From NCBI GenBank assembly GCA_030272155.1, contig CP126199.1, positions 4,824,501 through 4,888,500 on the forward strand: 64,000 nucleotides of DNA, given 5' to 3'. Of the stretch, positions 1 to 64,000 are shown piece after piece (position 1 is the stretch's first letter; the number at the start of each line of letters is the position of its first letter). This DNA comes from Tetradesmus obliquus (lineage: Eukaryota; Chlorophyta; Chlorophyceae; Sphaeropleales; Scenedesmaceae). The notes under the pieces were generated by a model. It ran no database searches and was not told where the DNA came from. It saw nothing but the letters and a program-made list of their open reading frames with translations. The position numbers were made by a program, and so were the translations under genes.

Positions 1-455
1 TGTGAAAAGACCAGCAACTGTCTGGCTTGCATGTGCTTATATATGCTTGAAATGCTGGCCTAACACACTATGATTCTCTGTGACAGGTACCTCGGACAGC
101 ACCTTCTGGCAGGTGCATGTGCGTAGTCAGCAACTGCCGCATGCGCATTTGCTGAGTCAGCAACCAGCAGCAGACAGTAGTGCATTCGCCTAGTCAGCAG
201 CTTGCATGCAAAGTGATGCGCATTTGCCACATGTGCAGTGCCGTGTCAGCCAGCAGCCGCAGACTGTAGTGCATGTGGTTGGACAACAGCTGGCATGCAC
301 AGTGCTATGCGATTCGCCACATGTGCACTGCCTAGCCAGCAAACTGCTGCTTCTGCTGCTCGGTGCTGCTTGCAGGAAAGACTTGGAGGCACTCAAGGAG
401 CTGCGCGTCATCCAATGCAGTAGGCGCTGCAGCTGGCGCGTATAAGGTGCGGTGT

Positions 456-675
<220 letters not shown>

Positions 676-829
676 AGCAGTTGTCCAGCTGACTTGTTGG
701 AGCTGCTGGCGCTGCCCATCAGTCCTCTATCTGCAAGCTGCATGTTCCAGTATCAACAAAACCGTTGCCGCCACTGCTGATGGCCTTGCAAGATACGCAT
801 GCTGCGGGTGTGAAGTGCTGCAATGGCAG

Positions 830-2138
830 CAGCAGGTGCAGCAGGCCCACAACAGCTTGCAGCAGCTCAGCCAGAACCTCCAGTGCATGATGCAGCACCA
901 CCAGCAGCAATTGAAGCAGCAGCAGCATCACCACCTCAACCAGCAGCAACAGCAACTACATGGCTGGCTGAGCAACACAACTGCAGTGATGCGCAGGCAC
1001 TATCCAGGCTGGCCTGTGCAGCTGACGTCTGCTGCTGCTGAGCTGGTGGGGGTTGATTCGGTCGACGCAAAGCAGCGGCGGCCAGCAGGTGGGTGCTCCG
1101 TGCTGTGCTCTTTGTGTTGTGTGTGCAGCAGCACTGATTACAGCGGGTACAGGGGCAGTGGGGATGCATGCTTTTTTTACTGGCTCTTGCTGAGCTAACA
1201 GGGCACATCAGCAGCTGGCAGACGGCATAGACAGTCTGTAGGTGCTCTGAGGTTGTGTGCCGGAAAGTTGCAAGGAATCGTTGCTGCTGCTGCATGCCGC
1301 CAGGTGACTGTGATCAAGCAGGGCTACCTGAGCAAGGAAGACGCAGGCCAAAGGCAGCAGCGGCAGCAGCAGGAAGGCACAGCAGGAAAGCCCGGAGGTC
1401 AAGCCGCACAGCCAATGCAAGCCGCACAGCCAACAGCCTTGCAAGCATTGTTGCACAGCATCACCTGAATGTGTGGTACTTACTACAAACTGCATTTACA
1501 CTGCCAAACTGTATGTGTACGCAGGCCAGTCCTGAGTGGCGGGAGGGTCAGCTGCCACCAGAGCTGCAGCCTAGCTCCAGCATTGCTGGCGTGCCATTGG
1601 ATGTGGACATGCTCAGCTACGGGCCTAGCGCAGTAGCAGCTCTAAGGGGCGCCATGCTGGCAGCTGTGCTGGGCAGCAGCGGTATGCAGCGTTGCGTGAG
1701 GGGCATCGACAGCGTTGTGCGCAGCTGGGCTGGGGATGAGACGCTGCTGAACGTTCAGCTGTTAACAGCCAGCTGTATGAGCCAGCGTTGGGTGATGCTG
1801 GCACAGATGAGCAACTGCCTGTGGCACTGCTGCGTGACTTTGCAGGCTCAGGTAGCATGCACCTACGCAACAGCGCTGGTGTCGGCAAGTTCCTGAGCAG
1901 GCTGCCGCGCATGTCTTTTGTGGGCCTGGCAGCACCTGACAGCAGCAGGCTGGTTGATGGGCGGCTGGCTGGCGCTTATGCACTGATGGCTGACAGGGTG
2001 GAGCAGCTCTCTGCAGGGTTTGGTGGTGGCTCTGTTCAGCTGCAGCAGGGGCAGTGCGGGTTGAAGCTGCAGCACTTCTCTCAAATTGTGTTTGGCAGGC
2101 TGGACCTAGCTGCACACGCTGCAGATGCTGCTGCTTAG
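830..2138 (+). pseudogene. Candidate multi-exon gene, function unknown, with an apparent frameshift
   Basis: Exon-like stretches on the plus strand: a Gln/His-rich part near 830-1090, a segment from an acceptor near 1302 starting VTVIKQGYLSKED, a segment from an acceptor ending at 1524 starting ASPEWREGQLPPEL, and a final stretch to a TAG at 2136-2138 containing SRLPRMSFVGLAAPDSSR. The third segment is in frame 1 up to about 1740. The downstream coding-looking sequence (YEPALGDAGTDEQLPV onwards) is in another frame, with a TGA at 1737-1739 in that frame and no usable intron between. This suggests a one-base indel (decay or assembly error). I do not recognise the family; the GYLSK motif faintly recalls a PH-domain start, but too little is present to claim it. 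Confidence 0.35.
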
Positions 2139-2965
2139 GCAGGAACGCATTGAACTCCGTTGGCGTGTGTGTAAATAATGGTATGTGCTGTACAGTTTTG
2201 TCGTAAGACTGCTGGAAATGCATCGACGACAGGCGCCTTACACAAGCTCGTCGGTGCGGAGATGCGTGTGTGCAACACTCGTTGTTTTGCGAAAGGCAAG
2301 ACACAGTACTTGGTATTGGACTGCCCTTCAGGTGTCTTGCAAGGCGTCTAGGCACCACAGCGAGCCACAGCACTGTACGCTTCACGGCCCAATGCTAGGG
2401 TTCCCACCCGGCGGTCGCAGACCTCGACATGAGCGTCCCAGCCTCCAAACGTTGCTGTAAAATGATGTATTCTCTTATTTAGTGATATGTAGCAAGACCA
2501 TACACACCAGTGCGAACATTTGAAGCAGTGCAGCTGCTGCAGCCATACATCCTCCCAGCAAGGCAGTGGCCGTCTTTTGTAAACTTGGACCAACTATGCA
2601 GAATGTTGCTCCAACAGACAAAGCACCACTGCTAGCCTAGTCGTCAGTCCGGCCAGTTGCGCAACAGCAGGCTGTTCTCACAGCAAAAGTTTGCAGGACA
2701 GTGGTTTTGACAATGGTCCGGCTGCTGGATGTGTATGCCACATCCTGGGACAAACCTTGCAGCCCAAACTTACTCAGCCCTGAGGCCTGGTGCAGCTGTA
2801 CGCAGATACAGCAGCACTGCTCTGGCCACATGAAAGGCGTAAGCTCTTGTCTGTCAGCGTGGAACTGGAAGTGTTTGCCAAGCAGAACTGTGGCTTCTTC
2901 TCAGTGGTCAACACCTAATGTTTCTGGTGCTGCTGCTGTGCTCTTGCCGCTGCTACTGCCCTCAG
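2139..2965. other. No supported gene
   Basis: Short open frames on both strands have no recognisable motifs and no consistent splice structure. It may contain upstream exons or introns of the membrane exon that follows. Confidence 0.5.
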
Positions 2966-3234
2966 ATTGGCTTTGCATTCCCAATCTGCTGGCTCGTGGG
3001 CATCTTCCTGCCCCTGTGCGCCAAGAACAGAAACAACCGGCGTGCTGCCATTGGCAGTGGCTGATGCTGGCTGTGTATGCCATTGCTCTGGCTGTGCTGC
3101 TGGGGATCACCCTCTCGCCAGGCATGTGCATCAACGTCATGGGCGGCACGCTCTGCTACAACAAGATCACTGGGGTGTGCAAGGCCAACGCTTTCGGCAA
3201 AACGTCAATTGTCAACTGTGGTTATTTCTTTTAG
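2966..3234 (+). pseudogene. Terminal exon(s) of a small two-TM membrane protein, frameshifted
   Basis: After an acceptor ending CCCTCAG at 2965 the frame reads QIGFAFPICWLVGIFLPLCA followed by a basic stretch KNRNNRR. It then hits TGA near 3061, while a +1 shifted frame continues at once with a second hydrophobic helix (LAVYAIALAVLLGITL) and a Cys-containing tail ending NCGYFF and TAA at 3232-3234. Two helices split by a basic loop, with a Cys-rich approach, resemble the small plant and algal L18a-like membrane protein family, but that is only a resemblance. The single-base frame break could be decay or an assembly error. Confidence 0.4.
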
Positions 3235-3837
3235 GGCAGGTTGGGCTGCGTCAAACCAAACACGTCATAATGCAATGGGAGTGCGAAGGCCACTGCTTCG
3301 CTGCCCAGTGTGCTGAGCCAGTGTCACTGCCTGCAGCGTTTTTCTTTCATGACATTTCTAGCTCTTTGATGGCGTTACATGAAAAGCAGTGTTTGGAGGT
3401 CTGGTTCTTGTGCAGCCGCCAGACGTGCAGCCGCATGGCATCTGCTGGGTTCCTGACCGGTTTGGGCTGTGCATGTATCCCTGGTAGACGGCGCGGTGTA
3501 CAGGTGTCCCGTTATGCAGGAGCACCAGCTACAATCAGTTACAAATGTTGTGGAGAACCATTTCCTGCAAGACTCAAAGCATACAGTTTGGCTCTGAAGT
3601 CATGGCGACTTGTCCAGGCGCTGTTGTTTTGGAAGTACAGTGCAAATCCCAGGGCGCTGCGCTGAGCGCCGACGACAGGGTTATCGCCATTTGACTGTTC
3701 CAGTGTACATCACTTGCTATTTGCGCTAAATGCAGCAGCACTGTATTGTTCGCTCTTGTCCTTGTGCAGCTGCAGCTGCTGCGCTGTTGAATTACCTGTG
3801 TGTGTATCTGTGTATGTGTGTGTGTCGCATACGTGCG
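3235..3837. other. No supported gene
   Basis: A 232-codon frame covers part of this stretch but overlaps the membrane exon in the wrong frame and has no motif. I see nothing else. Confidence 0.5.
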
Positions 3838-4860
<1,023 letters not shown>

Positions 4861-6601
4861 GAGGTCTGTTACAGGGGTGGGCAAGCTATCGCCCTAGAGC
4901 GAGTCACTTGCCCCTCTTTCAGCTCACATATCATGAGAACCCGATAGCAAGCCACAAGATGCAACCAAAGTAAAACTCCAGAGGCATCTTGCAGCCCCTA
5001 CCTCCCCATAAACCAACAAGTACATGCAGTGCAGCATGTGCGAAGTGCAGCACAAAAAGCAGCAGGGTGCTCAAAGCACAGGGCACAAAACGCACAAGGG
5101 AAGGCAGGCATGGTCCAAACAGCAAGCGGGATGCACAATGGTGTTGCTTACCATAGGTGTTTGGCATGATTGCACCAAGGCACTGCTGTACACACCAGAC
5201 TGCAGCAAGCAGGAGCACGCGGAATCGACAAGAGACACTGCATGTGACATGCAAACTAAGGTGCTACTGCTTCTGCAATCCTCATGGCTGACAAGCACAG
5301 AAGCACGCAATGCGACACACAGAGCTGGAAAATCAAGCACAGCGACACACAACATGCAACATGGCCTTGCCAGAAAGTGGAAATTGGACAACTACTGACA
5401 GCACATCATGTAAAAGAAGGAAGGTCAACCAGAGCGGGGCGCCAGTACAATGCGCAGCTGTGCTGGATCAGAACGCAAGAACGGGTGATCTCCAGGCACC
5501 GCAACACGCCAATGAGCCGGCGCAGCCTCCATTGCCACAAAATCAGCAAGCAATTCCCAAAACCGCAAAACCGCCTGCTGCTTCGCCTCCTGTAACACCT
5601 GCGCTAGTAGTTGCTGTCGCTGTTGTTGTTGTTGCAGCTGATGCTGCTGCCTACGCTGCTCAACCAGCTGGTTATGCTGTTGCTGCGCAGCAGTGAGAGC
5701 TGCAGGCTGAAACACATCTGTAATAGGCACCTGCCATTGCGGCGGCGGCGCAGACGGCCGCGGCGCAGCAGCGCGGGCGGCGGAATGTGCAGCGTGTTAG
5801 CCTGCCGTCGGCCAACATCCATGGCATTCAGAGCAGCTAAACAAATAACCCCCCAAACACCCTGGTGGAGCCGCTTAGGGCCGGGAGGCCGCTGCATCAA
5901 CCAGACATGCCGCATAGCAAGCGGCGGGCGGCCTGCAGCCCGCGTACACCATGTTGCAGGCAACACAGACAGCAGGCTGTCAATCACCGCCACCGCAACT
6001 GGGCACTCCCAAAAATGGTGCACCAGACCAGGGCACGCAGCGCCACACATGCAGGTATCATGCTGCTGGTGCATGCGCTGCGACGTAGGCAAGCCATCCA
6101 TGATCAGCCGCCAATACGTCTCCTTGTACGCATTATCCCAGCGCATCTTCCATAGTGCGCCCTGGGCGGCTGCCACACATTGCAAACCACGAGTCAACGC
6201 CGCGGGCGGGGCACCCGCACCGATCGCAACACTGACAAACCTAGTGCGCCGCTCCTGGCGCTCAGCACGCAGGGGACCAAGCTGCAATGAGGTAGCTTCA
6301 CGAACAGACAATTGCGCAACAGACACCGTCCTGCCGCGATGATTGCGCCAGCCTAGCCGCGCCACCAACATGGCCTCAACATGCTGCTCTGCTGCAGAAG
6401 GCATACATGGCGGGTCTGGCACAGCCGCAGGCGGCCAGGGCCGGTCTGCTGCAGGATGCCGCACAACAGCCAAGGCAGCCCGATGCCACGGCACGGGCAG
6501 CAAGTTAACCAAGTCTGTCAAATCTGCCGATTCGTTGTCTGCATTGCTGAAGTTGGAGCCGTACGGCAGCAATGGGTGTGGCAGCTGCTGCCGTGCAGCA
6601 T
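4861..6601 (-). mobile_element. LINE family Z, copy A (5'-truncated)
   Basis: The 3' end of the element lies at the left: AGAGGTCTGTTACAGGGGTG starts the shared 3' UTR, which is repeated at 6620, 6820, 7179 and 9360. From right to left it contains the C-terminal part of ORF2 and then about 560 bp of 3' UTR. Relative to copies D and E it stops after GTGCAGCATG near 6601, so its 5' end is truncated. Compared with D and E its reading frame is broken near 5780 (a deletion in the Pro/Ala-rich linker). Confidence 0.9.
5604..6598 (-). pseudogene. ORF2 C-terminal fragment of LINE copy A, zinc-knuckle region (frameshifted)
   Basis: Encodes the same region as copies D and E, including LWKMRWDNAYKETYWRLIMD, DGLPTSQRM and the knuckle CMCGAACPGLVHHFWECPVA. 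This is the zf-RVT arrangement found after the reverse transcriptase domain of LINEs. The frame then shifts, so the Gln-rich tail (…QQHNQLVEQRRQQ…) is read in another frame at 5425-5730. No reverse transcriptase core or endonuclease remains, so it cannot be autonomous. Confidence 0.75.
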
Positions 6602-6617
6602 GCGAGAGAGGTCGAGA

Positions 6618-6727
6618 GAGGTCTGTTACAGGGGTGGGCAAGCTATCGCCCTAGAGCGAGTCACTTGCCCCTCTTTCAGCTCACATATCATGAGAACCCG
6701 ATAGCAAGCCACAAGATGCAACCAAAG
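6618..6727 (-). mobile_element. LINE family Z, copy B (about 110-bp 3' stub)
   Basis: GAGAGAGGTCTGTTACAGGG through AGATGCAACCAAAG matches the last ~110 bp of copies A, C, D and E, after which unrelated sequence begins (GGTGCATTGCATTGCATTTG). It is an extremely 5'-truncated insertion. Beyond it, 6728-6816 is a unique spacer. Confidence 0.85.
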
Positions 6728-6816
6728 GTGCATTGCATTGCATTTGTTACACGGAGGCGGTCTCCCCAACCCCGCAGGGGCTAGGTACTGCCAGTCAAGC
6801 CAACACTCCGCCAGAG

Positions 6817-7148
6817 AGAGGTCTGTTACAGGGGTGGGCAAGCTATCGCCCTAGAGCGAGTCACTTGCCCCTCTTTCAGCTCACATATCATGAGAACCCG
6901 ATAGCAAGCCACAAGATGCAACCAAAGTAAAACTCCAGAGGCATCTTGCAGCCCCTACCTCCCCATAAACCAACAAGTACATGCAGTGCAGCATGTGCGA
7001 AGTGCAGCACGAAAAGCAGCAGGGTGCTCAAAGCACAGGGCACAAAACGCACAAGGGAAGGCAGGCATGGTCCAAACAGCAAGCGGGATGCACAATGGTG
7101 CTGCTTACCATAGGTGTTTGGCATGATTGCACCAAGGCACTGCTGTAC
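6817..7148 (-). mobile_element. LINE family Z, copy C (330-bp 3' stub) with a target-site duplication
   Basis: Matches the 3' UTR of the other copies up to GGCACTGCTGTACA, where it is truncated. The left flank ends CACTCCGCCA (6807-6816) and the right flank starts CACTCCGCCA (about 7149-7158). This is a clean ~10-bp target-site duplication showing insertion by target-primed reverse transcription. Confidence 0.88.
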
Positions 7149-7174
7149 ACTCCGCCAAGTAAGCCGGGAGAGAG

Positions 7175-9353
7175 AGAGGTCTGTTACAGGGGTGGGCAAG
7201 CTATCGCCCTAGAGCGAGTCACTTGCCCCTCTTTCAGCTCACATATCATGAGAACCCGATAGCAAGCCACAAGATGCAACCAAAGTAAAACTCCAGAGGC
7301 ATCTTGCAGCCCCTACCTCCCCATAAACCAACAAGTACATGCAGTGCAGCATGTGCGAAGTGCAGCACGAAAAGCAGCAGGGTGCTCAAAGCACAGGGCA
7401 CAAAACACACAAGGGAAGGCAGGCATGGTCCAAACAGCAAGCGGGATGCACAGTGGTGCTGCTTACCATAGGTGTTCGGCATGATTGCACCAAGGCACTG
7501 CTGTACACACCAGACTGCAGCAAGCAGGAGCACGCGGGACCGACAGGAGACACTGCATGTGACATGCAAACTAAGGTACTACTGCTTCTGCAATCCTCAT
7601 GGCTGACAAGCACAGAAGCACGCAATGCGACACACATAGCTGATAAATCAAGCACAGTGACACACAACATGCAACATGGCCTTGCCAGAAAGTGGAAATT
7701 GGACAACTACTGACAGCACATCATGTAAAAGCAGGAAGGTCAACCAGAGCGGGGCGCCAGTACAATGCGCAACTGTGCTGGATCAGATCGCAAGAACGGG
7801 TGATCTCCAGGCACCGCAACACGCAAATGAGCCGGCGCAGCCTCCATTGCCACAAAATCAGCAAGCAATTCCCAAAACCGCAAAACCGCCTGCTGCTTCG
7901 CCTCCTGTAACACCTGCGCTAGTAGGTGCTGTCGCTGTTGTTGTTGTTGCAGCAGCTGCTGCTGCCTACGCTGCTCAACCAGCTGGTTATGCTGTTGCTG
8001 CGCAGCAGTGAGAGCTGCAGGCTGAAACACATCTGTAATAGGTACCTGCCATTGCGGCGGCGGCGCAGACGGCCGCGGCGCAGCAGGCGCGGGCGGCGGA
8101 ATGTGCAGCGTGTTAGCCTGCCGTCGGCCAACATCCATGGCATTCAGAGCAGCTAAACAAATAACCCCCCAAACACCCTGGTGGAGCCGCTTAGGGCCGG
8201 GAGGCCGTTGCATCAACCAGACATGCCGCATAGCAAGCGGCGGGCGGCCTGCAGCCCGCGTACACCATGTTGCAGGCAACGCAGACAGCAGGCTGTCAAT
8301 CACCGCTACCGCAACTGGGCACTCCCAAAAATGGTGCACCAGACCAGGGCACGCAGCGCCACACATGCATGTATCATGCTGCTGGTGCATGCGCTGCGAC
8401 GTAGGCAAGCCATCCATGATCAGCCGCCAATACGTCTCCTTGTACGCATTATCCCAGCGCATCTTCCATAGTGCGCCCTGGGCGGCCGCCACACATTGCA
8501 AACCACGAGTCAACGCCGCGGGCGGGGCACCCGCACCGATCGCAACACTGACAAACCTAGTGCGCCGCTCCTGGCGCTCAGCACGCAGGGGACCAAGCTG
8601 CAATGAGGTAGCTTCACGAACACACAATTGCGCAACAGACACCGTCTTGCCGCGATGATTCCGCCAGCCTAGCCGCGCCACCAACATGGCCTCAACATGC
8701 TGCTCTGCTGCAGAAGGCACACATGGCGGGTCTGGCACAGCTGCAGGCGGCCAGGGCCGGTCTGCTGCAGGATGCCGCACAACAGCCAAGGCAGCCCGAT
8801 GCCACGGCATGGGCAACAAGTTAACCAAGTCTGTCAAATCTGCCGATTCGTTGTCTGCATTGCTGAAGTTGGAGCCGTACGGCAGCAATGGGTGTGGCAG
8901 CTGCTGCCGTGCAGCATGCTGGATCACATGCCAAGCGCGACAGAGATCGGCCACAGTGCGGATGCGCGGCCGACACTTGCCGCCAGAACATGCATGTGGC
9001 CCGCGCACAGAGGGCACGGGATGCATTTGCAGCCCACCGGGCACAAACCCAACCATTGCTTGCAAAAAAGGGTTAGCAAAGACAGGAGCCAAACTACACC
9101 AAGCCCCGGGCTGCAGCACCGGCGCCTCCTGCACAGCCTGTAGCTGTGCACGCAACTGCTGCACGTCTGACAGCTGTTGAGGATGTGGCGGCGGCAGTGC
9201 AGGGGCAGGCGCCGCAGGCGCCAACGCCTTCACATCACAAACTTTGCCTAGCGCTTGAAGACCAGCAATCATGCGGCGCAGCGGCGGGGGAGGGAGGGAC
9301 TGCTGAGGGAACGCCTGTGACGGCTCCATCGGCGTTTGCGTGTCTTCAAAGCG
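7175..9353 (-). mobile_element. LINE family Z, copy D (longest copy; interrupted by copy E)
   Basis: Starts with the shared 3' end after a GAGAGAGA stretch and runs through the 3' UTR into the longest ORF2 fragment (7740-9329 and beyond). Its 5' part is split by copy E: TTCAAAGC occurs at 9346-9353 and again at 11210-11217, and the ORF continues in frame across the junction (…LFDSFEDTQTP then MEPSQ…). The D-derived sequence therefore resumes to the right of E for a short distance before an in-frame stop. Confidence 0.85.
7740..9329 (-). pseudogene. ORF2 C-terminal fragment of LINE copy D (zinc knuckle, Gln-rich tail)
   Basis: A 529-codon open frame without a true start. Residues about 285-312 give LWKMRWDNAYKETYWRLIMD and DGLPTSQRM, the region that usually precedes the knuckle. 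C321, C323, C327, H332/H333 and C337 form a zf-RVT-like zinc knuckle. A Gln-rich stretch (about 440-480) and the ending VLAPRSG follow. The catalytic reverse transcriptase and endonuclease are absent because of 5' truncation. The frame is shared with copy E almost residue for residue, so both insertions are young or under little decay. The family is a LINE; assignment to Zepp is inferred only from the nested layout. Confidence 0.8.
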
Positions 9354-9356
9354 GGA

Positions 9357-11209
9357 GAGAGGTCTGTTACAGGGGTGGGCAAGCTATCGCCCTAGAGCGA
9401 GTCACTTGCCCCTCTTTCAGCTCACATATCATGAGAACCCGATAGCAAGCCACAAGACGCAACCAAAGTAAAACTCCAGAGGCATCTTGCAGCCCCTACC
9501 TCCCCATAAACCAACAAGTACATGCAGTGCAGCATGTGCGAAGTGCAGCACGAACAGCAGCAGGGTGCTCAAAGCACAGGGCACAAAACGCACAAGGGAA
9601 GGCAGGCATGGTCCAAACAGCAAGCGGGATGCACAATGGTGCTGCTTACCATAGGTGTTTGGCATGATTGCACCAAGGCACTGCTGTACACACCAGACTG
9701 CAGCAAGCAGGAGCACGCGGGACCGACAGGAGACACTGCATGTGACATGCAAACTAAGGTGCTACTGCTTCTGCAATCCTCATGGCTGACAAGCACAGAA
9801 GCACGCAATGCGACACACAGAGCTGGAAAATCAAGCACAGTGACACACGACATGCAACATGGCCTTGCCAGAAAGTGGAGATTGGACAACTACTGACAGC
9901 ACAGCATGTAAAAGCAGGAAGGTCAACCAGAGCGGGGCGCCAGTACAATGCGCAGCTGTGCTGGATCAGATCGCAAGAACGGGTGATCTCCAGGCACCGC
10001 AACACGCCAATGAGCCGGCGCAGCCTCCATTGCCACAAAATCAGCAAGCAATTCCCAAAACCGCAAAACCGCCTGCTGCTTCGCCTCCTGTAACACCTGC
10101 GCTATTAGTTGCTGTCGCTGTTGTTGCTGCTGCAGCAGCTGCTGCTGCCTACGCTGCTCAACCAGCTGGTTATGTTGATGCTGCGCAGCAGTGAGAGCTG
10201 CAGGCTGAAACACATCTGTAATAGGTACCTGCCATTGCGGCGGCGGCGCAGACGGCCGCGGCGCAGCAGGCGCGGGCGGCGGAATGTGCAGCGTGTTAGC
10301 CTGCCGTCGGCCAACATCCATGGCATTCAGAGCAGCTAAACAAACAACCCCCCAAACACCCTGGTGGAGCCGCTTAGGGCCGGGAGGCCGCTGCATCAAC
10401 CAGACATGCCGCATAGCAAGCGGCGGGCGGCCTGCAGCCCGCGTACACCATGTTGCAGGCAACGCAGACAGCAGGCTGTCAATCACCGCTACCGCAACTG
10501 GGCACTCCCAAAAATGGTGCACCAGACCAGGGCACGCAGCGCCACACATGCATGTATCATGCTGCTGGTGCATGCGCTGCGACGTAGGCAAGCCATCCAT
10601 GATCAGCCGCCAATACGTCTCCTTGTACGCATTATCCCAGCGCATCTTCCATAGTGCGCCCTGGGCGGCCGCCACACATTGCAAACCACGAGTCAACGCC
10701 GCGGGCGGGGCACCCGCACCGATCGCAACACTGACAAACCTAGTGCGCCGCTCCTGGCGCTCAGCACGCAGGGGACCAAGCTGCAATGAGGTAGCTTCAC
10801 GAACAGACAATTGCGCAACAGACACCGTCTTGCCGCGATGATTCCGCCAGCCTAGCCGCACCACCAACATGGCCTCAACATGCTGCTCTGCTGCAGAAGG
10901 CACACATGGCGGGTCTGGCACAGCTGCAGGCGGCCAGGGCCGGTCTGCTGCAGGATGCCGCACAACAGCCAAGGCAGCCCGATGCCACGGCATGGGCAAC
11001 AAGTTAACCAAGTCTGTCAAATCTGCCGATTCGTTGTCTGCATTGCTGAAGTTGGAGCCGTACGGCAGCAATGGGTGTGGCAGCTGCTGCCGTGCAGCAT
11101 GCTGGATCACATGCCAAGCGCGACAGAGATCGGCCACAGTGCGGATGCGCGGCCGACACTTGCCGCCAGAACATGCATGTGGCCCGCGCACAGAGGGCAC
11201 GGGATGCAT
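9357..11209 (-). mobile_element. LINE family Z, copy E (nested in copy D)
   Basis: A complete 3' UTR (9359-9922) plus an ORF2 fragment. It is truncated after GGGATGCATT, where copy D continues differently. It is flanked by the 8-bp direct repeat TTCAAAGC (9346-9353 and 11210-11217), so it inserted into copy D. Near-identity with copy D indicates recent activity. Confidence 0.88.
9923..11209 (-). pseudogene. ORF2 C-terminal fragment of LINE copy E
   Basis: A 428-residue open frame collinear with residues about 102-529 of the copy D fragment: the same knuckle CMCGAACPGLVHHFWECPVA, the same Pro/Ala linker and the same VLAPRSG ending. It begins inside the element because of 5' truncation and keeps no start codon of its own. 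Confidence 0.8.
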
Positions 11210-11224
11210 TCAAAGCTGTCAAAC

Positions 11225-11485
11225 AAGGACTAGAGTAAGCCCTCGTATCATAAGGACCAGTGGGTATAAGGTGCTTCCAGTCCAAGACCACATGCTGCTG
11301 GCAAGCGTGTCTACCGTGCTCCAAAGGTGCCATGCATCGCATGCAGATGTGGTGTGCTGCAATAGGCGAAGAGGTCGCGGGTTCGAACCTGACCTGGTGC
11401 TTTTCACTTTTTGGGTGATAGCTCGCTCCTGAAATTTTCTCACTGGAACGGGGAGCTGATGGCTCCAATACATTTGGCACAATTA
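11225..11485 (+). mobile_element. SINE-like sequence with a Pol III B box
   Basis: GCGGGTTCGAACCTG at about 11377-11391 contains an exact tRNA-type B box (GGTTCGAACC). No matching cloverleaf can be drawn: the T stem pairs poorly and no convincing A box lies at normal spacing, although GGGTATAAGGTGC at about 11262 is a weak candidate. It ends at the TTACA-repeat tail of the adjoining LINE. This suggests a tRNA-related SINE or tRNA pseudogene remnant. Confidence 0.4.
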
Positions 11486-11620
11486 CATTACATTACATTA
11501 CATTACATTACATTACATTACATGCTCCACTCAACGAGGAGTGGGAACCCCAGTCAGGAGCCAACGAGAGGCTCATAGGGGGAGGAAACATCAAAGAACA
11601 ACTCATCATCATCCCAACCG

Positions 11621-13528
11621 TCAGAAGAAATCGCAGAAAAAAAACTCATCGGCATCATCAATAACTTGAGCAATAGCCTGACAGGACAGAAGGACCTCAG
11701 GATCAGTGTCCGGGTGACACCGCATCAGATAGCAGCAGTGCACAAAAGCAGCCACCAAATCAGGTGCCTGCTTCATAAAAGTGATCATGTCATCGCCTGC
11801 TGGGTGGCAACCAGCAATAGTAGCCCACGTTTGTGACGAGTCCCCGAAGGGTTCGAACAACATAGCAAATCGCTCGCGGACTGGTGCATAGAAAGGGCAC
11901 TCAAAGATCATATGAAACTCATCCTCAACCACCTCAGACTGGCAGCCAGGACGTAGGCACACCCTGTCACTTCGCGGCACAGGTGGCCGCTGCCACCTGC
12001 CACTGCAGACACGTAAATCATGGGCACCCAACCGGAAACGGGTCAAGGACCCCAGATGCTCTCTGTTGATCCCAGCAGTTTGAGAGACATAATCTGGGCA
12101 CCATAAAGCTGGGCTCACAGACAGCATGTCAGCAGAAGAGCATGCCGCAAACCACCGCTCATAGGTACTGTAGACACCATGACCACTAGCAGCATCACGC
12201 GGGTTGACAGGGCACCCCTGCCACTGCTGATACAAAACGCCATCAAAAGCACGCGCTATGGTTTTCAGATCCAGAGACTGGAAGTTTTGCAGCCGTTGCA
12301 CGGCATCTCCCAGCTGCTGTGAGTGGGCATGCACATATTCAAGTACACGTCGCAACTGTGTGCACCACACTGCGCCGCTGCTGGAAGCAGTGGACAACCG
12401 GAAGTTGTCACGCATAGCACAGGCCAAAAGGGAGGACGCATCCATATCCACAACCCTATTCCACATGCTCACCGCCGCACGAAGCCACAAACTGACCAAA
12501 GGCTGGGCCCCAAATTCTCTTGACAGAAGCAAGCGAGCAGTGGACTTGCGGACACGTCCTGCAAGTGTACGCAGAAACGTGAACTGCACCCTGCTGATGA
12601 CAATGTTCTGCAACTTGCCGACCAAAGCAGCACCCGAGCCCGCCTGGCTGAGCAGGGCTGGACCCCACACTTCGGAACAGTCACACAGAATTGGAGACAC
12701 AAGAGAGTTGAAGAGCTGCACCTGCATTGACAAACTGCGAATGCCATGCTCCTTACATCTGGCCAGCATAGCCCACATCGCTCTACTACCAGCCGCAGCC
12801 AGAGCATCAGTGCAAACAGACACACCCTGAGTGGAATGGAACTGGACGCCCAAGTACCTGAACTGCTGTGACACCGGAACCTGCTGCCCCTGGTACTGCC
12901 ACACTGCTGCACCGCTGTAGCGCTTCCTGTCAAACACAACTACTTCTGTCTTGCCCACATTAACCTGCATGTCATACTCACTACAAAATGATTGCAGGGC
13001 ATCCAGCAGCTGCTGTAGTTTGCCGGCTGTTTCTGCTAGCAGCACCAGGTCATCAGCATACAGCAGCAGTCTCACCATTCTGCTGCCCAGAGCCGTGCCA
13101 CACGCACCACAGCGGTCGGCTAGCCATTGCTCCACTCGATCGATGAATATGCCAAACAGCAGAGGCGATAGTGGGTCGCCTTGCTTCACACCACGAGTGC
13201 TGTCAAAGGGCTGCCCAACTCTGCCTGACAACTTAGTGATCATAGGCGCATTCCAGTACATAGAAACGATAGATGCTAGCACATTGCCTCGCAAGCCAAT
13301 GTCTGCCAGGCACCGCATAAGCAGGTCGCGTCGAACCAGGTCATACGCCTTCCTGAAATCCACAAAGCATGCAAACAAGCGACCATGACCCAAACGGCTG
13401 CGATCCACAAGGTGCTTCAGCACAAAAACATGGTCACACGTCCTGTGCCTATCCCTAAAACCAGCCTGTCCCCACGCCCTGTAACCACGCTCTTCACAGT
13501 AGGCTGCCAAACGCTTCTCGATCAACAC
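11621..13528 (-). CDS. LINE ORF2, reverse transcriptase and zinc-knuckle part
   Basis: A 635-codon frame. The RT signature blocks are CFVDFRKAYDLV (about 54-65), RGVKQGDPLSPLLFGIF (about 112-128) and the catalytic LLLYADDLVLLA (YADD at 157-160), followed by GKTEVVVFD and FRYLGVQF. Near the C terminus CLRPGC plus EDEFHMIFECPFYAPVRERF forms the zf-RVT knuckle. The frame has no ATG: it starts inside the RT N-terminal region (GKLLVLIEKRLAAY) and should be joined to the 13955-15985 frame. Function: copying element RNA into DNA at the nicked target. Confidence 0.92.
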   Translation of the reverse strand: MLIEKRLAAYCEERGYRAWGQAGFRDRHRTCDHVFVLKHLVDRSRLGHGRLFACFVDFRKAYDLVRRDLLMRCLADIGLRGNVLASIVSMYWNAPMITKLSGRVGQPFDSTRGVKQGDPLSPLLFGIFIDRVEQWLADRCGACGTALGSRMVRLLLYADDLVLLAETAGKLQQLLDALQSFCSEYDMQVNVGKTEVVVFDRKRYSGAAVWQYQGQQVPVSQQFRYLGVQFHSTQGVSVCTDALAAAGSRAMWAMLARCKEHGIRSLSMQVQLFNSLVSPILCDCSEVWGPALLSQAGSGAALVGKLQNIVISRVQFTFLRTLAGRVRKSTARLLLSREFGAQPLVSLWLRAAVSMWNRVVDMDASSLLACAMRDNFRLSTASSSGAVWCTQLRRVLEYVHAHSQQLGDAVQRLQNFQSLDLKTIARAFDGVLYQQWQGCPVNPRDAASGHGVYSTYERWFAACSSADMLSVSPALWCPDYVSQTAGINREHLGSLTRFRLGAHDLRVCSGRWQRPPVPRSDRVCLRPGCQSEVVEDEFHMIFECPFYAPVRERFAMLFEPFGDSSQTWATIAGCHPAGDDMITFMKQAPDLVAAFVHCCYLMRCHPDTDPEVLLSCQAIAQVIDDADEFFFCDFF

Positions 13529-13536
13529 TAGCAGTT

Positions 13537-13958
13537 TCCCGTGACTACGTCACTCCTATCTAGTACGGATGGGAGGCACCCGTGCTTGCTGGTGCTGTCC
13601 TCAAGGCAGCAACTGCACCACCTGCAATCTTAGCAGCCACCCATGATCATCCCTATCCCGTTCGCTTTTCGCCTGATAGTCTCACGCCATCGCTTTTCGG
13701 ATATTGTTGCTTCACTGCCTGCTGTTCCTGCTGTAGCCCGTGATGTTTTGCAGTAGCACCCCGCAACAGAACACCGCTGCACCCAGCCCACGGCTTCGAA
13801 ACGACTCTACATGTCTACACTACATTTTATCTGTTGCTCTCGAGCCCTCGTTTGCGTCCTCTGCACGTTTTCGAATCGCCCTGGGGTTCAAGGGCCAGGT
13901 CCTAAGCCAGGCTTCTGACTGACTGACTGACTGACTGACGGACAGTATTTTTTTCTAG
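13537..13958. mobile_element. About 420-bp insertion splitting LINE ORF2
   Basis: The endonuclease-side frame ends …VMGKMFSIHY-stop and the RT-side frame opens with HGKLLVLIEK, two versions of the same ORF2 position. Between them lies non-coding sequence with five to six CTGA repeats (13918-13938). The flanks GGCAAAATGTTCAGT and GGGAAACTGCTAGT (minus strand) look like a degenerate target-site duplication. Alternatively the edges CACTACTA and TAGGAGTG could be imperfect terminal inverted repeats. I cannot decide between a SINE and a small DNA element. Confidence 0.55.
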
Positions 13959-15985
13959 TAGTGGATACTGAACATTTTGCCCATGACTGAGCCAACAGCT
14001 ATACCACGGTAGTTATCCAGGTCACTGGGGTCACCCTTTTTGAACACTGCTGACAGGTAAGCAGAACACCACACTCCAGGCACCTGACCACACTTCATGA
14101 CTGCTGTGAAAATTGCGCTCAAGTCCTCATGCAGGACATACAGGTGTTTTTTGTAACCTCGACCCGTGATATAAACATTATATGCACCCTTGAACAGCTC
14201 ACCACGCAGCCCATCTGGCCCTGGCATCCGCCCATTATGCATTCGCAGCAAAACAGTCTCCATCTCACCCGCAGAAAAAGGATCATTCAGATGCGATGCA
14301 GCAGCCACAGCTGGGCCGTCCTGGCATTGTGACAACAATTTCGCCATAAAACAGGTAGGGCTTGCGCCCTCCTCAGGTAAACTGTGCTGCCCAGGGGACC
14401 CATAGAGGGCACGCCAATGTCTGTCAACAGCACTCATGTCCTGAAGCATGCACGCCATCCGCCGACCCCTGTACGCCGTCCAAAAACGCCTGGGATTGTG
14501 CTTTAAATCATCTGCCAAACGCGCCTGCCACTGCTTCTCACAATGCCGCTTGGCCCTGCGCTTAGCAGCATTGAAAACCATGCGCGCTGCTGCTGCTGCA
14601 TGCGAGTTCTGGCTGCGCACTGCCGCACGTAATGCCGCCCACTCCTGCTTGCAGTGGACAAACCACCGCTTTGCCACACGGCCATCCTGAGCACGCTTGC
14701 ACTGACCATTGCCACTCACACCAAAGATGGGCTCTGCAGCCTGTCGGATAGCATCACACCACGCCTCACATGCAGCAAAAACTTGCTCAGTCGTCGCTGT
14801 AGGAGCACACAGGCGCTGTAGAGCTGCATCCCGCTTTGAAACGCATGCATCTGCCTCCAGTGCACTCACATACTGTGTCCTTTTGCAGGGATCCCACCTA
14901 ATGCACCGCACAGGCGGTAGATCTGCAAAGGGCTGCAGCTCCTCCACAGGGGGTTCAGGTACACTCAGGGCACACACCAGCATATTGTGATCCGACAAAC
15001 CGTCTGATGGCACCACAGCAAAGTTACCGACTCGGGGTAGCAGAGTGCGTGAGACAATGCCATAATCAATCACACTTTTGCTGGCTGCTCTTTTCTTTGC
15101 CCGCTTTGCACCACTGCTGCTGCCAGAGCCACCATCAACAGCAGTTGACTTCGCAGATTGGAAAGTAGCAGCACCTGTAGGGTCGCCTGTTGTCCGGCCA
15201 TTGAGAATTACGCTGTTTGTAGCTGCACACAGAGCCAGGAGCTGCTCACCAAAATTACACACAGGCCGCTGATCAGTGTTCCTCCTCTGTCGCAGCACCA
15301 CAGGGGCCACTTGTCCCGCCAACACACCCATGGAGTCCAGTAGTTGCTGGGCAGCACCGCCAGAGTCATCAGCTGTTGAAGTATGAGCATTGAAATCACC
15401 AAAAAGACAAACTTCACCAAGCGCCTGATACGCCACAATGTCAGCCTGCAGATCACTGTACGCCGCCTGCCAGGCCTCAGCACCCAGCTGCTGCCACTCA
15501 ACAGACACAAGCGGTGGGAAATACACACACGCAATAAACAACGACACACGCCCAGGGCAATCAACTCGTAGCCACATAACATACTCAGACCTCTTCACCA
15601 CTGAGCAGCGCTGAGCCCATTTTTGCTTGACTAAGGCCAACATTCCCTGGCCCTTGCCAGCACCACGCTCTGAGCGGTTCACGCGGGGCAGTCCTGCAAA
15701 AGTCTGGAAGCCAGGAAAGACATCAGGCAGCTCTTCACGGCCCACCTCAACCATAAGCACAACATCAAACATCCAAAAGTTGCTGCAGCGCTGCGACACC
15801 TGGGCAAGCTTACTTGGGCTGAGCACGTCAGCGTTCCAAAAACATATGTTGAGAGGGCACTCACACGCTGCGCGTGTCACACCACGGGCTGCCATCCGCC
15901 GCACATGTTCACTGTAGCCATCCTCATCATTGCTGGAAACAGTAAGATTCTCATCAGCTGCTGAGTTAGAAACACTCCGAGACAC
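13955..15985 (-). CDS. LINE ORF2, APE-type endonuclease part
   Basis: A 676-codon frame with an exonuclease-endonuclease-phosphatase fold: LNICFWNADVLSPSK (about 45-59), MVEVG (about 78-82, catalytic Glu region), CLFGDFNAHTS (GDFNAH at 196-201) and DGLSDHNMLV (SDHN at 333-336). A linker of about 200 residues and the beginning of the RT domain (NGRMPGPDGLRGELFKG, then DLDNYRGIAVGSVMGK) follow, before a premature stop caused by the insertion. The protein would nick target DNA to prime reverse transcription. A tract of Gly/Ser and Lys residues (about 285-305) is unusual for the domain and may be a loop insertion. Confidence 0.9.
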   Translation of the reverse strand: MSRSVSNSAADENLTVSSNDEDGYSEHVRRMAARGVTRAACECPLNICFWNADVLSPSKLAQVSQRCSNFWMFDVVLMVEVGREELPDVFPGFQTFAGLPRVNRSERGAGKGQGMLALVKQKWAQRCSVVKRSEYVMWLRVDCPGRVSLFIACVYFPPLVSVEWQQLGAEAWQAAYSDLQADIVAYQALGEVCLFGDFNAHTSTADDSGGAAQQLLDSMGVLAGQVAPVVLRQRRNTDQRPVCNFGEQLLALCAATNSVILNGRTTGDPTGAATFQSAKSTAVDGGSGSSSGAKRAKKRAASKSVIDYGIVSRTLLPRVGNFAVVPSDGLSDHNMLVCALSVPEPPVEELQPFADLPPVRCIRWDPCKRTQYVSALEADACVSKRDAALQRLCAPTATTEQVFAACEAWCDAIRQAAEPIFGVSGNGQCKRAQDGRVAKRWFVHCKQEWAALRAAVRSQNSHAAAAARMVFNAAKRRAKRHCEKQWQARLADDLKHNPRRFWTAYRGRRMACMLQDMSAVDRHWRALYGSPGQHSLPEEGASPTCFMAKLLSQCQDGPAVAAASHLNDPFSAGEMETVLLRMHNGRMPGPDGLRGELFKGAYNVYITGRGYKKHLYVLHEDLSAIFTAVMKCGQVPGVWCSAYLSAVFKKGDPSDLDNYRGIAVGSVMGKMFSIHY

Positions 15986-16021
15986 ACTAACTCCCCCAAC
16001 CCGCCGCTGGCCCCCGCACCT

Positions 16022-16957
16022 CTACTGCACAACGACCTGCTCCCCGCCGTCCACCAGCTTGTTGAGGTAGTCCACGCTCCACACAGTGGAGTCGGCTGTG
16101 CGGCGGCCAAAGGTGCAGGTGCCAAAGTCCCAGTATGGCTTGAGGCCCCTGTTGCTGGCCTGCTTGAGTGCGCGCTGGAAGGCCGGGGAGGCCTCGATGC
16201 GGCGGCGCGCCTCCTTCTCCTCACGTGTCCATTCTGTGGTGAAGGTGATCTTGTAGACCTCCTTGAGCTGCTTGGCCACCGAGAACAGGGCGCCGCGCAG
16301 GGAGGAGTCTGTCAGGGTGACCACCAGCATCTGGTAGCCCTCCTTGCTGCTGCCTGCTGCTACTGCCTGCTTGCTGTATGGGAAGCTGATGGCGTTGCTG
16401 AAAATTGCCTGTGGGAGAGGGATCCCTGGGTACATGGTCTCAAGCACTGCACGAACTGCCCTGTCCAGCGCCTGGGAGCCCAGCATTGCCCGCTGCCAGT
16501 ATGGTGCTGCCCTGTTGCTGCTGCTGCTGCTGCTGGCCCCGCCACTGCCCTGCTTGGCCTGCTGCGGGGCAACCTCTGGCACCATGAAGAAGCGCATGGT
16601 GTTGCTGCGGGCGTTGTGGATCACTGAGCCCTGCTGCTTGATGGCGCCAATCTCCTCGCGAACCTTCTGCATGTCATGACTCAGCGCGTCGCTCTGGCGC
16701 TGCAGCGCCACCTGGCTGTTGGCGAGCGCCTCAAAGTTTTTGTTGATGCTATCTAAGCGCTGGTTAGTTGCCTGCTGCTGCTCAGTGAGCACGGTGACAC
16801 CCTGCTTGATGCTGAGCAGCAAGTCCATGTGCGCATCGTCGGGCCCATCAGTTTTGCCACGTTTGTAGCCGAGGATCTTTGCCACGTCAACATCCATGTT
16901 GGCTGCACTTTTTTTGCATTGCCTTTGGTTTTTTTTGCATTTGCGTTTTTTTTGCAT
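16022..16957 (-). CDS. LINE ORF1, coiled-coil RNA-binding protein
   Basis: A 311-codon frame. An ATG at 16955-16957 adds a Lys-rich leader (MQKKRKCKK) encoded by repeated TTTTTGCATT motifs; an internal ATG at 16895-16897 (MDVDVAKILGYKRGK) is the alternative start. The first third has heptad-like spacing (LLSIKQGVTVLTEQQQATNQ, LDSINKNFEALANSQ), typical of the trimerising coiled coil of LINE ORF1 proteins. A Ser-rich linker and a folded C-terminal half with a basic helix (EWTREEKEARRRIEAS) follow. It sits 36 bp upstream of the endonuclease frame, as expected for an L1-like element. I see no CCHC knuckle. Confidence 0.75.
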   Translation of the reverse strand: MQKKRKCKKNQRQCKKSAANMDVDVAKILGYKRGKTDGPDDAHMDLLLSIKQGVTVLTEQQQATNQRLDSINKNFEALANSQVALQRQSDALSHDMQKVREEIGAIKQQGSVIHNARSNTMRFFMVPEVAPQQAKQGSGGASSSSSSNRAAPYWQRAMLGSQALDRAVRAVLETMYPGIPLPQAIFSNAISFPYSKQAVAAGSSKEGYQMLVVTLTDSSLRGALFSVAKQLKEVYKITFTTEWTREEKEARRRIEASPAFQRALKQASNRGLKPYWDFGTCTFGRRTADSTVWSVDYLNKLVDGGEQVVVQ

Positions 16958-17112
16958 TGCCTTTGGTAAAATGTAAAACCACTATGGGAACTGCTTGGGC
17001 CCCAAGGGGGTGCTAAAAGACTGCGCGCAGCGCTTAGGCGTGGCTTCCATCTATCTCCCACCGCCTTGCCCTGAACTGTGCCGGCATTGGCCGGCCCAGC
17101 ATCTGGGTCTCA

Positions 17113-17355
17113 ATGAACAGTCAGCCGCTGCAGCAGGCTGCAGCTAGGTGGTGGGCAGTGAGTATGCTTGGTGCAGAGCAGCATGTTGTTGTGGCTGGAG
17201 AAGGCGATTGCTCTGTGTGTGGCATAGAGTCTGGCTTCAGCAAGCAGTGCAGTGCCTACAAGCTGGCAAAGTACTGCAGCAAGGGCTGCCAGCGCATTGC
17301 CTGGGATGGTGTTCACAAGAAGGCATGCAGGAAAGCGCGAGCACGTGTGTCGTAA
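17113..17355 (+). CDS. MYND-type zinc finger ORF, 80 residues
   Basis: C33, C36, C46, Y54-C55, C59-Q60, W64, H68 and C72 follow the MYND consensus (protein-interaction zinc finger). The position normally held by the fourth Cys is Tyr (Y49 in QCSAYK), so one of the two zinc sites would lack a ligand. The ORF is short and ends 17 residues after the core, at TAA. Directly upstream is the 5' end of the minus-strand LINE. It could be a complete small protein, the last exon of a longer gene cut by the LINE, or a decaying copy; MYND fragments are abundant in green algal genomes. Confidence 0.6.
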   Translation: MNSQPLQQAAARWWAVSMLGAEQHVVVAGEGDCSVCGIESGFSKQCSAYKLAKYCSKGCQRIAWDGVHKKACRKARARVS

Positions 17356-18800
17356 GGCATATTATGGCACGTTGCCATCAACTTTGTTACACTCAGCTTG
17401 TGCCTATGCCATGGTCAAAGTTGGTAGCATGGCAATGGCTCATATGCATTCCCAATGATGTTGGTAGGAGATGGTACAGGCGCAGCTGGTATGCACTCCA
17501 GCTTTCAACGCATAGCATGTGTCCATTGATGCCATGTGGAAACCCGTGTGACCACAGCACGTGGTATGTCGTATGCATCTCACTGTGCTGTGCACTGTTC
17601 AACACTCCAGCACAGCGACCATGCAAGGGCCCGGCCGCATGGACCGTCTGCAGATGTTGACAACAGCAACCAAGTATACAACACTCTGACATGATGCATC
17701 GCTGAAACCCATCATGTGCATGTGTGCTCATGCCGCGTGTAGCCCATGATTGGATCTGGGTTGAGCAGGCTCAAATGACGGTGCGGGCACTGCACATGTC
17801 TACATTCCATGCAGACAAGTGGTCAAAACAGAACCACTGGTATTCCGAAGCAGCAAACAAAACCAGGCAGGGCGCTGTTGTGCCAAACACAGCCATTGCG
17901 GACCAGAAGAAGCAAACAAACTATGAAGGACCTGCACAAACGTCTGTCTCTAACCATGCACAAACTTCACACAACGGAGCAGCAGCAGCCATGCAAGGGC
18001 CCGGCTGCGTAGACCATCAGTGTACATGCAATATACTCCACAGCAACCAGGCAGCAGCAAGACCATATGGCGCCCACTACAGTAGTAGCATATGGCACCG
18101 GCCCTGCCTTTCTTTCCGTGTGCCCCCCATCCCCACGTGCATCCCTACTTGCATGGACAACCAATTGCTGTGCTTGGTACGATAACGGCAAAGCAGCGCC
18201 GTTTTTTTCAATGCTGCCACCAATCATAAACTGCTCCACCTGTCCGCAATTAGCACGGGACCACCACCGTTGTGTGCCCTCTCAGCTGACGGCAGTGTGA
18301 TGCCGCTCTTAGATATGCCCCCCTGACCAAAACAGCGCTCAGCCGTGATACCTAAAATGCTCAATCAAAGTGGAAACTAGAGGCGACAAACACCAACCCC
18401 AATGTAGCTGAATTGACCTTGCAGGAAAAGAACTGGCACCCGTCAAACAGGCAATGCACGAAGCCTGCAACTGTGATCAAGCTCACATGGCAAGCCAAGT
18501 TGTAGTGCATGCACTTTTTGTGCTGCTGCTGCTGCTAGCTTGCTGTTGCTGGCGCCGTGCCTGCACCCCAGTGCCTGCTCCTGCTATGATGAACAGTGTT
18601 GACCACAGTGTAACCGATACGGCCCAGCTGCACAACCAGCCACATCACCACTGCTCCATAGGCTGCCCCCCACTGCGCTGCTTGAGCCGTGCTCTGCCAG
18701 CACAACCAGCATCTCTGTTGCTCTGCTAGCGTCCCCGCTCTGCAGAAGCGCATTAATGACCAGTGACTTGCTGCCGCGCCAGCCACACCTGCAGCTGCCA
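17356..18800. other. No supported gene; one short dispersed repeat
   Basis: GCAAGGGCCCGGC followed by similar sequence (GCATGGACC / GCGTAGACC) occurs at about 17623 and 17993. Open frames are short, Cys/His-rich and without motifs. I see no RNA gene. Confidence 0.5.
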
Positions 18801-18807
18801 GTGTGCA

Positions 18808-19230
18808 TCAGCGTGGTGACATACACGCACGCTCGTCCAGCGGAGGGATTGTTGCACCTGGCTTCAACATGCTCAGAGCCTGTTGCGGCAGTGCCGACAA
18901 GCCCCTGTGGATTCTCACCCAGGGAATGAACTCAGTTGGCATCTGGATGGTCGTGCCAGCAGTGCAACTCGAGACCTTGGGATATGATGCCTTGACAGTG
19001 TAGCCGGAGATGGTGAACTTGGCAGTGCTGGTGCCAGTGACACACGGAACGTCCAGGGAGATGGATCCCCTACGCTCGTACGAGAGCAGACCAAACCTGT
19101 GGGTGGTAAGTGAGTGTTGCAGAGGCAGTCGTCGCACGTTGAGCGTGGCGGTATGAGCAGCAGCAGCAACAACACTGTGGCAAGCCGCTCTAGAAACATT
19201 AGCAAACGGCGCTTTGCAGTGTTCGCGCAT
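18808..19230 (-). CDS. Possible exon(s) of a secreted or surface protein, unidentified
   Basis: An open frame from an ATG at 19228-19230. The convincing part is RRGSISLDVPCVTGTSTAKF, then TISGYTVKASYP and CTAGTTIQMPTEFIPW, which looks like a beta-rich extracellular domain and could start at the acceptor CCACAG near 19106. An alternative frame in the same place starts MFLERLATVLLLLLLIPP, a good signal peptide, so the true gene may splice from that frame. It may belong with the secreted gene at 20219-23335, but the phases I tested do not join. Confidence 0.35.
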   Translation of the reverse strand: MREHCKAPFANVSRAACHSVVAAAAHTATLNVRRLPLQHSLTTHRFGLLSYERRGSISLDVPCVTGTSTAKFTISGYTVKASYPKVSSCTAGTTIQMPTEFIPWVRIHRGLSALPQQALSMLKPGATIPPLDERACMSPR

Positions 19231-20218
19231 GATGGAACAGCATGTTCAAGGTTGCTTGCCTCTCACTGGTGCCAGATTTTGCTGACAAATGTGCAAATGC
19301 GTCAGAATCAATGCCACAGGGTATGCCGACAACAGTAAGAAGCACCTGTTGCGACTCGGAGACGGGATTAGGTGTGATTACTTTTGCAGAGCAGTGTGTT
19401 GCATGCTATCAGTGCGTTGCTTTCCTATATGTGCCACTAGTGCCAGTACTGGCACGATGTTCTTCGAAAACAAAAGGCAGCTGACACATGACCATGCAAC
19501 ATGCAAAAGCCACACATTCAACAGCCGCTGAAGGTCAGCCACTGCCATGTGCCAGTTATGGCACATGTGACATGTGCTGTTGCACTCACTTAGCGAGGCT
19601 GCCTGCCTGGCTCGTCCAGGTCTGGCTCGTGAAGAAGGCTACCGTGCTCTCCAGCCTGTATAAAGAAGCAAGCACACCTCTGCCACCGCCCACAATTCTT
19701 GTCTGCCGCCCAAGCAGCTCCAGCCACTCTTTTGCTATGGCGAGCGCCTGGTGCGAGCACGCAACGGCATGGCGAGAAGCAGCAGCAGTGAGAGCGCTCA
19801 AGAGCTGTTTAAAACTACTGATGTGTTACATGCATTGCTGCATGTATCGTCGTGATGTCAGACAGTATGGTACACTGCAAGTGCTGTACAGTGCATTAGA
19901 TCACCATCAATGCACCACTAGCGGCTTGTTGCAACCTGCCTAGAGCAACACGGGTCGCCACAGGAGCATGCCATCTGCTCGTCAGCGGTAATGCATTGGG
20001 TCAAATGCAGCAGCATACACGGGCAGAGCCGCAAATAGCTTGCAAGAGCTGGCATAGCAAGGCTGCAGTCTTTATGGTGAAACACTTCTGTCACCGAATA
20101 CCAAGTCATGACATTTCTGGGTTTACTCAGCTTGCAGGTGTGCAATAGAAGAATATCCTGCGGCAGATCAGTATGACCAGCACTGTGCTGAGCTGTGCAG
20201 GGTTGGTAGTTCCGACGG
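19231..20218. other. No supported gene
   Basis: A 71-codon minus-strand frame (19586-19801, containing HQALAIAKEWLELLGRQ) might be an exon but has no motif or splice support. Otherwise nothing is visible. Confidence 0.45.
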
Positions 20219-23200
20219 TTACAAGCCAGCAGAGGCAAGCGCGTGCAGTGCATTGCATCGCACCTTCTGGGCGTCAATCAGCGTAGGACGTGCTGTGGGG
20301 GTTTGAGCGCAGACTGCCTTGCAGCCGTCACACGCGTCAACCTGACACTGCCACGGCGCAGGACACGCGAACCCAAAGCAAGCATCTGGGCAGTCTGCTG
20401 GTGCGCTTCCATCATCACATGCTGCTGGCGTTGGCGGCACATAATTTGTCAGCTGCTGTATGACGTTCTGCAGCTTGTTCTGTGCCATGGCAATCCTCTC
20501 GTCTGCAGTCGCAACAAGGTTGTCAATATCTGCTTGTACAGCCTCAAACGCAGCCTGCAGTATTGCCTGCTGTTCCCTGATGTTGTTGGCATACGGCATG
20601 CTGTTAAACTTAGCCTGCAAGTCAGATAGTATGGCCAGGTGCTGCACGATCTGGTCCAGACGCTGCCCTTTGCTGGTTACAGCGTAGACGAGCAGCTTGA
20701 AGAAGCTGTTCTTGCGGAAGCTGACGTCTGTCAGACGCCGTGTGCCATCACAGAGCAAGTCCATGGTAGACCAGACGTACAACTGCACATTGCCGGCAAT
20801 GCTGAGCAAAGATGGTGCAGCAGTTGCAGTGGCAGCGGCAGCAGCACAGCAGGTGTGAGTGTTCACGATGCAGGCGGCAGGGATACACTGTGTGGATTCC
20901 TTCATTGCTGCTGCTGCTGCCGCTGCACACTCCAGAGCATAATGTGCATCGCCTGGTCTGATCACCAGTAGGCTGTTGTGGCAAACGTTAACCATGTATG
21001 CATGCGCTGAGTGTCCATTGGCCATGCATATGTTCGGGCTGTGAGAAGCTTTCCACCGAGCTGCATCAGGTTCAGGCTGGCTGTTTGTGTGCAGTCGGGT
21101 GGCGCAAGCTTATGTCAACCATCAACAAACCAGTGACGGCAGTAGCATCAGCAGTGCTTACTTGCTGATGCTGGTGACTGCAGTGTGTGTGCCGCTCAGT
21201 GCCGCAGGAATCTTTGCCATCTCAGTGTAGACGTCGACGAGCAATCCACCATAGCATGCATACAGGTTGGAGCAACCGTTGATGTCCGCTGACCGTACAG
21301 CTTCATCTACATAGGCCTGCCAAAGGGGAGGGCTGACGAGCTCCGTGAGACTTGACAGCAGGGTAACCAACTCCCCCATGAGCTCAAACATATAATAGAA
21401 GTATGGGTGCAGGACGTTCAGCATGAGCATAAGGCCTTGGCGCAGTGTGGCATCTGCCTGCAAATAGTTGGCAACATTTCAGTGGTCATTCCGTTGCTTC
21501 AGTATGCAGCTACTGTTACTGGTATACTTTGCATGTGTTGGTAGCAGCTCCCAAACAGCGCAGCAACAGCATCAGCAGCAATAGCATGCTCATAGCGCAC
21601 CAACTTGCCTTTGTTGCGATCAAGTCAATCAGGCTCTGGCATCCAGGGTATAAGGTTAGATCTAGGTCTGGCTGCTGCACCTGCGGCAGCTGCTGCATCA
21701 GGTCCTGTGCAGCTGCTGCATGCAACTCCAGCAGCCCAACGTCATGCAGAGACGACGCATTAAACAGAAACAGCATCGAGTCAACGTTTTTGTTGTGGAG
21801 TGGTCTTGCCATCGGGCCCTTGCCCGCCAGCGCATCATTCGCCATGGCTACAGTCGCTTCCCAAGAACTGACTGGGGTACTTGCTGCTGTGGCCTGCTGT
21901 TTGAAGTGTGCATTCGCAGCAGCCGCAGGAACTGGCGTGGGCACAGGGGTTGCAGCAGGGATGGCAGCAGCATTCATGTCTGCAGATGCTGCCCGAGTGG
22001 GCTGGGGCGCAATATCCCTGAGAGCTCTGCGGGGTGCAGCAGCATGTGAGCCACCAGCCGCTTCTGGCATATTGCCACTAGCCACTGCAGAACCTGCAGC
22101 AGGTTGGTTGTTTTGGTTGGGCAATGTGCTAGCAGCTGACGTGTTGCTTACACTTCCCACATACACAGCTGAAGCAGCGCTGCTGGCGCTTGTGATCAGT
22201 GCTGCGTTGTCGTCTGCATCTGCGCGCAGTGGGAAGAGGGAGATCAGGTTGTTTGCGCACCATAGTGCACGTGCTCCCAGATCAACGTAGTCAGCGAATG
22301 TGATGGCTGGCCACATGTGGTAGTCATACGCTCTTGTGCCAGAGATTGTGACGTCAGACAGTTCAGATGTCAGTTGGGACAACAGTTGCACCTTGTCCAC
22401 ATCCTTGACGCCCAGGCCAGCGTTGGTAATGCACGCAACATCAGCTGCCGCGCCTGGTGTGAAGACCAATTGCCGATTACGGTGCAACAAGGCAGAACAT
22501 GGTTGTAAGAGCAGGTGGATCACGCCAGGTGTTGAACCCGGCCAACCTGGCAAGCACTGTCAAGCTTTGCTTGCAGTACAAGTTCTGGTACTATGTTGCC
22601 AGGACATAGCGCCGATAATGTTTACAATTGAAGCAATAACTACACTGACGGCAGCAAAATTCGGCTTGAATAGGCTGCAGATCAGCTTTCGTCACCCTGC
22701 CCTTCAGCCTGACCGTTTGCATGCTAGCAGCGCTGCAGTGCTATAAAGAATGACACTTCCTCATGTGATGCATGCTGAGATCACGCGGCTGATTGGCCGA
22801 CCTGACAGGATAGGTGATGTCACTCCAGTGAAAGTGTCCGCCGCCTCAATGGCACCCTTTTGAATGAGGCCAGGTGCCTTCTGCACCCAGCCAATCAACT
22901 GCCCTGAGCAGCGGCAGAGGTTATTTGCCCTGTCCGCGACCTGCCTCAAGCTGCTTGGGCACAGACTCTTTGACGTGTATGTTATTGTTGCACCACATAC
23001 GTATTTAATCCCGGTCAACGGCTCCTTACAGGTCTTGGCAGCAACACCTGCAGTGAACACAGCAGTAGTTATTGGCTATAGCCATCAAGCACGGTGAATC
23101 GCATCGATCAGGGGGCAAGTCCGCCGCCTTTGCGTGTACTTGTGTGCCATTGTATTGTGCAGAAGATGCAGAGAGCGGCTGCCAGGCGGTATAATGGTGT

Positions 23201-23335
23201 CGATAGCTGCTCACCGGATGGGAACTTGATGGGGGTGCAGATGAACCCGGAGGAGAATGTAATTGCTGAGCAGAGGTCCAATCCAAGGCTCGGAACAAGC
23301 TGGTGCAACACCAGCAACAGAAGCAGGGCGCCCAT
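20219..23335 (-). CDS. Secreted protein of unknown family, at least 5 exons
   Basis: Exons: 23215-23335, 22802-23047, 21609-22453, 21162-21457 and 20264-21038 (or read through to TGA at 20219-20221). All phases join. The start MGALLLLLVLHQLVPSLG is a strong signal peptide. Exons 1 and 2 carry spaced cysteines (KTCKEPL, KYVCGA, NLCRCS). Exon 3 has FADYVDLGARALWCANNLIS and a long Ala/Ser/Pro linker. Exon 5 has a helical coiled-coil-like stretch (AAFEAVQADIDNLVATADER) and a Cys-rich end (CPDACFGFACPAPWQC). The intron after exon 3 would use a rare GC donor (AAG|GCAAGT). I do not recognise a family; an extracellular matrix or cell-wall role is only a guess from secretion and composition. Confidence 0.6.
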
Positions 23336-23994
23336 GGTGGGGTGCTTCTTGCACAGGCTATCTTCCGAAACCAGCTTTGTGCGATGTGACTAGTGTATGG
23401 CTGCAAATAATGATCTAGAACGACCAACAATCAGTGTAATAGCTGTTTGGTTTGCCCCCACCAGCGTCTGCACGACCGCAAGAGAGGGCTCCCGGCGTTT
23501 TGTCACGTTGGGGTTTCTGCGAGTTGCGAAGGTAGCAAACGAAGCACGTTCGGCCTTGCATGGGGATACTATAGTATTTTATTTGTCCTTAAGTCACTTT
23601 GTTTTGAGTTTCAGCCCCATCCGTCGCCTGCCGAACAAGCCGGCTCTTACCACAATCCAGATTACGCCCAGATTACGCCGGTCTTTGCTAGCTGCTGCTG
23701 GTGAGACTCCATGGTACATCCATGGTACATTGCGTTGATTGCGGCACATCATACGGGTGCACTGCAAACATACACTTGATATATAAAGATGCCCAATGCA
23801 AAGAGGGCGTAGACTCTTTCAACTTTCAACTTTCAAGATGCCCAATTGAAAACATGTTGTCAGTACCAGAGCACCACTTCAGACAGTTGCTGCCCCGATC
23901 GCAGGCTGTATCACACCGATGCCTAAAAGCTCAGCAGCAGCAGGACACTAATATTAATGCCTCACCCTAGCCAGTTGGCATATCCTGGCTCAAA
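23336..23994. other. Upstream region of the secreted gene; no supported gene
   Basis: Contains a small direct repeat (AGATTACGCC twice near 23660-23680) and TGGTACATCCATGGTACAT near 23711. Nothing coding is convincing. Confidence 0.45.
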
Positions 23995-25740
23995 TCAAGC
24001 ATATGTTGCCAACAGATGTACAAGCTTGTACACCACGCGCGTTGATGCACCTGGGCTGCCATGCTGAGCCTCCACATCACTGCCTGCTGCAGCTGCTGCT
24101 GCTGCCGCTGATGATGATACGCCAACCTGCTGTTGCTCTTGCTGCTGCTGCCGCTGCCGCTGCTGCAGTTGCTGCACTGCACCAGGCAGGTAATCATCAT
24201 CGCTGGTGTCACTGAGGGTCTTGTTCTGCCTGCCTGGCCTGACAGCCACCTCAACCACCTCCTGCTGAGCAAGCAACCCTGCCCGAACCACCCGCTGTTT
24301 CTTGGAGCTGCTGAACTGGGCTGACCCCCTGGCTGTAGATGGGGAGACTGGTGACTGCATGTTGGCAGCTGGCGTAGCCAAGTTTGCAGCTGGTGCTGCA
24401 ACGCCACTGCCCAGCCCAAGTGCTGCTGGCAGGCTCAGCCCACCCAGCACAGCTGGCTGCCCTGCAGCACCCTGAAGCAAACCCTGGATCTGCACCAGCT
24501 GCTGTAAAGGCGAGGCCTGCACTGGTTGGCCCAGCAGCTGCTGCAGCAATGAAGGTGGCTGTGCTGCAGCAGGCTGCAGCAACTGCATCATAAAAGGAAG
24601 CTGCAAGCCCTGCGGATGTTGCACTGGTTGCAGCAGCTGCTGCAGCATCTGCAGCTGCCCCAGCGCACCACCCAGCATTGGCTGGCCCAGTAGCTGCTGC
24701 AGGAGAGCTGGCTGGCCTAGAGCTGCACCCGGCATAGCCGCACCGCCCTGCAACTGCAGCAACTGATCCAGCAGCCCCACTGGCTGCTGCTGTGGTGCAG
24801 CTGCCCCTGCTGCTGGCTGCAGGGATGCCGCAACGTCTGGCATGGCAGCCTTGTGCTGTGGGGGTGCAGTGTCTCCAGCCAGTCCATCACTGTCAGCTGA
24901 CTCATCAAAGTCCTGTTGCTGTGCTGGCACTGGCTTCCTTGCCCAAAGGAGTCTGCTTGCAGTGCCCCCGACTGGTGACAGCTGCTGGTTTGCAGTTGTT
25001 GTGGCCTCAACCTCACCCTGCTGGCTTGCACTGGTGTTAGAAGGCCCTGGCTGCTGCCTGCTGCTGCCAGCTTGGCCTGCGCTGCTGCTGCTGCTGATGC
25101 TGCTGTGGTTCTTTTTCACTGCAGGAGGTGCTGTGGCAACCAAGTCCTCCACTGCCAGCTGTGCCGCAGACAGACCAGCCACCCATGCCTCTGTGTTGCT
25201 GCCCAGAACAGCTGCTGGCGTGCCGAAGCCCCTGTACCTGCTGCTGACAAGACGGTACGTGCACACCTCTGTACCTGGCTGCTGGTACAGAAGCGCCACT
25301 GGCTTCATGACCTCCCAGTGAAGACGCTTCAGCTGCTGGTGTGGGGCTGCAACACTGTACATGCGCACGCTGTCCCTGACAGGTGCCTTGGGGCATAGCG
25401 CTTTGATGTCCCTGAAAGCACCACGATCTGCCAGTGTGATGCCACTAATGCTGATGACGCTGTTGCGGAACAGAGCCTGGCTGAGGTGTGGCTGTTTCTC
25501 ATCTGCATACAGTGGCTGTGGCGCTTCAACCACTACAATGCAGCCTGGCTGCAGAAGTGCCAGCTGCTTGCACCCCTCGCTGCAGTAGTAATCACCAGCT
25601 GGCACATCAGGCAGACCTAAGCAGTGTGTGTGGTTGCCTGTGTTGCATGTGCTGCACAGCAGCATGTGGTCTGCATCATTTGTTTGCTTGCACAGACTGC
25701 AGAAGGGATCATCGTCGTCGAAACCAGCTGCAGCTGCCAT
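23995..25740 (-). CDS. PHD-finger protein with a Gln/Leu-rich C-terminal half
   Basis: From the ATG at 25738-25740 (MAAAAGFDDDDPFCSLCKQ) the protein has about 581 residues. The PHD finger follows at once: CSLC, then LLCSTC, NHTHCLGL and YYCSEGC give the Cys4-His-Cys3 zinc ligands used to read histone tails. A region with LSQALFRNSVISISGIT and a Ser-rich linker come next. Then a long stretch repeats LLQQLLGQP-type units (about ten times), characteristic of a low-complexity activation or interaction domain. It ends with basic and acidic patches (SSKKQRVVRAG, SDTSDDDYLPG). An upstream in-frame ATG (MLADEWHLM, about 25885) is possible, but a splice acceptor GTTGCTGCAG near 25800 argues that the start is either 25740 or in an earlier exon. 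A chromatin role is inferred from the PHD finger only. Confidence 0.75.
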   Translation of the reverse strand: MAAAAGFDDDDPFCSLCKQTNDADHMLLCSTCNTGNHTHCLGLPDVPAGDYYCSEGCKQLALLQPGCIVVVEAPQPLYADEKQPHLSQALFRNSVISISGITLADRGAFRDIKALCPKAPVRDSVRMYSVAAPHQQLKRLHWEVMKPVALLYQQPGTEVCTYRLVSSRYRGFGTPAAVLGSNTEAWVAGLSAAQLAVEDLVATAPPAVKKNHSSISSSSSAGQAGSSRQQPGPSNTSASQQGEVEATTTANQQLSPVGGTASRLLWARKPVPAQQQDFDESADSDGLAGDTAPPQHKAAMPDVAASLQPAAGAAAPQQQPVGLLDQLLQLQGGAAMPGAALGQPALLQQLLGQPMLGGALGQLQMLQQLLQPVQHPQGLQLPFMMQLLQPAAAQPPSLLQQLLGQPVQASPLQQLVQIQGLLQGAAGQPAVLGGLSLPAALGLGSGVAAPAANLATPAANMQSPVSPSTARGSAQFSSSKKQRVVRAGLLAQQEVVEVAVRPGRQNKTLSDTSDDDYLPGAVQQLQQRQRQQQQEQQQVGVSSSAAAAAAAAGSDVEAQHGSPGASTRVVYKLVHLLATYA

Positions 25741-25882
25741 GCTGCTGCCTATGAGGTTACTGGTGGACGCTGCAGGTGCTTTTGTAGGGTTTTCTGCAGC
25801 AACGTGAGGAACAGCAACTAAAACTCTCAGAACTTGTGTATATGTGTGCATCAGATGCCATTCGTCTGCCAGCATTGTGCCG

Positions 25883-26110
25883 CAGGTTGCAACAGGCTGC
25901 CGCAGGGTGCAACAGGGTGCCGCAGGGTGCAACAGGCTGCCGCAGGGTGCAACAGGCTGCCACAGGGTGCAACAGGGTGCAACAGGCTGCCACAGGGTGC
26001 AACAGGCTGCCACAGGTTGCCACAGGGTGCAACAGGCTGCCGCAGATTGCCACAGGGTGCCAAGGGTGCCGCAGAGTGCCAAGGGTGCAGCAGGGTGCCA
26101 AGGGTGCCCA
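25883..26110. repeat. About 20-bp GC-rich minisatellite, about 11 units
   Basis: Imperfect units of the type GGGTGCAACAGGCTGCCGCA / GGGTGCCACA, degenerating to GGGTGCCAAG at the right end. All frames stay open on both strands (Gln-Gly-Ala-Thr-Gly-Cys style), which falsely extends the PHD ORF upstream to 26082. It lies in the 5' region of the PHD gene. Confidence 0.92.
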
Positions 26111-26517
26111 GTGGTGACATTGACCTACTTATATGCTGCTAGTTGCACATGAGTGCACAACAGGCACCTCACCCTCGTCAAAACGCCTGAACATACGTGC
26201 ATGACGTCATAGCTGTGTTGCTGCTGCTGTTGCTGCGCTGCAGCTCACGTGTGAGTTCGTTAAACTGTATAGCCCTCTTCAACCAGGCGTAGCCTCAGCA
26301 CTTCATGTTGAGTGTCAATGCATTGCACACTGTGCTTCACGTAATGCTGGCAGTCGTGGATACGTTGTTGGCGGCTGCAGGCCTCCTAGGAGACGTATTG
26401 TGCATCACTGGACCTTTCAGTATTACGCACATCGTTTGGCGTTCAACACATCACACTTCAATCATAATTGAGAGGTGTGATGTTTCACTCATGTCCTGAG
26501 CCTGAATTTTGTTACAG
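26111..26517. other. No gene seen
   Basis: Intergenic sequence between the minisatellite and the MITE. A CTG run lies at about 26220-26240. No motif stands out. Confidence 0.5.
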
Positions 26518-27067
26518 ATCAACATTAGGGTGGTTGCACTGCCCCACATCACAGGATTTGTGTGCTAACATGTTTGTTTGATGTTCCACAACGTGAACAC
26601 AGCCGGGTCAGCACGCTTCCGAGCCAAAATAAAACAGGCTCAGTGGCCCCGTTGCTGGGCAACCACCTGATCCATTCGTCACTGTCCAGGTCATCAACCA
26701 CAGCCGGGTCAGCCCGCTTCGTAAAGCCCCCGTGTGCCATACTCTCCTTGCCTTAAGTCCCCCTCAAAACAGTCACTTAAGGTCCCTAGGGGTCCTATGA
26801 GATCTTGACAATCCTTTTCAGTGTCTGTGCAATCCACTCGTGGCTGTTCAGATCCACTGTTTGCGAGTCGTCGTCTGTGCAATGCAGTTTCAGTCTCTAC
26901 AATGCGAATGGCCGTCTGCACAATCCATATTGCCTATAATAGCTACAGTGCTCTCTAATGCGTGCAATCCCTAGGGCAGAAAGGGGCGCGGAGAGAATCT
27001 AGAGAACTACTTGCATGTTAGCACACAAATCCTGTGATGTGGGCAGTGCAACCACCCTAATGTTGAT
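26518..27067. mobile_element. 550-bp MITE with 54-55-bp terminal inverted repeats
   Basis: Left end 26518-26572 (ATCAACATTAGGGTGGTTGC … GTGTGCTAACATG) is the reverse complement of right end 27014-27067 with a single one-base length difference (CCCC against CCC). The interior has no transposase and holds a direct repeat CACAGCCGGGTCAGC at about 26598 and 26698. I cannot define a target-site duplication. Long, almost perfect inverted repeats on a short non-coding element indicate a young non-autonomous DNA transposon. Confidence 0.9.
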
Positions 27068-27104
27068 ATAAGGAAAGTTGCCGAATTGCATTCATTACAA
27101 GCAT

Positions 27105-27230
27105 CAGCATCATGCAACATAATGCGCACTCACATGGCAAGAAGTGGTCCCCCGAAAGGCCACCGTGGCTGCTGCACCTCAGATTAGCATGTGCAGCTCC
27201 TGCTTCTGCTCCTACGTCGTCTAGTATTGA
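27105..27230. repeat. Interspersed repeat, copy 1 (copy 2 at 53625-53735)
   Basis: CATGGCAAGAAGTGGTCCCC, GGCCACC, TGGCTGCTG, ACCTCAGATT, CATGTGCAGCTCC and GCTTCTGCTCCTA occur in the same order at both places, about 85-90% alike by eye. No coding capacity. It directly follows the MITE at this copy. Confidence 0.8.
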
Positions 27231-27390
27231 TGTTGCGTGGTCACCCGAGTGAGAAACTGCTGGATGGCAGCCGGTGAAGTACCAGGCATGCGTCACAGTG
27301 TGGTTGCCTAACTAAGGCAGCAAGCTTGTTGTACACCAATGGCCTCAGTAGTGGACAGAACCAAGCTGTTACCCTAACATAGCATGTGAC

Positions 27391-27702
27391 ATGGCAGGCA
27401 TGTCCATCTTGACCAATGAACTGCGCACTCTTTCAGCGCAGTGGCAGCATGATAAAGCCGTCCAACTCTGCAAGAGTGATGGTGAATCCACCTCTGCGTT
27501 TGTGCCATGCGTTGTGGATGGCCTGCAAATCCATGGAGTGTTCCTGACTTCCACTCATGCGGAGCATGCAACAGCAGCCAGACCTTGCGGGCCCATGGAC
27601 AGCGTGCTGTGGCAGCATGTGCAGTACATGATACTCATGCACGGCATAAGCCCGTTGGCAACGCACTGGCCAGCCACCTTCCAGAGTGAAATGAAAGAGT
27701 GA
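27391..27702 (+). CDS. Small ORF, 103 codons, unidentified
   Basis: A complete ATG-to-stop frame (MAGMSILTNELRTLSAQWQH … FQSEMKE) with a balanced amino-acid composition, unlike the low-complexity frames nearby. No domain, signal or membrane segment is visible, and no splice sites are needed. It lies between the interspersed repeat and the acid phosphatase 3' end. It may be a chance ORF. Confidence 0.25.
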   Translation: MAGMSILTNELRTLSAQWQHDKAVQLCKSDGESTSAFVPCVVDGLQIHGVFLTSTHAEHATAARPCGPMDSVLWQHVQYMILMHGISPLATHWPATFQSEMKE

Positions 27703-27831
27703 AATGAAAGAGTGCTAGCGGTGTCAAAAAACAATAAGCTGCACAGCTGTATCTGTATCCTGTTCAGTACTCTGTGCAGATACCAACATCACCCTGCTTA
27801 TGTGCAACAATGTGACAAGCAACGCCAGTGC

Positions 27832-29620
27832 CTATACGTAGTTGGCCGGCAGCGCTGTGTCAGCCGCTAGCCGCACCTGACTGTCCACCTTCCGCTGCTT
27901 GCGCCGCCGCACTAGCAGCACACCAGTCCCTACACACACCGTCAGCGCAGCAGACACCACACACAGCAAGGCCACCATGACGGGGCTTACATACCCAGCA
28001 TGCGGCCGCAATGACCTGCTGCTGCCAGCATTGCCCCTGGCACCAGATCCAGCTGTCGTCACTTCAAATGGTGTTATTCCAGCCTCTGCTAGCTGCCTCT
28101 CCATCCTGCTGACCTGGCACGCCATCACCTTGCCATTCGTGCAAGCATCGCACCACTCCCTGCTGGTGTTTAGGGTTTGCGGCCCAGCCAGAGCCCTAAA
28201 CCGCTCCAGGGTACAAGCCCCAGGCCCTGCTAAAACCTCGGCAGCATCTCCCTTCACTGCGCAGGGCAGTGGCAGTACCTTGTATGGTGCTTTGGGTCCG
28301 TCCTGGTACACTGCTCGCAGAGCAAAGGACTGCTGCTGCTGCTGCTGTCCAGGGCTGCTGGCTGCTGCTGGTGCTGATGCGTGCAGCTCAAACAACAGCA
28401 CTGCTGCCAGTGATGGGATCTTCTTTGTCCAGATGTGGTCTTGGGTTGCTGCTTGATCAGCAAACAGCGCTGACAGCAGCCCCAGCTGTGTGTTGTAGTG
28501 CGATGACACGGACAGGAAGCGGTAGTAACCCTGCATGTGTTGAAGCGTCATGTGCCAGATGAGCAGCAGTAATCATCAGAGCCAGGTGGTCCACAGTGCG
28601 AGCATCACAAGTCACGATGCATTGAGGAAGCTGTTACACTTCACCCTGCAGGACAAATGCGCTGCTGAAGCTCATCCACCATCCTCACTCGTCCTCTCAA
28701 ACTCGAGCTTCGCCATTAAAATTGACAGCACAGCCTGCACATGACGCCCACCTGTCTGCCGGCGCTCACAGCCGCCTCTGCTGCTGCTAGCCGCTGCATA
28801 AGGTTCCCCAGCAGGCCCCCTCCCAGCAGGTTGCTGGTCAGACTGGGCCGCATCTTGGATGTCTCCAGCCACATCGCCAGCTGGTTGATCTGCAGCAGGC
28901 AGGCAGCAACAGGCAGGCACCGGCAGGCGCAGGCAGGCACCATGCAGATTTTAGCAAGGAAGTGGAGCAACATATGCAAGTTTGTGTATGTATGCAAGTT
29001 TGTGCATCTATGCAGCAGGGTTGCAGCCAAGAGCTCTGCTGCATATACACATTGTGATGCATGTAACTGCCATTTACAAACCGGGCTGTTCATTAGTGTT
29101 CCAATGATGCAGCGGACGCAAACCACAACAGCTGCTGCTCTTTGCATTGATCAATGCACAGCGCACCTCCGCGAATGTTGCCGCGTCAACAGGTGGCATT
29201 GCTTCTCCCACCTGCAGGGCCAGCACAACAGCAGTTGAGCCAGCGATGCATACGCGCACAAACACGGCAGCAACATTGCAGCAGTGTGGCGGCATCCGCA
29301 TTGCAAAGCACCCCAGCACAGTTACAAGAGGCATGCTTCAGCGACTGCTGGACAGCTGTGCTGCAGGCAGTTCCGAATGTTTGCAGCCACCTGCCGCAGT
29401 CATCATCCAGGGCAGCCGCTCGCGGCACACTGCAGTGCACCCAGCTGCTCATCATCCCATGTTACCCATCAAGCCATAGCATCAACCAGCTGCTGTGGAC
29501 AGCCCAGCACAACCAACGTCTTGCAGCTACACGGCGCACCCCATAGGTCTTCCACACGTTGAAGGCATCATACACGTTCCACCAGTTGGCAAGTGACACC
29601 TGCAGCAATTGCGAACATAT

Positions 29621-29695
<75 letters not shown>

Positions 29696-31603
29696 TGCAA
29701 GCTAATAAGCCACAGCAACAAGTTGAAGGCAGAATTGCTGCAGATCTTCACACCTCAGAGAGCTTCCCCGCAAACCACGCGCCTGCTGCAACCACCAGCA
29801 GCAGAGCATCAGCAGCAGCAGGCACGGTTTGCTGTCATCTGCACTAACGGTGCACACTGCTCTTCAAAAGTCACTCACATTGAGCTGGGGTGCCAGCGCC
29901 TGCACCTTGTCGCGCAGCTCCTGTGTTTCTGCTGCTTTTGCTGCAAACTCCTCACTGGCCAGCCACTGCTGCAGGCGGTCTTCATACTCAGGGCACCTGG
30001 CGCAGCAGAGAGGGAAGCAAATGCAGCAGCAACAAGGAGCAGCAGAAGTGACCAGGAGTAACAGGGCCAGGTTCAGCAGCGTGCTCAAGTGCAGCTTCAG
30101 CTGTGCCAGTTGTGAACAGGTCTGCTGGACATCTGTGGCAGTGTTGGTTCCCAGTGCAGTGCTGATCTGCTGGCAGCTGGTATCCAGCCAGCCAGCCAGC
30201 CAGCCAGCCAGCCGGCTTACACACCTGCATAAATTTGGCGTGCACAGAGCGCTATTAAAATGCTGCCAGTTAGCTAGACCTACAGCCAGCCGGCTCACTC
30301 ACTTTGTGTAGCCTCGGATCTTCCAGTCTTCAGTGTCTGCCATGCTGTAAACCGGCACCACCTGCGCAATGCAACACGCATGGCAGCAACAGTAGTGAGC
30401 GTGTTACAATTGCAAATTGTTGTCTGACGTGCCTGTTTCAAGCAGCGCTGCTGACCTGCTGCGCGTACATGTTGCCCAGCAGAGCTACGCAGGCAGCTGC
30501 ATCACCCACAGCTTGGTGGCCGCAGCACCTGCCCACGCTGTAAGGCATTGTGTCCTACGGTGCTCACTCTCCTTTCTGGTCTCAGACCTGTGTTCAACCT
30601 GTTGTGGCCCAAGATGGTGCCAGGACCCACATGTAACTATCCTCTCCCATTGCCATCACTGAGCACCTGCTCGTCTGCGTGCTGTCTGCCTTCCCAGCAC
30701 AGCTGCTTCAAGATCTGCCACGTCAGCATCTGCAGCTGCAAATGCACCTTTATAGTTATATGTTAAAACCTGTCTAAACATATGTTTCATATGTACCAAG
30801 TGAATGTACACACAAAAACAATCACAGCGCACCTGCTCGCCTGTTGGCACATAACTGCCGTTGGTTGCATCGCCCTGCACTGCTATCGCAGGGAACACGC
30901 CAGCAAGGAAGCTATCTGCACTCATGATGGTCCTGTCCAGCGCTGATGTAATTGCAAACGTGTTGTAGTTGCTGAAACCAACATCCGGCGATCCAGTGAC
31001 GCCATAGAGAGGGCCGGAGCCGGGTGCCGCGAGGCAGGTGCTGCTGCTGTTGCAGCTGCTGGGGTTGATGTAGCGGGCATTGAATGCAACACCTGTAAGC
31101 GGTGCAAGCAAACTTGAGGTGGCGTTCTGTGCTTGTTGCGCCCCGCTCCTTTTCACCGAGCAACATTCAATTTAGTTCAACACATAAGCCTTGCCAGAGT
31201 TCACTTGCTGCTGCTGAGGAGGTGCCTGGATCGCAGCCTACAGGAATGCTCCATCCCAGGGCTGCGACATTGGTAGCAGCGTGTAGTAGCTGGCTGACAT
31301 TTGTGAAGTTGCTGCATCATTCAAACGGTGGCTGCTGCTGCTGCTGCCAGTTGTATCAGTCGCACAGTTGTCTTACCTGCTTCGAAGCATTGGCGCTGCC
31401 CTTGTGGCAGCAGTGTGGGCCCTCCAGTGGCCTCACTCTCTTTCAGAGTGGAGCTTTTGGGCAGCACCTGCAGTGTATCAGGCACCACACAAAGCCAAAA
31501 GAATATGAAATCAACACCTGCTAATAGTTCACGGCATGATGTGGTTTATGTAAGGTTTAGAGTGAGCTGGGCTCTGCAGTGTGAGTATGTCCTGCTGCTG
31601 CTG

Positions 31604-31634
<31 letters not shown>

Positions 31635-31805
31635 CGCTGCTGCTGCGGAGCAATGAGTAGCGCCCATGTGTGCAGAGATAACATAGGATACATGCGCACT
31701 CACGTTCCTCGCCCCGTGCCGTTGAATGCTGTACACCATGACTAGGTCTGCATTGCAGCACGTGGCTAGCATTGCCAGCAGCAACAGAACTGCCTGACAA
31801 GTCAT
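27832..31805 (-). CDS. Histidine acid phosphatase, type I membrane protein, 9 exons
   Basis: Exons 31704-31805, 31377-31467, 30833-31092, 30303-30361, 29879-29996, 29540-29599, 29167-29211, 28752-28889 and 27832-28530; all phases join to 523 residues. Signal peptide MTCQAVLLLLAMLATCCNA, then MVYSIQRHGARN with the branch-2 histidine phosphatase motif (R29-H30-G31-x-R33; H30 is the phosphorylated nucleophile). LLPQGQRQ, NARYI, ALDRTIMSADSFLAGVFP and VPVYSMADTED follow in canonical order. The second catalytic motif, normally His-Asp, reads SSHYNTQLGLLSAL (H302-Y303), so the usual proton donor is replaced by Tyr. Residues about 476-498 form one transmembrane helix followed by RRRKQRK, giving a lumenal or extracellular catalytic domain. 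Reaction: phosphomonoester hydrolysis, if active. Intron 5 holds a CAG run (29620-29692). Confidence 0.9.
29620..29692. repeat. CAG trinucleotide run (about 24 units) in a phosphatase intron
   Basis: A pure CAG array just upstream (in gene direction) of exon 6 of the acid phosphatase gene, within the intron. Confidence 0.95.
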
Positions 31806-32268
31806 GTTCTCTCCTTGACATACAAGCGCTGGACGAATTCTTCGATAGGCAGGCATGTAAACGAAATGCAATGCACGATCCGTACTGTAATGCTGCACGA
31901 TTGAGCTCGTGGGACTGATGACCCTTCGTGAAAGGGCACGGGGCGTCTTAAAGAAACCCTAAGCAAGCCGTCAGGGTCCATTCGTCCGTCAAAAGCGCCA
32001 GAAAATACCACATTTATCAATGGCCTCAGTATCAATTTTAGTTGCGTTACATGTTCGGCGCCACGTGGTTGTACAGCACCCAGTACAAGGAAATATACAT
32101 CAACAGCTTACGCAAATCACGAATCCTTCAGCCCCCAACCCATTATGAGAAAACAACACTAAAAATGAAGACATCGCCGCGCAAATCACGATCTGCGCAT
32201 GCGCAGCAGTTATGTGTCACTGGCTTCACACAGTACACCAGTTTACACCGCACTGCACGCTGCTGCAC
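31806..32268. other. Intergenic: phosphatase promoter side and ADP-ribosylglycohydrolase 3' side
   Basis: Both neighbours are on the minus strand, so this 460-bp stretch should hold the phosphatase promoter. I see no clear TATA element. ATCACGA-type repeats (AAATCACGAATC, AAATCACGATC) occur at about 32115 and 32183. Confidence 0.5.
32243..32247 (-). terminator. TGTAA poly(A) signal of the ADP-ribosylglycohydrolase gene
   Basis: TGTAA on the minus strand, 22 bases after the stop codon at 32269-32271. TGTAA is the usual polyadenylation signal in volvocalean and related green algae, so the position supports both the 3' end and the algal origin. Confidence 0.45.
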
Positions 32269-35200
32269 CTACACAGCAGCAGCAGGCTGCTCTACAGGCA
32301 CCTCTGCAGGCAGCACAGCTGCACAGAAGGCATCAATCTCCTTCCGGATATCTTCACTGGCTGCCAGTCCGCTGATGAAGCGAGGCGGGATTGCAGACTC
32401 GCCTACTGCAGCCCCCATGAGGGCCCCCAGCGCTGCTCCCCTGTGGCAGTTCTCGCCGCCCACGTTGGTGTTGGACAGCACTGCCTTCTCAAAAGAGTCT
32501 GCAAGTGCAGCACACAACACAATGATGCATTGTTAGCAATGTACATGAAGGGTTTGTGGCAGGTGAGAGAGCAGGACGTAGAAGGTACATGTTGGTGTTG
32601 GACAGCACTGCCTTCTCAAAGGAGCCTGCAGGTGCAGCAATCAACATGACGCATTGTTTGGAAACATGAAAAGAGCTTGTGGTGCGGGTGAGAAAGCTGG
32701 CGTGAAGAAAGCACATGCGGTTGCACTGGTGCAAAGCGCCACATGGGTCTGCTGCAACTGCGGCGTTCTTTGCACTAAACTCATGCAGCATCCCCACACC
32801 CAAACACTTCCATCCCGCAGCATGCCGTATGAAACCAGTGCCCAGTGGTCATCGGCAGCAGGCACATCAATTGTTGTTGACAGCAGCAACAACTATGCAC
32901 GGGAGCACGCACCTGAGTACTTCCAGGCCTGGAACAGCACAATGCGCACATGCCATGCCATGCCTACCGCAGCATTTCTCATCAGAGACACGTCATGGAC
33001 GGCTGTTGGGCAATGCAAACTGAAACTCTTTAATGCAAGCACAGGAGCACGCACCCGAGTACTTCCAGGCCTGATACAGCTCATTACATAGCAGTAAAGC
33101 AGTAGCAGCAGTCACATCAATAAATGTTGAAAAATAGGAAATGCACAGCCGCGCACCCGAGTACTTCCAGGCCAGGTACAGCACCGCGGGCCAGCTGCTC
33201 TCGATGTAGCACGCGCTGCCAAACACGCTGTGCACGATGTTGGTGTCGTCCCACAGCTTGCCAGCAAGCTCAGCAGGACTGAAGCGCAGCCGCTTGGCCT
33301 CAGCCTCCAGCAGCGGCCGCAGCGGCTCACCCTGTTAAACGACATGTTACATAACAGTTAGTGACAAGTGAGATCAGATGTGTCGTCCCACAGCTTGCCC
33401 GCCAGCTCAGCGGGGCTGAAGCGCAGCCGCTTCGCCTCCGCCTTCAGCAGCGACCGCAGCGGCTCACCCTGTTACATGACATGTTACATAACAGTCATTA
33501 AAAACATTATGTCATGCCCAAAGCTTGCCAGCCAGCTCAGCGGGGCCGAAGCGCAGCTGAAAGCCTCCAGCAGCGGCACAGTGGTTCACCCTGTCACTTG
33601 TTATAATGGATATAAATATGGTTTCACGCAGTGTGATGTCAAGGAGACTATGCGTCTGAAGTACAGCAGCACAGTGATGAGCAAACTGAACACAGCGTGA
33701 CAGACGGCACAGCAGACAGCAATATGCTACATGCAGAACACCAGAGCCTGAGGCTGCTGCATGGCAGACACACATGCACTGCGCCTGCATATATGCGATT
33801 GCAATTACAGTGCTAGCTGGCTAGTGGTGGCGGAAACCTGGATGAACACTCACCAGCACAGCACGCGTCATGACTTGCGCATACCGCTCTGCCACTGCCA
33901 CCAGCTTGTTTGAATCATGCGTGGTGCGCAGGTGCGTGACTGCCTGCGCTGCTGCCGCTGCTGCTGTCGAGTCGATGCCATTGCTGCTGCTGGCGCGCGC
34001 TGCCGCTGCCACTGCTGCCATGATGACTGGCGGCAGCATCACAAAGCCGCCGATCTGTGCTGTGTTGTGGCCCTCAGTGCCCTGCACAGCAGCAGCAGCA
34101 GCAGCGCACGTGCTGTCGACATCAGCGGCCTACAAGTCGGGCCATAAGCAGATTACTTGCAGATACGTGCTGCTGCATGCATGTTGGGCACTTTAGAGCC
34201 CCCACAGCACCAATGGCTGCATTTGATGTTCCCTGCGTCATTCAACAAACCGTCTCACTCCCAATGCAGGGCAAATGACAGTGGTGTGCAACCTTTTTCA
34301 ACATTTCTGAAATGGCTTGTTAATCATGTGCTCACCTCGCATCACAGGATACAATGCGACGGAGGCATCAGCCAACACAGCAGGCTTGCGGTCTCACCAG
34401 TGCGCAGCGCTCTGGGGGCACGCCCGCTGCCCAGTTCCTGAAGAAATTTCTGTGGAAGCTCTCCGCGCTTGGTCAGCAAGCACACACCAACAATAACACG
34501 ACAGCACAGTTATAGGAGTTGCAGGTAACATACTTTGGCAGCACAGCAGCCTCACCAGTGCGCAGCGCTCTGGGGGTACACCTGCTGCCCAGTTTTTGAA
34601 GAAGTCCCTGTGGAAGCTCTCCGCGTATGTGTCATTGTGGCTGCCAGGGGTGGCCATGAACGACACGTAGTCGTTCAGGAACAGGGTAGGATCATATCTG
34701 CAGCAAGGCGGCAGCAGCAGCATGTCAGCGCGTAGGTGTCGGTGAGGCCCTACTGCAATACTCCCACCTAAGCTAGGTGCTGCAACCCCATATTCTGTTC
34801 ATTCCAGACAACATCCACTGGTACCAAGCATCCCGTTCAGTAACATGCCTGCATAAAACCACTCGCGCCACTTACTTGCCGCCGTTTGCTGCGATGCCGC
34901 GCATCACGATGCGCGCGCAAACCGCGTTGAGTGTGTTCTCGCCTGCCACCATTCCCTGGTGGTAGTGCATGTTGGGCACGCCCCAGAACTCGTGCTTGCC
35001 GTGGTTGATGACGTCACCTGACGCAGCAGCAGCAGCAGCAGCAGCAGCAGCGGGTGTGGCAACAGGATCAGCAGCAGCAGCAGCGGGTGTGGCAACAGCA
35101 GCAGCAGCAGCAGTTGCAGCAACGGGTGTGGCAACAGGATCAGGAGCAGCAGCATGCAGCTCGCAGGCTCGCTGCTACTTGAGACACACCGCTGTGGCTG

Positions 35201-36292
35201 CTGTTGCTGCTTCTGCCAGGTGCGCTGTGCATGCACAGCACTGCCCAGCAGCTACCTGCAGAGCACCTGCCTTGCTACGCTTCTGGCTGCGCTTGTCCTG
35301 CCTGCTGCCGTGCTCACCAACGACCTTGCCAGACTGCTGCTGCTGCTGCTGCTGACTCTGTTGTTGCCACAATGTCACTGCCGCTTATTCAACCCGCGTC
35401 TGTTCAATTTCAGGCAGCAACACCTATCACGCCTCCCCCTGTGCCGCTGCATCGCTCACCGATGATTTTGCTGGACTGCTGCTGGCGCTGCCAAACTGCT
35501 GCTGCCGCTGTGTTTTCTATATGTGCACTAGAACAGGCAGCGACAACATGCCGCTGCGTCACTCACCGATGATCTTGCCGGACAGCTGCGGCTGCTAGCG
35601 CTGCCAGACTGCTGCTGCTGCTGCCACCGCTTTATAGTCCATATGTGCACTAGAACAGGCAGCGAGAACGTGCCGCTGCGTCGCTCACCGATGATCTTGC
35701 CGGACTGCCCTCCCCTGCCGTGGCCGCCGGTGTTGCTGAGGCTCATGATGCTGCTGGGGTGGCGCTTCTTGGGGGCCTGAGGTGCAACAGCAGCAGCAAA
35801 TTATATCAGCGGTTATGTATGCACGAGATAGTGTGTTTGGGCAACACTTCCGTTAGCCAAAACAGGCAGGCAGCAGGACATGCGCAATGCCGGTAAGTCT
35901 GTGGTTGCCCGCTGATGTTTGCTTGTACCATCTCCAGACAAGTTCCTGACAACTCCTGACGAAATTAGCGGCTGTGCCCACCCACCTAATAGTATGTGAT
36001 GTCCAAAAAGTGCGGCAAATACCACCACTACCATAAGCCCTCAACCCTAACACTGAGATAAACCCTAAACCCTAAACCCACCTGGTAGTCTGTGATCTCC
36101 CCAAAGTCGCGCTTGAGGTCAGTCACGGAGTAGTACCAGTGCACTGCAGGCAGATGAATGGGGTGGGCCGGCACACACGTATATGAGGTTGCCAATATTC
36201 GATTGACATCTGGTACGTTTGGCTGCTTCCTGAAGCACATCTTGAAGCATGCAAGCGTCAACGAATAAGGCGGCAACTGTGTCGCCGGCCCA

Positions 36293-36323
<31 letters not shown>

Positions 36324-36396
36324 ACAGTGATGTTGCGGTTGCTGAGCAGTGTGGCTGTAGTGTGTCCCCAGCATGGTGTGTAGCTGCCTGGTCTAT

Positions 36397-36437
<41 letters not shown>

Positions 36438-36978
36438 ATACCTGGCATGGAAAGAGCATCAGCAATAAAGATGCCTGCAGTGCATATTGTCACATGAAGA
36501 GACAGCCAGGGGCATGCGCACAGCAGCACACGCAAAGTCAGCGCTTACAGCAACTTGCATGTGACCAGACCAGACCACATGAATGTCCCCTCCTGCACTG
36601 CAACACTTGATTTGAAGGCGGCACTGTGACTTGGTGATATGCTTGCGCTCGTGTGCACATGTGCGTGCCACATGCTGCTGCACATGAATCAGGCTCCCAC
36701 AAGCAGGGCAGCACCCCAACATCACAGCCATATAACCTGTGCACAATATGTTATATATGTTATATGTTTGATGTGTGATTTAGCTCACCCCACAGAGCTC
36801 CGCGCATGCGGTCCAGCAGTGCTGCCCTGTCTGTGGCAGCAGGTGCCTCTGCTGCTGCTGCGCACTGCTGCATGGTCCTGCTGCAGCAAGCCACGGGGCC
36901 GGGTATCAGCAGTGCTGTCGAGAGTGCTAGAAACTTGCTGATATTCGCTGCATATTTGATGCTGCTCCAATGAGGCAT
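32269..36978 (-). CDS. ADP-ribosylglycohydrolase-family protein, 9 exons
   Basis: Exons 36789-36978, 36442-36474, 36082-36143, 35689-35776, 34876-35017, 34556-34697, 33854-34081, 33157-33331 and 32269-32498; phases join to 429 residues. Family motifs in order: MRGALWGIFIADALSMPVHW (N-terminal GALxGxxxxDAxxxP type), QGMVAGENTLNA, GSHNDTYAESFHRDFF, GTEGHNTAQIGGFVMLPPVI and the C-terminal NTNVGGENCHRGAALGALMG. In typical ADP-ribosylhydrolases the last motif carries Asp ligands for two metal ions (GGDxDT); here it is GGEN-C-HRG, as in the crystallin J1-like branch, so substrate and activity cannot be assumed. The start is the first in-frame ATG (MPHWSSIKYAANISKF); an internal ATG before the conserved domain is an alternative. 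Introns contain partial copies of exons 4, 6, 8 and 9. Confidence 0.87.
32500..32700. repeat. Tandem copy of the exon 9 acceptor edge
   Basis: GTTGGTGTTGGACAGCACTG-CCTTCTCAAA, including the acceptor CTGCAG, occurs at the real exon 9 start (about 32465-32505) and again at about 32590-32632, period about 133 bp. Following intron sequence (GCATTGTT … GGTGAGA) is duplicated as well. The extra copy would add residues like SFEKAVLSNTN and then runs out of frame. Confidence 0.85.
32895..33180. repeat. Three copies of the exon 8 donor edge
   Basis: The block GAGTACTTCCAGGCC with a CGCACC donor (GTGCGT or GTGCGC on the minus strand) occurs at about 32913, 33056 and 33158. The rightmost is the real exon 8 end (…AWKYSG); the two others are intronic copies with a possible donor but only about 20 bp of exon sequence. 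AGCACAGGAGCACGCACC-type flanks are shared by the two extra copies. Confidence 0.85.
33235..33600. repeat. Three copies of the exon 8 acceptor edge
   Basis: GCCAGCTCAGCGGGGC, GAAGCGCAGC and GGCTCACCCTGTTA-like blocks occur at 33250-33340 (real exon 8), 33390-33480 and 33525-33600. Each copy carries the acceptor (TAACAG, TAACAG and GTGACAG on the minus strand). The second keeps about 90% identity; the third has internal deletions. Confidence 0.88.
34390..34640. repeat. Duplicated 3' half of exon 6 with its donor
   Basis: CTCACCAGTGCGCAGCGCTC, GGGGG, CCCAGTT, TGAAGAA and GTGGAAGCTCTCCGCG recur at 34395-34468 and 34551-34627 (the latter in the real exon 6), period about 157 bp. Both keep a GTGAG donor. 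The upstream copy lacks the 5' part of the exon. Confidence 0.88.
35300..35700. repeat. Four tandem copies of the exon 4 donor edge
   Basis: CTCACCGATGATCTTGCCGG-type blocks (donor plus the last ~20 bp of exon 4) occur at about 35312, 35455, 35564 and 35684. The last is the real exon end. Two flanking segments also share ATATGTGCACTAGAACAGGC at 35519 and 35641. Period about 110-140 bp; copies diverge leftward. Confidence 0.88.
36040..36081. repeat. Short interstitial telomere-like repeat at an exon 3 donor
   Basis: Plus strand CCCTCAACCCTAACACTG and then AAACCCTAAACCCTAAACCC; in gene orientation the intron begins GTGGGTTTAGGGTTTAGGGT, so the splice donor sits in a (TTTAGGG)-type telomere motif. 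TTTAGGG is the plant-type repeat also found in many chlorophycean algae outside the Chlamydomonas group. Confidence 0.8.
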
Positions 36979-37230
36979 GTTGCAGCTCGGCTGATACACT
37001 TTTGAGATATGTGGTGGCCGTATGCTCAGCTGCTGGCACCACCCGCTTGCCTGCGCTGCTGCACCGCCTTAGCAGCTGAGTGGGGACTAGTTGCGAAAAT
37101 AGGCTTGTTGGCGCGTGCGAGCTTGCTAGTACTGCCACGGAGAGAGGTAGCGTTGGAGCGTGACAAACAATGCATTGTGCTGGCTCGCAGCACGTCTTGA
37201 AGCACCGACATTAAGCAATAAATACCAACA

Positions 37231-37983
37231 TTAATTGATCAATTCGTGCGCCAGGGGTTGACGGCCTGCAGCGAGCCAGTTGGAGCATTTGGTCAGCAAC
37301 CCTAGTGGTTCTGCAACAACAATTTCTGGCAGTTGTTTCTGATCAGGTTGCTTCTTGGTGCAAGAAGCAAACATAAATAATTCAAGCTGTTGTACATAAT
37401 CTCTTAGGCTGCTGCTTTTGTGCTTCCACCAATCCTGCGGTGTAGCGCTGACAGCATCTGCAGAAGCTGCCGCTCTGGTGGGAACAGAATTCACAAAAGC
37501 AGTGTGAAGTTTGATCAGCTGCAGCACCTTGAACTTCTTGTGCACGACGACTCCCTTGAGTTGGTTGGTTCCTTCGGCATGCTTACCGGTATGCAGGCCA
37601 TACACATCAGGGAACTGGGCCTGAAGCACAGACCCGGGTCCACCCAGCTGGGTAACCATCCCATAGCACTGCTTGCAGCACCACCTGGCCATTGCTTAGG
37701 GGCCAGCGAGTATAAACATGGCACGTAGTGCAGCTCGCAGTCAAGCCCTCGCACAATCCAGGAAGCATTGCTACACCCATCAGTGACCCATGTTGTGGCA
37801 GAACCGCCATGGCGTCCTGCAGGACGCCACCTGTAACAGAGTAACCACTTGAGGGCTTGAAGCCTGCATGAATGCCTGCTGCATACGATACGTCACACAT
37901 GTAGTTGAGAGTACGCTATAGGGCACGCTGCAAGGCCTGTAAAGGCAAGGTCCTGCACAAGTGACTTTCTGCTGCCAGATCAA
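37231..37983 (-). CDS. Unidentified ORF cluster (possible multi-exon or decayed gene)
   Basis: A 153-codon frame (37231-37692) contains QFPDVYGLHTGKHAEGTNQ and KGVVVHKKFKVLQLIKLHTA and ends in TGA. Upstream, other frames carry coding-looking stretches (GYSVTGGVLQDAMAVLPQHG at about 37800-37860; ELHYVPCLYSLAPKQWPGG at about 37690-37745). The frame changes suggest introns or frameshifts, but I could not place splice sites. No family is recognised. Confidence 0.35.
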
Positions 37984-38158
37984 GTGACACTATACTGCAG
38001 CACTACGTGTTGGAACACAGCATATAAACTTAAAACACAAAATCAATCATAGCTTGTGACACTCAATCTTCGCATCAATCGTCGGCCGCGATCGGCATGT
38101 CTGCTGCTGCCTGCCCATCTGACCAGCGCTAGTCGGACACAGCGCAAGTGCAGCCACG

Positions 38159-38433
38159 ATGCTGCGCCATGGCATAACGTTAGGCAGCTCGCAGCTGCTG
38201 GCGCGGCTGCCGCAGCTCTCGCTGCTGACCATACTGCCAGGCAGTAGCAGCAGCAGCAGTAGCAGTAGCATCTGGCCCAGGGCAGCAGCACAGGGCATAT
38301 CATCCAGTGCTGCTGCAGCAAACGAAGCAGAAGAAATGCCGGAAGCGCCAGATGCTCGGCAGGCTGCTCGCGAGCTTGGGCTGGATGCAGTGCCGCTGTC
38401 GAAGCTGAAAGGTGAGCTGGCTGTAGTTCTGTA

Positions 38434-38474
<41 letters not shown>

Positions 38475-41400
38475 CTAGCAGGCGCAGCAGTAACAGCAGC
38501 CGAGATCCAAGCCTCTACTTGTTGCTGTATTTCTGCTGCACTTTGCCCCTGCACACAAACTCTCACCCCGATAGAGGGGTCACACGGTGTTCATGCGGCG
38601 TACGCCACCACAGACACCTGGTAAAATAGGAAGCTGCCTGCACACCAACTCTCACCCCTCATCCCTGTGAATGACACTACTACTGTATATGTGTGCAGAG
38701 ATGATGGCGGAGGCGATCCCGCAGGATGGGCCAGGCCTCCTAGAGGTGCCCCGTCAGCCGGCGCGGCAGAAGCGGCTGACGTATGCAGATGTGCAAGGCT
38801 ACGAGGAGCTGCTGAGCAGCCTGGTGATGCTGCCTGGCAGCCATGCCCAGGCCATGCCCAAGGCTCCCATGCTGGATGCGGGGCAGTGGGTGGACGCGCA
38901 CTTCAAGCAGGTGTGTGGTTGTGTGTAATGAATAGGGATGTGCGCAACCGTATAAAGCGTAGAATTATACTGCGTAGAAAGCGTATCATATGCCGTAGGG
39001 GGCCTTATATGCCTGGCGTAGGCGTACATAAAACCTGAAGTTGGCCTTCCTGGGTCCAGCTGTCAGGGTTTTGTGTTCTAACATGTTCTATTGTATGTTA
39101 TTAATAATATGGTGTGTTACAGCCACGGAACCGCCTGCTGTAAAGGCGTTTATACGCTAGTATACGTAAGCAGGTTTGTGAGCTCGCATGCAGTGGCACC
39201 TGCTGAGCACTGTAAACAGCCAGTGTGCGGCCCCCACCTGCCTACAGCTGTCACCAAAGGCAGGACAACATAGTGCTGCAGCAGCTACCACCTTTCCACT
39301 GCATATTGCTGAAACCTGCTGGTTGAATTGGGACGTTTTGCCACTCCACAAGCACCCATACTGCTGTTGTGGTCAACGCTGCTGCTGTAAGGCGGCAGGT
39401 TTAACAACCAGATCAACACAAGCATGCACGGCAGCTTCCCCTGCACATGCTTGAAGGTGCACAGATTTGCTTTTTTCATGCTAGACTGTCCATCTTTACA
39501 TGCACACACCATCTGCACTCCACACACAGCCGTACTGCTGCTGTGGCCAACACTACTGCTGTGAGGCAGCAGGTTTAAACAACCAAATCAACACAACCCA
39601 ACAGCACGGCACGGAACAGCGCGAAGTCCATGCAACCAATCAAATTATTGTCTATTAACAACAAGGTTTTAAGTTTGCTTGGCGTGCGGAAACTGCAAGC
39701 TCTTCGTCTCTGCCAGCTTTTGTCTTGCTGCAGAGCTGTGCACAGCTGCAGAGCTGTGCACAGTGCACGTGCACTGGCACATTGGCAATGGCAGACAAAA
39801 GGAAAGCAGAGGAGTCCCCTACACACAGCCACGATATGGCATCAAGTCAAGGCCCCGGGACACCCCTGAAAACATGAGGTCGCCTTTTGGTGCTGCGCTG
39901 GAGCCTGAGTCAGGCTCACCCTCATGCTCCCTCACAAACAGCAAGCAGCAACAGCCATCATAGTACGAGTCGTACTACTGGCAGAACGTCACCACAGGAT
40001 CCATGTACACCCCTAGCACTGACTGTGGTTCTGAGCTGCCAGATGCATCCCCTCACCTGAGACAATGCCAGGCATCATGTCTGGGCACATAGCACGGCGC
40101 AAGCTGGCTGCAACTGGCGTGCTTTTCCCTGGCAGTGATGATGCCCTGCCGCTGCCCTGCAAGGATGAGCGATGCAGCAGCTGAGGAATGTGCTCAAAGC
40201 GTGGGCGCTGGTTGCAGAGCAGTGGGGACTTCACCAATCTGTGGTGCAGGAGGGCTGTGGCTTTCAAGCGGCGCAGCTGCTCTCACGCCTGGCGCACTTG
40301 GCTTCTGCCGCGCTAAGCGTTCCATGTGATTCATCTTTCTGTACTGCAGGAGGGTTACGGTTTCGAGCTGCGCAGCCCCTTTCACGCCCGGCGCGCTTGG
40401 CTTCCTGTCTCGCTGAGCTTCCCACGTGCTTTCTTTTCATTTGCTGTAGGAGGGCTATGGCTTTGAGCCGCGCAGCCCTTTCTACGCGTGGCGCGCGTGG
40501 GCTGCTGCTGCACTGCCGCTGGAGCAGGCGCAAACACTAGTGGCCATGGAGGCTGTCATGGCTGATGACAGCTGCCGCGCGGCGATGCTGAAGCAGGCAC
40601 AACATGTGAGCTTAGTGGCCGGTTCAAGTGCATTCTGTTCTCTGTGATCTTTATTGAATCTTGTGGCCGTGGAGGCTGTCATGGCTGATGACAGCTGCCG
40701 CGCGGCGCTGCTGAAGCAGGCGCAGCATGTGAGCGCATGCCGCAGCTGGTGATGCTGTGTGAATTTGGCAAGTCCTGTATATGTCGAGCATGGCGTTTGT
40801 TGCTCAGGGGCTGCAATGGTTGTGCTTGAGAGGCAGCACAATGATAAGTGATGTTGAACAGGACCTGCGGCGTGTGATGCTATTTTCGTATGTTTGCTAT
40901 GTTTGTTTGAAAACGCTGCGCCTCTGGCGGCTGTTGTCTCTGCTTTTGATTTGCTGCCGGTGCTGCAGGAGTTGGCACGGCTGTGGGACTGGCAGCACCG
41001 CAGGGTGGCTCTGGGCCTGCCGCCTGACCTTCCACACACCAGCAGCAGCAGCAGCGCAATGCCAGATGCAGCAGCAGCCGCTGCAGCAGCAGCGGAGGCG
41101 GCTGCAGCACGTGCAGCAGCAGCAGCAGAGGCGGAGGCAGCAGCAGCAGCAGCAGCAGCGGCAGCAGCAGAGTTGCAGAAGGCAGACTTGAGCGGCAGCA
41201 GCAGCAGCAGTAGCGGCAGTGATGATGAGCTCGCAACAGCGTTGCCGGCCGAGGATCCGGCTGAGAAAAGTGCGTCAACAATGTAGTTGCATGACATGCT
41301 GCATACTACTGTGCCGTGCTCCTTGTGGGTCTTGTATTTGTTAGTCACCCTGCAGTCAATGCACTTGCCAAGGGTTGGCTGAGGTGCAGCATGTTGTGTG

Positions 41401-41860
41401 CTGAACTTCTGCTGCAGCTGTAGATGAATCAATCAGCGACCGACGTCGTTTGCATGCATTTGATTTCAGCCTTAGTTTAGCAACAAAACAGCATGCATTG
41501 TGGTTGCTGCTTGCAGGCATGCTGGAGCATCTTCAAAGCAGCGGCGCGCTGGCAGCGGCCTCTGCAGCAGAAGAGTTTGAGGAGAGCCTGCAGGGCAGTG
41601 ATGAGGCCGGCAGCAGCAGCAGCAGCAGCGTGCCGGCGGCTGGCTCCATCTGGATGCATGTGGAGGACGTTGTGAGCGACAGCGCGGCAGACAAGGCGGC
41701 AGCAGCGGCAGGTGGGCGCTGGGACGTGTTGGCGGCTGCTGTGGTTTAGGCTTATTCGGCAGTCCTTGGAATTGTGTTGAGGAGCATGCATCTTTTGTTG
41801 ACTTTGTCTTCCACGTCGCAGCTGTCATTGCAGTGCTGCGGCAGGCATGCATACTGCTGA

Positions 41861-41908
<48 letters not shown>

Positions 41909-44900
41909 ATGCTTTCACAGAATTGTTATGCGCTGCTGACCCATGTTTGTTTTGTTCTGCTGCCCGCAGCTGCTGAGGCGCGCATGCTGCAGCGGCTGGC
42001 TGACAGCGGCACCGCAGCCACCACTGCCCAGGTGATCAGGGCCAAGCTGGAGCGGGGCCAGCAGACAGCAGAGCGGGGCCGCTTCAGGCGCTTCAGGGAT
42101 GGTGCGTGCCACGGAATGGCTGCGTTTGGTTTCGCTTCAAGTTGTTTGGGTGCTGTCTTTGCGCTTTGACACTAGTCCCAATGAGTCAATCAGGGAGTTC
42201 GGACGGTGCATGCCACATAATGGCTGCTGCCTGTGCTGTGAGGTTGTTAGAGGTTGGGTGCATGCTGTGTTGGCGTTTGGACACTGGCACGATAGGACCA
42301 GTCTGGGCACCAGCCGTGCATACGAGTGTTGCAGTTCCTGCATGGTGCACTAGCGGATGCCTGACCCTGGTCATGCAAATGCTCAGCATCGAGTACTATT
42401 GGCCTACTCGTATGCCAGCATACACATACCAGCTTCCTTTAGCCACCACTTGCTCAGGTAATTTGCTGCGGCTGCTGCCCTCAGCGCTGTCTTTTTCAAA
42501 GCTCATGTAACGTGTCATGTTACACTGTTATGTAATGTGTTGCAGGCTACACGCTGCGCACCTACTCGCCGGTGGCTCATGAGGATGACCTGTTCCTACC
42601 CACACGCCACATGGGCAGCAAAGAGGTGCGCTGGCTAGCTGCTGAGGACTTAATCATGGAGAATTCGTGTACTTCCTGCGCTGCTGCGCTTGTCTTCCTC
42701 CTTCAACACCTTTCCAGAAGACATTTCCGCAGCTGCACTTGGGAGTCTGCTGACACGGGTAAATTGTCATGAAACACAGACCATGTTGAACGGTGCTTGC
42801 TACATGCAGGTTGCTGACAAGCTCGCCGATGCCAGCCTCACCACTCCAGTGGACCCCTCAAAGGTGCTGCGCCAGGCCGTGGCTATTGCAGAAGCAGCAC
42901 GGATCAGCGCAGCAGCCAACCCTGCAGCGGCGCTGGCAGCCGCCGGCAGCAGCAGCAGCAGCAGCGGCGCTGTGGATGGTGCTGAGTGGACTAGCATGCC
43001 GCTGCTGGATCGGGGCGTGCTGCGGCAGGAGCAGCTGCGGCAGCAGCAGGAGCGGCTGGCGGCAAAGCCCAAGAGGCAGCTGTGAGTGTTTGTGCTGCGT
43101 GAGTGCTGCTGCATGCGCAGCTGTGTGCCTGGCTCATGTGTTGAGTGATGTCGTGGACTGCGAAGAGACAGCGAGCTTGTGGAATCTGTTGTGTATGACG
43201 TTTGAAACCTGTGGCAGTGCCTGGCAGTTCAACTGTCTTTATGCATGCTTTGTGCCCTCCCAATGACTTCTGTGATGAGTAGGTAGCTGCAGCAAAGGCT
43301 ACAATGGGTGGCAGTGGATGTCTGCCGCCTCTGCTGCACCTCACACTTACGCTGCGGTCTCTGCTGCAGGCCCTGGCAGCTAATGGCGCTGGACGATTAC
43401 TCCTTTGACCTGCAGCAGCGGCCCCCTACGCCTTCCTTTGACCTCCTCACAGCATACCTGGAGGTCAAATATGCAGATGTGCTGCTGCGCAAAGACGCAG
43501 TCAAAACCCTGCAGCGGCAGATGGCTGTAGCAGCCCTCACCGCCGGCGGCGCTGCTACAGCCTCAGAGGCTCTAGAAACCCCGCCTGCGTCACTGACAAC
43601 TGCCAAAACCCTGAGCCCCGCTGAGAGGGAGGGTCTAACTGCCGCATTGGATGAGATGCTTGGCAGTGGGCAGTACAAGCAGTACAAGGAGGCTGTACTG
43701 CAGCTGTACTGCGATGGGTTGGTGAGCTGGGGGGAGCTGCAGCAGTGCTGGGCGGCTGCTCAGGCGGGCGAGGAGATGGCTGCTGCTGAGAAGGCGCCAG
43801 TGCCTTTCGCAGGTGAGGGGGTGTGCGAGGATGGAGGGGAGAAATGGCTGGGGTAGAAGGGTACTGCTTGAAGTTGTGAAATGGGGAATTCGCATCACGT
43901 GGTGTCACTAGTATTAGCATATATCATGTCTGGTACGCTGGCTGTTTCCACGCAGAGAAATGTTGTTGAAGAGAACTGTGCTTGCGATGCTGCAATCCTG
44001 CAGCACCAGTCTGTGCATGCCGCAATCTTCAGCTGAGTCAGAGCAGGATCGCGGCAGTCAAAACCGCCAAACCACGTCGCATGCCTGGGTATCTGCCAGC
44101 AATGCAGTTGTTATGACTTCAATGTGCTGCCGCTGCTGTACCTGCTCCTGCAGATGACCGCCAGCAGCTGTTTGCTCTACTCAGCGGTCAGCAGCAGCTG
44201 GGCAGCCTCACTAGCCTCACCAGCAGCAGTGATGGCGCTGCAGCGCCCAAGCTGTCAGCAGCAGACGAGGCAGCAGCCAGGCAGGCGTGGGAAGCAGCAG
44301 GCAAGAAGCTCCAGGGCAGCTGGGCAGCAGCAGCAACCGCACACGGCAGCAGCAGCAGCAGCAGCGGTGATGGCGGCAAGCTGTCACAGGATATTTGGTC
44401 TGAGCCTGTTGGTTTTGAGGAGGCTCGGCAGACGTGGCAGCAGCTGCTGCAGCTTGCCGGCATGCCGCAGGGGCCAAGCCTAGAGCAGGTGCTGCTGGCT
44501 GACAGCAGCAGCACCAGCAGTGATGTGGCACAGAAGGAGCAGCTGCAGCAGCAGCTTCAGCAGCTGCAGCAGGCGCTGCAGGCGGCGACGGGGCTGGATG
44601 CTGGCGCTGCAGCTGCTGCTGGCATTGATGACTTTGAGCAGCTGCAGCAGCTGTTTGCTGCGCCACCTAGCCTGGAGCAGGCGCTGAAGCAGCACTGGGA
44701 GCAGGTGCGGCGTTCGAAACCTGCTTGGTGCAAAGATGTGGTGTTTTGTAATGGCTTTACATGCCTGGCAGCATGCTTGGCACGATCGTTGTCAAGGTGG
44801 TGTTTTCATGATTGCTCACCATGCAGGTTGATACCTCATGCCACTGAAGCCTCATCCTGCTACTGCTGCTGCACTGCAGGTGTCCCGGCAGCATCTGGGG

Positions 44901-45913
44901 GGCCAGCTGCGGCAGAATGCACCTACATGGCAGCAGCTCTGGCAGCTGCTGCAGGCCCTCACAGCCAAGCAGCAGCAGCAGCAGGCTGCCGGCGGTGATG
45001 CTGACGCTGATGCTGCCATGGATGCTACTGCGCTGTTTGAGCAGTACCTGAGGGAGACTGAGGCGGTGCCCCTCACCCCTCCTCCTTACCCAGGTGAGCC
45101 TGCCGCGCAGCAGATGCTGCTGCTGCTGCTGCTGCCGCTGCAGTGGCAGGATCAGCTCTGCCTCCGCACCTGCCCATGCATTGCGTTGCAATTTGCTGAC
45201 CTGCTTGTGTTACAAGCGCGCATCAAGGTGTTGCTGTGTCCAGCTGGCTTGATTGCCCATTGCAGTAGCAACTTCAGTGAACATCTACAGCCGCTAATGC
45301 ACGCCACAAACCTCAAACATGTACATCTAGACCTGCTCCGGAGGATCCTCTGCCTGTGGGACACTGCCTGCAGGTGCGCGGCGGCTGCTGCGCTGGGAGC
45401 AGCGGCTGGTGCTGGGCCCCACCTCCGGCCAGACAGTGACGGCTGAGGAGACCAAGGTCAAGCTGAGCGTGTCTGCGGCAGAGCTGCAGCAGGAAACGCG
45501 CCTGAGCGACGCCGGCCTGCAGCACATGCTGGCGGTAGCAGGAAAGAGGTGAGACCGCGGCACAGTGATTGGTTGCAGGCAGCAGGTCTCGACATTCATT
45601 GTTGTGATTGTTTGACGGCTGCTGTTTCCAATTTGTTTGGACCATCCTGGATGCTGCAATCGCCAGGCTTCTAGATAATCCACACCTGCTGCTTTGGTGC
45701 TGCCTATCCTGCAGGTACGACCCAGCCACAGGCATGCTGAGCCTGGTCTGCACCCGCTTCCCCACGCGAGAGGAGAACAGGCGCTGGTGCCTGGAGGTGC
45801 TGCACAGGCTGCTGCAGGAGGGCCAGGCACGCCACCCCAGCAGGCACTTCCTGCTGGGGCCGGCTGGCGGCGCAGCAGCACAGCAGGCAGCAGCGACCGT
45901 AACGCTGCCTTGA
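38159..45913 (+). CDS. Mitochondrial small-subunit ribosomal protein mS35
   Basis: Exons with joining phases: 38159-38411, 38699-38910, (unresolved 38911-40449), 40450-40605, 40969-41269, 41517-41711, 41970-42101, 42546-42625, 42810-43081, 43370-43812, 44154-44704, 44880-45093, 45374-45548 and 45715-45913. The start MLRHGITLGSSQLLARLPQL is a typical mitochondrial presequence. The last two exons hold the conserved MRP-S28/mS35 domain: KVKLSVSAAELQQETRLSDA, HMLAVAGKRYDPATGMLSL, FPTREENRRWCLEVLHRLLQ. The middle has an mS35-like stretch (RTYSPVAHEDDLFLPTRHMG) and long Ala/Ser/Gln-rich insertions (40969-41269, 44154-44704). Over 1,000 residues, far longer than plant or animal mS35, so algal-specific extensions are likely. 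One or more exons in the gap are unresolved, and the exon at 40450 has tandem edge copies. Confidence 0.8.
40250..40549. repeat. Three tandem 100-bp units carrying a splice acceptor (mS35)
   Basis: The acceptor followed by GAGGG(C/T)T(G/A)(T/C)GG starts at exactly 40250, 40350 and 40450. Each unit has a TGCAG or TGTAG acceptor, about 60 bp matching the start of the exon (GAGGGCTATGGCTTTGAG…) and about 40 bp of intron-like sequence. The third continues into the full exon. Confidence 0.92.
40535..40740. repeat. Duplicated donor edge of the same mS35 exon
   Basis: GAGGCTGTCATGGCTGATGA, CAGCTGCCGCGCGGCG and CTGAAGCAGGC(A/G)CA(A/G)CATGTGAGC occur at about 40550-40612 and 40672-40735, period 123 bp. 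Both end in a GTGAGC donor at the same codon phase, so either donor could be used. Confidence 0.92.
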
Positions 45914-46777
45914 AGTGTGCTGTTTTGTATCTGTGAGAGTGAGGGTGTGGTTGGTAGGAAGGGATGAGGGTGTGTGTGCGAGAGGGTTGGTGGTGATGTG
46001 ATGGCAGGTGGCCTGGAGGATGCAGCGACTGGGTGCTTGCTGGGACTGTCTTGGTGGTGCTGTGGATGTCGGTGCTGTGTAGCAGCAGGCTAGCTGGCCT
46101 GTGAGCTGCCAGCGTCCAGTTGCTTGATGCGCACGGGTCGTTGCTTGGCCAGCACAGAGGCAGTGAGTGCCGTTCAGTGGAGGTGCAGGATGCCCTCGCT
46201 TCTCCAGCTGCACATGTTGAGCTGCCGCTCACACGTTGACCACTGTTACCAGGTTGCAAGAGTGATGGCGTGTTTGCTGTTGGGAGTTGCAGTCAGGCAG
46301 CTGGCACAGCAGCGGCAGCAGCAGCATGTTGTACGTTGCCCTGTTGTGCCTGTCTCGCTATGCCTCAAAAGTCGATGTTGCAGTTGGATGTCGTCATCCA
46401 GACTGCGCGTCATAAAAACCGTCGGGCAGCCATGAACAGAGGCTGTGACTGCACACAGACAATGAGCAGCACCATGCTACAGCAGCTAGCTGTCCCTGTC
46501 GCCTCGCGCTCAATAAGATCAAGGCCGCTATAATGTCTGATTGCGTGCTTACTCCTGCGTTGAGCTGTCGACAGTATGTCAGGCATTCAAACCGCGACAG
46601 CTCATGACATGAACAAGATAGGCCATGCTGATTGTCGTTGCCACAGTTTTCTGACGTCTCAACCACAAAGAAAAGTATAGTCCTTCCCGAACATAGCTGT
46701 GCCGTGCTCGTTGTTGCTTTTCTTCTGCACAACAGCAGCAAGTCTCGAATGCATCCTCATCCGTAGCACTAGCAGTC
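45914..46777. other. Intergenic between mS35 and NDC80
   Basis: Should contain the mS35 3' UTR and the NDC80 promoter. Open frames on the minus strand run back across the mS35 exons and are antisense shadows. I see no clear regulatory motif. Confidence 0.5.
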
Positions 46778-49700
46778 ATGAGTAGACGTCAAACTTTAGC
46801 TGCGCTTAGTCCTAACCAGCTTAATGGGCGCAGTAGCCTCGCCCCTGGCAAAGCTGGACAGACGAAGGATGGCAGCAGCAGACAGAGCCTCAAGCCAGGA
46901 GCCAGCGGCAGGCCCTCCATGGCGCCTCGCCCGGCTGAAAGACCCTCAAACATGGGGATTGACAGGCGCTCTAGTGCATTCGGCAAGCCTGGTACTGCCA
47001 AGGCGGACCCCAGGCCACTGAGCGACAAGAACTTCTTCAACGGCTGTATTCGCAACATCATCGCGTATGCGTCTACGCACAGCTACCCATACGCTTTATC
47101 TCCCAAAGTCCTCACTTCGCCCACCGGCAAGGACTTTGCGCAGCTGGCCTTCTGGCTGTTCCAGAGGTTCGACCCCACCCTCAAGGCCTTTGGCAAGGTC
47201 GAGGATGAGGTGCCCCTGTTCTTCAAACGGCTCAACTACCCATTCCAGCTCAGCAAGAGCGCTCTGTTTGCAGTGGGCAGCCCACACTCCTGGCCCAGCG
47301 TGCTGGCAGCGCTGGCCTGGCTGGTGGAGCTGCTCAACTACGATGACAGGGCAGAAGATGCAGCAGGCTTGCAGTTTGACGAGAAGCAGCGCAGTGAGAG
47401 GCAGTTCTTCCTGTACGCATCCACCACGTACCGCTACTTCCTGGCTGGCGACGACCCCAAGGCACAGGCAGCAGATGATGAGATGCTGGGCCAGTTCAGG
47501 GAGCGCCAAGCAGTGCTGCTGCAAAGCAACCAGGCTTTGAAGCAGGTGGGTTCACATGCTGCAACACAGCATGGATGTGGCAGATCCACAACATGTTGCA
47601 GTTCACTTTTCAGTTGATGCAGGCCCGTACCTAGGGACAGCAAGGCAGCATGGGTCAGGCAGGAACCGGCTCACTTGCAACAGCAGGCAGGAACCGGCAG
47701 TCACAACACCAGCTGTGATGCTTCATTCGAATAGCAGCAGCTATGCCAGTGCACAACATCAGCTGCCTGGTGGCTTGCATGCTGACACATGGATGGTCTT
47801 GTTCTCACCCACCTGTTTATGTATTTTGCGGCTCCTGCAGTCCATCGAGGGCCTGGCGGCAGAGGTGGAGGACATGCGGCGGCAGCCCTCGCCACTGGCA
47901 GCTGCGCAGGCAGCCAAGCAGGAGGTGCTGGCAGATCAGCGCAAGTTCCAGGAGGTCATTGCAGGCAACCAGGTGCGTAGGCACTTGCTCACGCAGGCCC
48001 AAGCAGTTGACGCAAAGTGGTGATTAGCAGCAGCGGCAACAGCAGAAAAGCAGAGCAGCAGCGCTTCACCACATGCTTCCTGTCAGTTGTGCACATGCTT
48101 CTGGGCAGCATCATCTGCTGCACATGCTCTTGCTGGTTGTCAGCGTGGCCAATACTCATAGTTAGCATTGCAACATCTCTATGCTGCGGAGCGGCTGCTG
48201 TTGACTCTTAACATGGACATGTGATGTCTGTGTGCTGCCTGTAGGCCCAGCGTGCCAGCCTACAGAAGAAGCTGGAGGAGCGGCAGGCAGATCTGGAGGC
48301 AAAGCGAGCAGCGCTGGCAGCAGTGCGGGCAGGTGAGCAACAGCAGCAGGTAGCAGTGCCCGTCCAGGTCATGACAGCACAAGTACATTTGCAGCGTTGC
48401 TGCTGGTCTCTGTGGACTGTTTGGTGATCACCTCCGTCCGCTGCAATGGCAGCCACGAGCAATTTCCACCTGCTGATTCCAGCTGACAGCTGAGCGTGTA
48501 TGTGCATGTGCTGCTTGCAGACAATGAGTCGCTGGCAGCCCGTGTGGCTGGCCAGGCACTCAGCAAAGCAGATGTCAACCGCATGGTGGCTGAGCGGTGA
48601 GTGGCAGTAACAGCAGCAGCATTTTCACCACCGTTGCAGCGACCTGTCGCAGTGCACAATACGTCACGCGTAGGCAGTTTGACGCTCATGGCACCACCTG
48701 TTCATGTTGGGGCAGTATCAAGGCAGGAGCAGCCTGCACCTGTTCATTTGCCTGCGGCCATGACTGCCTTTCCAGCATCGGGTGCTATTCACCACATCAG
48801 CACATTCATGTGTTGTATTGCTGCTCTGCAGGCAGAAGCAGAAGAACCTGCTAGAGGGCGTAGTGTCGCAACGGGAGTCACTGCAGCAGCGGCTCTACCA
48901 GGCGGAAGTGCAGGTGGGCGCAAAGCACAGAAGGCGTCTGGCAATACAGCGCCTGTCCTGCAGCATGTGCCAGCTGCACACGCCAACTGCAGCGTCTGCA
49001 TATGCACACTATAGTGCTAGCATAGCTATGCTGGCATGTGATGTGCATCTGCTGACCAGCCTGCTGTGTTTGGTGCTGTGCTGCAGCTGGAGTCATGCCT
49101 GAACGGCCTGGAGGAGCGGCTGCGGCAGTACCACGCGTCATGCCACAGGCTGGGTCTGCTGCCGGCGAGCGCCAAGCGTGCAGCGGGTGTGGCGTATGAG
49201 CTGTCACTCAACAGGGGCGCCAACGCGCAGACCGAGCTGCTCAGCGGCGACATCAAGGTGAGCACGTGCACTTGACAAACTGGTGGCAGTGGTGCAGGAG
49301 AGTGCCTAGATGCTGCTTTCAAAGCGTAACAGCAAACAGTGTGCAGACCCAAGCAGCATTGTCAGCCTGGCAATCAAATCTTACGCCAGCAGCGCACAGG
49401 CAGCGCTGGACTTGCCATTCAAATGTTGCTTGTCTTGCTCCTTACATGGTGCTGTGCCTGTGGCGTGTGCAGGGGGTGGTGCGCCCGGGGCTGCTGTCGC
49501 TGCGTGAGCGCTACAGGCTGCGCGGGCGTGAGCTGGCCGAGGATGGGCTGGTGCTGCGCGAGCAGCTGGATGCTGCACGCGAGGCTAACAGCGAGCGCCT
49601 GGAGGAGCTCGCAGCACTGAAGCGCCAGGTGGGTGCTCTTGGGCAGCACGGGTGCAGAGCCGCAGCTGCACCGTAGCTAGGCGCAGTTCTGTGGAATGGC

Positions 49701-50640
49701 TGTGGCCAGGCGCAGCGGTGCATATATGGTGGCTACACAAGCTCGGCGAAGTGCACATATCATGCCAGACCTGCATTGCCACATCTGCTCCGCTGCTGCT
49801 CACAAGCTGGTGAGAATGTGAGCTACATGGCATGCTCATCTTCTATGTGTGTGCTGCCTGCCTGTCTGCCTGTCTGCAGGTCAGTGCTGCTGAGGAGCGC
49901 CACCGCGGGCTCAAGGAGGCGCTGGAGTCCGACATTGCTGCCATTGGCGGCCACGCAGACAAGATCAAGGTGGGCGGCAAGGGTGCAGGGACCTAGCAGG
50001 TTGCGCTGCGCTGCTGAGTGAAAGCTGAGCAAACGTCATCAGTGCAGAAAGCAGCACGTGCGATTTTGGTTGAGGCAAAGTGCTGAACTGTTGTTGCTGC
50101 TGCTGCTGCTCCTGCTGCTGCTGCTGCTGTGCAGGGAGAGGTATCGTGCCTGCGCAATGCCATGCTGTCCAAGCTGCTGGATGCAGAGGAGAAGCTGCGC
50201 GCAGCAACCGCTGAGCACGAGGCCACGAGCAGGTGCGCTTGCACGGGGTCACAGGTTCTATCACTATCATGGCAACTTGTGATAGCTTTGCGTGGTGTTG
50301 TGCACCTGGTAGCACAGACGGTGTTGCATGCATACAACGCACCTGAGAGTGACATCCTACACCAGCGCAGCTGCAGCCGATTGCCAACTGCTCCAACATC
50401 TGTTGCATTCTTGGAAGTGTGGCATCTCTGCTTCACAACTTGACATTGAGCTGTTGCTGTTGTTGTTGCTGCAGGCGCTGTGCTGCCGAGGTTGAGGAGC
50501 TGAACCGCAGTGTCATGGCTGCAGCGGAGCTGCTGCTGCAGCACGCGGCTAGCATGCGCAGCGGCATCCAGGACCTGGCAGCAGCAGTTGGCGGCATCAC
50601 GGCAGAGGTGCAGGCGGCAGAGCAGATGGTGGCACACTGA
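46778..50640 (+). CDS. NDC80: Kinetochore protein NDC80 (HEC1), 10 exons
   Basis: Exons 46778-47545, 47841-47972, 48245-48332, 48521-48596, 48832-48913, 49087-49257, 49473-49628, 49880-49969, 50135-50232 and 50475-50640; every phase joins, giving 608 residues, close to the usual NDC80 length. The Ser/Arg/Lys-rich N-terminal tail (about 1-80; MSRRQTLAALSPNQLNG) is the part normally phosphorylated by Aurora kinase. The calponin-homology domain follows at about 80-190: DPRPLSDKNFFNGCIRNII, FAQLAFWLFQRFDP, VEDEVPLFFKRLNYPFQLSK, and GSPHSWPSVLAALAWLVELL, the signature NDC80 motif. The rest is coiled coil (SIEGLAAEVEDMRRQPSPLA, AQRASLQKKLEERQADLEAK), the rod that pairs with NUF2. It binds microtubules at the outer kinetochore. 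No duplicated exon edges are seen here. Confidence 0.93.
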
Positions 50641-51956
50641 GCTGGTACCAGCAGCAGCAGGGTTAGCGCAGGAGCTTTGCAAGTCAGTTGGCTGGCTGGG
50701 AAGGCGGTAAGCAGTCGGCAGCGCATGTCGGCGCAACTGCAGATGATCCCTGCAGCAGCAGTACATGAGGCAGGACAGGACTGGAGCAGTATCTGTTGAC
50801 AGCCAGCCGCTGCCGCATGTGCTTTGGTTAATCTGCATCCCTCGTTGTCTGCTGCGTGGTTTTGCGCATCATGCAGCAGCACAGCTGCTTGTGCAGACCG
50901 ACCTTCGTGCAAGGGCTTTACGCCACATGCAACCCTGGCAAACCCTGTTGTTTCGGCATGCATCCTGACTCCTACTCCTGTTGGATTGACTGACCATGGC
51001 AGCTGTCATGCTGTCACTACGACCTTGACTTTGACAAAACAGAAGGCAGTGCCTGCACTTAGTACGTGCTCTCGTGATTTATTGATGGGGGCGTTGTTGT
51101 GGATCATGTACCGCACAGTGGCTGTGTGCCTGTCTTGGAGTAGTGACTAACACCTGCTTGTTGAGCAGAGACGCCCGGCCTCCCGTTCATCAGCACTTGC
51201 AATCTGGATATGGTTTTGAGTGCCTTGCAGCCCACCTTGGAGCTGCAGGCTCTGCGATGGGCCGACAGATTGGTGCAGGTGGTGAACACCTGCGAGACAG
51301 GGATTGTTGTGTTGGTGCTGGTAGGCTGTGCACACCAATGCAGCACCAGCGTGGTGCTGTGCACCTGCTGCTTGAATTAAGATTTGTTTATGGCATGTAA
51401 CGTTACACTGCTAGGGACCCAGGTTGCAACACGTACAGAATGTACAAGCAACGGTACTCGAACATTGCTTGTGCCAGTCAGAATCACTTGACTAGTACGA
51501 TCTCTTTTAGCCTGGGTTTCAAACTCCAAGTTGGAGCAGACTTCCCTGCGTGCCATGGTTTTCTGCAAATCCGCACATGACAGGCTGTGGCTACGCATTC
51601 AGCAGCAGCACAGCGCTGAAGATGCCGTCCCAGTATCCATGATGGCTTGACAGTGACAAGCTGCCGTTGCCAGGTTCAACCACAGTATCTTCAGCTACCG
51701 GCGGTACAATCAACACGAAACACGCCCCTACCTCAGCAGCCTGTGCATTACTGCATGACACCATGCACCGCTGAGCGGCTCCACCCACTGCTGTTGCTTA
51801 AAGATAACTATGCCACAAAGTGCACTCCTCGCTCCTGCTACTAGCCGTCAACTCATCCCTCACAGTGCATTTGCTACAAACCTAGTACGCCGCTGCTGCC
51901 ATCAGTACAAAGTCCTGCTGCTCCCATGCCAGCCTAGCTAGAAACCCCTGTAGGCT
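50641..51956. other. Intergenic, no supported gene
   Basis: Lies between the convergent NDC80 and membrane-protein genes. Only short frames without motifs are present. TGTAA occurs at 51396-51400 but is far from the NDC80 stop. Confidence 0.5.
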
Positions 51957-54900
51957 TCACCATTCGCTGTCATAGTTGCTGCCCTTTGGCTTCTGGCCTG
52001 TTGGGTGGTTGAGCAGTGAGTCTGGGTGCGGCTCTGGCTTCGCCTCTGCAGCAGCAGCAGCAAAGGCCAGTTGCAGGAAACGTAGGCAACTAGATGCATG
52101 CATGCAGCATGTACTATGCTCATGCCGTAGCGCTGCAGAACCTAGGCAGAGCAATGCCAGCATATACGCACATGCAGACGGCATACTAACAAGGATGCAG
52201 TCCAGGTGCAGGTGCAGGATCATGGAGAGTGCTCTGCTTGTGCAAACGCATGCCAGTGCGCTGTCTGGTGTCCCAGCCAACGCTGCAACAATCAGCATGG
52301 CATCAAAGGCCAAGTTAAGCATGCGTATTGCAGCGAAGAAAGCAAGCGCACTGCTGCTTGCCAGGCCACTACGCACACTCACCCTCCTTCATTTCATGGT
52401 CCTCCCACACACTGACCAGGCTGTGCTTCTCCTGCTGCTTGGATGCTGCCTCGGCTGCAGTTGCAGGCAGCCACACAGCCCGCACAGCAGGACAGTAGCA
52501 CAGCAGTCCATCAAACATGAGCAGTTGGTGCATAGCTACACACACTGGAAAGCTGTGGTGACAGCCCACTCACAAGACGGCATGCTCGGTGCTTCGTGTG
52601 CTGCTGCTTCTGCTTCTCGCTCATTTGGCATGAGTCATACCATATGCGTTGCCTTGGGATCCGCTACTGTACTGGGTTAATGCCAACCCTGCGCAGCTGC
52701 TGTGGCCCCAAGTAGTTTATAAAACACTGTTCAAAAAGCAGCAAAATCTGAAAGGCACAGCAAGCTGCGCGGTGGCAGTAGCTTGACAAAGCTGTCCTCA
52801 ACGCACCCTGCTCGAGCTCCTTGTCTTCCCAGACGCTGATGAGGCCCTGCTTGTGCTCCTCCTTGTTTGCATCTGCGTATACATTGGAATTAATCAAGCT
52901 TTTAGCTCCACGGTGCAACCTGGCATGCATGTGACTGCAGCTGTTGCATGCAGCACGCAGCAGCAGCAGCAGCATGAAGCAGTGTACCCCATGCAGTCAC
53001 CAGCAGCCATATTGAAGCGTGTGCAAGGCAACGGCATGCTATAGCACCTTTTTGCATTTATGCAAGCCACGAACACGTACCAGCTGGTCCTGCAGGACTG
53101 GTGGCTCGCACAGCAACACGCCTGCTTACTGCGCTAGGCCTGAGCAGCACAGCTGCACGAGGGGCTGCGGTAGCAGGAGTTGAGATACGTATGTTGCAGA
53201 TCATTTCAAACAAAAGCTTTTATTGAAGTGATGTGCTGCTGGCTGTATCAGATCACGGTGGTTGCTGGTGTCGGAAGCGGCAAAGATGCGATCGGAACTC
53301 TTATACACTGTGCTCTTGCAAGTATCTTCGCGTCGCATCAGTTCAGGAAAAGAGCATGCTTGGACACCACTGATGTTCTGCTCCCGCCTTCTGCTACTGT
53401 CACGTCTCGTCAACTCGTAAACCCCTTCCAGCTTCATTAGGGACCATTTGTGCTGCTCTCATTCTTGTTCATTGTAAAAAAACTAGGCAGCTGTGATCGG
53501 CGTGACGCAGTCACCCCACACCTGCGTCCCTGGCCTGCAGGCAGATGCAGGCATCTCTGCTGTTGTCAGGCCACAATATATAATTGGTACAACGTGCAAG
53601 CAGGTCAATGATTTCAAGTATAATGCAGCATAATGAGTACTCGCATGGCTAGAAGTGGTCCCCCAGGCCACCATGGCTGCTGAACCTCAGATTGCAAGCA
53701 TGTGCAGCTCCCGCTTCTGCTCCTATGTGTCCTTTTGTATTACCTGCATTCTTAACAACACAACAAATAAAGCAAATCTTGAAGGGAACTCTGTGTGTTC
53801 AAGTTTTGAAAATAAATGGAACTGACACAACAACGTGGATGCCAGGGTTGGATATGACTTTGGCTTGAACAAACACAGCCATGCTGTACAAGGCAGCTTC
53901 CCTGCCACAATTGTGGCTTGTGGCTTGCAAGCAATGGAGCCGATGATGATCATCATTGAAAATTGATGATGGTCCACACATGACGCCTCAGTCACATGCA
54001 TGACAAAATCAGTCAGCGTGCAGATGAGCTGCCATCATCCTGACACGTAACTAAACACCAGCCTGGCAGGTGCAACAACAATGGCTGCTACTAGTAGCAG
54101 CGATGTCACTGTGTCCTACATGCACATAAAACTGCCTTGCAGCCAACGACTTGGCTGCTCTGGAGGTCAGGCCTGACCTGCCGTGACAGAACCTTGCTTG
54201 GATGCAGGCGCCGCGCCTGTGGACCACAGTCACAGATTGGCCCAGGCACTGGCAGTAGCTCGTGCTGCACTTGAAGTGCATCACGGCCAGAGCAATTCAC
54301 AGGCTGTTTTTCACTTCAGGTGCCGCACGAGTCACCGCCACTGCACACACACAAAAGGCACACGACCCTGACGTACAACACAATGCTGTGTCTGCGTTGG
54401 TTTAAAATGCTGGTGAGTCACATGCGTTGATCAAACCCTCTCGTGTACCCCAAACCCCACAACCAAGCTTTTGGCGCAAGGATCGCTGCAGCGCCAGTGC
54501 TTGCTTTCAAGGACAGCCACTGTCAAGCATTCAATGAACATCCATGCACATCAAACATTTGTTGCATGTGATATAGGCTGTACCAATCCAGAAGGAGAAT
54601 ACGTGTACCAATGTTCATTTGCCATCACAACCGCGTCACATGTAAATGTACAGCCTTTCTCGTCATCTGCTCAGGCAGACAACACAACACAGCACAACAT
54701 GTTGTAAAATGAAAACTCTCCCTTTACAACACAACACAACACAACCTGTTGGCGCATCACACACAGCTGGTGATGATGTTCAGGGCCACCAGCGCAGCAG
54801 TTGTGGCAACATGATACTCCCTCTTCTGCTCTGTCGCCTGCTGCCAGTCCATGCTGCTGACGGTAAGTATCACCGGATATCCCTTCTGCTCTGCCTTATG

Positions 54901-57285
54901 CTGACTGGCCCACCACACGCGCAGGCAGAACAGCAGCGCAGCGCATGCCGTGGCCAGGCGCCAGCAGCTGTAGGGTTTTACAGCCACTGAGCCCTGCAGC
55001 ATGCCAAAACCCAGGCACGCTGCATAGCCAGCCTCGAGGAAGGCCAGGCTCAAGTTGATGTGCCTGCAGGCAGGGCACAGGGCAGGCAAACTTTGTGAAC
55101 ATGTTTTTTCTTGCGGGCTTCTTCTTAGCGATTCTTTAGCCCGAGTGTCCAAAGCCCGACTGTTTGATTTTGTGCGGTGCATTGGTCTATGAAGAGCGCC
55201 GGCCGAGCAGCGGCTGATAGATGCTGGCGCCGGCCACTGGTTGCAGACGATCCTAGGCAATACTAATACACCAGGCACACGTGAGTGAAAAGTGCATCGT
55301 TGTTGGGCAGCAGCGGTTCATCATGAACTGAGGAGCATCAGCACACAAAAAGCGCTGTAGCCAGTCTCAAGGAAAGCGAGGCTCAGGTTGATGTGCCTGC
55401 AGGCAGGTTTAGGTTGCAGGGCAGGTGCTGTTGACGGGGAGTTTGCAGAGTTCTTAGCATCTAAAGCTGTGGGGGTGCAGCATCGCCAGGCAGAGCCAGG
55501 AGCGCCATGCAGCAGCTGACAGCCACGCCAGATGCTGGCACCAGCCACTGGCTAACAACCCCCAAGTGCTTGCAGCCCAACTGTAGATATGCATAACCTG
55601 AGCTGTACTCAATGGAGCAAGGCTGTGCGCAGCTCATTATAGAGAGCATCACCTGCCTAGGATCCTAAACGGGGCTAATATAGCAGGCGCATGTGCATGA
55701 AAAGAACATGATTGTTGTGCGTTGGTTGCAAGCTGTTCTGCTGTTGCACTGCTCGCACCTGTTCTCCTCCAGGGCCAAGTGGTCCCTGTCTGCTGCCGTC
55801 TTGAGGGCATCAGCAGCAAAGGCACCAGCCAGGAAGCCGGCTGACCACAGCTGCTTCAGCAGGCTGCTCAGCGGGGTGGCCTGCAGGCGGCGGCAGCAGC
55901 AGCAGCAGCAGCAGCAACAATGACTTCAAACCCGCAGCCATAGCTGACCCTCAGCAATGCGAAGACAATTGGATGTGCTGCCAACAATACGCCTCCCTGG
56001 ACTAATTGTGGGCAACACATGCATTGATACAACTCTGATACAATAACAGCATTTCATGTACAGCACAACACAGCACATGACCGCTGCAGAAGCCAGCATC
56101 GTTCTGCGACTGGCAAGGCACTCAATTCCCCGACACACAGCAGCTCTGGCATGCACTCACCGGCCCCACATATACCTGCATAAAACACGTTTACACTCAG
56201 TGCAGTGACTGCAGTTGTCACTAACATTTGTTACACTCACCTCTCCAACAAACAGCAGCTCTGGCATGTATGCATTCAGCATCGTAGCCACATGCTGCAG
56301 CATGATGAACCAGTAGCCCCAAGCCACAGCACAGCTAGGCAGCATGAAATCCATCAGCTGCACTGCTGTTGTGGCCAGGGGAGGCGTGGAGGGGCCCTTG
56401 GGTTTAGGCAGCGGGGCGGCCGCTAAAACCTTGCTGAAGGCCGTTTTGACGAGCTTCTTGCGGTAGTATTTGGTGATGCCGCGGGCTGCAATGGGGCCGG
56501 CCTTGCTGACTGCGCGCCCAAGCCAGCTGCACACAGAGATCCACAGCAGGCGCGTTTGCTGCTTTGTAAATGATGGCTCGGTAAGTATGGCCCTATACTA
56601 TGGTTTAGGGCCATAGTCATCCGAAACTATAGTTTTGAATGATTTGAGATGGCTGGGGCATCATCATCTAGGGGGAACAGCATGTGCATGTAAGCCACTC
56701 ATACACACAGGGCAACGCATGTGTGCTGAGAGTGCAGCGGCAGCACAAAACAGCTGACAACAGCCTTTATTTTGACCTTTGACGTTGACAGACATGTCAA
56801 GTTGCACCTCTCACCCGAGGCCCCTCTTGCTGAGCAGTACAGCAGCACCTGCACATATGCAGCGGCAACGGAAGCAGCTGCATTGTGAGGTGCTGCGTTG
56901 TGAGGTCTGCAACCTGCACACAAACTGCTGGTGTCGTGCAGTACACCACATCACACGGCTGAGCGGCTGCCAGCTCTTTCCCAATCTACACATGGCACAT
57001 TCCCCATGCATGCGTTGATCAATAATCAATCACCATTACAGCCACTGATACAGCGCTGGATGAAATGATTTGAAACTGCACCCGGTACAACAGTGTCACC
57101 TGCTGCAGCAGGTGCGGGCTAGCCAGACTGACATCAAGCTAAGCATGTGACAGAAGTCCGCTGAGCAAAACATGTGACATGCAAAACATCTGACATGCAC
57201 AAAACATGCTGCTGCGGGCCTCACCGGCAGTCACTGGCGTGCAGCCGCGTGGCGCTGCTGGCAGCACACCAGCCAGCTGCAGAGG

Positions 57286-57358
<73 letters not shown>

Positions 57359-58049
57359 CAAGGACAACAGATGGCCTCAGCAGCTGCAGAGCAGAGGGCG
57401 CAGCAAAGTCTGTACATGTGACATATACCATGACCACGCATGCATGTTAACTGTCCACAGATGCACCGTACACATTGAAGCACCTGTGCGTGACTCTCCG
57501 CCACTTCCGTCACTTCCCTCTGCGGTAAAACTGTCTAAACATGCTTTACAGGACAGCAGTTTGCTGGTCGCATTCCCGCGCTGACGTTGCTGTCCATATG
57601 ATGCTACCGCAGCAGCGCCACGCACCGAGGGCATGGGCGGCATCAGCGCATGCAGTTTGCTGATGCTGTCATGACCATGCTGCTGCAAAGCTTGATTAGC
57701 ACCATCAGAATGCAGCTGCAGCAGCACCACCCACCGAGGGCATGGGCGGCATCAGCGCATGCAGTTTTGCTGATGCTGTCATGACCATGCAGCTGCAAAG
57801 CTAAATTGGTACCATCAGAATGCAGCTGCAGCAGCAGGGGCACCCACCGAGGGCATGGGCGGCATCAGCACTTGCAGTTTTGCTGATACTGCCATGACCA
57901 TGCTGCTGCAAAGCTAAATTGGTACCATCAGAATGCAGCTGCAGCAGCAGGGGCACCCACCGAGGGCATGGGCGGCATCAGCGCATGCAGCAGCAGCGTG
58001 GCCGCCACTGGCAGCAGCAGCTTCGCTATGATGCCCGGGTGGTACACCT

Positions 58050-58105
<56 letters not shown>

Positions 58106-58464
58106 GGTGAGCTCCAATGTCAGGGCCACATGTACACAAGCAGCCGCAGCTGATCATTTTGAAGCTGGGCACCCCGCTATTTTTGGGTGTCAACCTATGC
58201 TGCTGCCCTATGCGCGCAACAAGTACCACGCACAAACAGGCGCTGCAGCTGAGCAGCTATGAGGCCTGCCTGGAATGCAAATGAAGACTGCGGCTTGCTG
58301 GATTGCAACAACAGCTGCGGCTTGCCTGGAATGAAAAATCAACAACAAACGAAGACTGTGGCTTGCCTGGAATGCCAGCAGGTGTGTGGCGAGCTCTGCA
58401 GCCAGCACTGCAGGCAGCAGCGCCAGCGGCGTGTAGCAGCAGCTGATGCCCCACTGGCTGATGA

Positions 58465-58531
<67 letters not shown>

Positions 58532-59184
58532 ATGCAGCGCATGCAGGTTACATAAAGAGAGGACTGCACTGCGGCTATGTGCTGATGATGCGGTGTTGGT
58601 GACGTGCTAGGTGTCAGGGATGCACGAACCCTCTGCTGGCTGAACAGCTGCCACCTTTGAGGTCGAACAGCCTGGATGCGCCGTGTTCATGCCACGCTGT
58701 TTGAAGCGGCGTGCTCTGCCAGTCTGCTGCAGCACACACAAACAGGAGTCGTGCAGAGATGTACTGGCTACGGATGCAGCTAGGCAAGCACATTTGCAGC
58801 GCACAGGCACGTGGCTGGTTGAACACATCAGCACGCCACTCACTGCCTTGAGGGCCAGGTAGGCCAGGCTCGCTGGCACGATGCAGCTCAGCATCAGCCG
58901 CTGGCTCAGCAGTTGTGCCAAACAACCAACAAGCCTGTGGTTCATTGCATGCAATGCAACATGCTTTGCCGATTTCCTGCAGGCAGCAAACGTGACCAGT
59001 GCAGACTTCCGTATGCAGCAAACCGCACAGTACACGCTCTAGCCAGGCAATAATTTCAAGAAACTGTAACGCAAACAACGCACCGCCTTGAGGGCCAGGT
59101 AGGCCAGGCTAGCTGGCACGATGCAGCCCAGCATCAGCCGCTGGCTGCTGGTGGCGTGCAGCCTGCCGCGGCGGCAGGCCCGCT

Positions 59185-59217
<33 letters not shown>

Positions 59218-59999
59218 GTTGCAGCAGCAGCAGGGCGGCGGCAGCAGCAGCAGTGGCGGGGCGCAGTACAAGCATCACAGAGGTGGCAGCATGAGAAGCA
59301 GTAGCCATGTGAGCACCCCTGTGACGTGCTTCGTTGCACAGCATGAGCTCAGTCACTCAGGCACTTGCATGCATGCATATGCTGTACTGCACTTGCATGC
59401 ATGCATATGCTATACTGCAATCATGTGGCTGCCCAGCCACCCCACCTGCAGCGCCTGCGCCAGCAGGCCCCTGTACAGCAATGCTACGCCCATCAGCCGC
59501 AGAACATCACATGCTACTGCACAACCCATTTTCCAGTTTTCATGACACGACCAGCCGCCGTCATATCAATGCGCAGCTGGGCACCGCCGTAGCACTGCAC
59601 ACCACAGCACACGAAACATAGCACCAGCATGTTAGTCGAATCCTGCTCAGCCGCCGCACCTGCAGCACCTGTGCCAGCAGCTCGATGTGACGGAGCGGCC
59701 TGCCCAACACGTACAGATCAACAACCACAAAACCACAGATTTGCTGTGCCGCACCTGCAGCGCCTGTGCCAGCAGGCCCCTGTAAAGCAATGCTACGCCC
59801 ATCAGCCGCGCAGCAGTGGCCTGCAGGGTGCTGGGCTGGGCGCTGAAAGACAGCGCCAGGCACTGGCTGGGGGCCACAGCCAGCACGGCCCTGCAGCAGC
59901 AGCAGCAGCAGCAGCAGTAGCAGGACGTTCGGTCAGCATGCGGCTCAGCATCAGCGCAGCCTCCCCCGCCTCGTCATTAAAATGGTCCGCAGCAGCCTG

Positions 60000-60047
<48 letters not shown>

Positions 60048-60603
60048 GGCGGCTGTTGCGCTATGCTGCCGCAGGGACGCATGAGCAAGAAGCTGCAGAG
60101 GGCGGCGTGACATGGCCATGCACGCTGCTGCTTCAGCAGCAAATGCGAAAACCAAGCTTCAACAGCGACCTGCATAAGCTGCAGCTGCTAGCAGCCTTGG
60201 TCTTTCGCTCAGTATCAGGCAGAAGCATGGCCTGCGTACAGGACGACTGTGTCGAAGATCTGTTCACAAAACTCACCCTAAGCCAAACAAGGCGAACGAC
60301 ACCAAGCTGTACCGCCGCGCCTCTGCCGACAAATCTTTGCCTTCATGTATGCTCGACGCCGGCCGCTTGTCCTGACTGCTGCGCTGCAGGGGGGCACCTG
60401 CACCCGGGTCAGCGTCCAGCTCTGCTGCCGCTGCTGCTGCCGGTTCTTCTACTGCTTGTGCTTCTGCTTCTGCTGCTTCTGCTGCTGCCGGTGCTGCAGC
60501 TGGTACTTCCAGTGTTGTTGCTGCTGGCTGTGAGTCCGCTGCTGCCGCTGCTGCTGCCGGTGCTGCTGCTGGTGCTGCCAGTGTTATTGCTGCTGGTTGT
60601 GAG

Positions 60604-60634
<31 letters not shown>

Positions 60635-61428
60635 CCGGTGCTTCCAGTGTTGTTGCTGCCGGTTGTGAGTCCGCTGTTGCCGCTGCTGCAGCTGGTACTT
60701 CCAGTGTCATTGCTGCTGGCTGTGACTCCGCTGCCCCTGCTGCTGCCGCTGCTGCAGCCGGCACTTCCAGTGTTGTTGCTGCTGGCTGTGAGTCTGCTGC
60801 TGCTGCAGCTGCTTCAAGTGCTGCTGCAACCGCTGCTGCTGCCTCAGGAGTTGCTGTTGGTACTGGCGATGCTGGTGGCGACACTGGCGCAGCTGGTTGC
60901 GTGCTGCTGTCGCTGCTGCTGCTGCTGACGCTGCTGCTGTTCTGCAAGGATGGTGACGCTGCTGTTGCACCCAGTGCAGCTGTTGCTGCTGATGCTGCAG
61001 CAGCAGTCTTTCTCGCTGCTGCGGCAGCGGCAGCTGCCGCCTGTCTTGCAGCAGCAGCTGCTTCAGCAAACGCTGCTGCTCCTGCTGCTGCTTGTTCAGG
61101 GTCTGAGTAGGGTAATAGTTCAGTACCAGCTCCACTCAAAGCAGCAGCAGCAGCAGCAGCATTGGGAGCAGCAGTGCTACTGGCATATTGCGCAGTCAAT
61201 TTTTCTGTCTGTGGTTGGCTGGTGATGATGCCGTCTTGGTCAATACCAGCTGCAGCCACTGCTGCTGCCCAAACCACAGCAAACACATCGTCAACATCTG
61301 CTGCTGGTGATCCTGTGTCTGCAGCGCTTGCAGGAGCTTCTTGCTGTGCAACCATGCTTGATTGCCGTGATTGGCTGGGCTGCTCAAGGCCAACAAACCC
61401 CTGTATGCTTGCATCATTATCACCTCTG

Positions 61429-61462
<34 letters not shown>

Positions 61463-61610
61463 CAGTGTTGTCTAGGTTGGCATCTCCTTGGCTGCTTGTC
61501 CGGGCTACAAGCAGCCTCCTGCTTGGCATGACATGTCTCAGTCCTGCACAGCAATGCCTGCTGTTGCTGCCCCAGCCCTGCCTGTGTCTTTGAGGGTGGC
61601 CTGCAAGCAT
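51957..61610 (-). CDS. Large multi-exon membrane protein gene, family not recognised
   Basis: Exon-like segments on the minus strand: 60277-61610 (444 residues, Ala/Ser-rich, with five DSQPAATTLEVPAA-type repeats, ending SLVSFALFGLG before a GTGAGT donor); about 59801-59892 (LAVAPSQCLALSFSAQPSTL, LLYRGLLAQALQ); about 59093-59150 (LGCIVPASLAYLALKA); about 57962-58042 (GIIAKLLLPVAATLLLHALM); about 56240-56525 (KYYRKKLVKTAFSKVLAAAP, SCAVAWGYWFIMLQHVATML); about 55747-55885 (LLKQLWSAGFLAGAFAADAL); about 54770-55065 (HINLSLAFLEAGYAACLGFG, CAALLFCLRVWWASQ); 52806-52866 (QGLISVWEDKELEQ); and a last exon ending at 51957 (EAKPEPHPDSLLNHPTGQ … SNYDSEW). The segments predict several transmembrane helices and a charged cytosolic tail. 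Not all junctions could be phased, and it could be two genes. Many exon edges are duplicated. Confidence 0.5.
52375..52870. repeat. Duplicated penultimate exon of the membrane protein gene
   Basis: Exon-sized stretches encode KQQEKHSLVSVWEDHEMKE (about 52380-52440) and NKEEHKQGLISVWEDKELEQ (about 52806-52866), both ending in a GGTGAG/GGTGCG donor. Amino-acid similarity exceeds nucleotide similarity, so both may be used as real exons. Confidence 0.75.
53625..53735. repeat. Interspersed repeat, copy 2 (copy 1 at 27105-27230)
   Basis: Shares AGAAGTGGTCCCCC, GGCCACC, TGGCTGCTG, ACCTCAGATT, GTGCAGCTCC and GCTTCTGCTCCTA with copy 1 in the same order. It sits in a presumed long intron of the membrane protein gene. 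Confidence 0.8.
55010..55420. repeat. Duplicated acceptor edge (HINLSLAFLE exon)
   Basis: AGGCTCA(A/G)GTTGATGTGCCTGC and the flanking AGGAA(G/A)GC block occur at about 55033-55075 and 55367-55410, period about 335 bp, each with the acceptor CTGCAG (minus strand). A nearby block AGATGCTGGC(G/A)CC(G/A)GCCACTGG also recurs (55218 and 55530). Confidence 0.85.
57286..57357. repeat. CAG run, about 24 units
   Basis: A pure CAG array in a presumed intron of the membrane protein gene. Similar arrays lie at 58049-58102, 58469-58529 and 60003-60044 in the same gene. Confidence 0.95.
57600..57990. repeat. Four tandem copies of an exon end with its donor, period about 112 bp
   Basis: CCGAGGGCATGGGCGGCATC-AGC repeats at about 57626, 57738, 57848 and 57960. 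On the minus strand each is an exon end (…ALMPPMPS) followed by a GTGCGTGG, GTGGGTGG or GTGGGTGC donor. The units also share CCATCAGAATGCAGCTGCAG and CATGACCATGC. Only the rightmost copy continues into the full TM-helix exon (GIIAKLLLPVAATLLLHALM). Confidence 0.93.
58840..59155. repeat. Duplicated TM exon with its donor, period 240 bp
   Basis: CCTTGAGGGCCAGGTAGGCC, CTGGCACGATGCAGC and CAGCATCAGCCGCTGGCT occur at 58848-58910 and 59088-59150. They encode QRLMLSCIVPASLAYLALKA and QRLMLGCIVPASLAYLALKA and are followed by GTGAGT and GTGCGT donors. Both are intact at the protein level. Confidence 0.9.
59430..59815. repeat. Duplicated exon end encoding RLMGVALLYRGLLAQALQ
   Basis: CACCTGCAGCGCCTG(C/T)GCCAG plus GGCCCCTGTA(C/A)AGCAATGCTA-CGCCCATCAGCCG occur at about 59448-59502 and 59751-59805. 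A third, shorter block CACCTGCAGCACCTGTGCCA lies at about 59658. Each keeps the GTG donor after the ALQ codons. Confidence 0.9.
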
Positions 61611-62891
61611 TGTCCCTGCCTGTTGGGAGCCTGGAAAGAGCAGCAGGCATGCACATGCAGGCAGCCGGGTGTCCTTGGTATGTCAGCAAGCAACGTCTCA
61701 GCCTAAACATCGGCTTCATCGGAGTTTTGGGGTAGGTGCTTACTCGACGCCCTGAAAGAGCTCATGGTGTTGTCGATACTGTAGATATCGCAGCTACCAG
61801 GAGTCCGTGTTTTGATCTAGCTGTTCCACTGTGACCATTTAGGTCTGAAAGCATGTGTTTGCTTGCAAAGGGCGAGCAGTTACCAGCTTGTGTTCTGTGC
61901 TGACACAGCCTCGAGTGTGCTCATCAGTTTGCGGACACAACATGATGCAGACACGAGCGGCCAACGCACATTCCCACAAGTTTCGTGATATGAGGCAACA
62001 TCACTCGTGATCAGGCTGGGGCGCAGGTGGTTCAGGTGAAGTTCCAGCAGCAGCTAGGGTTCTTTTCTCAGATGGGAACTCCTGCACAGTGGCATGAAGC
62101 GGTGTTGCCCGAAAAATGCGGCAACGAAGGCCACTTGAAAGTCGGCTGTCTGTAGCAGTGGCCAGCCTCTCAGCAACAACCACAGCATGCAGCGTTCTGC
62201 TCACAACAATGCTGACCAGCACAGTGCTGTGCTGATCATGGCTGAGTTTGCAAACCAATTGGTGAACAAACATAATGGTTCAATAAGCGCGGACCTAGAT
62301 TCGCCATTGTCTTTTGAGCAAGTTTCTGATGAAAGGCAAGCACACTCTGTCCCATGCACATGTCCATTGCAGTTTCCATGTCCCTCTACGACGAGGTGTT
62401 GCACAAAGAACACCCTGATAGTACAAGAGGTAATGTGGCATCAGCAAAGCGTTGGCGGTCTGGCCTAAGGTTGTCCTAACGGCCAAGGTTTCTTCATTGG
62501 CATTTGACCGAGAAGTGCCGACTTCCGTAATTTTGCGGTAGATAGCTAAATAAATAGCTTCATAGCATACTATGTATATTCAGAGTGCTGTTCTTAGGCT
62601 ACAACGGGCTCGCAGCCACCATTCCTTGGGTGGTAGAGGTTCCTCGGGGCAGCTCTGCATCTCTGTGAGGCGATCGAAATGATTTTATCAGCTTTAAAAA
62701 GATGGTTTTTGGAGGGGCTGAGTTTAGGTTGACCATCGTCATTTAACACAAAAGGTACTCTGAGGACTGTACCGGCTGCGTATGGGAGGCGACGGGCTGC
62801 AGGGCAGACAACGTTCGTGCCCGTGTATGTTTTGTATGTTATACGTTATTATTGTTCGAAGCTTTTGCCGCCACGTTGTTGCGATCTGACA
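61611..62891. other. Intergenic, presumed divergent promoter region
   Basis: Separates the minus-strand membrane gene from the plus-strand ZIP gene. Frames up to 93 codons (62187-62468) lack motifs. Nothing else is supported. Confidence 0.5.
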
Positions 62892-64000
62892 ATGGCAATG
62901 ATGCTGCGCCACCTGCTGGCCCCTGGCCACAGCCACGGGGCCATTGAAGTCGATGCTCACGGACACGAGGGGGAACACGGTGCAGAGGAGCACATGGAAG
63001 CAGCAGAGTACACGCTGGACCTAAGGTGGGTGCTGATCCGCACCCGTCCGTGTTGACGAGTCAGCAGCAGTCAAGTCTGCAAATTGGGAAGCTGGTTTCG
63101 CCTGTGTCGACGCTCCTTTGCACCAACTACGATCTCAAGTATGTACAATTGTGCAAGGCCGCATAGCACAGGCAGCTGACGAGCTGGATGCTGCTGTGGC
63201 TGCTGCCCTTGCAGGATTGCTGCCTGCTTTGTCATCTTGGCAGGAGCGCTGCTGCTGGGCCTGCCAACGCTGCTGCTGAAGCAGTTCCAGGACCCTGATG
63301 CCACAGTGCCTCGCCTGCTGCGAGGCTTTGCTGGTGGTGTGATTGTAGCGCTGGCGCTGGTGCACATCATTCCTTCAGTGAGTGGTGCTCTTGCTGGCTG
63401 TGCCTCAACAGCGTTCACCAACAGCAGCAGTGGCATGCGTGTGAGCGCAAAAAAGTGAACACTCAAAGGTCTCTGAACGCAATTGGCTGTTTGTTGTGCT
63501 TGTAGCTAAGCCAGAACACGCTGCAGCTTCAGCTGCAGGTTTGTTTTGAGTCCCACGCAACCATAACGGAGGCTCCTCGCCACCCTGCCTGAACCTTGCC
63601 AAAGCCCCACCACAACCCCTCTATACCTAAACCCTGTGCCTAACTACACTTAACCCTGTCACGCACCTCCCCTTAAACCCTCTGCTGCAGGCTGTGGGCG
63701 AGCTCAATTCCCTCATGATCTTCCCTGTCGGCGGCTGTGCCATTTTGTTTGGCATCATCGCCCTCGTGCTAATCGACAACACAATGACAGCGCTGTTGGC
63801 CCCACCAGCCTACAAGCAGCACATCCGGGACGGCCTGGAAAGTAACAACAAAAACAACAAGCAACCGCACCAGCACCACCACAGCGCCGCAGCGACTGAT
63901 CCTTCAGACCCGAAGCACGCAGTGGCAGTGCAGCGGGACGTGGAGGCCGCAACAGCAGCGCAGTCGTCAAACCACGTGCATCAGTGCATGCGTACGCTTG
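62892..64000 (+). CDS. ZIP-family metal transporter, N-terminal part (cut by window end)
   Basis: Exons 62892-63025, 63215-63377, probably 63506-63538 (LSQNTLQLQLQ) and 63691 to beyond the window; phases join. The start MAMMLRHLLAPGHSHGAIEV leads into a His-rich extracellular stretch (DAHGHEGEHGAEEH) likely to bind metal. TM helices: CFVILAGALLLGLPTLLL; then RGFAGGVIVALALVHIIPS, the conserved ZIP helix with the metal-coordinating His; then FPVGGCAILFGIIALVLID. A His-rich cytosolic loop follows (KQPHQHHHSAAA), typical of the variable region between helices III and IV. The predicted role is zinc or iron import into the cytosol; metal and membrane cannot be fixed. The metal-binding helices IV and V lie beyond the window. 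Confidence 0.85.

Follow-up and report, generated by a model that had tools for sequence, protein, structure and literature searches.

Tandem copies of exon edges at about 120-bp spacing in predicted introns of Tetradesmus obliquus

Higher-order satellite and minisatellite arrays combine a unit of about 120 bp with unequal exchange and higher-order repeats. The intronic arrays of T. obliquus described here resemble them in their unit of about 120 bp, in higher-order repeats and in the unequal exchange suggested below, but each is specific to a single exon edge and has a working splice site as its anchor. Zhuo et al. (2007) have reportedly dealt with tandem arrays that supply introns, and the likeness to the present case, judged by the title alone, lies in this point. 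That study is listed among the references of PMC2586383.

Intron gain by tandem genomic duplication, the model of Rogers (1989) described in PMC4974935, starts from a duplicated exonic segment, with the new intron arising between the GT of the first copy and the AG of the second. Cases from the potato RdRp gene and from Drosophila are given in PMC4974935 and PMC2891723. In the potato gene, the duplicated segment holds the branch site, the polypyrimidine tract and the 3´ splice site, and a second duplication of 83 bp lies within an intron (PMC4974935). The arrays in T. obliquus share with the model a short within-gene tandem duplication that carries splice signals, with splicing keeping the reading frame (PMC4974935). 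In contrast to the model, the duplicate of an existing junction lies within the intron of that junction, no resulting new intron was found, and units of a preferred size recur in many genes. A duplicated splice-signal segment is also common to potato RdRp and T. obliquus, but a single gene is concerned in potato (PMC4974935), compared with 24 of the 45 predicted genes with tested edges here. The pattern is not described in the titles or abstract openings among the literature matches listed.

The window is a 64-kb stretch of contig CP126199.1 in the T. obliquus assembly GCA_030272155.1, and the DNA sequence of this one assembly is the material of the whole analysis. Together with seven blindly placed 40-kb blocks, the window makes up a sample of 344 kb out of 104.7 Mb. 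Gene models come from a home-made, unsupervised gene finder, all exons and edges being predicted, and the model used still fuses three minus-strand neighbours at 23995-36873. A strict edge test compared 40 exonic nt with the adjoining intron at 622 edges, which were left after dropping introns shorter than 60 or longer than 1500 bp, exons below 45 bp and low-complexity edges.

A preliminary description of the window had claimed that exon edges, splice sites included, are tandemly repeated in unrelated genes, and self-BLASTN combined with the strict test confirmed such repeats in an ADP-ribosylglycohydrolase, an mS35-like gene and a membrane gene (Table 1). It had counted at least eleven edges. 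Eleven were found: the five of the hydrolase and the two of mS35 stood, and the membrane gene yielded four rather than at least five, the fifth of which may be the array at 57601-57990. The strict test recovers nine of them, namely acceptors 32498 and 33331 and donors 33156, 34555 and 35688 in the hydrolase, donor 40605 in mS35, and acceptor 55063 and donors 56240 and 59754 in the membrane gene; the other two (mS35 40449 and membrane 59083) come from the BLASTN table only. The flank of the mS35 donor-edge copy (junction 40728) has no detectable likeness to the real flank.

The gene names originally given are backed by Pfam, with matches to ADP_ribosyl_GH (4.7e-32) for the hydrolase, MRP-S28 (PF10213; 5e-11) for the mS35-like gene, His_Phos_2 (9.2e-9) for the acid phosphatase and Ndc80_HEC (4.8e-39) for NDC80; the submitted part of the membrane protein gave no Pfam match. 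As had been noted, NDC80 and the phosphatase carry no copies in the strict test (0/18 and 0/15 edges), and divergence varies widely, exon-part identity ranging from 0.66 to 1.0 over 72 edges. The idea that the density in this window is unusual had to be given up, with 9/93 edges copied in the window versus 69/529 elsewhere (Fisher p=0.50). The overall interpretation of the preliminary description is partly supported. Additions to it are the spacing of about 120 bp, the step-like drop of homology at the splice site and the finding that changes in the copies follow a non-coding pattern.

Table 1. Copied exon edges, their copies and related repeats in the window
Feature	Position	Strand	Basis
ADP-ribosylglycohydrolase exon, acceptor edge 32498 copied	32302..32498	-	gene model, Pfam
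Intronic copy of acceptor edge 32498, junction 32625, 127 bp off	32588..32717	-	self-BLASTN, strict test
Hydrolase exon copied at acceptor 33331 and donor 33156	33157..33331	-	gene model, strict test
Two copies of acceptor edge 33331, junctions 33468 and 33590	33380..33600	-	self-BLASTN, strict test
Copies of donor edge 33156, junctions 33054 and about 32912	32855..33083	-	self-BLASTN, strict test
Hydrolase exon, donor edge 34555 copied	34556..34697	-	gene model, strict test
Copy of donor edge 34555, junction 34397, 158 bp	34393..34467	-	self-BLASTN, strict test
Hydrolase exon, donor edge 35688 copied	35689..35776	-	gene model, strict test
Two copies of donor edge 35688, junctions 35566 and 35459	35441..35586	-	self-BLASTN, strict test
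mS35-like gene, predicted exon 3, both edges copied	40450..40605	+	gene model, genome search
Two copies of mS35 acceptor edge 40449, 100 and 200 bp upstream, beginning at 40250 and 40350; period 100	40230..40449	+	BLASTN
Copy of mS35 donor edge 40605, junction 40728, 123 bp, 93% identical	40660..40734	+	self-BLASTN
Membrane-gene exon, acceptor edge 55063; copy junction 55396, 333 bp	54790..55063	-	self-BLASTN, strict test
Weak copy of membrane donor edge 56240, 115 bp, 75% identical, GT lost	56125..56240	-	strict test
Membrane gene, about 3.4 copies of a 109-113 bp unit, no exon predicted inside	57601..57990	-	self-BLASTN
Membrane donor edge 59083 and copy about 240 bp off, 94% identical	58838..59146	-	BLASTN
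Membrane donor edge 59754 with copies at 59659 and 59445	59429..59809	-	self-BLASTN, strict test

In a count of edge copies in the 344 kb, 78 of 622 predicted edges were copied on the same strand within the adjoining intron, compared with control counts of 2 antisense matches and 2 in other introns at the same score. About one in eight predicted edges of the sampled sequence is thus accompanied by a copy, recent or decaying, that usually includes the splice site. Each copied edge has one to five copies, with 2 to 5 at 35 of the 78. Among 129 successive spacings, 104 lie within 93-146 bp (median 123), corresponding to a unit of about 120 bp, and edge copies at this spacing occur in all eight stretches sampled. 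The existence of the copies in eight stretches, their unit size and their clustering by gene are established.

The copies are tandem direct duplications inside genes. Their placement bears out the suggestion that edges are hit above random expectation: 62 duplicate families have an exon piece copied into an intron (27.9 expected), compared with 10 intron-only (17.1 expected) and 12 intergenic families (31.9 expected). Periods above 700 bp were excluded from this count, as were pairs that start at 4.5-12 kb of the window, where reverse-transcriptase copies are located. Spacings of 95-146 bp characterize 52/62 exon-into-intron families versus 2/10 intron-only families. The copy rate is 12.9% when the last 40 exonic nt are compared, falls to 4.5% with the first 40 intronic nt and is 0.5% for segments centred 100 nt inside the exon, and introns carrying copies are longer (median 422 vs 268 bp). 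Satellite-like regularity is visible in the 93-146 bp spacings and in one array (C1) where flank types alternate. In another array, with a unit of about 112 bp (C4), four of five units include an intron part and resemble fresh tandem duplicates.

Mismatches between two copies are distributed over the codon positions as 34/58/51 (30 pairs), changes in one copy only as 55/78/69 and changes in the exon only as 8/16/28. Copy-copy differences are spread over all codon positions, and therefore the copies are not protein-constrained; this lack of coding constraint is established. Exon-copy pN/pS, at 0.27 (filtered set) or 0.37, pointed to coding constraint on the copies, which the copy-copy value of 0.81 rejects. 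Neither complete exons nor such constraint, which mark tandem (mutually exclusive) exon duplication, was found.

At the splice site, homology drops in a step. The last 20 exonic nt show identities of 0.89-0.95, and the donor flank at 5-19 nt shows 0.38-0.45 (control 0.24-0.27). In a profile pooling complete and unlike-flank pairs, homology of the acceptor flank fades with distance, from 0.65 at 6-10 nt (control 0.36) to background by about 35 nt.

The reading tentatively preferred, with a probability of about 0.4, is a recurrent tandem duplication of about 120 bp across splice junctions, in which exchange with the working exon renews the exon part and the intron flanks diverge. Repeated duplication of a unit straddling the junction would produce arrays of truncated, non-coding edge copies. 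The gene would remain functional since splicing uses the edge that adjoins the exon body and leaves the extra copy within the intron, which would grow as a result. The discordant divergence of exon part and flanks suggests that the turnover of arrays is due to gene conversion or unequal exchange acting in the exon-derived part. This part would stay similar through selection on the working exon and would be refreshed in the copies by exchange, and the intron flanks, free in their letters, would drift apart. Exchange would also swap the flank serving the working exon, and therefore both flanks would look like functional intron ends. This reading explains neither the unit size nor its rarity in intron-only duplicates.

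A simpler proposal, unlikely on the present data, is that neutral tandem duplication occurs anywhere and that edge copies are seen mainly since selection on the real exon slows its divergence. An ascertainment-matched neutral simulation (uniform ages, unit 118 SD 13, 0.13 indels per substitution) gives an exon identity of 0.897, equal to the observed 0.895. The non-coding changes, the clearly homologous flanks (percentile above 0.95) in 23/54 near pairs and the intact GT or AG in 46/54 near pairs (0.76 simulated, p=0.11) are also in its favour. However, flank homology is undetectable in 19/54 near pairs versus 7.9% simulated, and in 9/30 near pairs with exon identity of at least 0.9 versus 1.6%. 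Moreover, 27/34 near pairs with an unlike flank have an intact dinucleotide, compared with a simulated fraction of 0.54 (p=0.003), and the size mode is rare in intron-only families. Plain neutral duplication fits poorly; the homology step beyond the neutral simulation and the largely kept decoy splice signals are established. A simpler simulation without ascertainment reproduced the lost-flank fraction once the flank mutation rate was doubled, the matched simulation found no fit at equal rates in exon part and flank, and faster mutation in intron flanks accounts for part of the step. The best-scored long exons contribute 8 near pairs only, 4 of them with a lost flank.

It is doubtful that selection maintains the copies as functional decoy splice sites that regulate splicing, for example through unproductive splicing. 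The pyrimidine tract, AG exclusion and donor consensus are indeed kept though the letters differ: acceptor copies with an unlike flank (z<0.5, n=18) retain their pyrimidines and have 0.39 AG per 29 nt, compared with 2.09 in a position-matched control. This control was used because an earlier one, based on CAG-preceded intron sites (2.31 AG per 29 nt), could be inflated by CAG repeats. Nevertheless, in introns without a detected exon copy, strong splice-like sites are not in excess near 120 bp, which rejects long-lived decoys, changes in the copies affect every codon position, and spacing has no multiple-of-three bias (modulo-3 classes 22/20/28).

A bolder reading, to be held with similar reserve, is that a process of this lineage copies or converts DNA with its boundary at the splice site itself and with distances of about 120 bases preferred. 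If true, an RNA-processing landmark would shape DNA rearrangement, for instance if exon-derived copies were converted from RNA or cDNA templates, and intron ends would be continually replaced with exons unchanged.

It is rather improbable that a splice-aware or template-switching event copies only the exon edge with its splice site, the working edge gaining a new flank and the copy keeping the old one. The step at the junction would agree with this, as would three flank queries from two loci, which matched only their own locus in a whole-genome search skipping common words. However, no source of new flanks emerged from that search, residual acceptor-flank homology fades gradually, units with an intron part exist at equal spacing, and spacing hardly follows exon-part length (r=0.16, 85-150 bp range). 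When 50 flank queries were compared with the 344 kb, most matches lay in the query's own array or in low-complexity sequence. Exon 3 of mS35, in a genome search skipping common words, matched only its own place and its own donor-side copy, so that neither this exon nor the three flanks tested revealed a paralogue or dispersed-repeat source. Near-identical intron sequence at many unrelated loci, as expected of introner elements, was not found in the flank and exon searches. CTG/CAG repeats are rejected as the cause, since the exon-internal breakpoint shows no enrichment of trinucleotide dimers (12/93 vs 84/465 in the control).

An assembly artefact joining two haplotypes or collapsed copies is very improbable: the analysis rests on one assembly, but the 104.7 Mb are assembled in 17 contigs, the 93-146 bp spacing recurs in all eight stretches, and the codon pattern between copies is even, not allele-like. 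Hardly credible is an intron gain underway by duplication of an AGGT-containing exon segment: the tandem duplicates do carry splice sites, in line with the model and cases in PMC4974935 and PMC2891723, but the copies sit inside existing predicted introns and 0/54 copied parts in near pairs (12 also read individually) equal a whole exon. No evidence of new introns was found among the copies in the sampled predicted introns.

If edges are copied this often throughout the genome, they would offer a natural laboratory for intron lengthening and for splicing amid near-identical decoy sites, and would bear on whether gene structure guides duplication or gene conversion. The preferred unit size provides a concrete mechanistic handle. 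Finally, some copies are called as extra exons by the gene finder itself, giving repeated peptides in the predicted proteins, and the small predicted hydrolase exon at 32913-32963 is probably one copy of donor edge 33156.

Repeats had been described in the window genes for the ADP-ribosylglycohydrolase (hydrolase), mS35 and a large membrane protein, and self-BLASTN of the window, which yielded 35 direct pairs in near-tandem order (within 3 kb), found them in all three. Copying was scored at exon edges, the exon ends at donors or acceptors, as a same-strand match to 40 nt of exon, with a score of at least 32, within the neighbouring intron. By this test, edge copies exceed chance, occurring at 78 of 622 edges (344 kb) versus 2 in an antisense control and 2 in an other-intron control.

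The sample comprised the window (C9:4824501-4888500) and seven 40-kb blocks at 2.00–2.04 Mb of contigs C1–C5, C9 and C12, picked for density comparison before analysis of any, or about 0.33% of a single assembly (104.66 Mb, 17 contigs). Its gene content and richness in CAG/CTG point to a scenedesmid-type green alga. Every stretch contained copied edges (9/93 in the window and 6 to 14 per 40-kb block). The density considered unusual in the preliminary description did not set the window apart (p = 0.50). Both donors (41/307) and acceptors (37/315) were copied, involving 70 of 339 introns, and introns at copied edges were longer (median 422 vs 268 bp). At least one copied edge was found in 24 of the 45 predicted genes with tested edges in the sampled stretches. 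Clustering between genes was strong, the statistic lying above all 2000 permutations; NDC80 was free of copies, as originally noted (0/18 edges), and one C5 gene had them at 7/21 edges.

These counts use unsupervised models from a simple gene finder whose training started from NDC80, read by hand as ten exons, and from parts of mS35; it predicted 47 genes and 397 exons in the 344 kb. Predicted NDC80 matches the hand reading except at its start, which is no independent test since NDC80 was in the training seed. The mS35 model is provisional: one of its predicted starts (44955) probably lies too far downstream, since there is a likely acceptor near 44880. Long, strongly coding exons had 12/129 copied edges, compared with 66/493 for other exons. 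For the window, Pfam supports the assignments to ADP-ribosylglycohydrolase, NDC80 and histidine phosphatase, as well as to the mitochondrial ribosomal family PF10213. Among 12 predicted proteins, most submitted in part, seven were copied-edge proteins from other blocks; five cleared the curated threshold (E1 dehydrogenase, actin-like, IMS polymerase, AP2 and S49 peptidase), a SET protein fell slightly under it and one had no match.

When repeat pairs were collapsed to 106 families and compared with random placement of the same geometries, exon pieces copied into introns were enriched (62 observed vs 27.9 expected), against 14 vs 17.3 for exon plus intron in both copies, 10 vs 17.1 intron-only, 12 vs 31.9 intergenic and 8 vs 11.8 exon-only. 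The 95–146 bp size characterized 52/62 exon-into-intron families but 2/10 intron-only ones (p = 1e-4), intergenic families being intermediate (6/12, p = 0.02). CAG/CTG tracts do not mark breakpoints.

The best copy lay 98–146 bp from the real junction in 48 of 72 edges (score at least 36), and at 200–265 bp in 13 and 330–395 bp in 3 of the other 24. Successive spacings over all copies fell within 93–146 bp in 104/129 cases (median 123 bp). Since spacing (mean 120, SD 13) is nearly independent of copied exon length (r = 0.16, 85–150 bp range), the step between copies is the regular quantity, resembling tandem duplication with a preferred unit.

The copy rate was 12.9% for the 40 exonic nt next to the junction and 11.3% for sequence spanning it, compared with 4.5% for the 40 nt that open the intron and 0.5% for sequence centred 100 nt inside the exon. 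In 54 near pairs (an exon edge and its nearby copy) the copied part was never the whole exon. Some arrays have units that extend into the intron part (e.g., in C4, four of a set of five ~112-bp units), which makes a junction-spanning duplication of ~120 bp the likely starting event. Copying confined to the exon edge is a possible alternative.

In copies with exon identity of at least 0.85 (24 donors and 24 acceptors, ungapped), identity was 0.89–0.95 over the last 20 exonic nt and dropped at the splice site. Donor flanks, the intron-derived part beside the junction, retained 0.38–0.45 at 5–19 nt (control 0.24–0.27), and acceptor flanks 0.65 at 6–10 nt (control 0.36), reaching background by ~35 nt. 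Two intronic copies, both non-coding, shared on average 0.81 identity where they derive from exon and 0.60 where they derive from intron (46 pairs, control 0.52), although the copies had been selected on the exon portion. Neutral evolution simulated forward, with detection done as for the real data, reproduced mean exon identity (0.897, observed 0.895), but flank homology was undetectable in 19/54 near pairs versus 7.9% simulated, and in 9/30 versus 1.6% at exon identity of at least 0.9. Plain neutral decay does not fit this lost-flank fraction; neutral decay with faster flank change is possible.

The intronic copies are non-coding. Exon–copy mismatches number 101, 141 and 245 by codon position (93 pairs), a third-position excess absent between two intronic copies (34, 58 and 51; 30 pairs). 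Changes in one copy only number 55, 78 and 69, and in the exon only 8, 16 and 28 (overlapping triples), indicating that the working exon accounts for most of the excess. The gene finder called some copies extra exons, giving repeated peptides in predicted proteins, so a minority could be spliced into transcripts.

GT or AG was intact in 81/93 copies. Among near pairs with unlike flanks (z < 2) it was intact in 27/34 versus 0.54 simulated (p = 0.003); among all near pairs the difference was not significant (46/54 vs 0.76, p = 0.11). Unlike-flank acceptor copies (z < 0.5, n = 18) had 0.39 AG per 29 nt upstream, compared with 2.09 in position-matched controls and 0.78 in simulated unlike-flank copies, and a pyrimidine fraction of 0.62 versus 0.51 in those controls. 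Selection on decoys is possible; decoys seem not to outlive exon homology, as strong splice-like sites were not overrepresented near 120 bp in introns lacking detectable exon copies.

Young exon parts beside unlike yet intron-end-like flanks are best explained, we infer, by exchange with the working exon. A ~120-bp segment spanning a splice junction would be duplicated in tandem; copies would then trade sequence with the working exon, keeping exon parts young, while flanks would drift and be swapped into use. A whole-genome search that skipped common words found no other genomic source for three flanks and an mS35 exon.

Repeat arrays and other features of the sampled stretches
Location	Feature	Context
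Block C12 (L028-L029) 29766–30878	Array of ~nine ~122-bp units, several predicted exon edges inside	Predicted gene
Window 60422–60841	CTG-rich repeat, ~66–129 bp, encoding alanine-rich repeats	Predicted exon
Window 453–675 and 4570–4860	Long near-perfect TGTC and TCA microsatellites	
Window 4860–11210	Segment carrying long open frames, in three head-to-tail copies (~98–99% identical); several repeats of a 114-bp piece	
Window 11621–16897 (minus)	Long open frames with putative motifs of non-LTR retrotransposon proteins	
Window 36060–36079	AAACCCT, the plant-type telomere motif, twice in full and a third time in part	Directly beyond donor of predicted hydrolase exon 36082–36143
Window 62901–64000	Gene start, which we take to resemble a ZIP metal transporter
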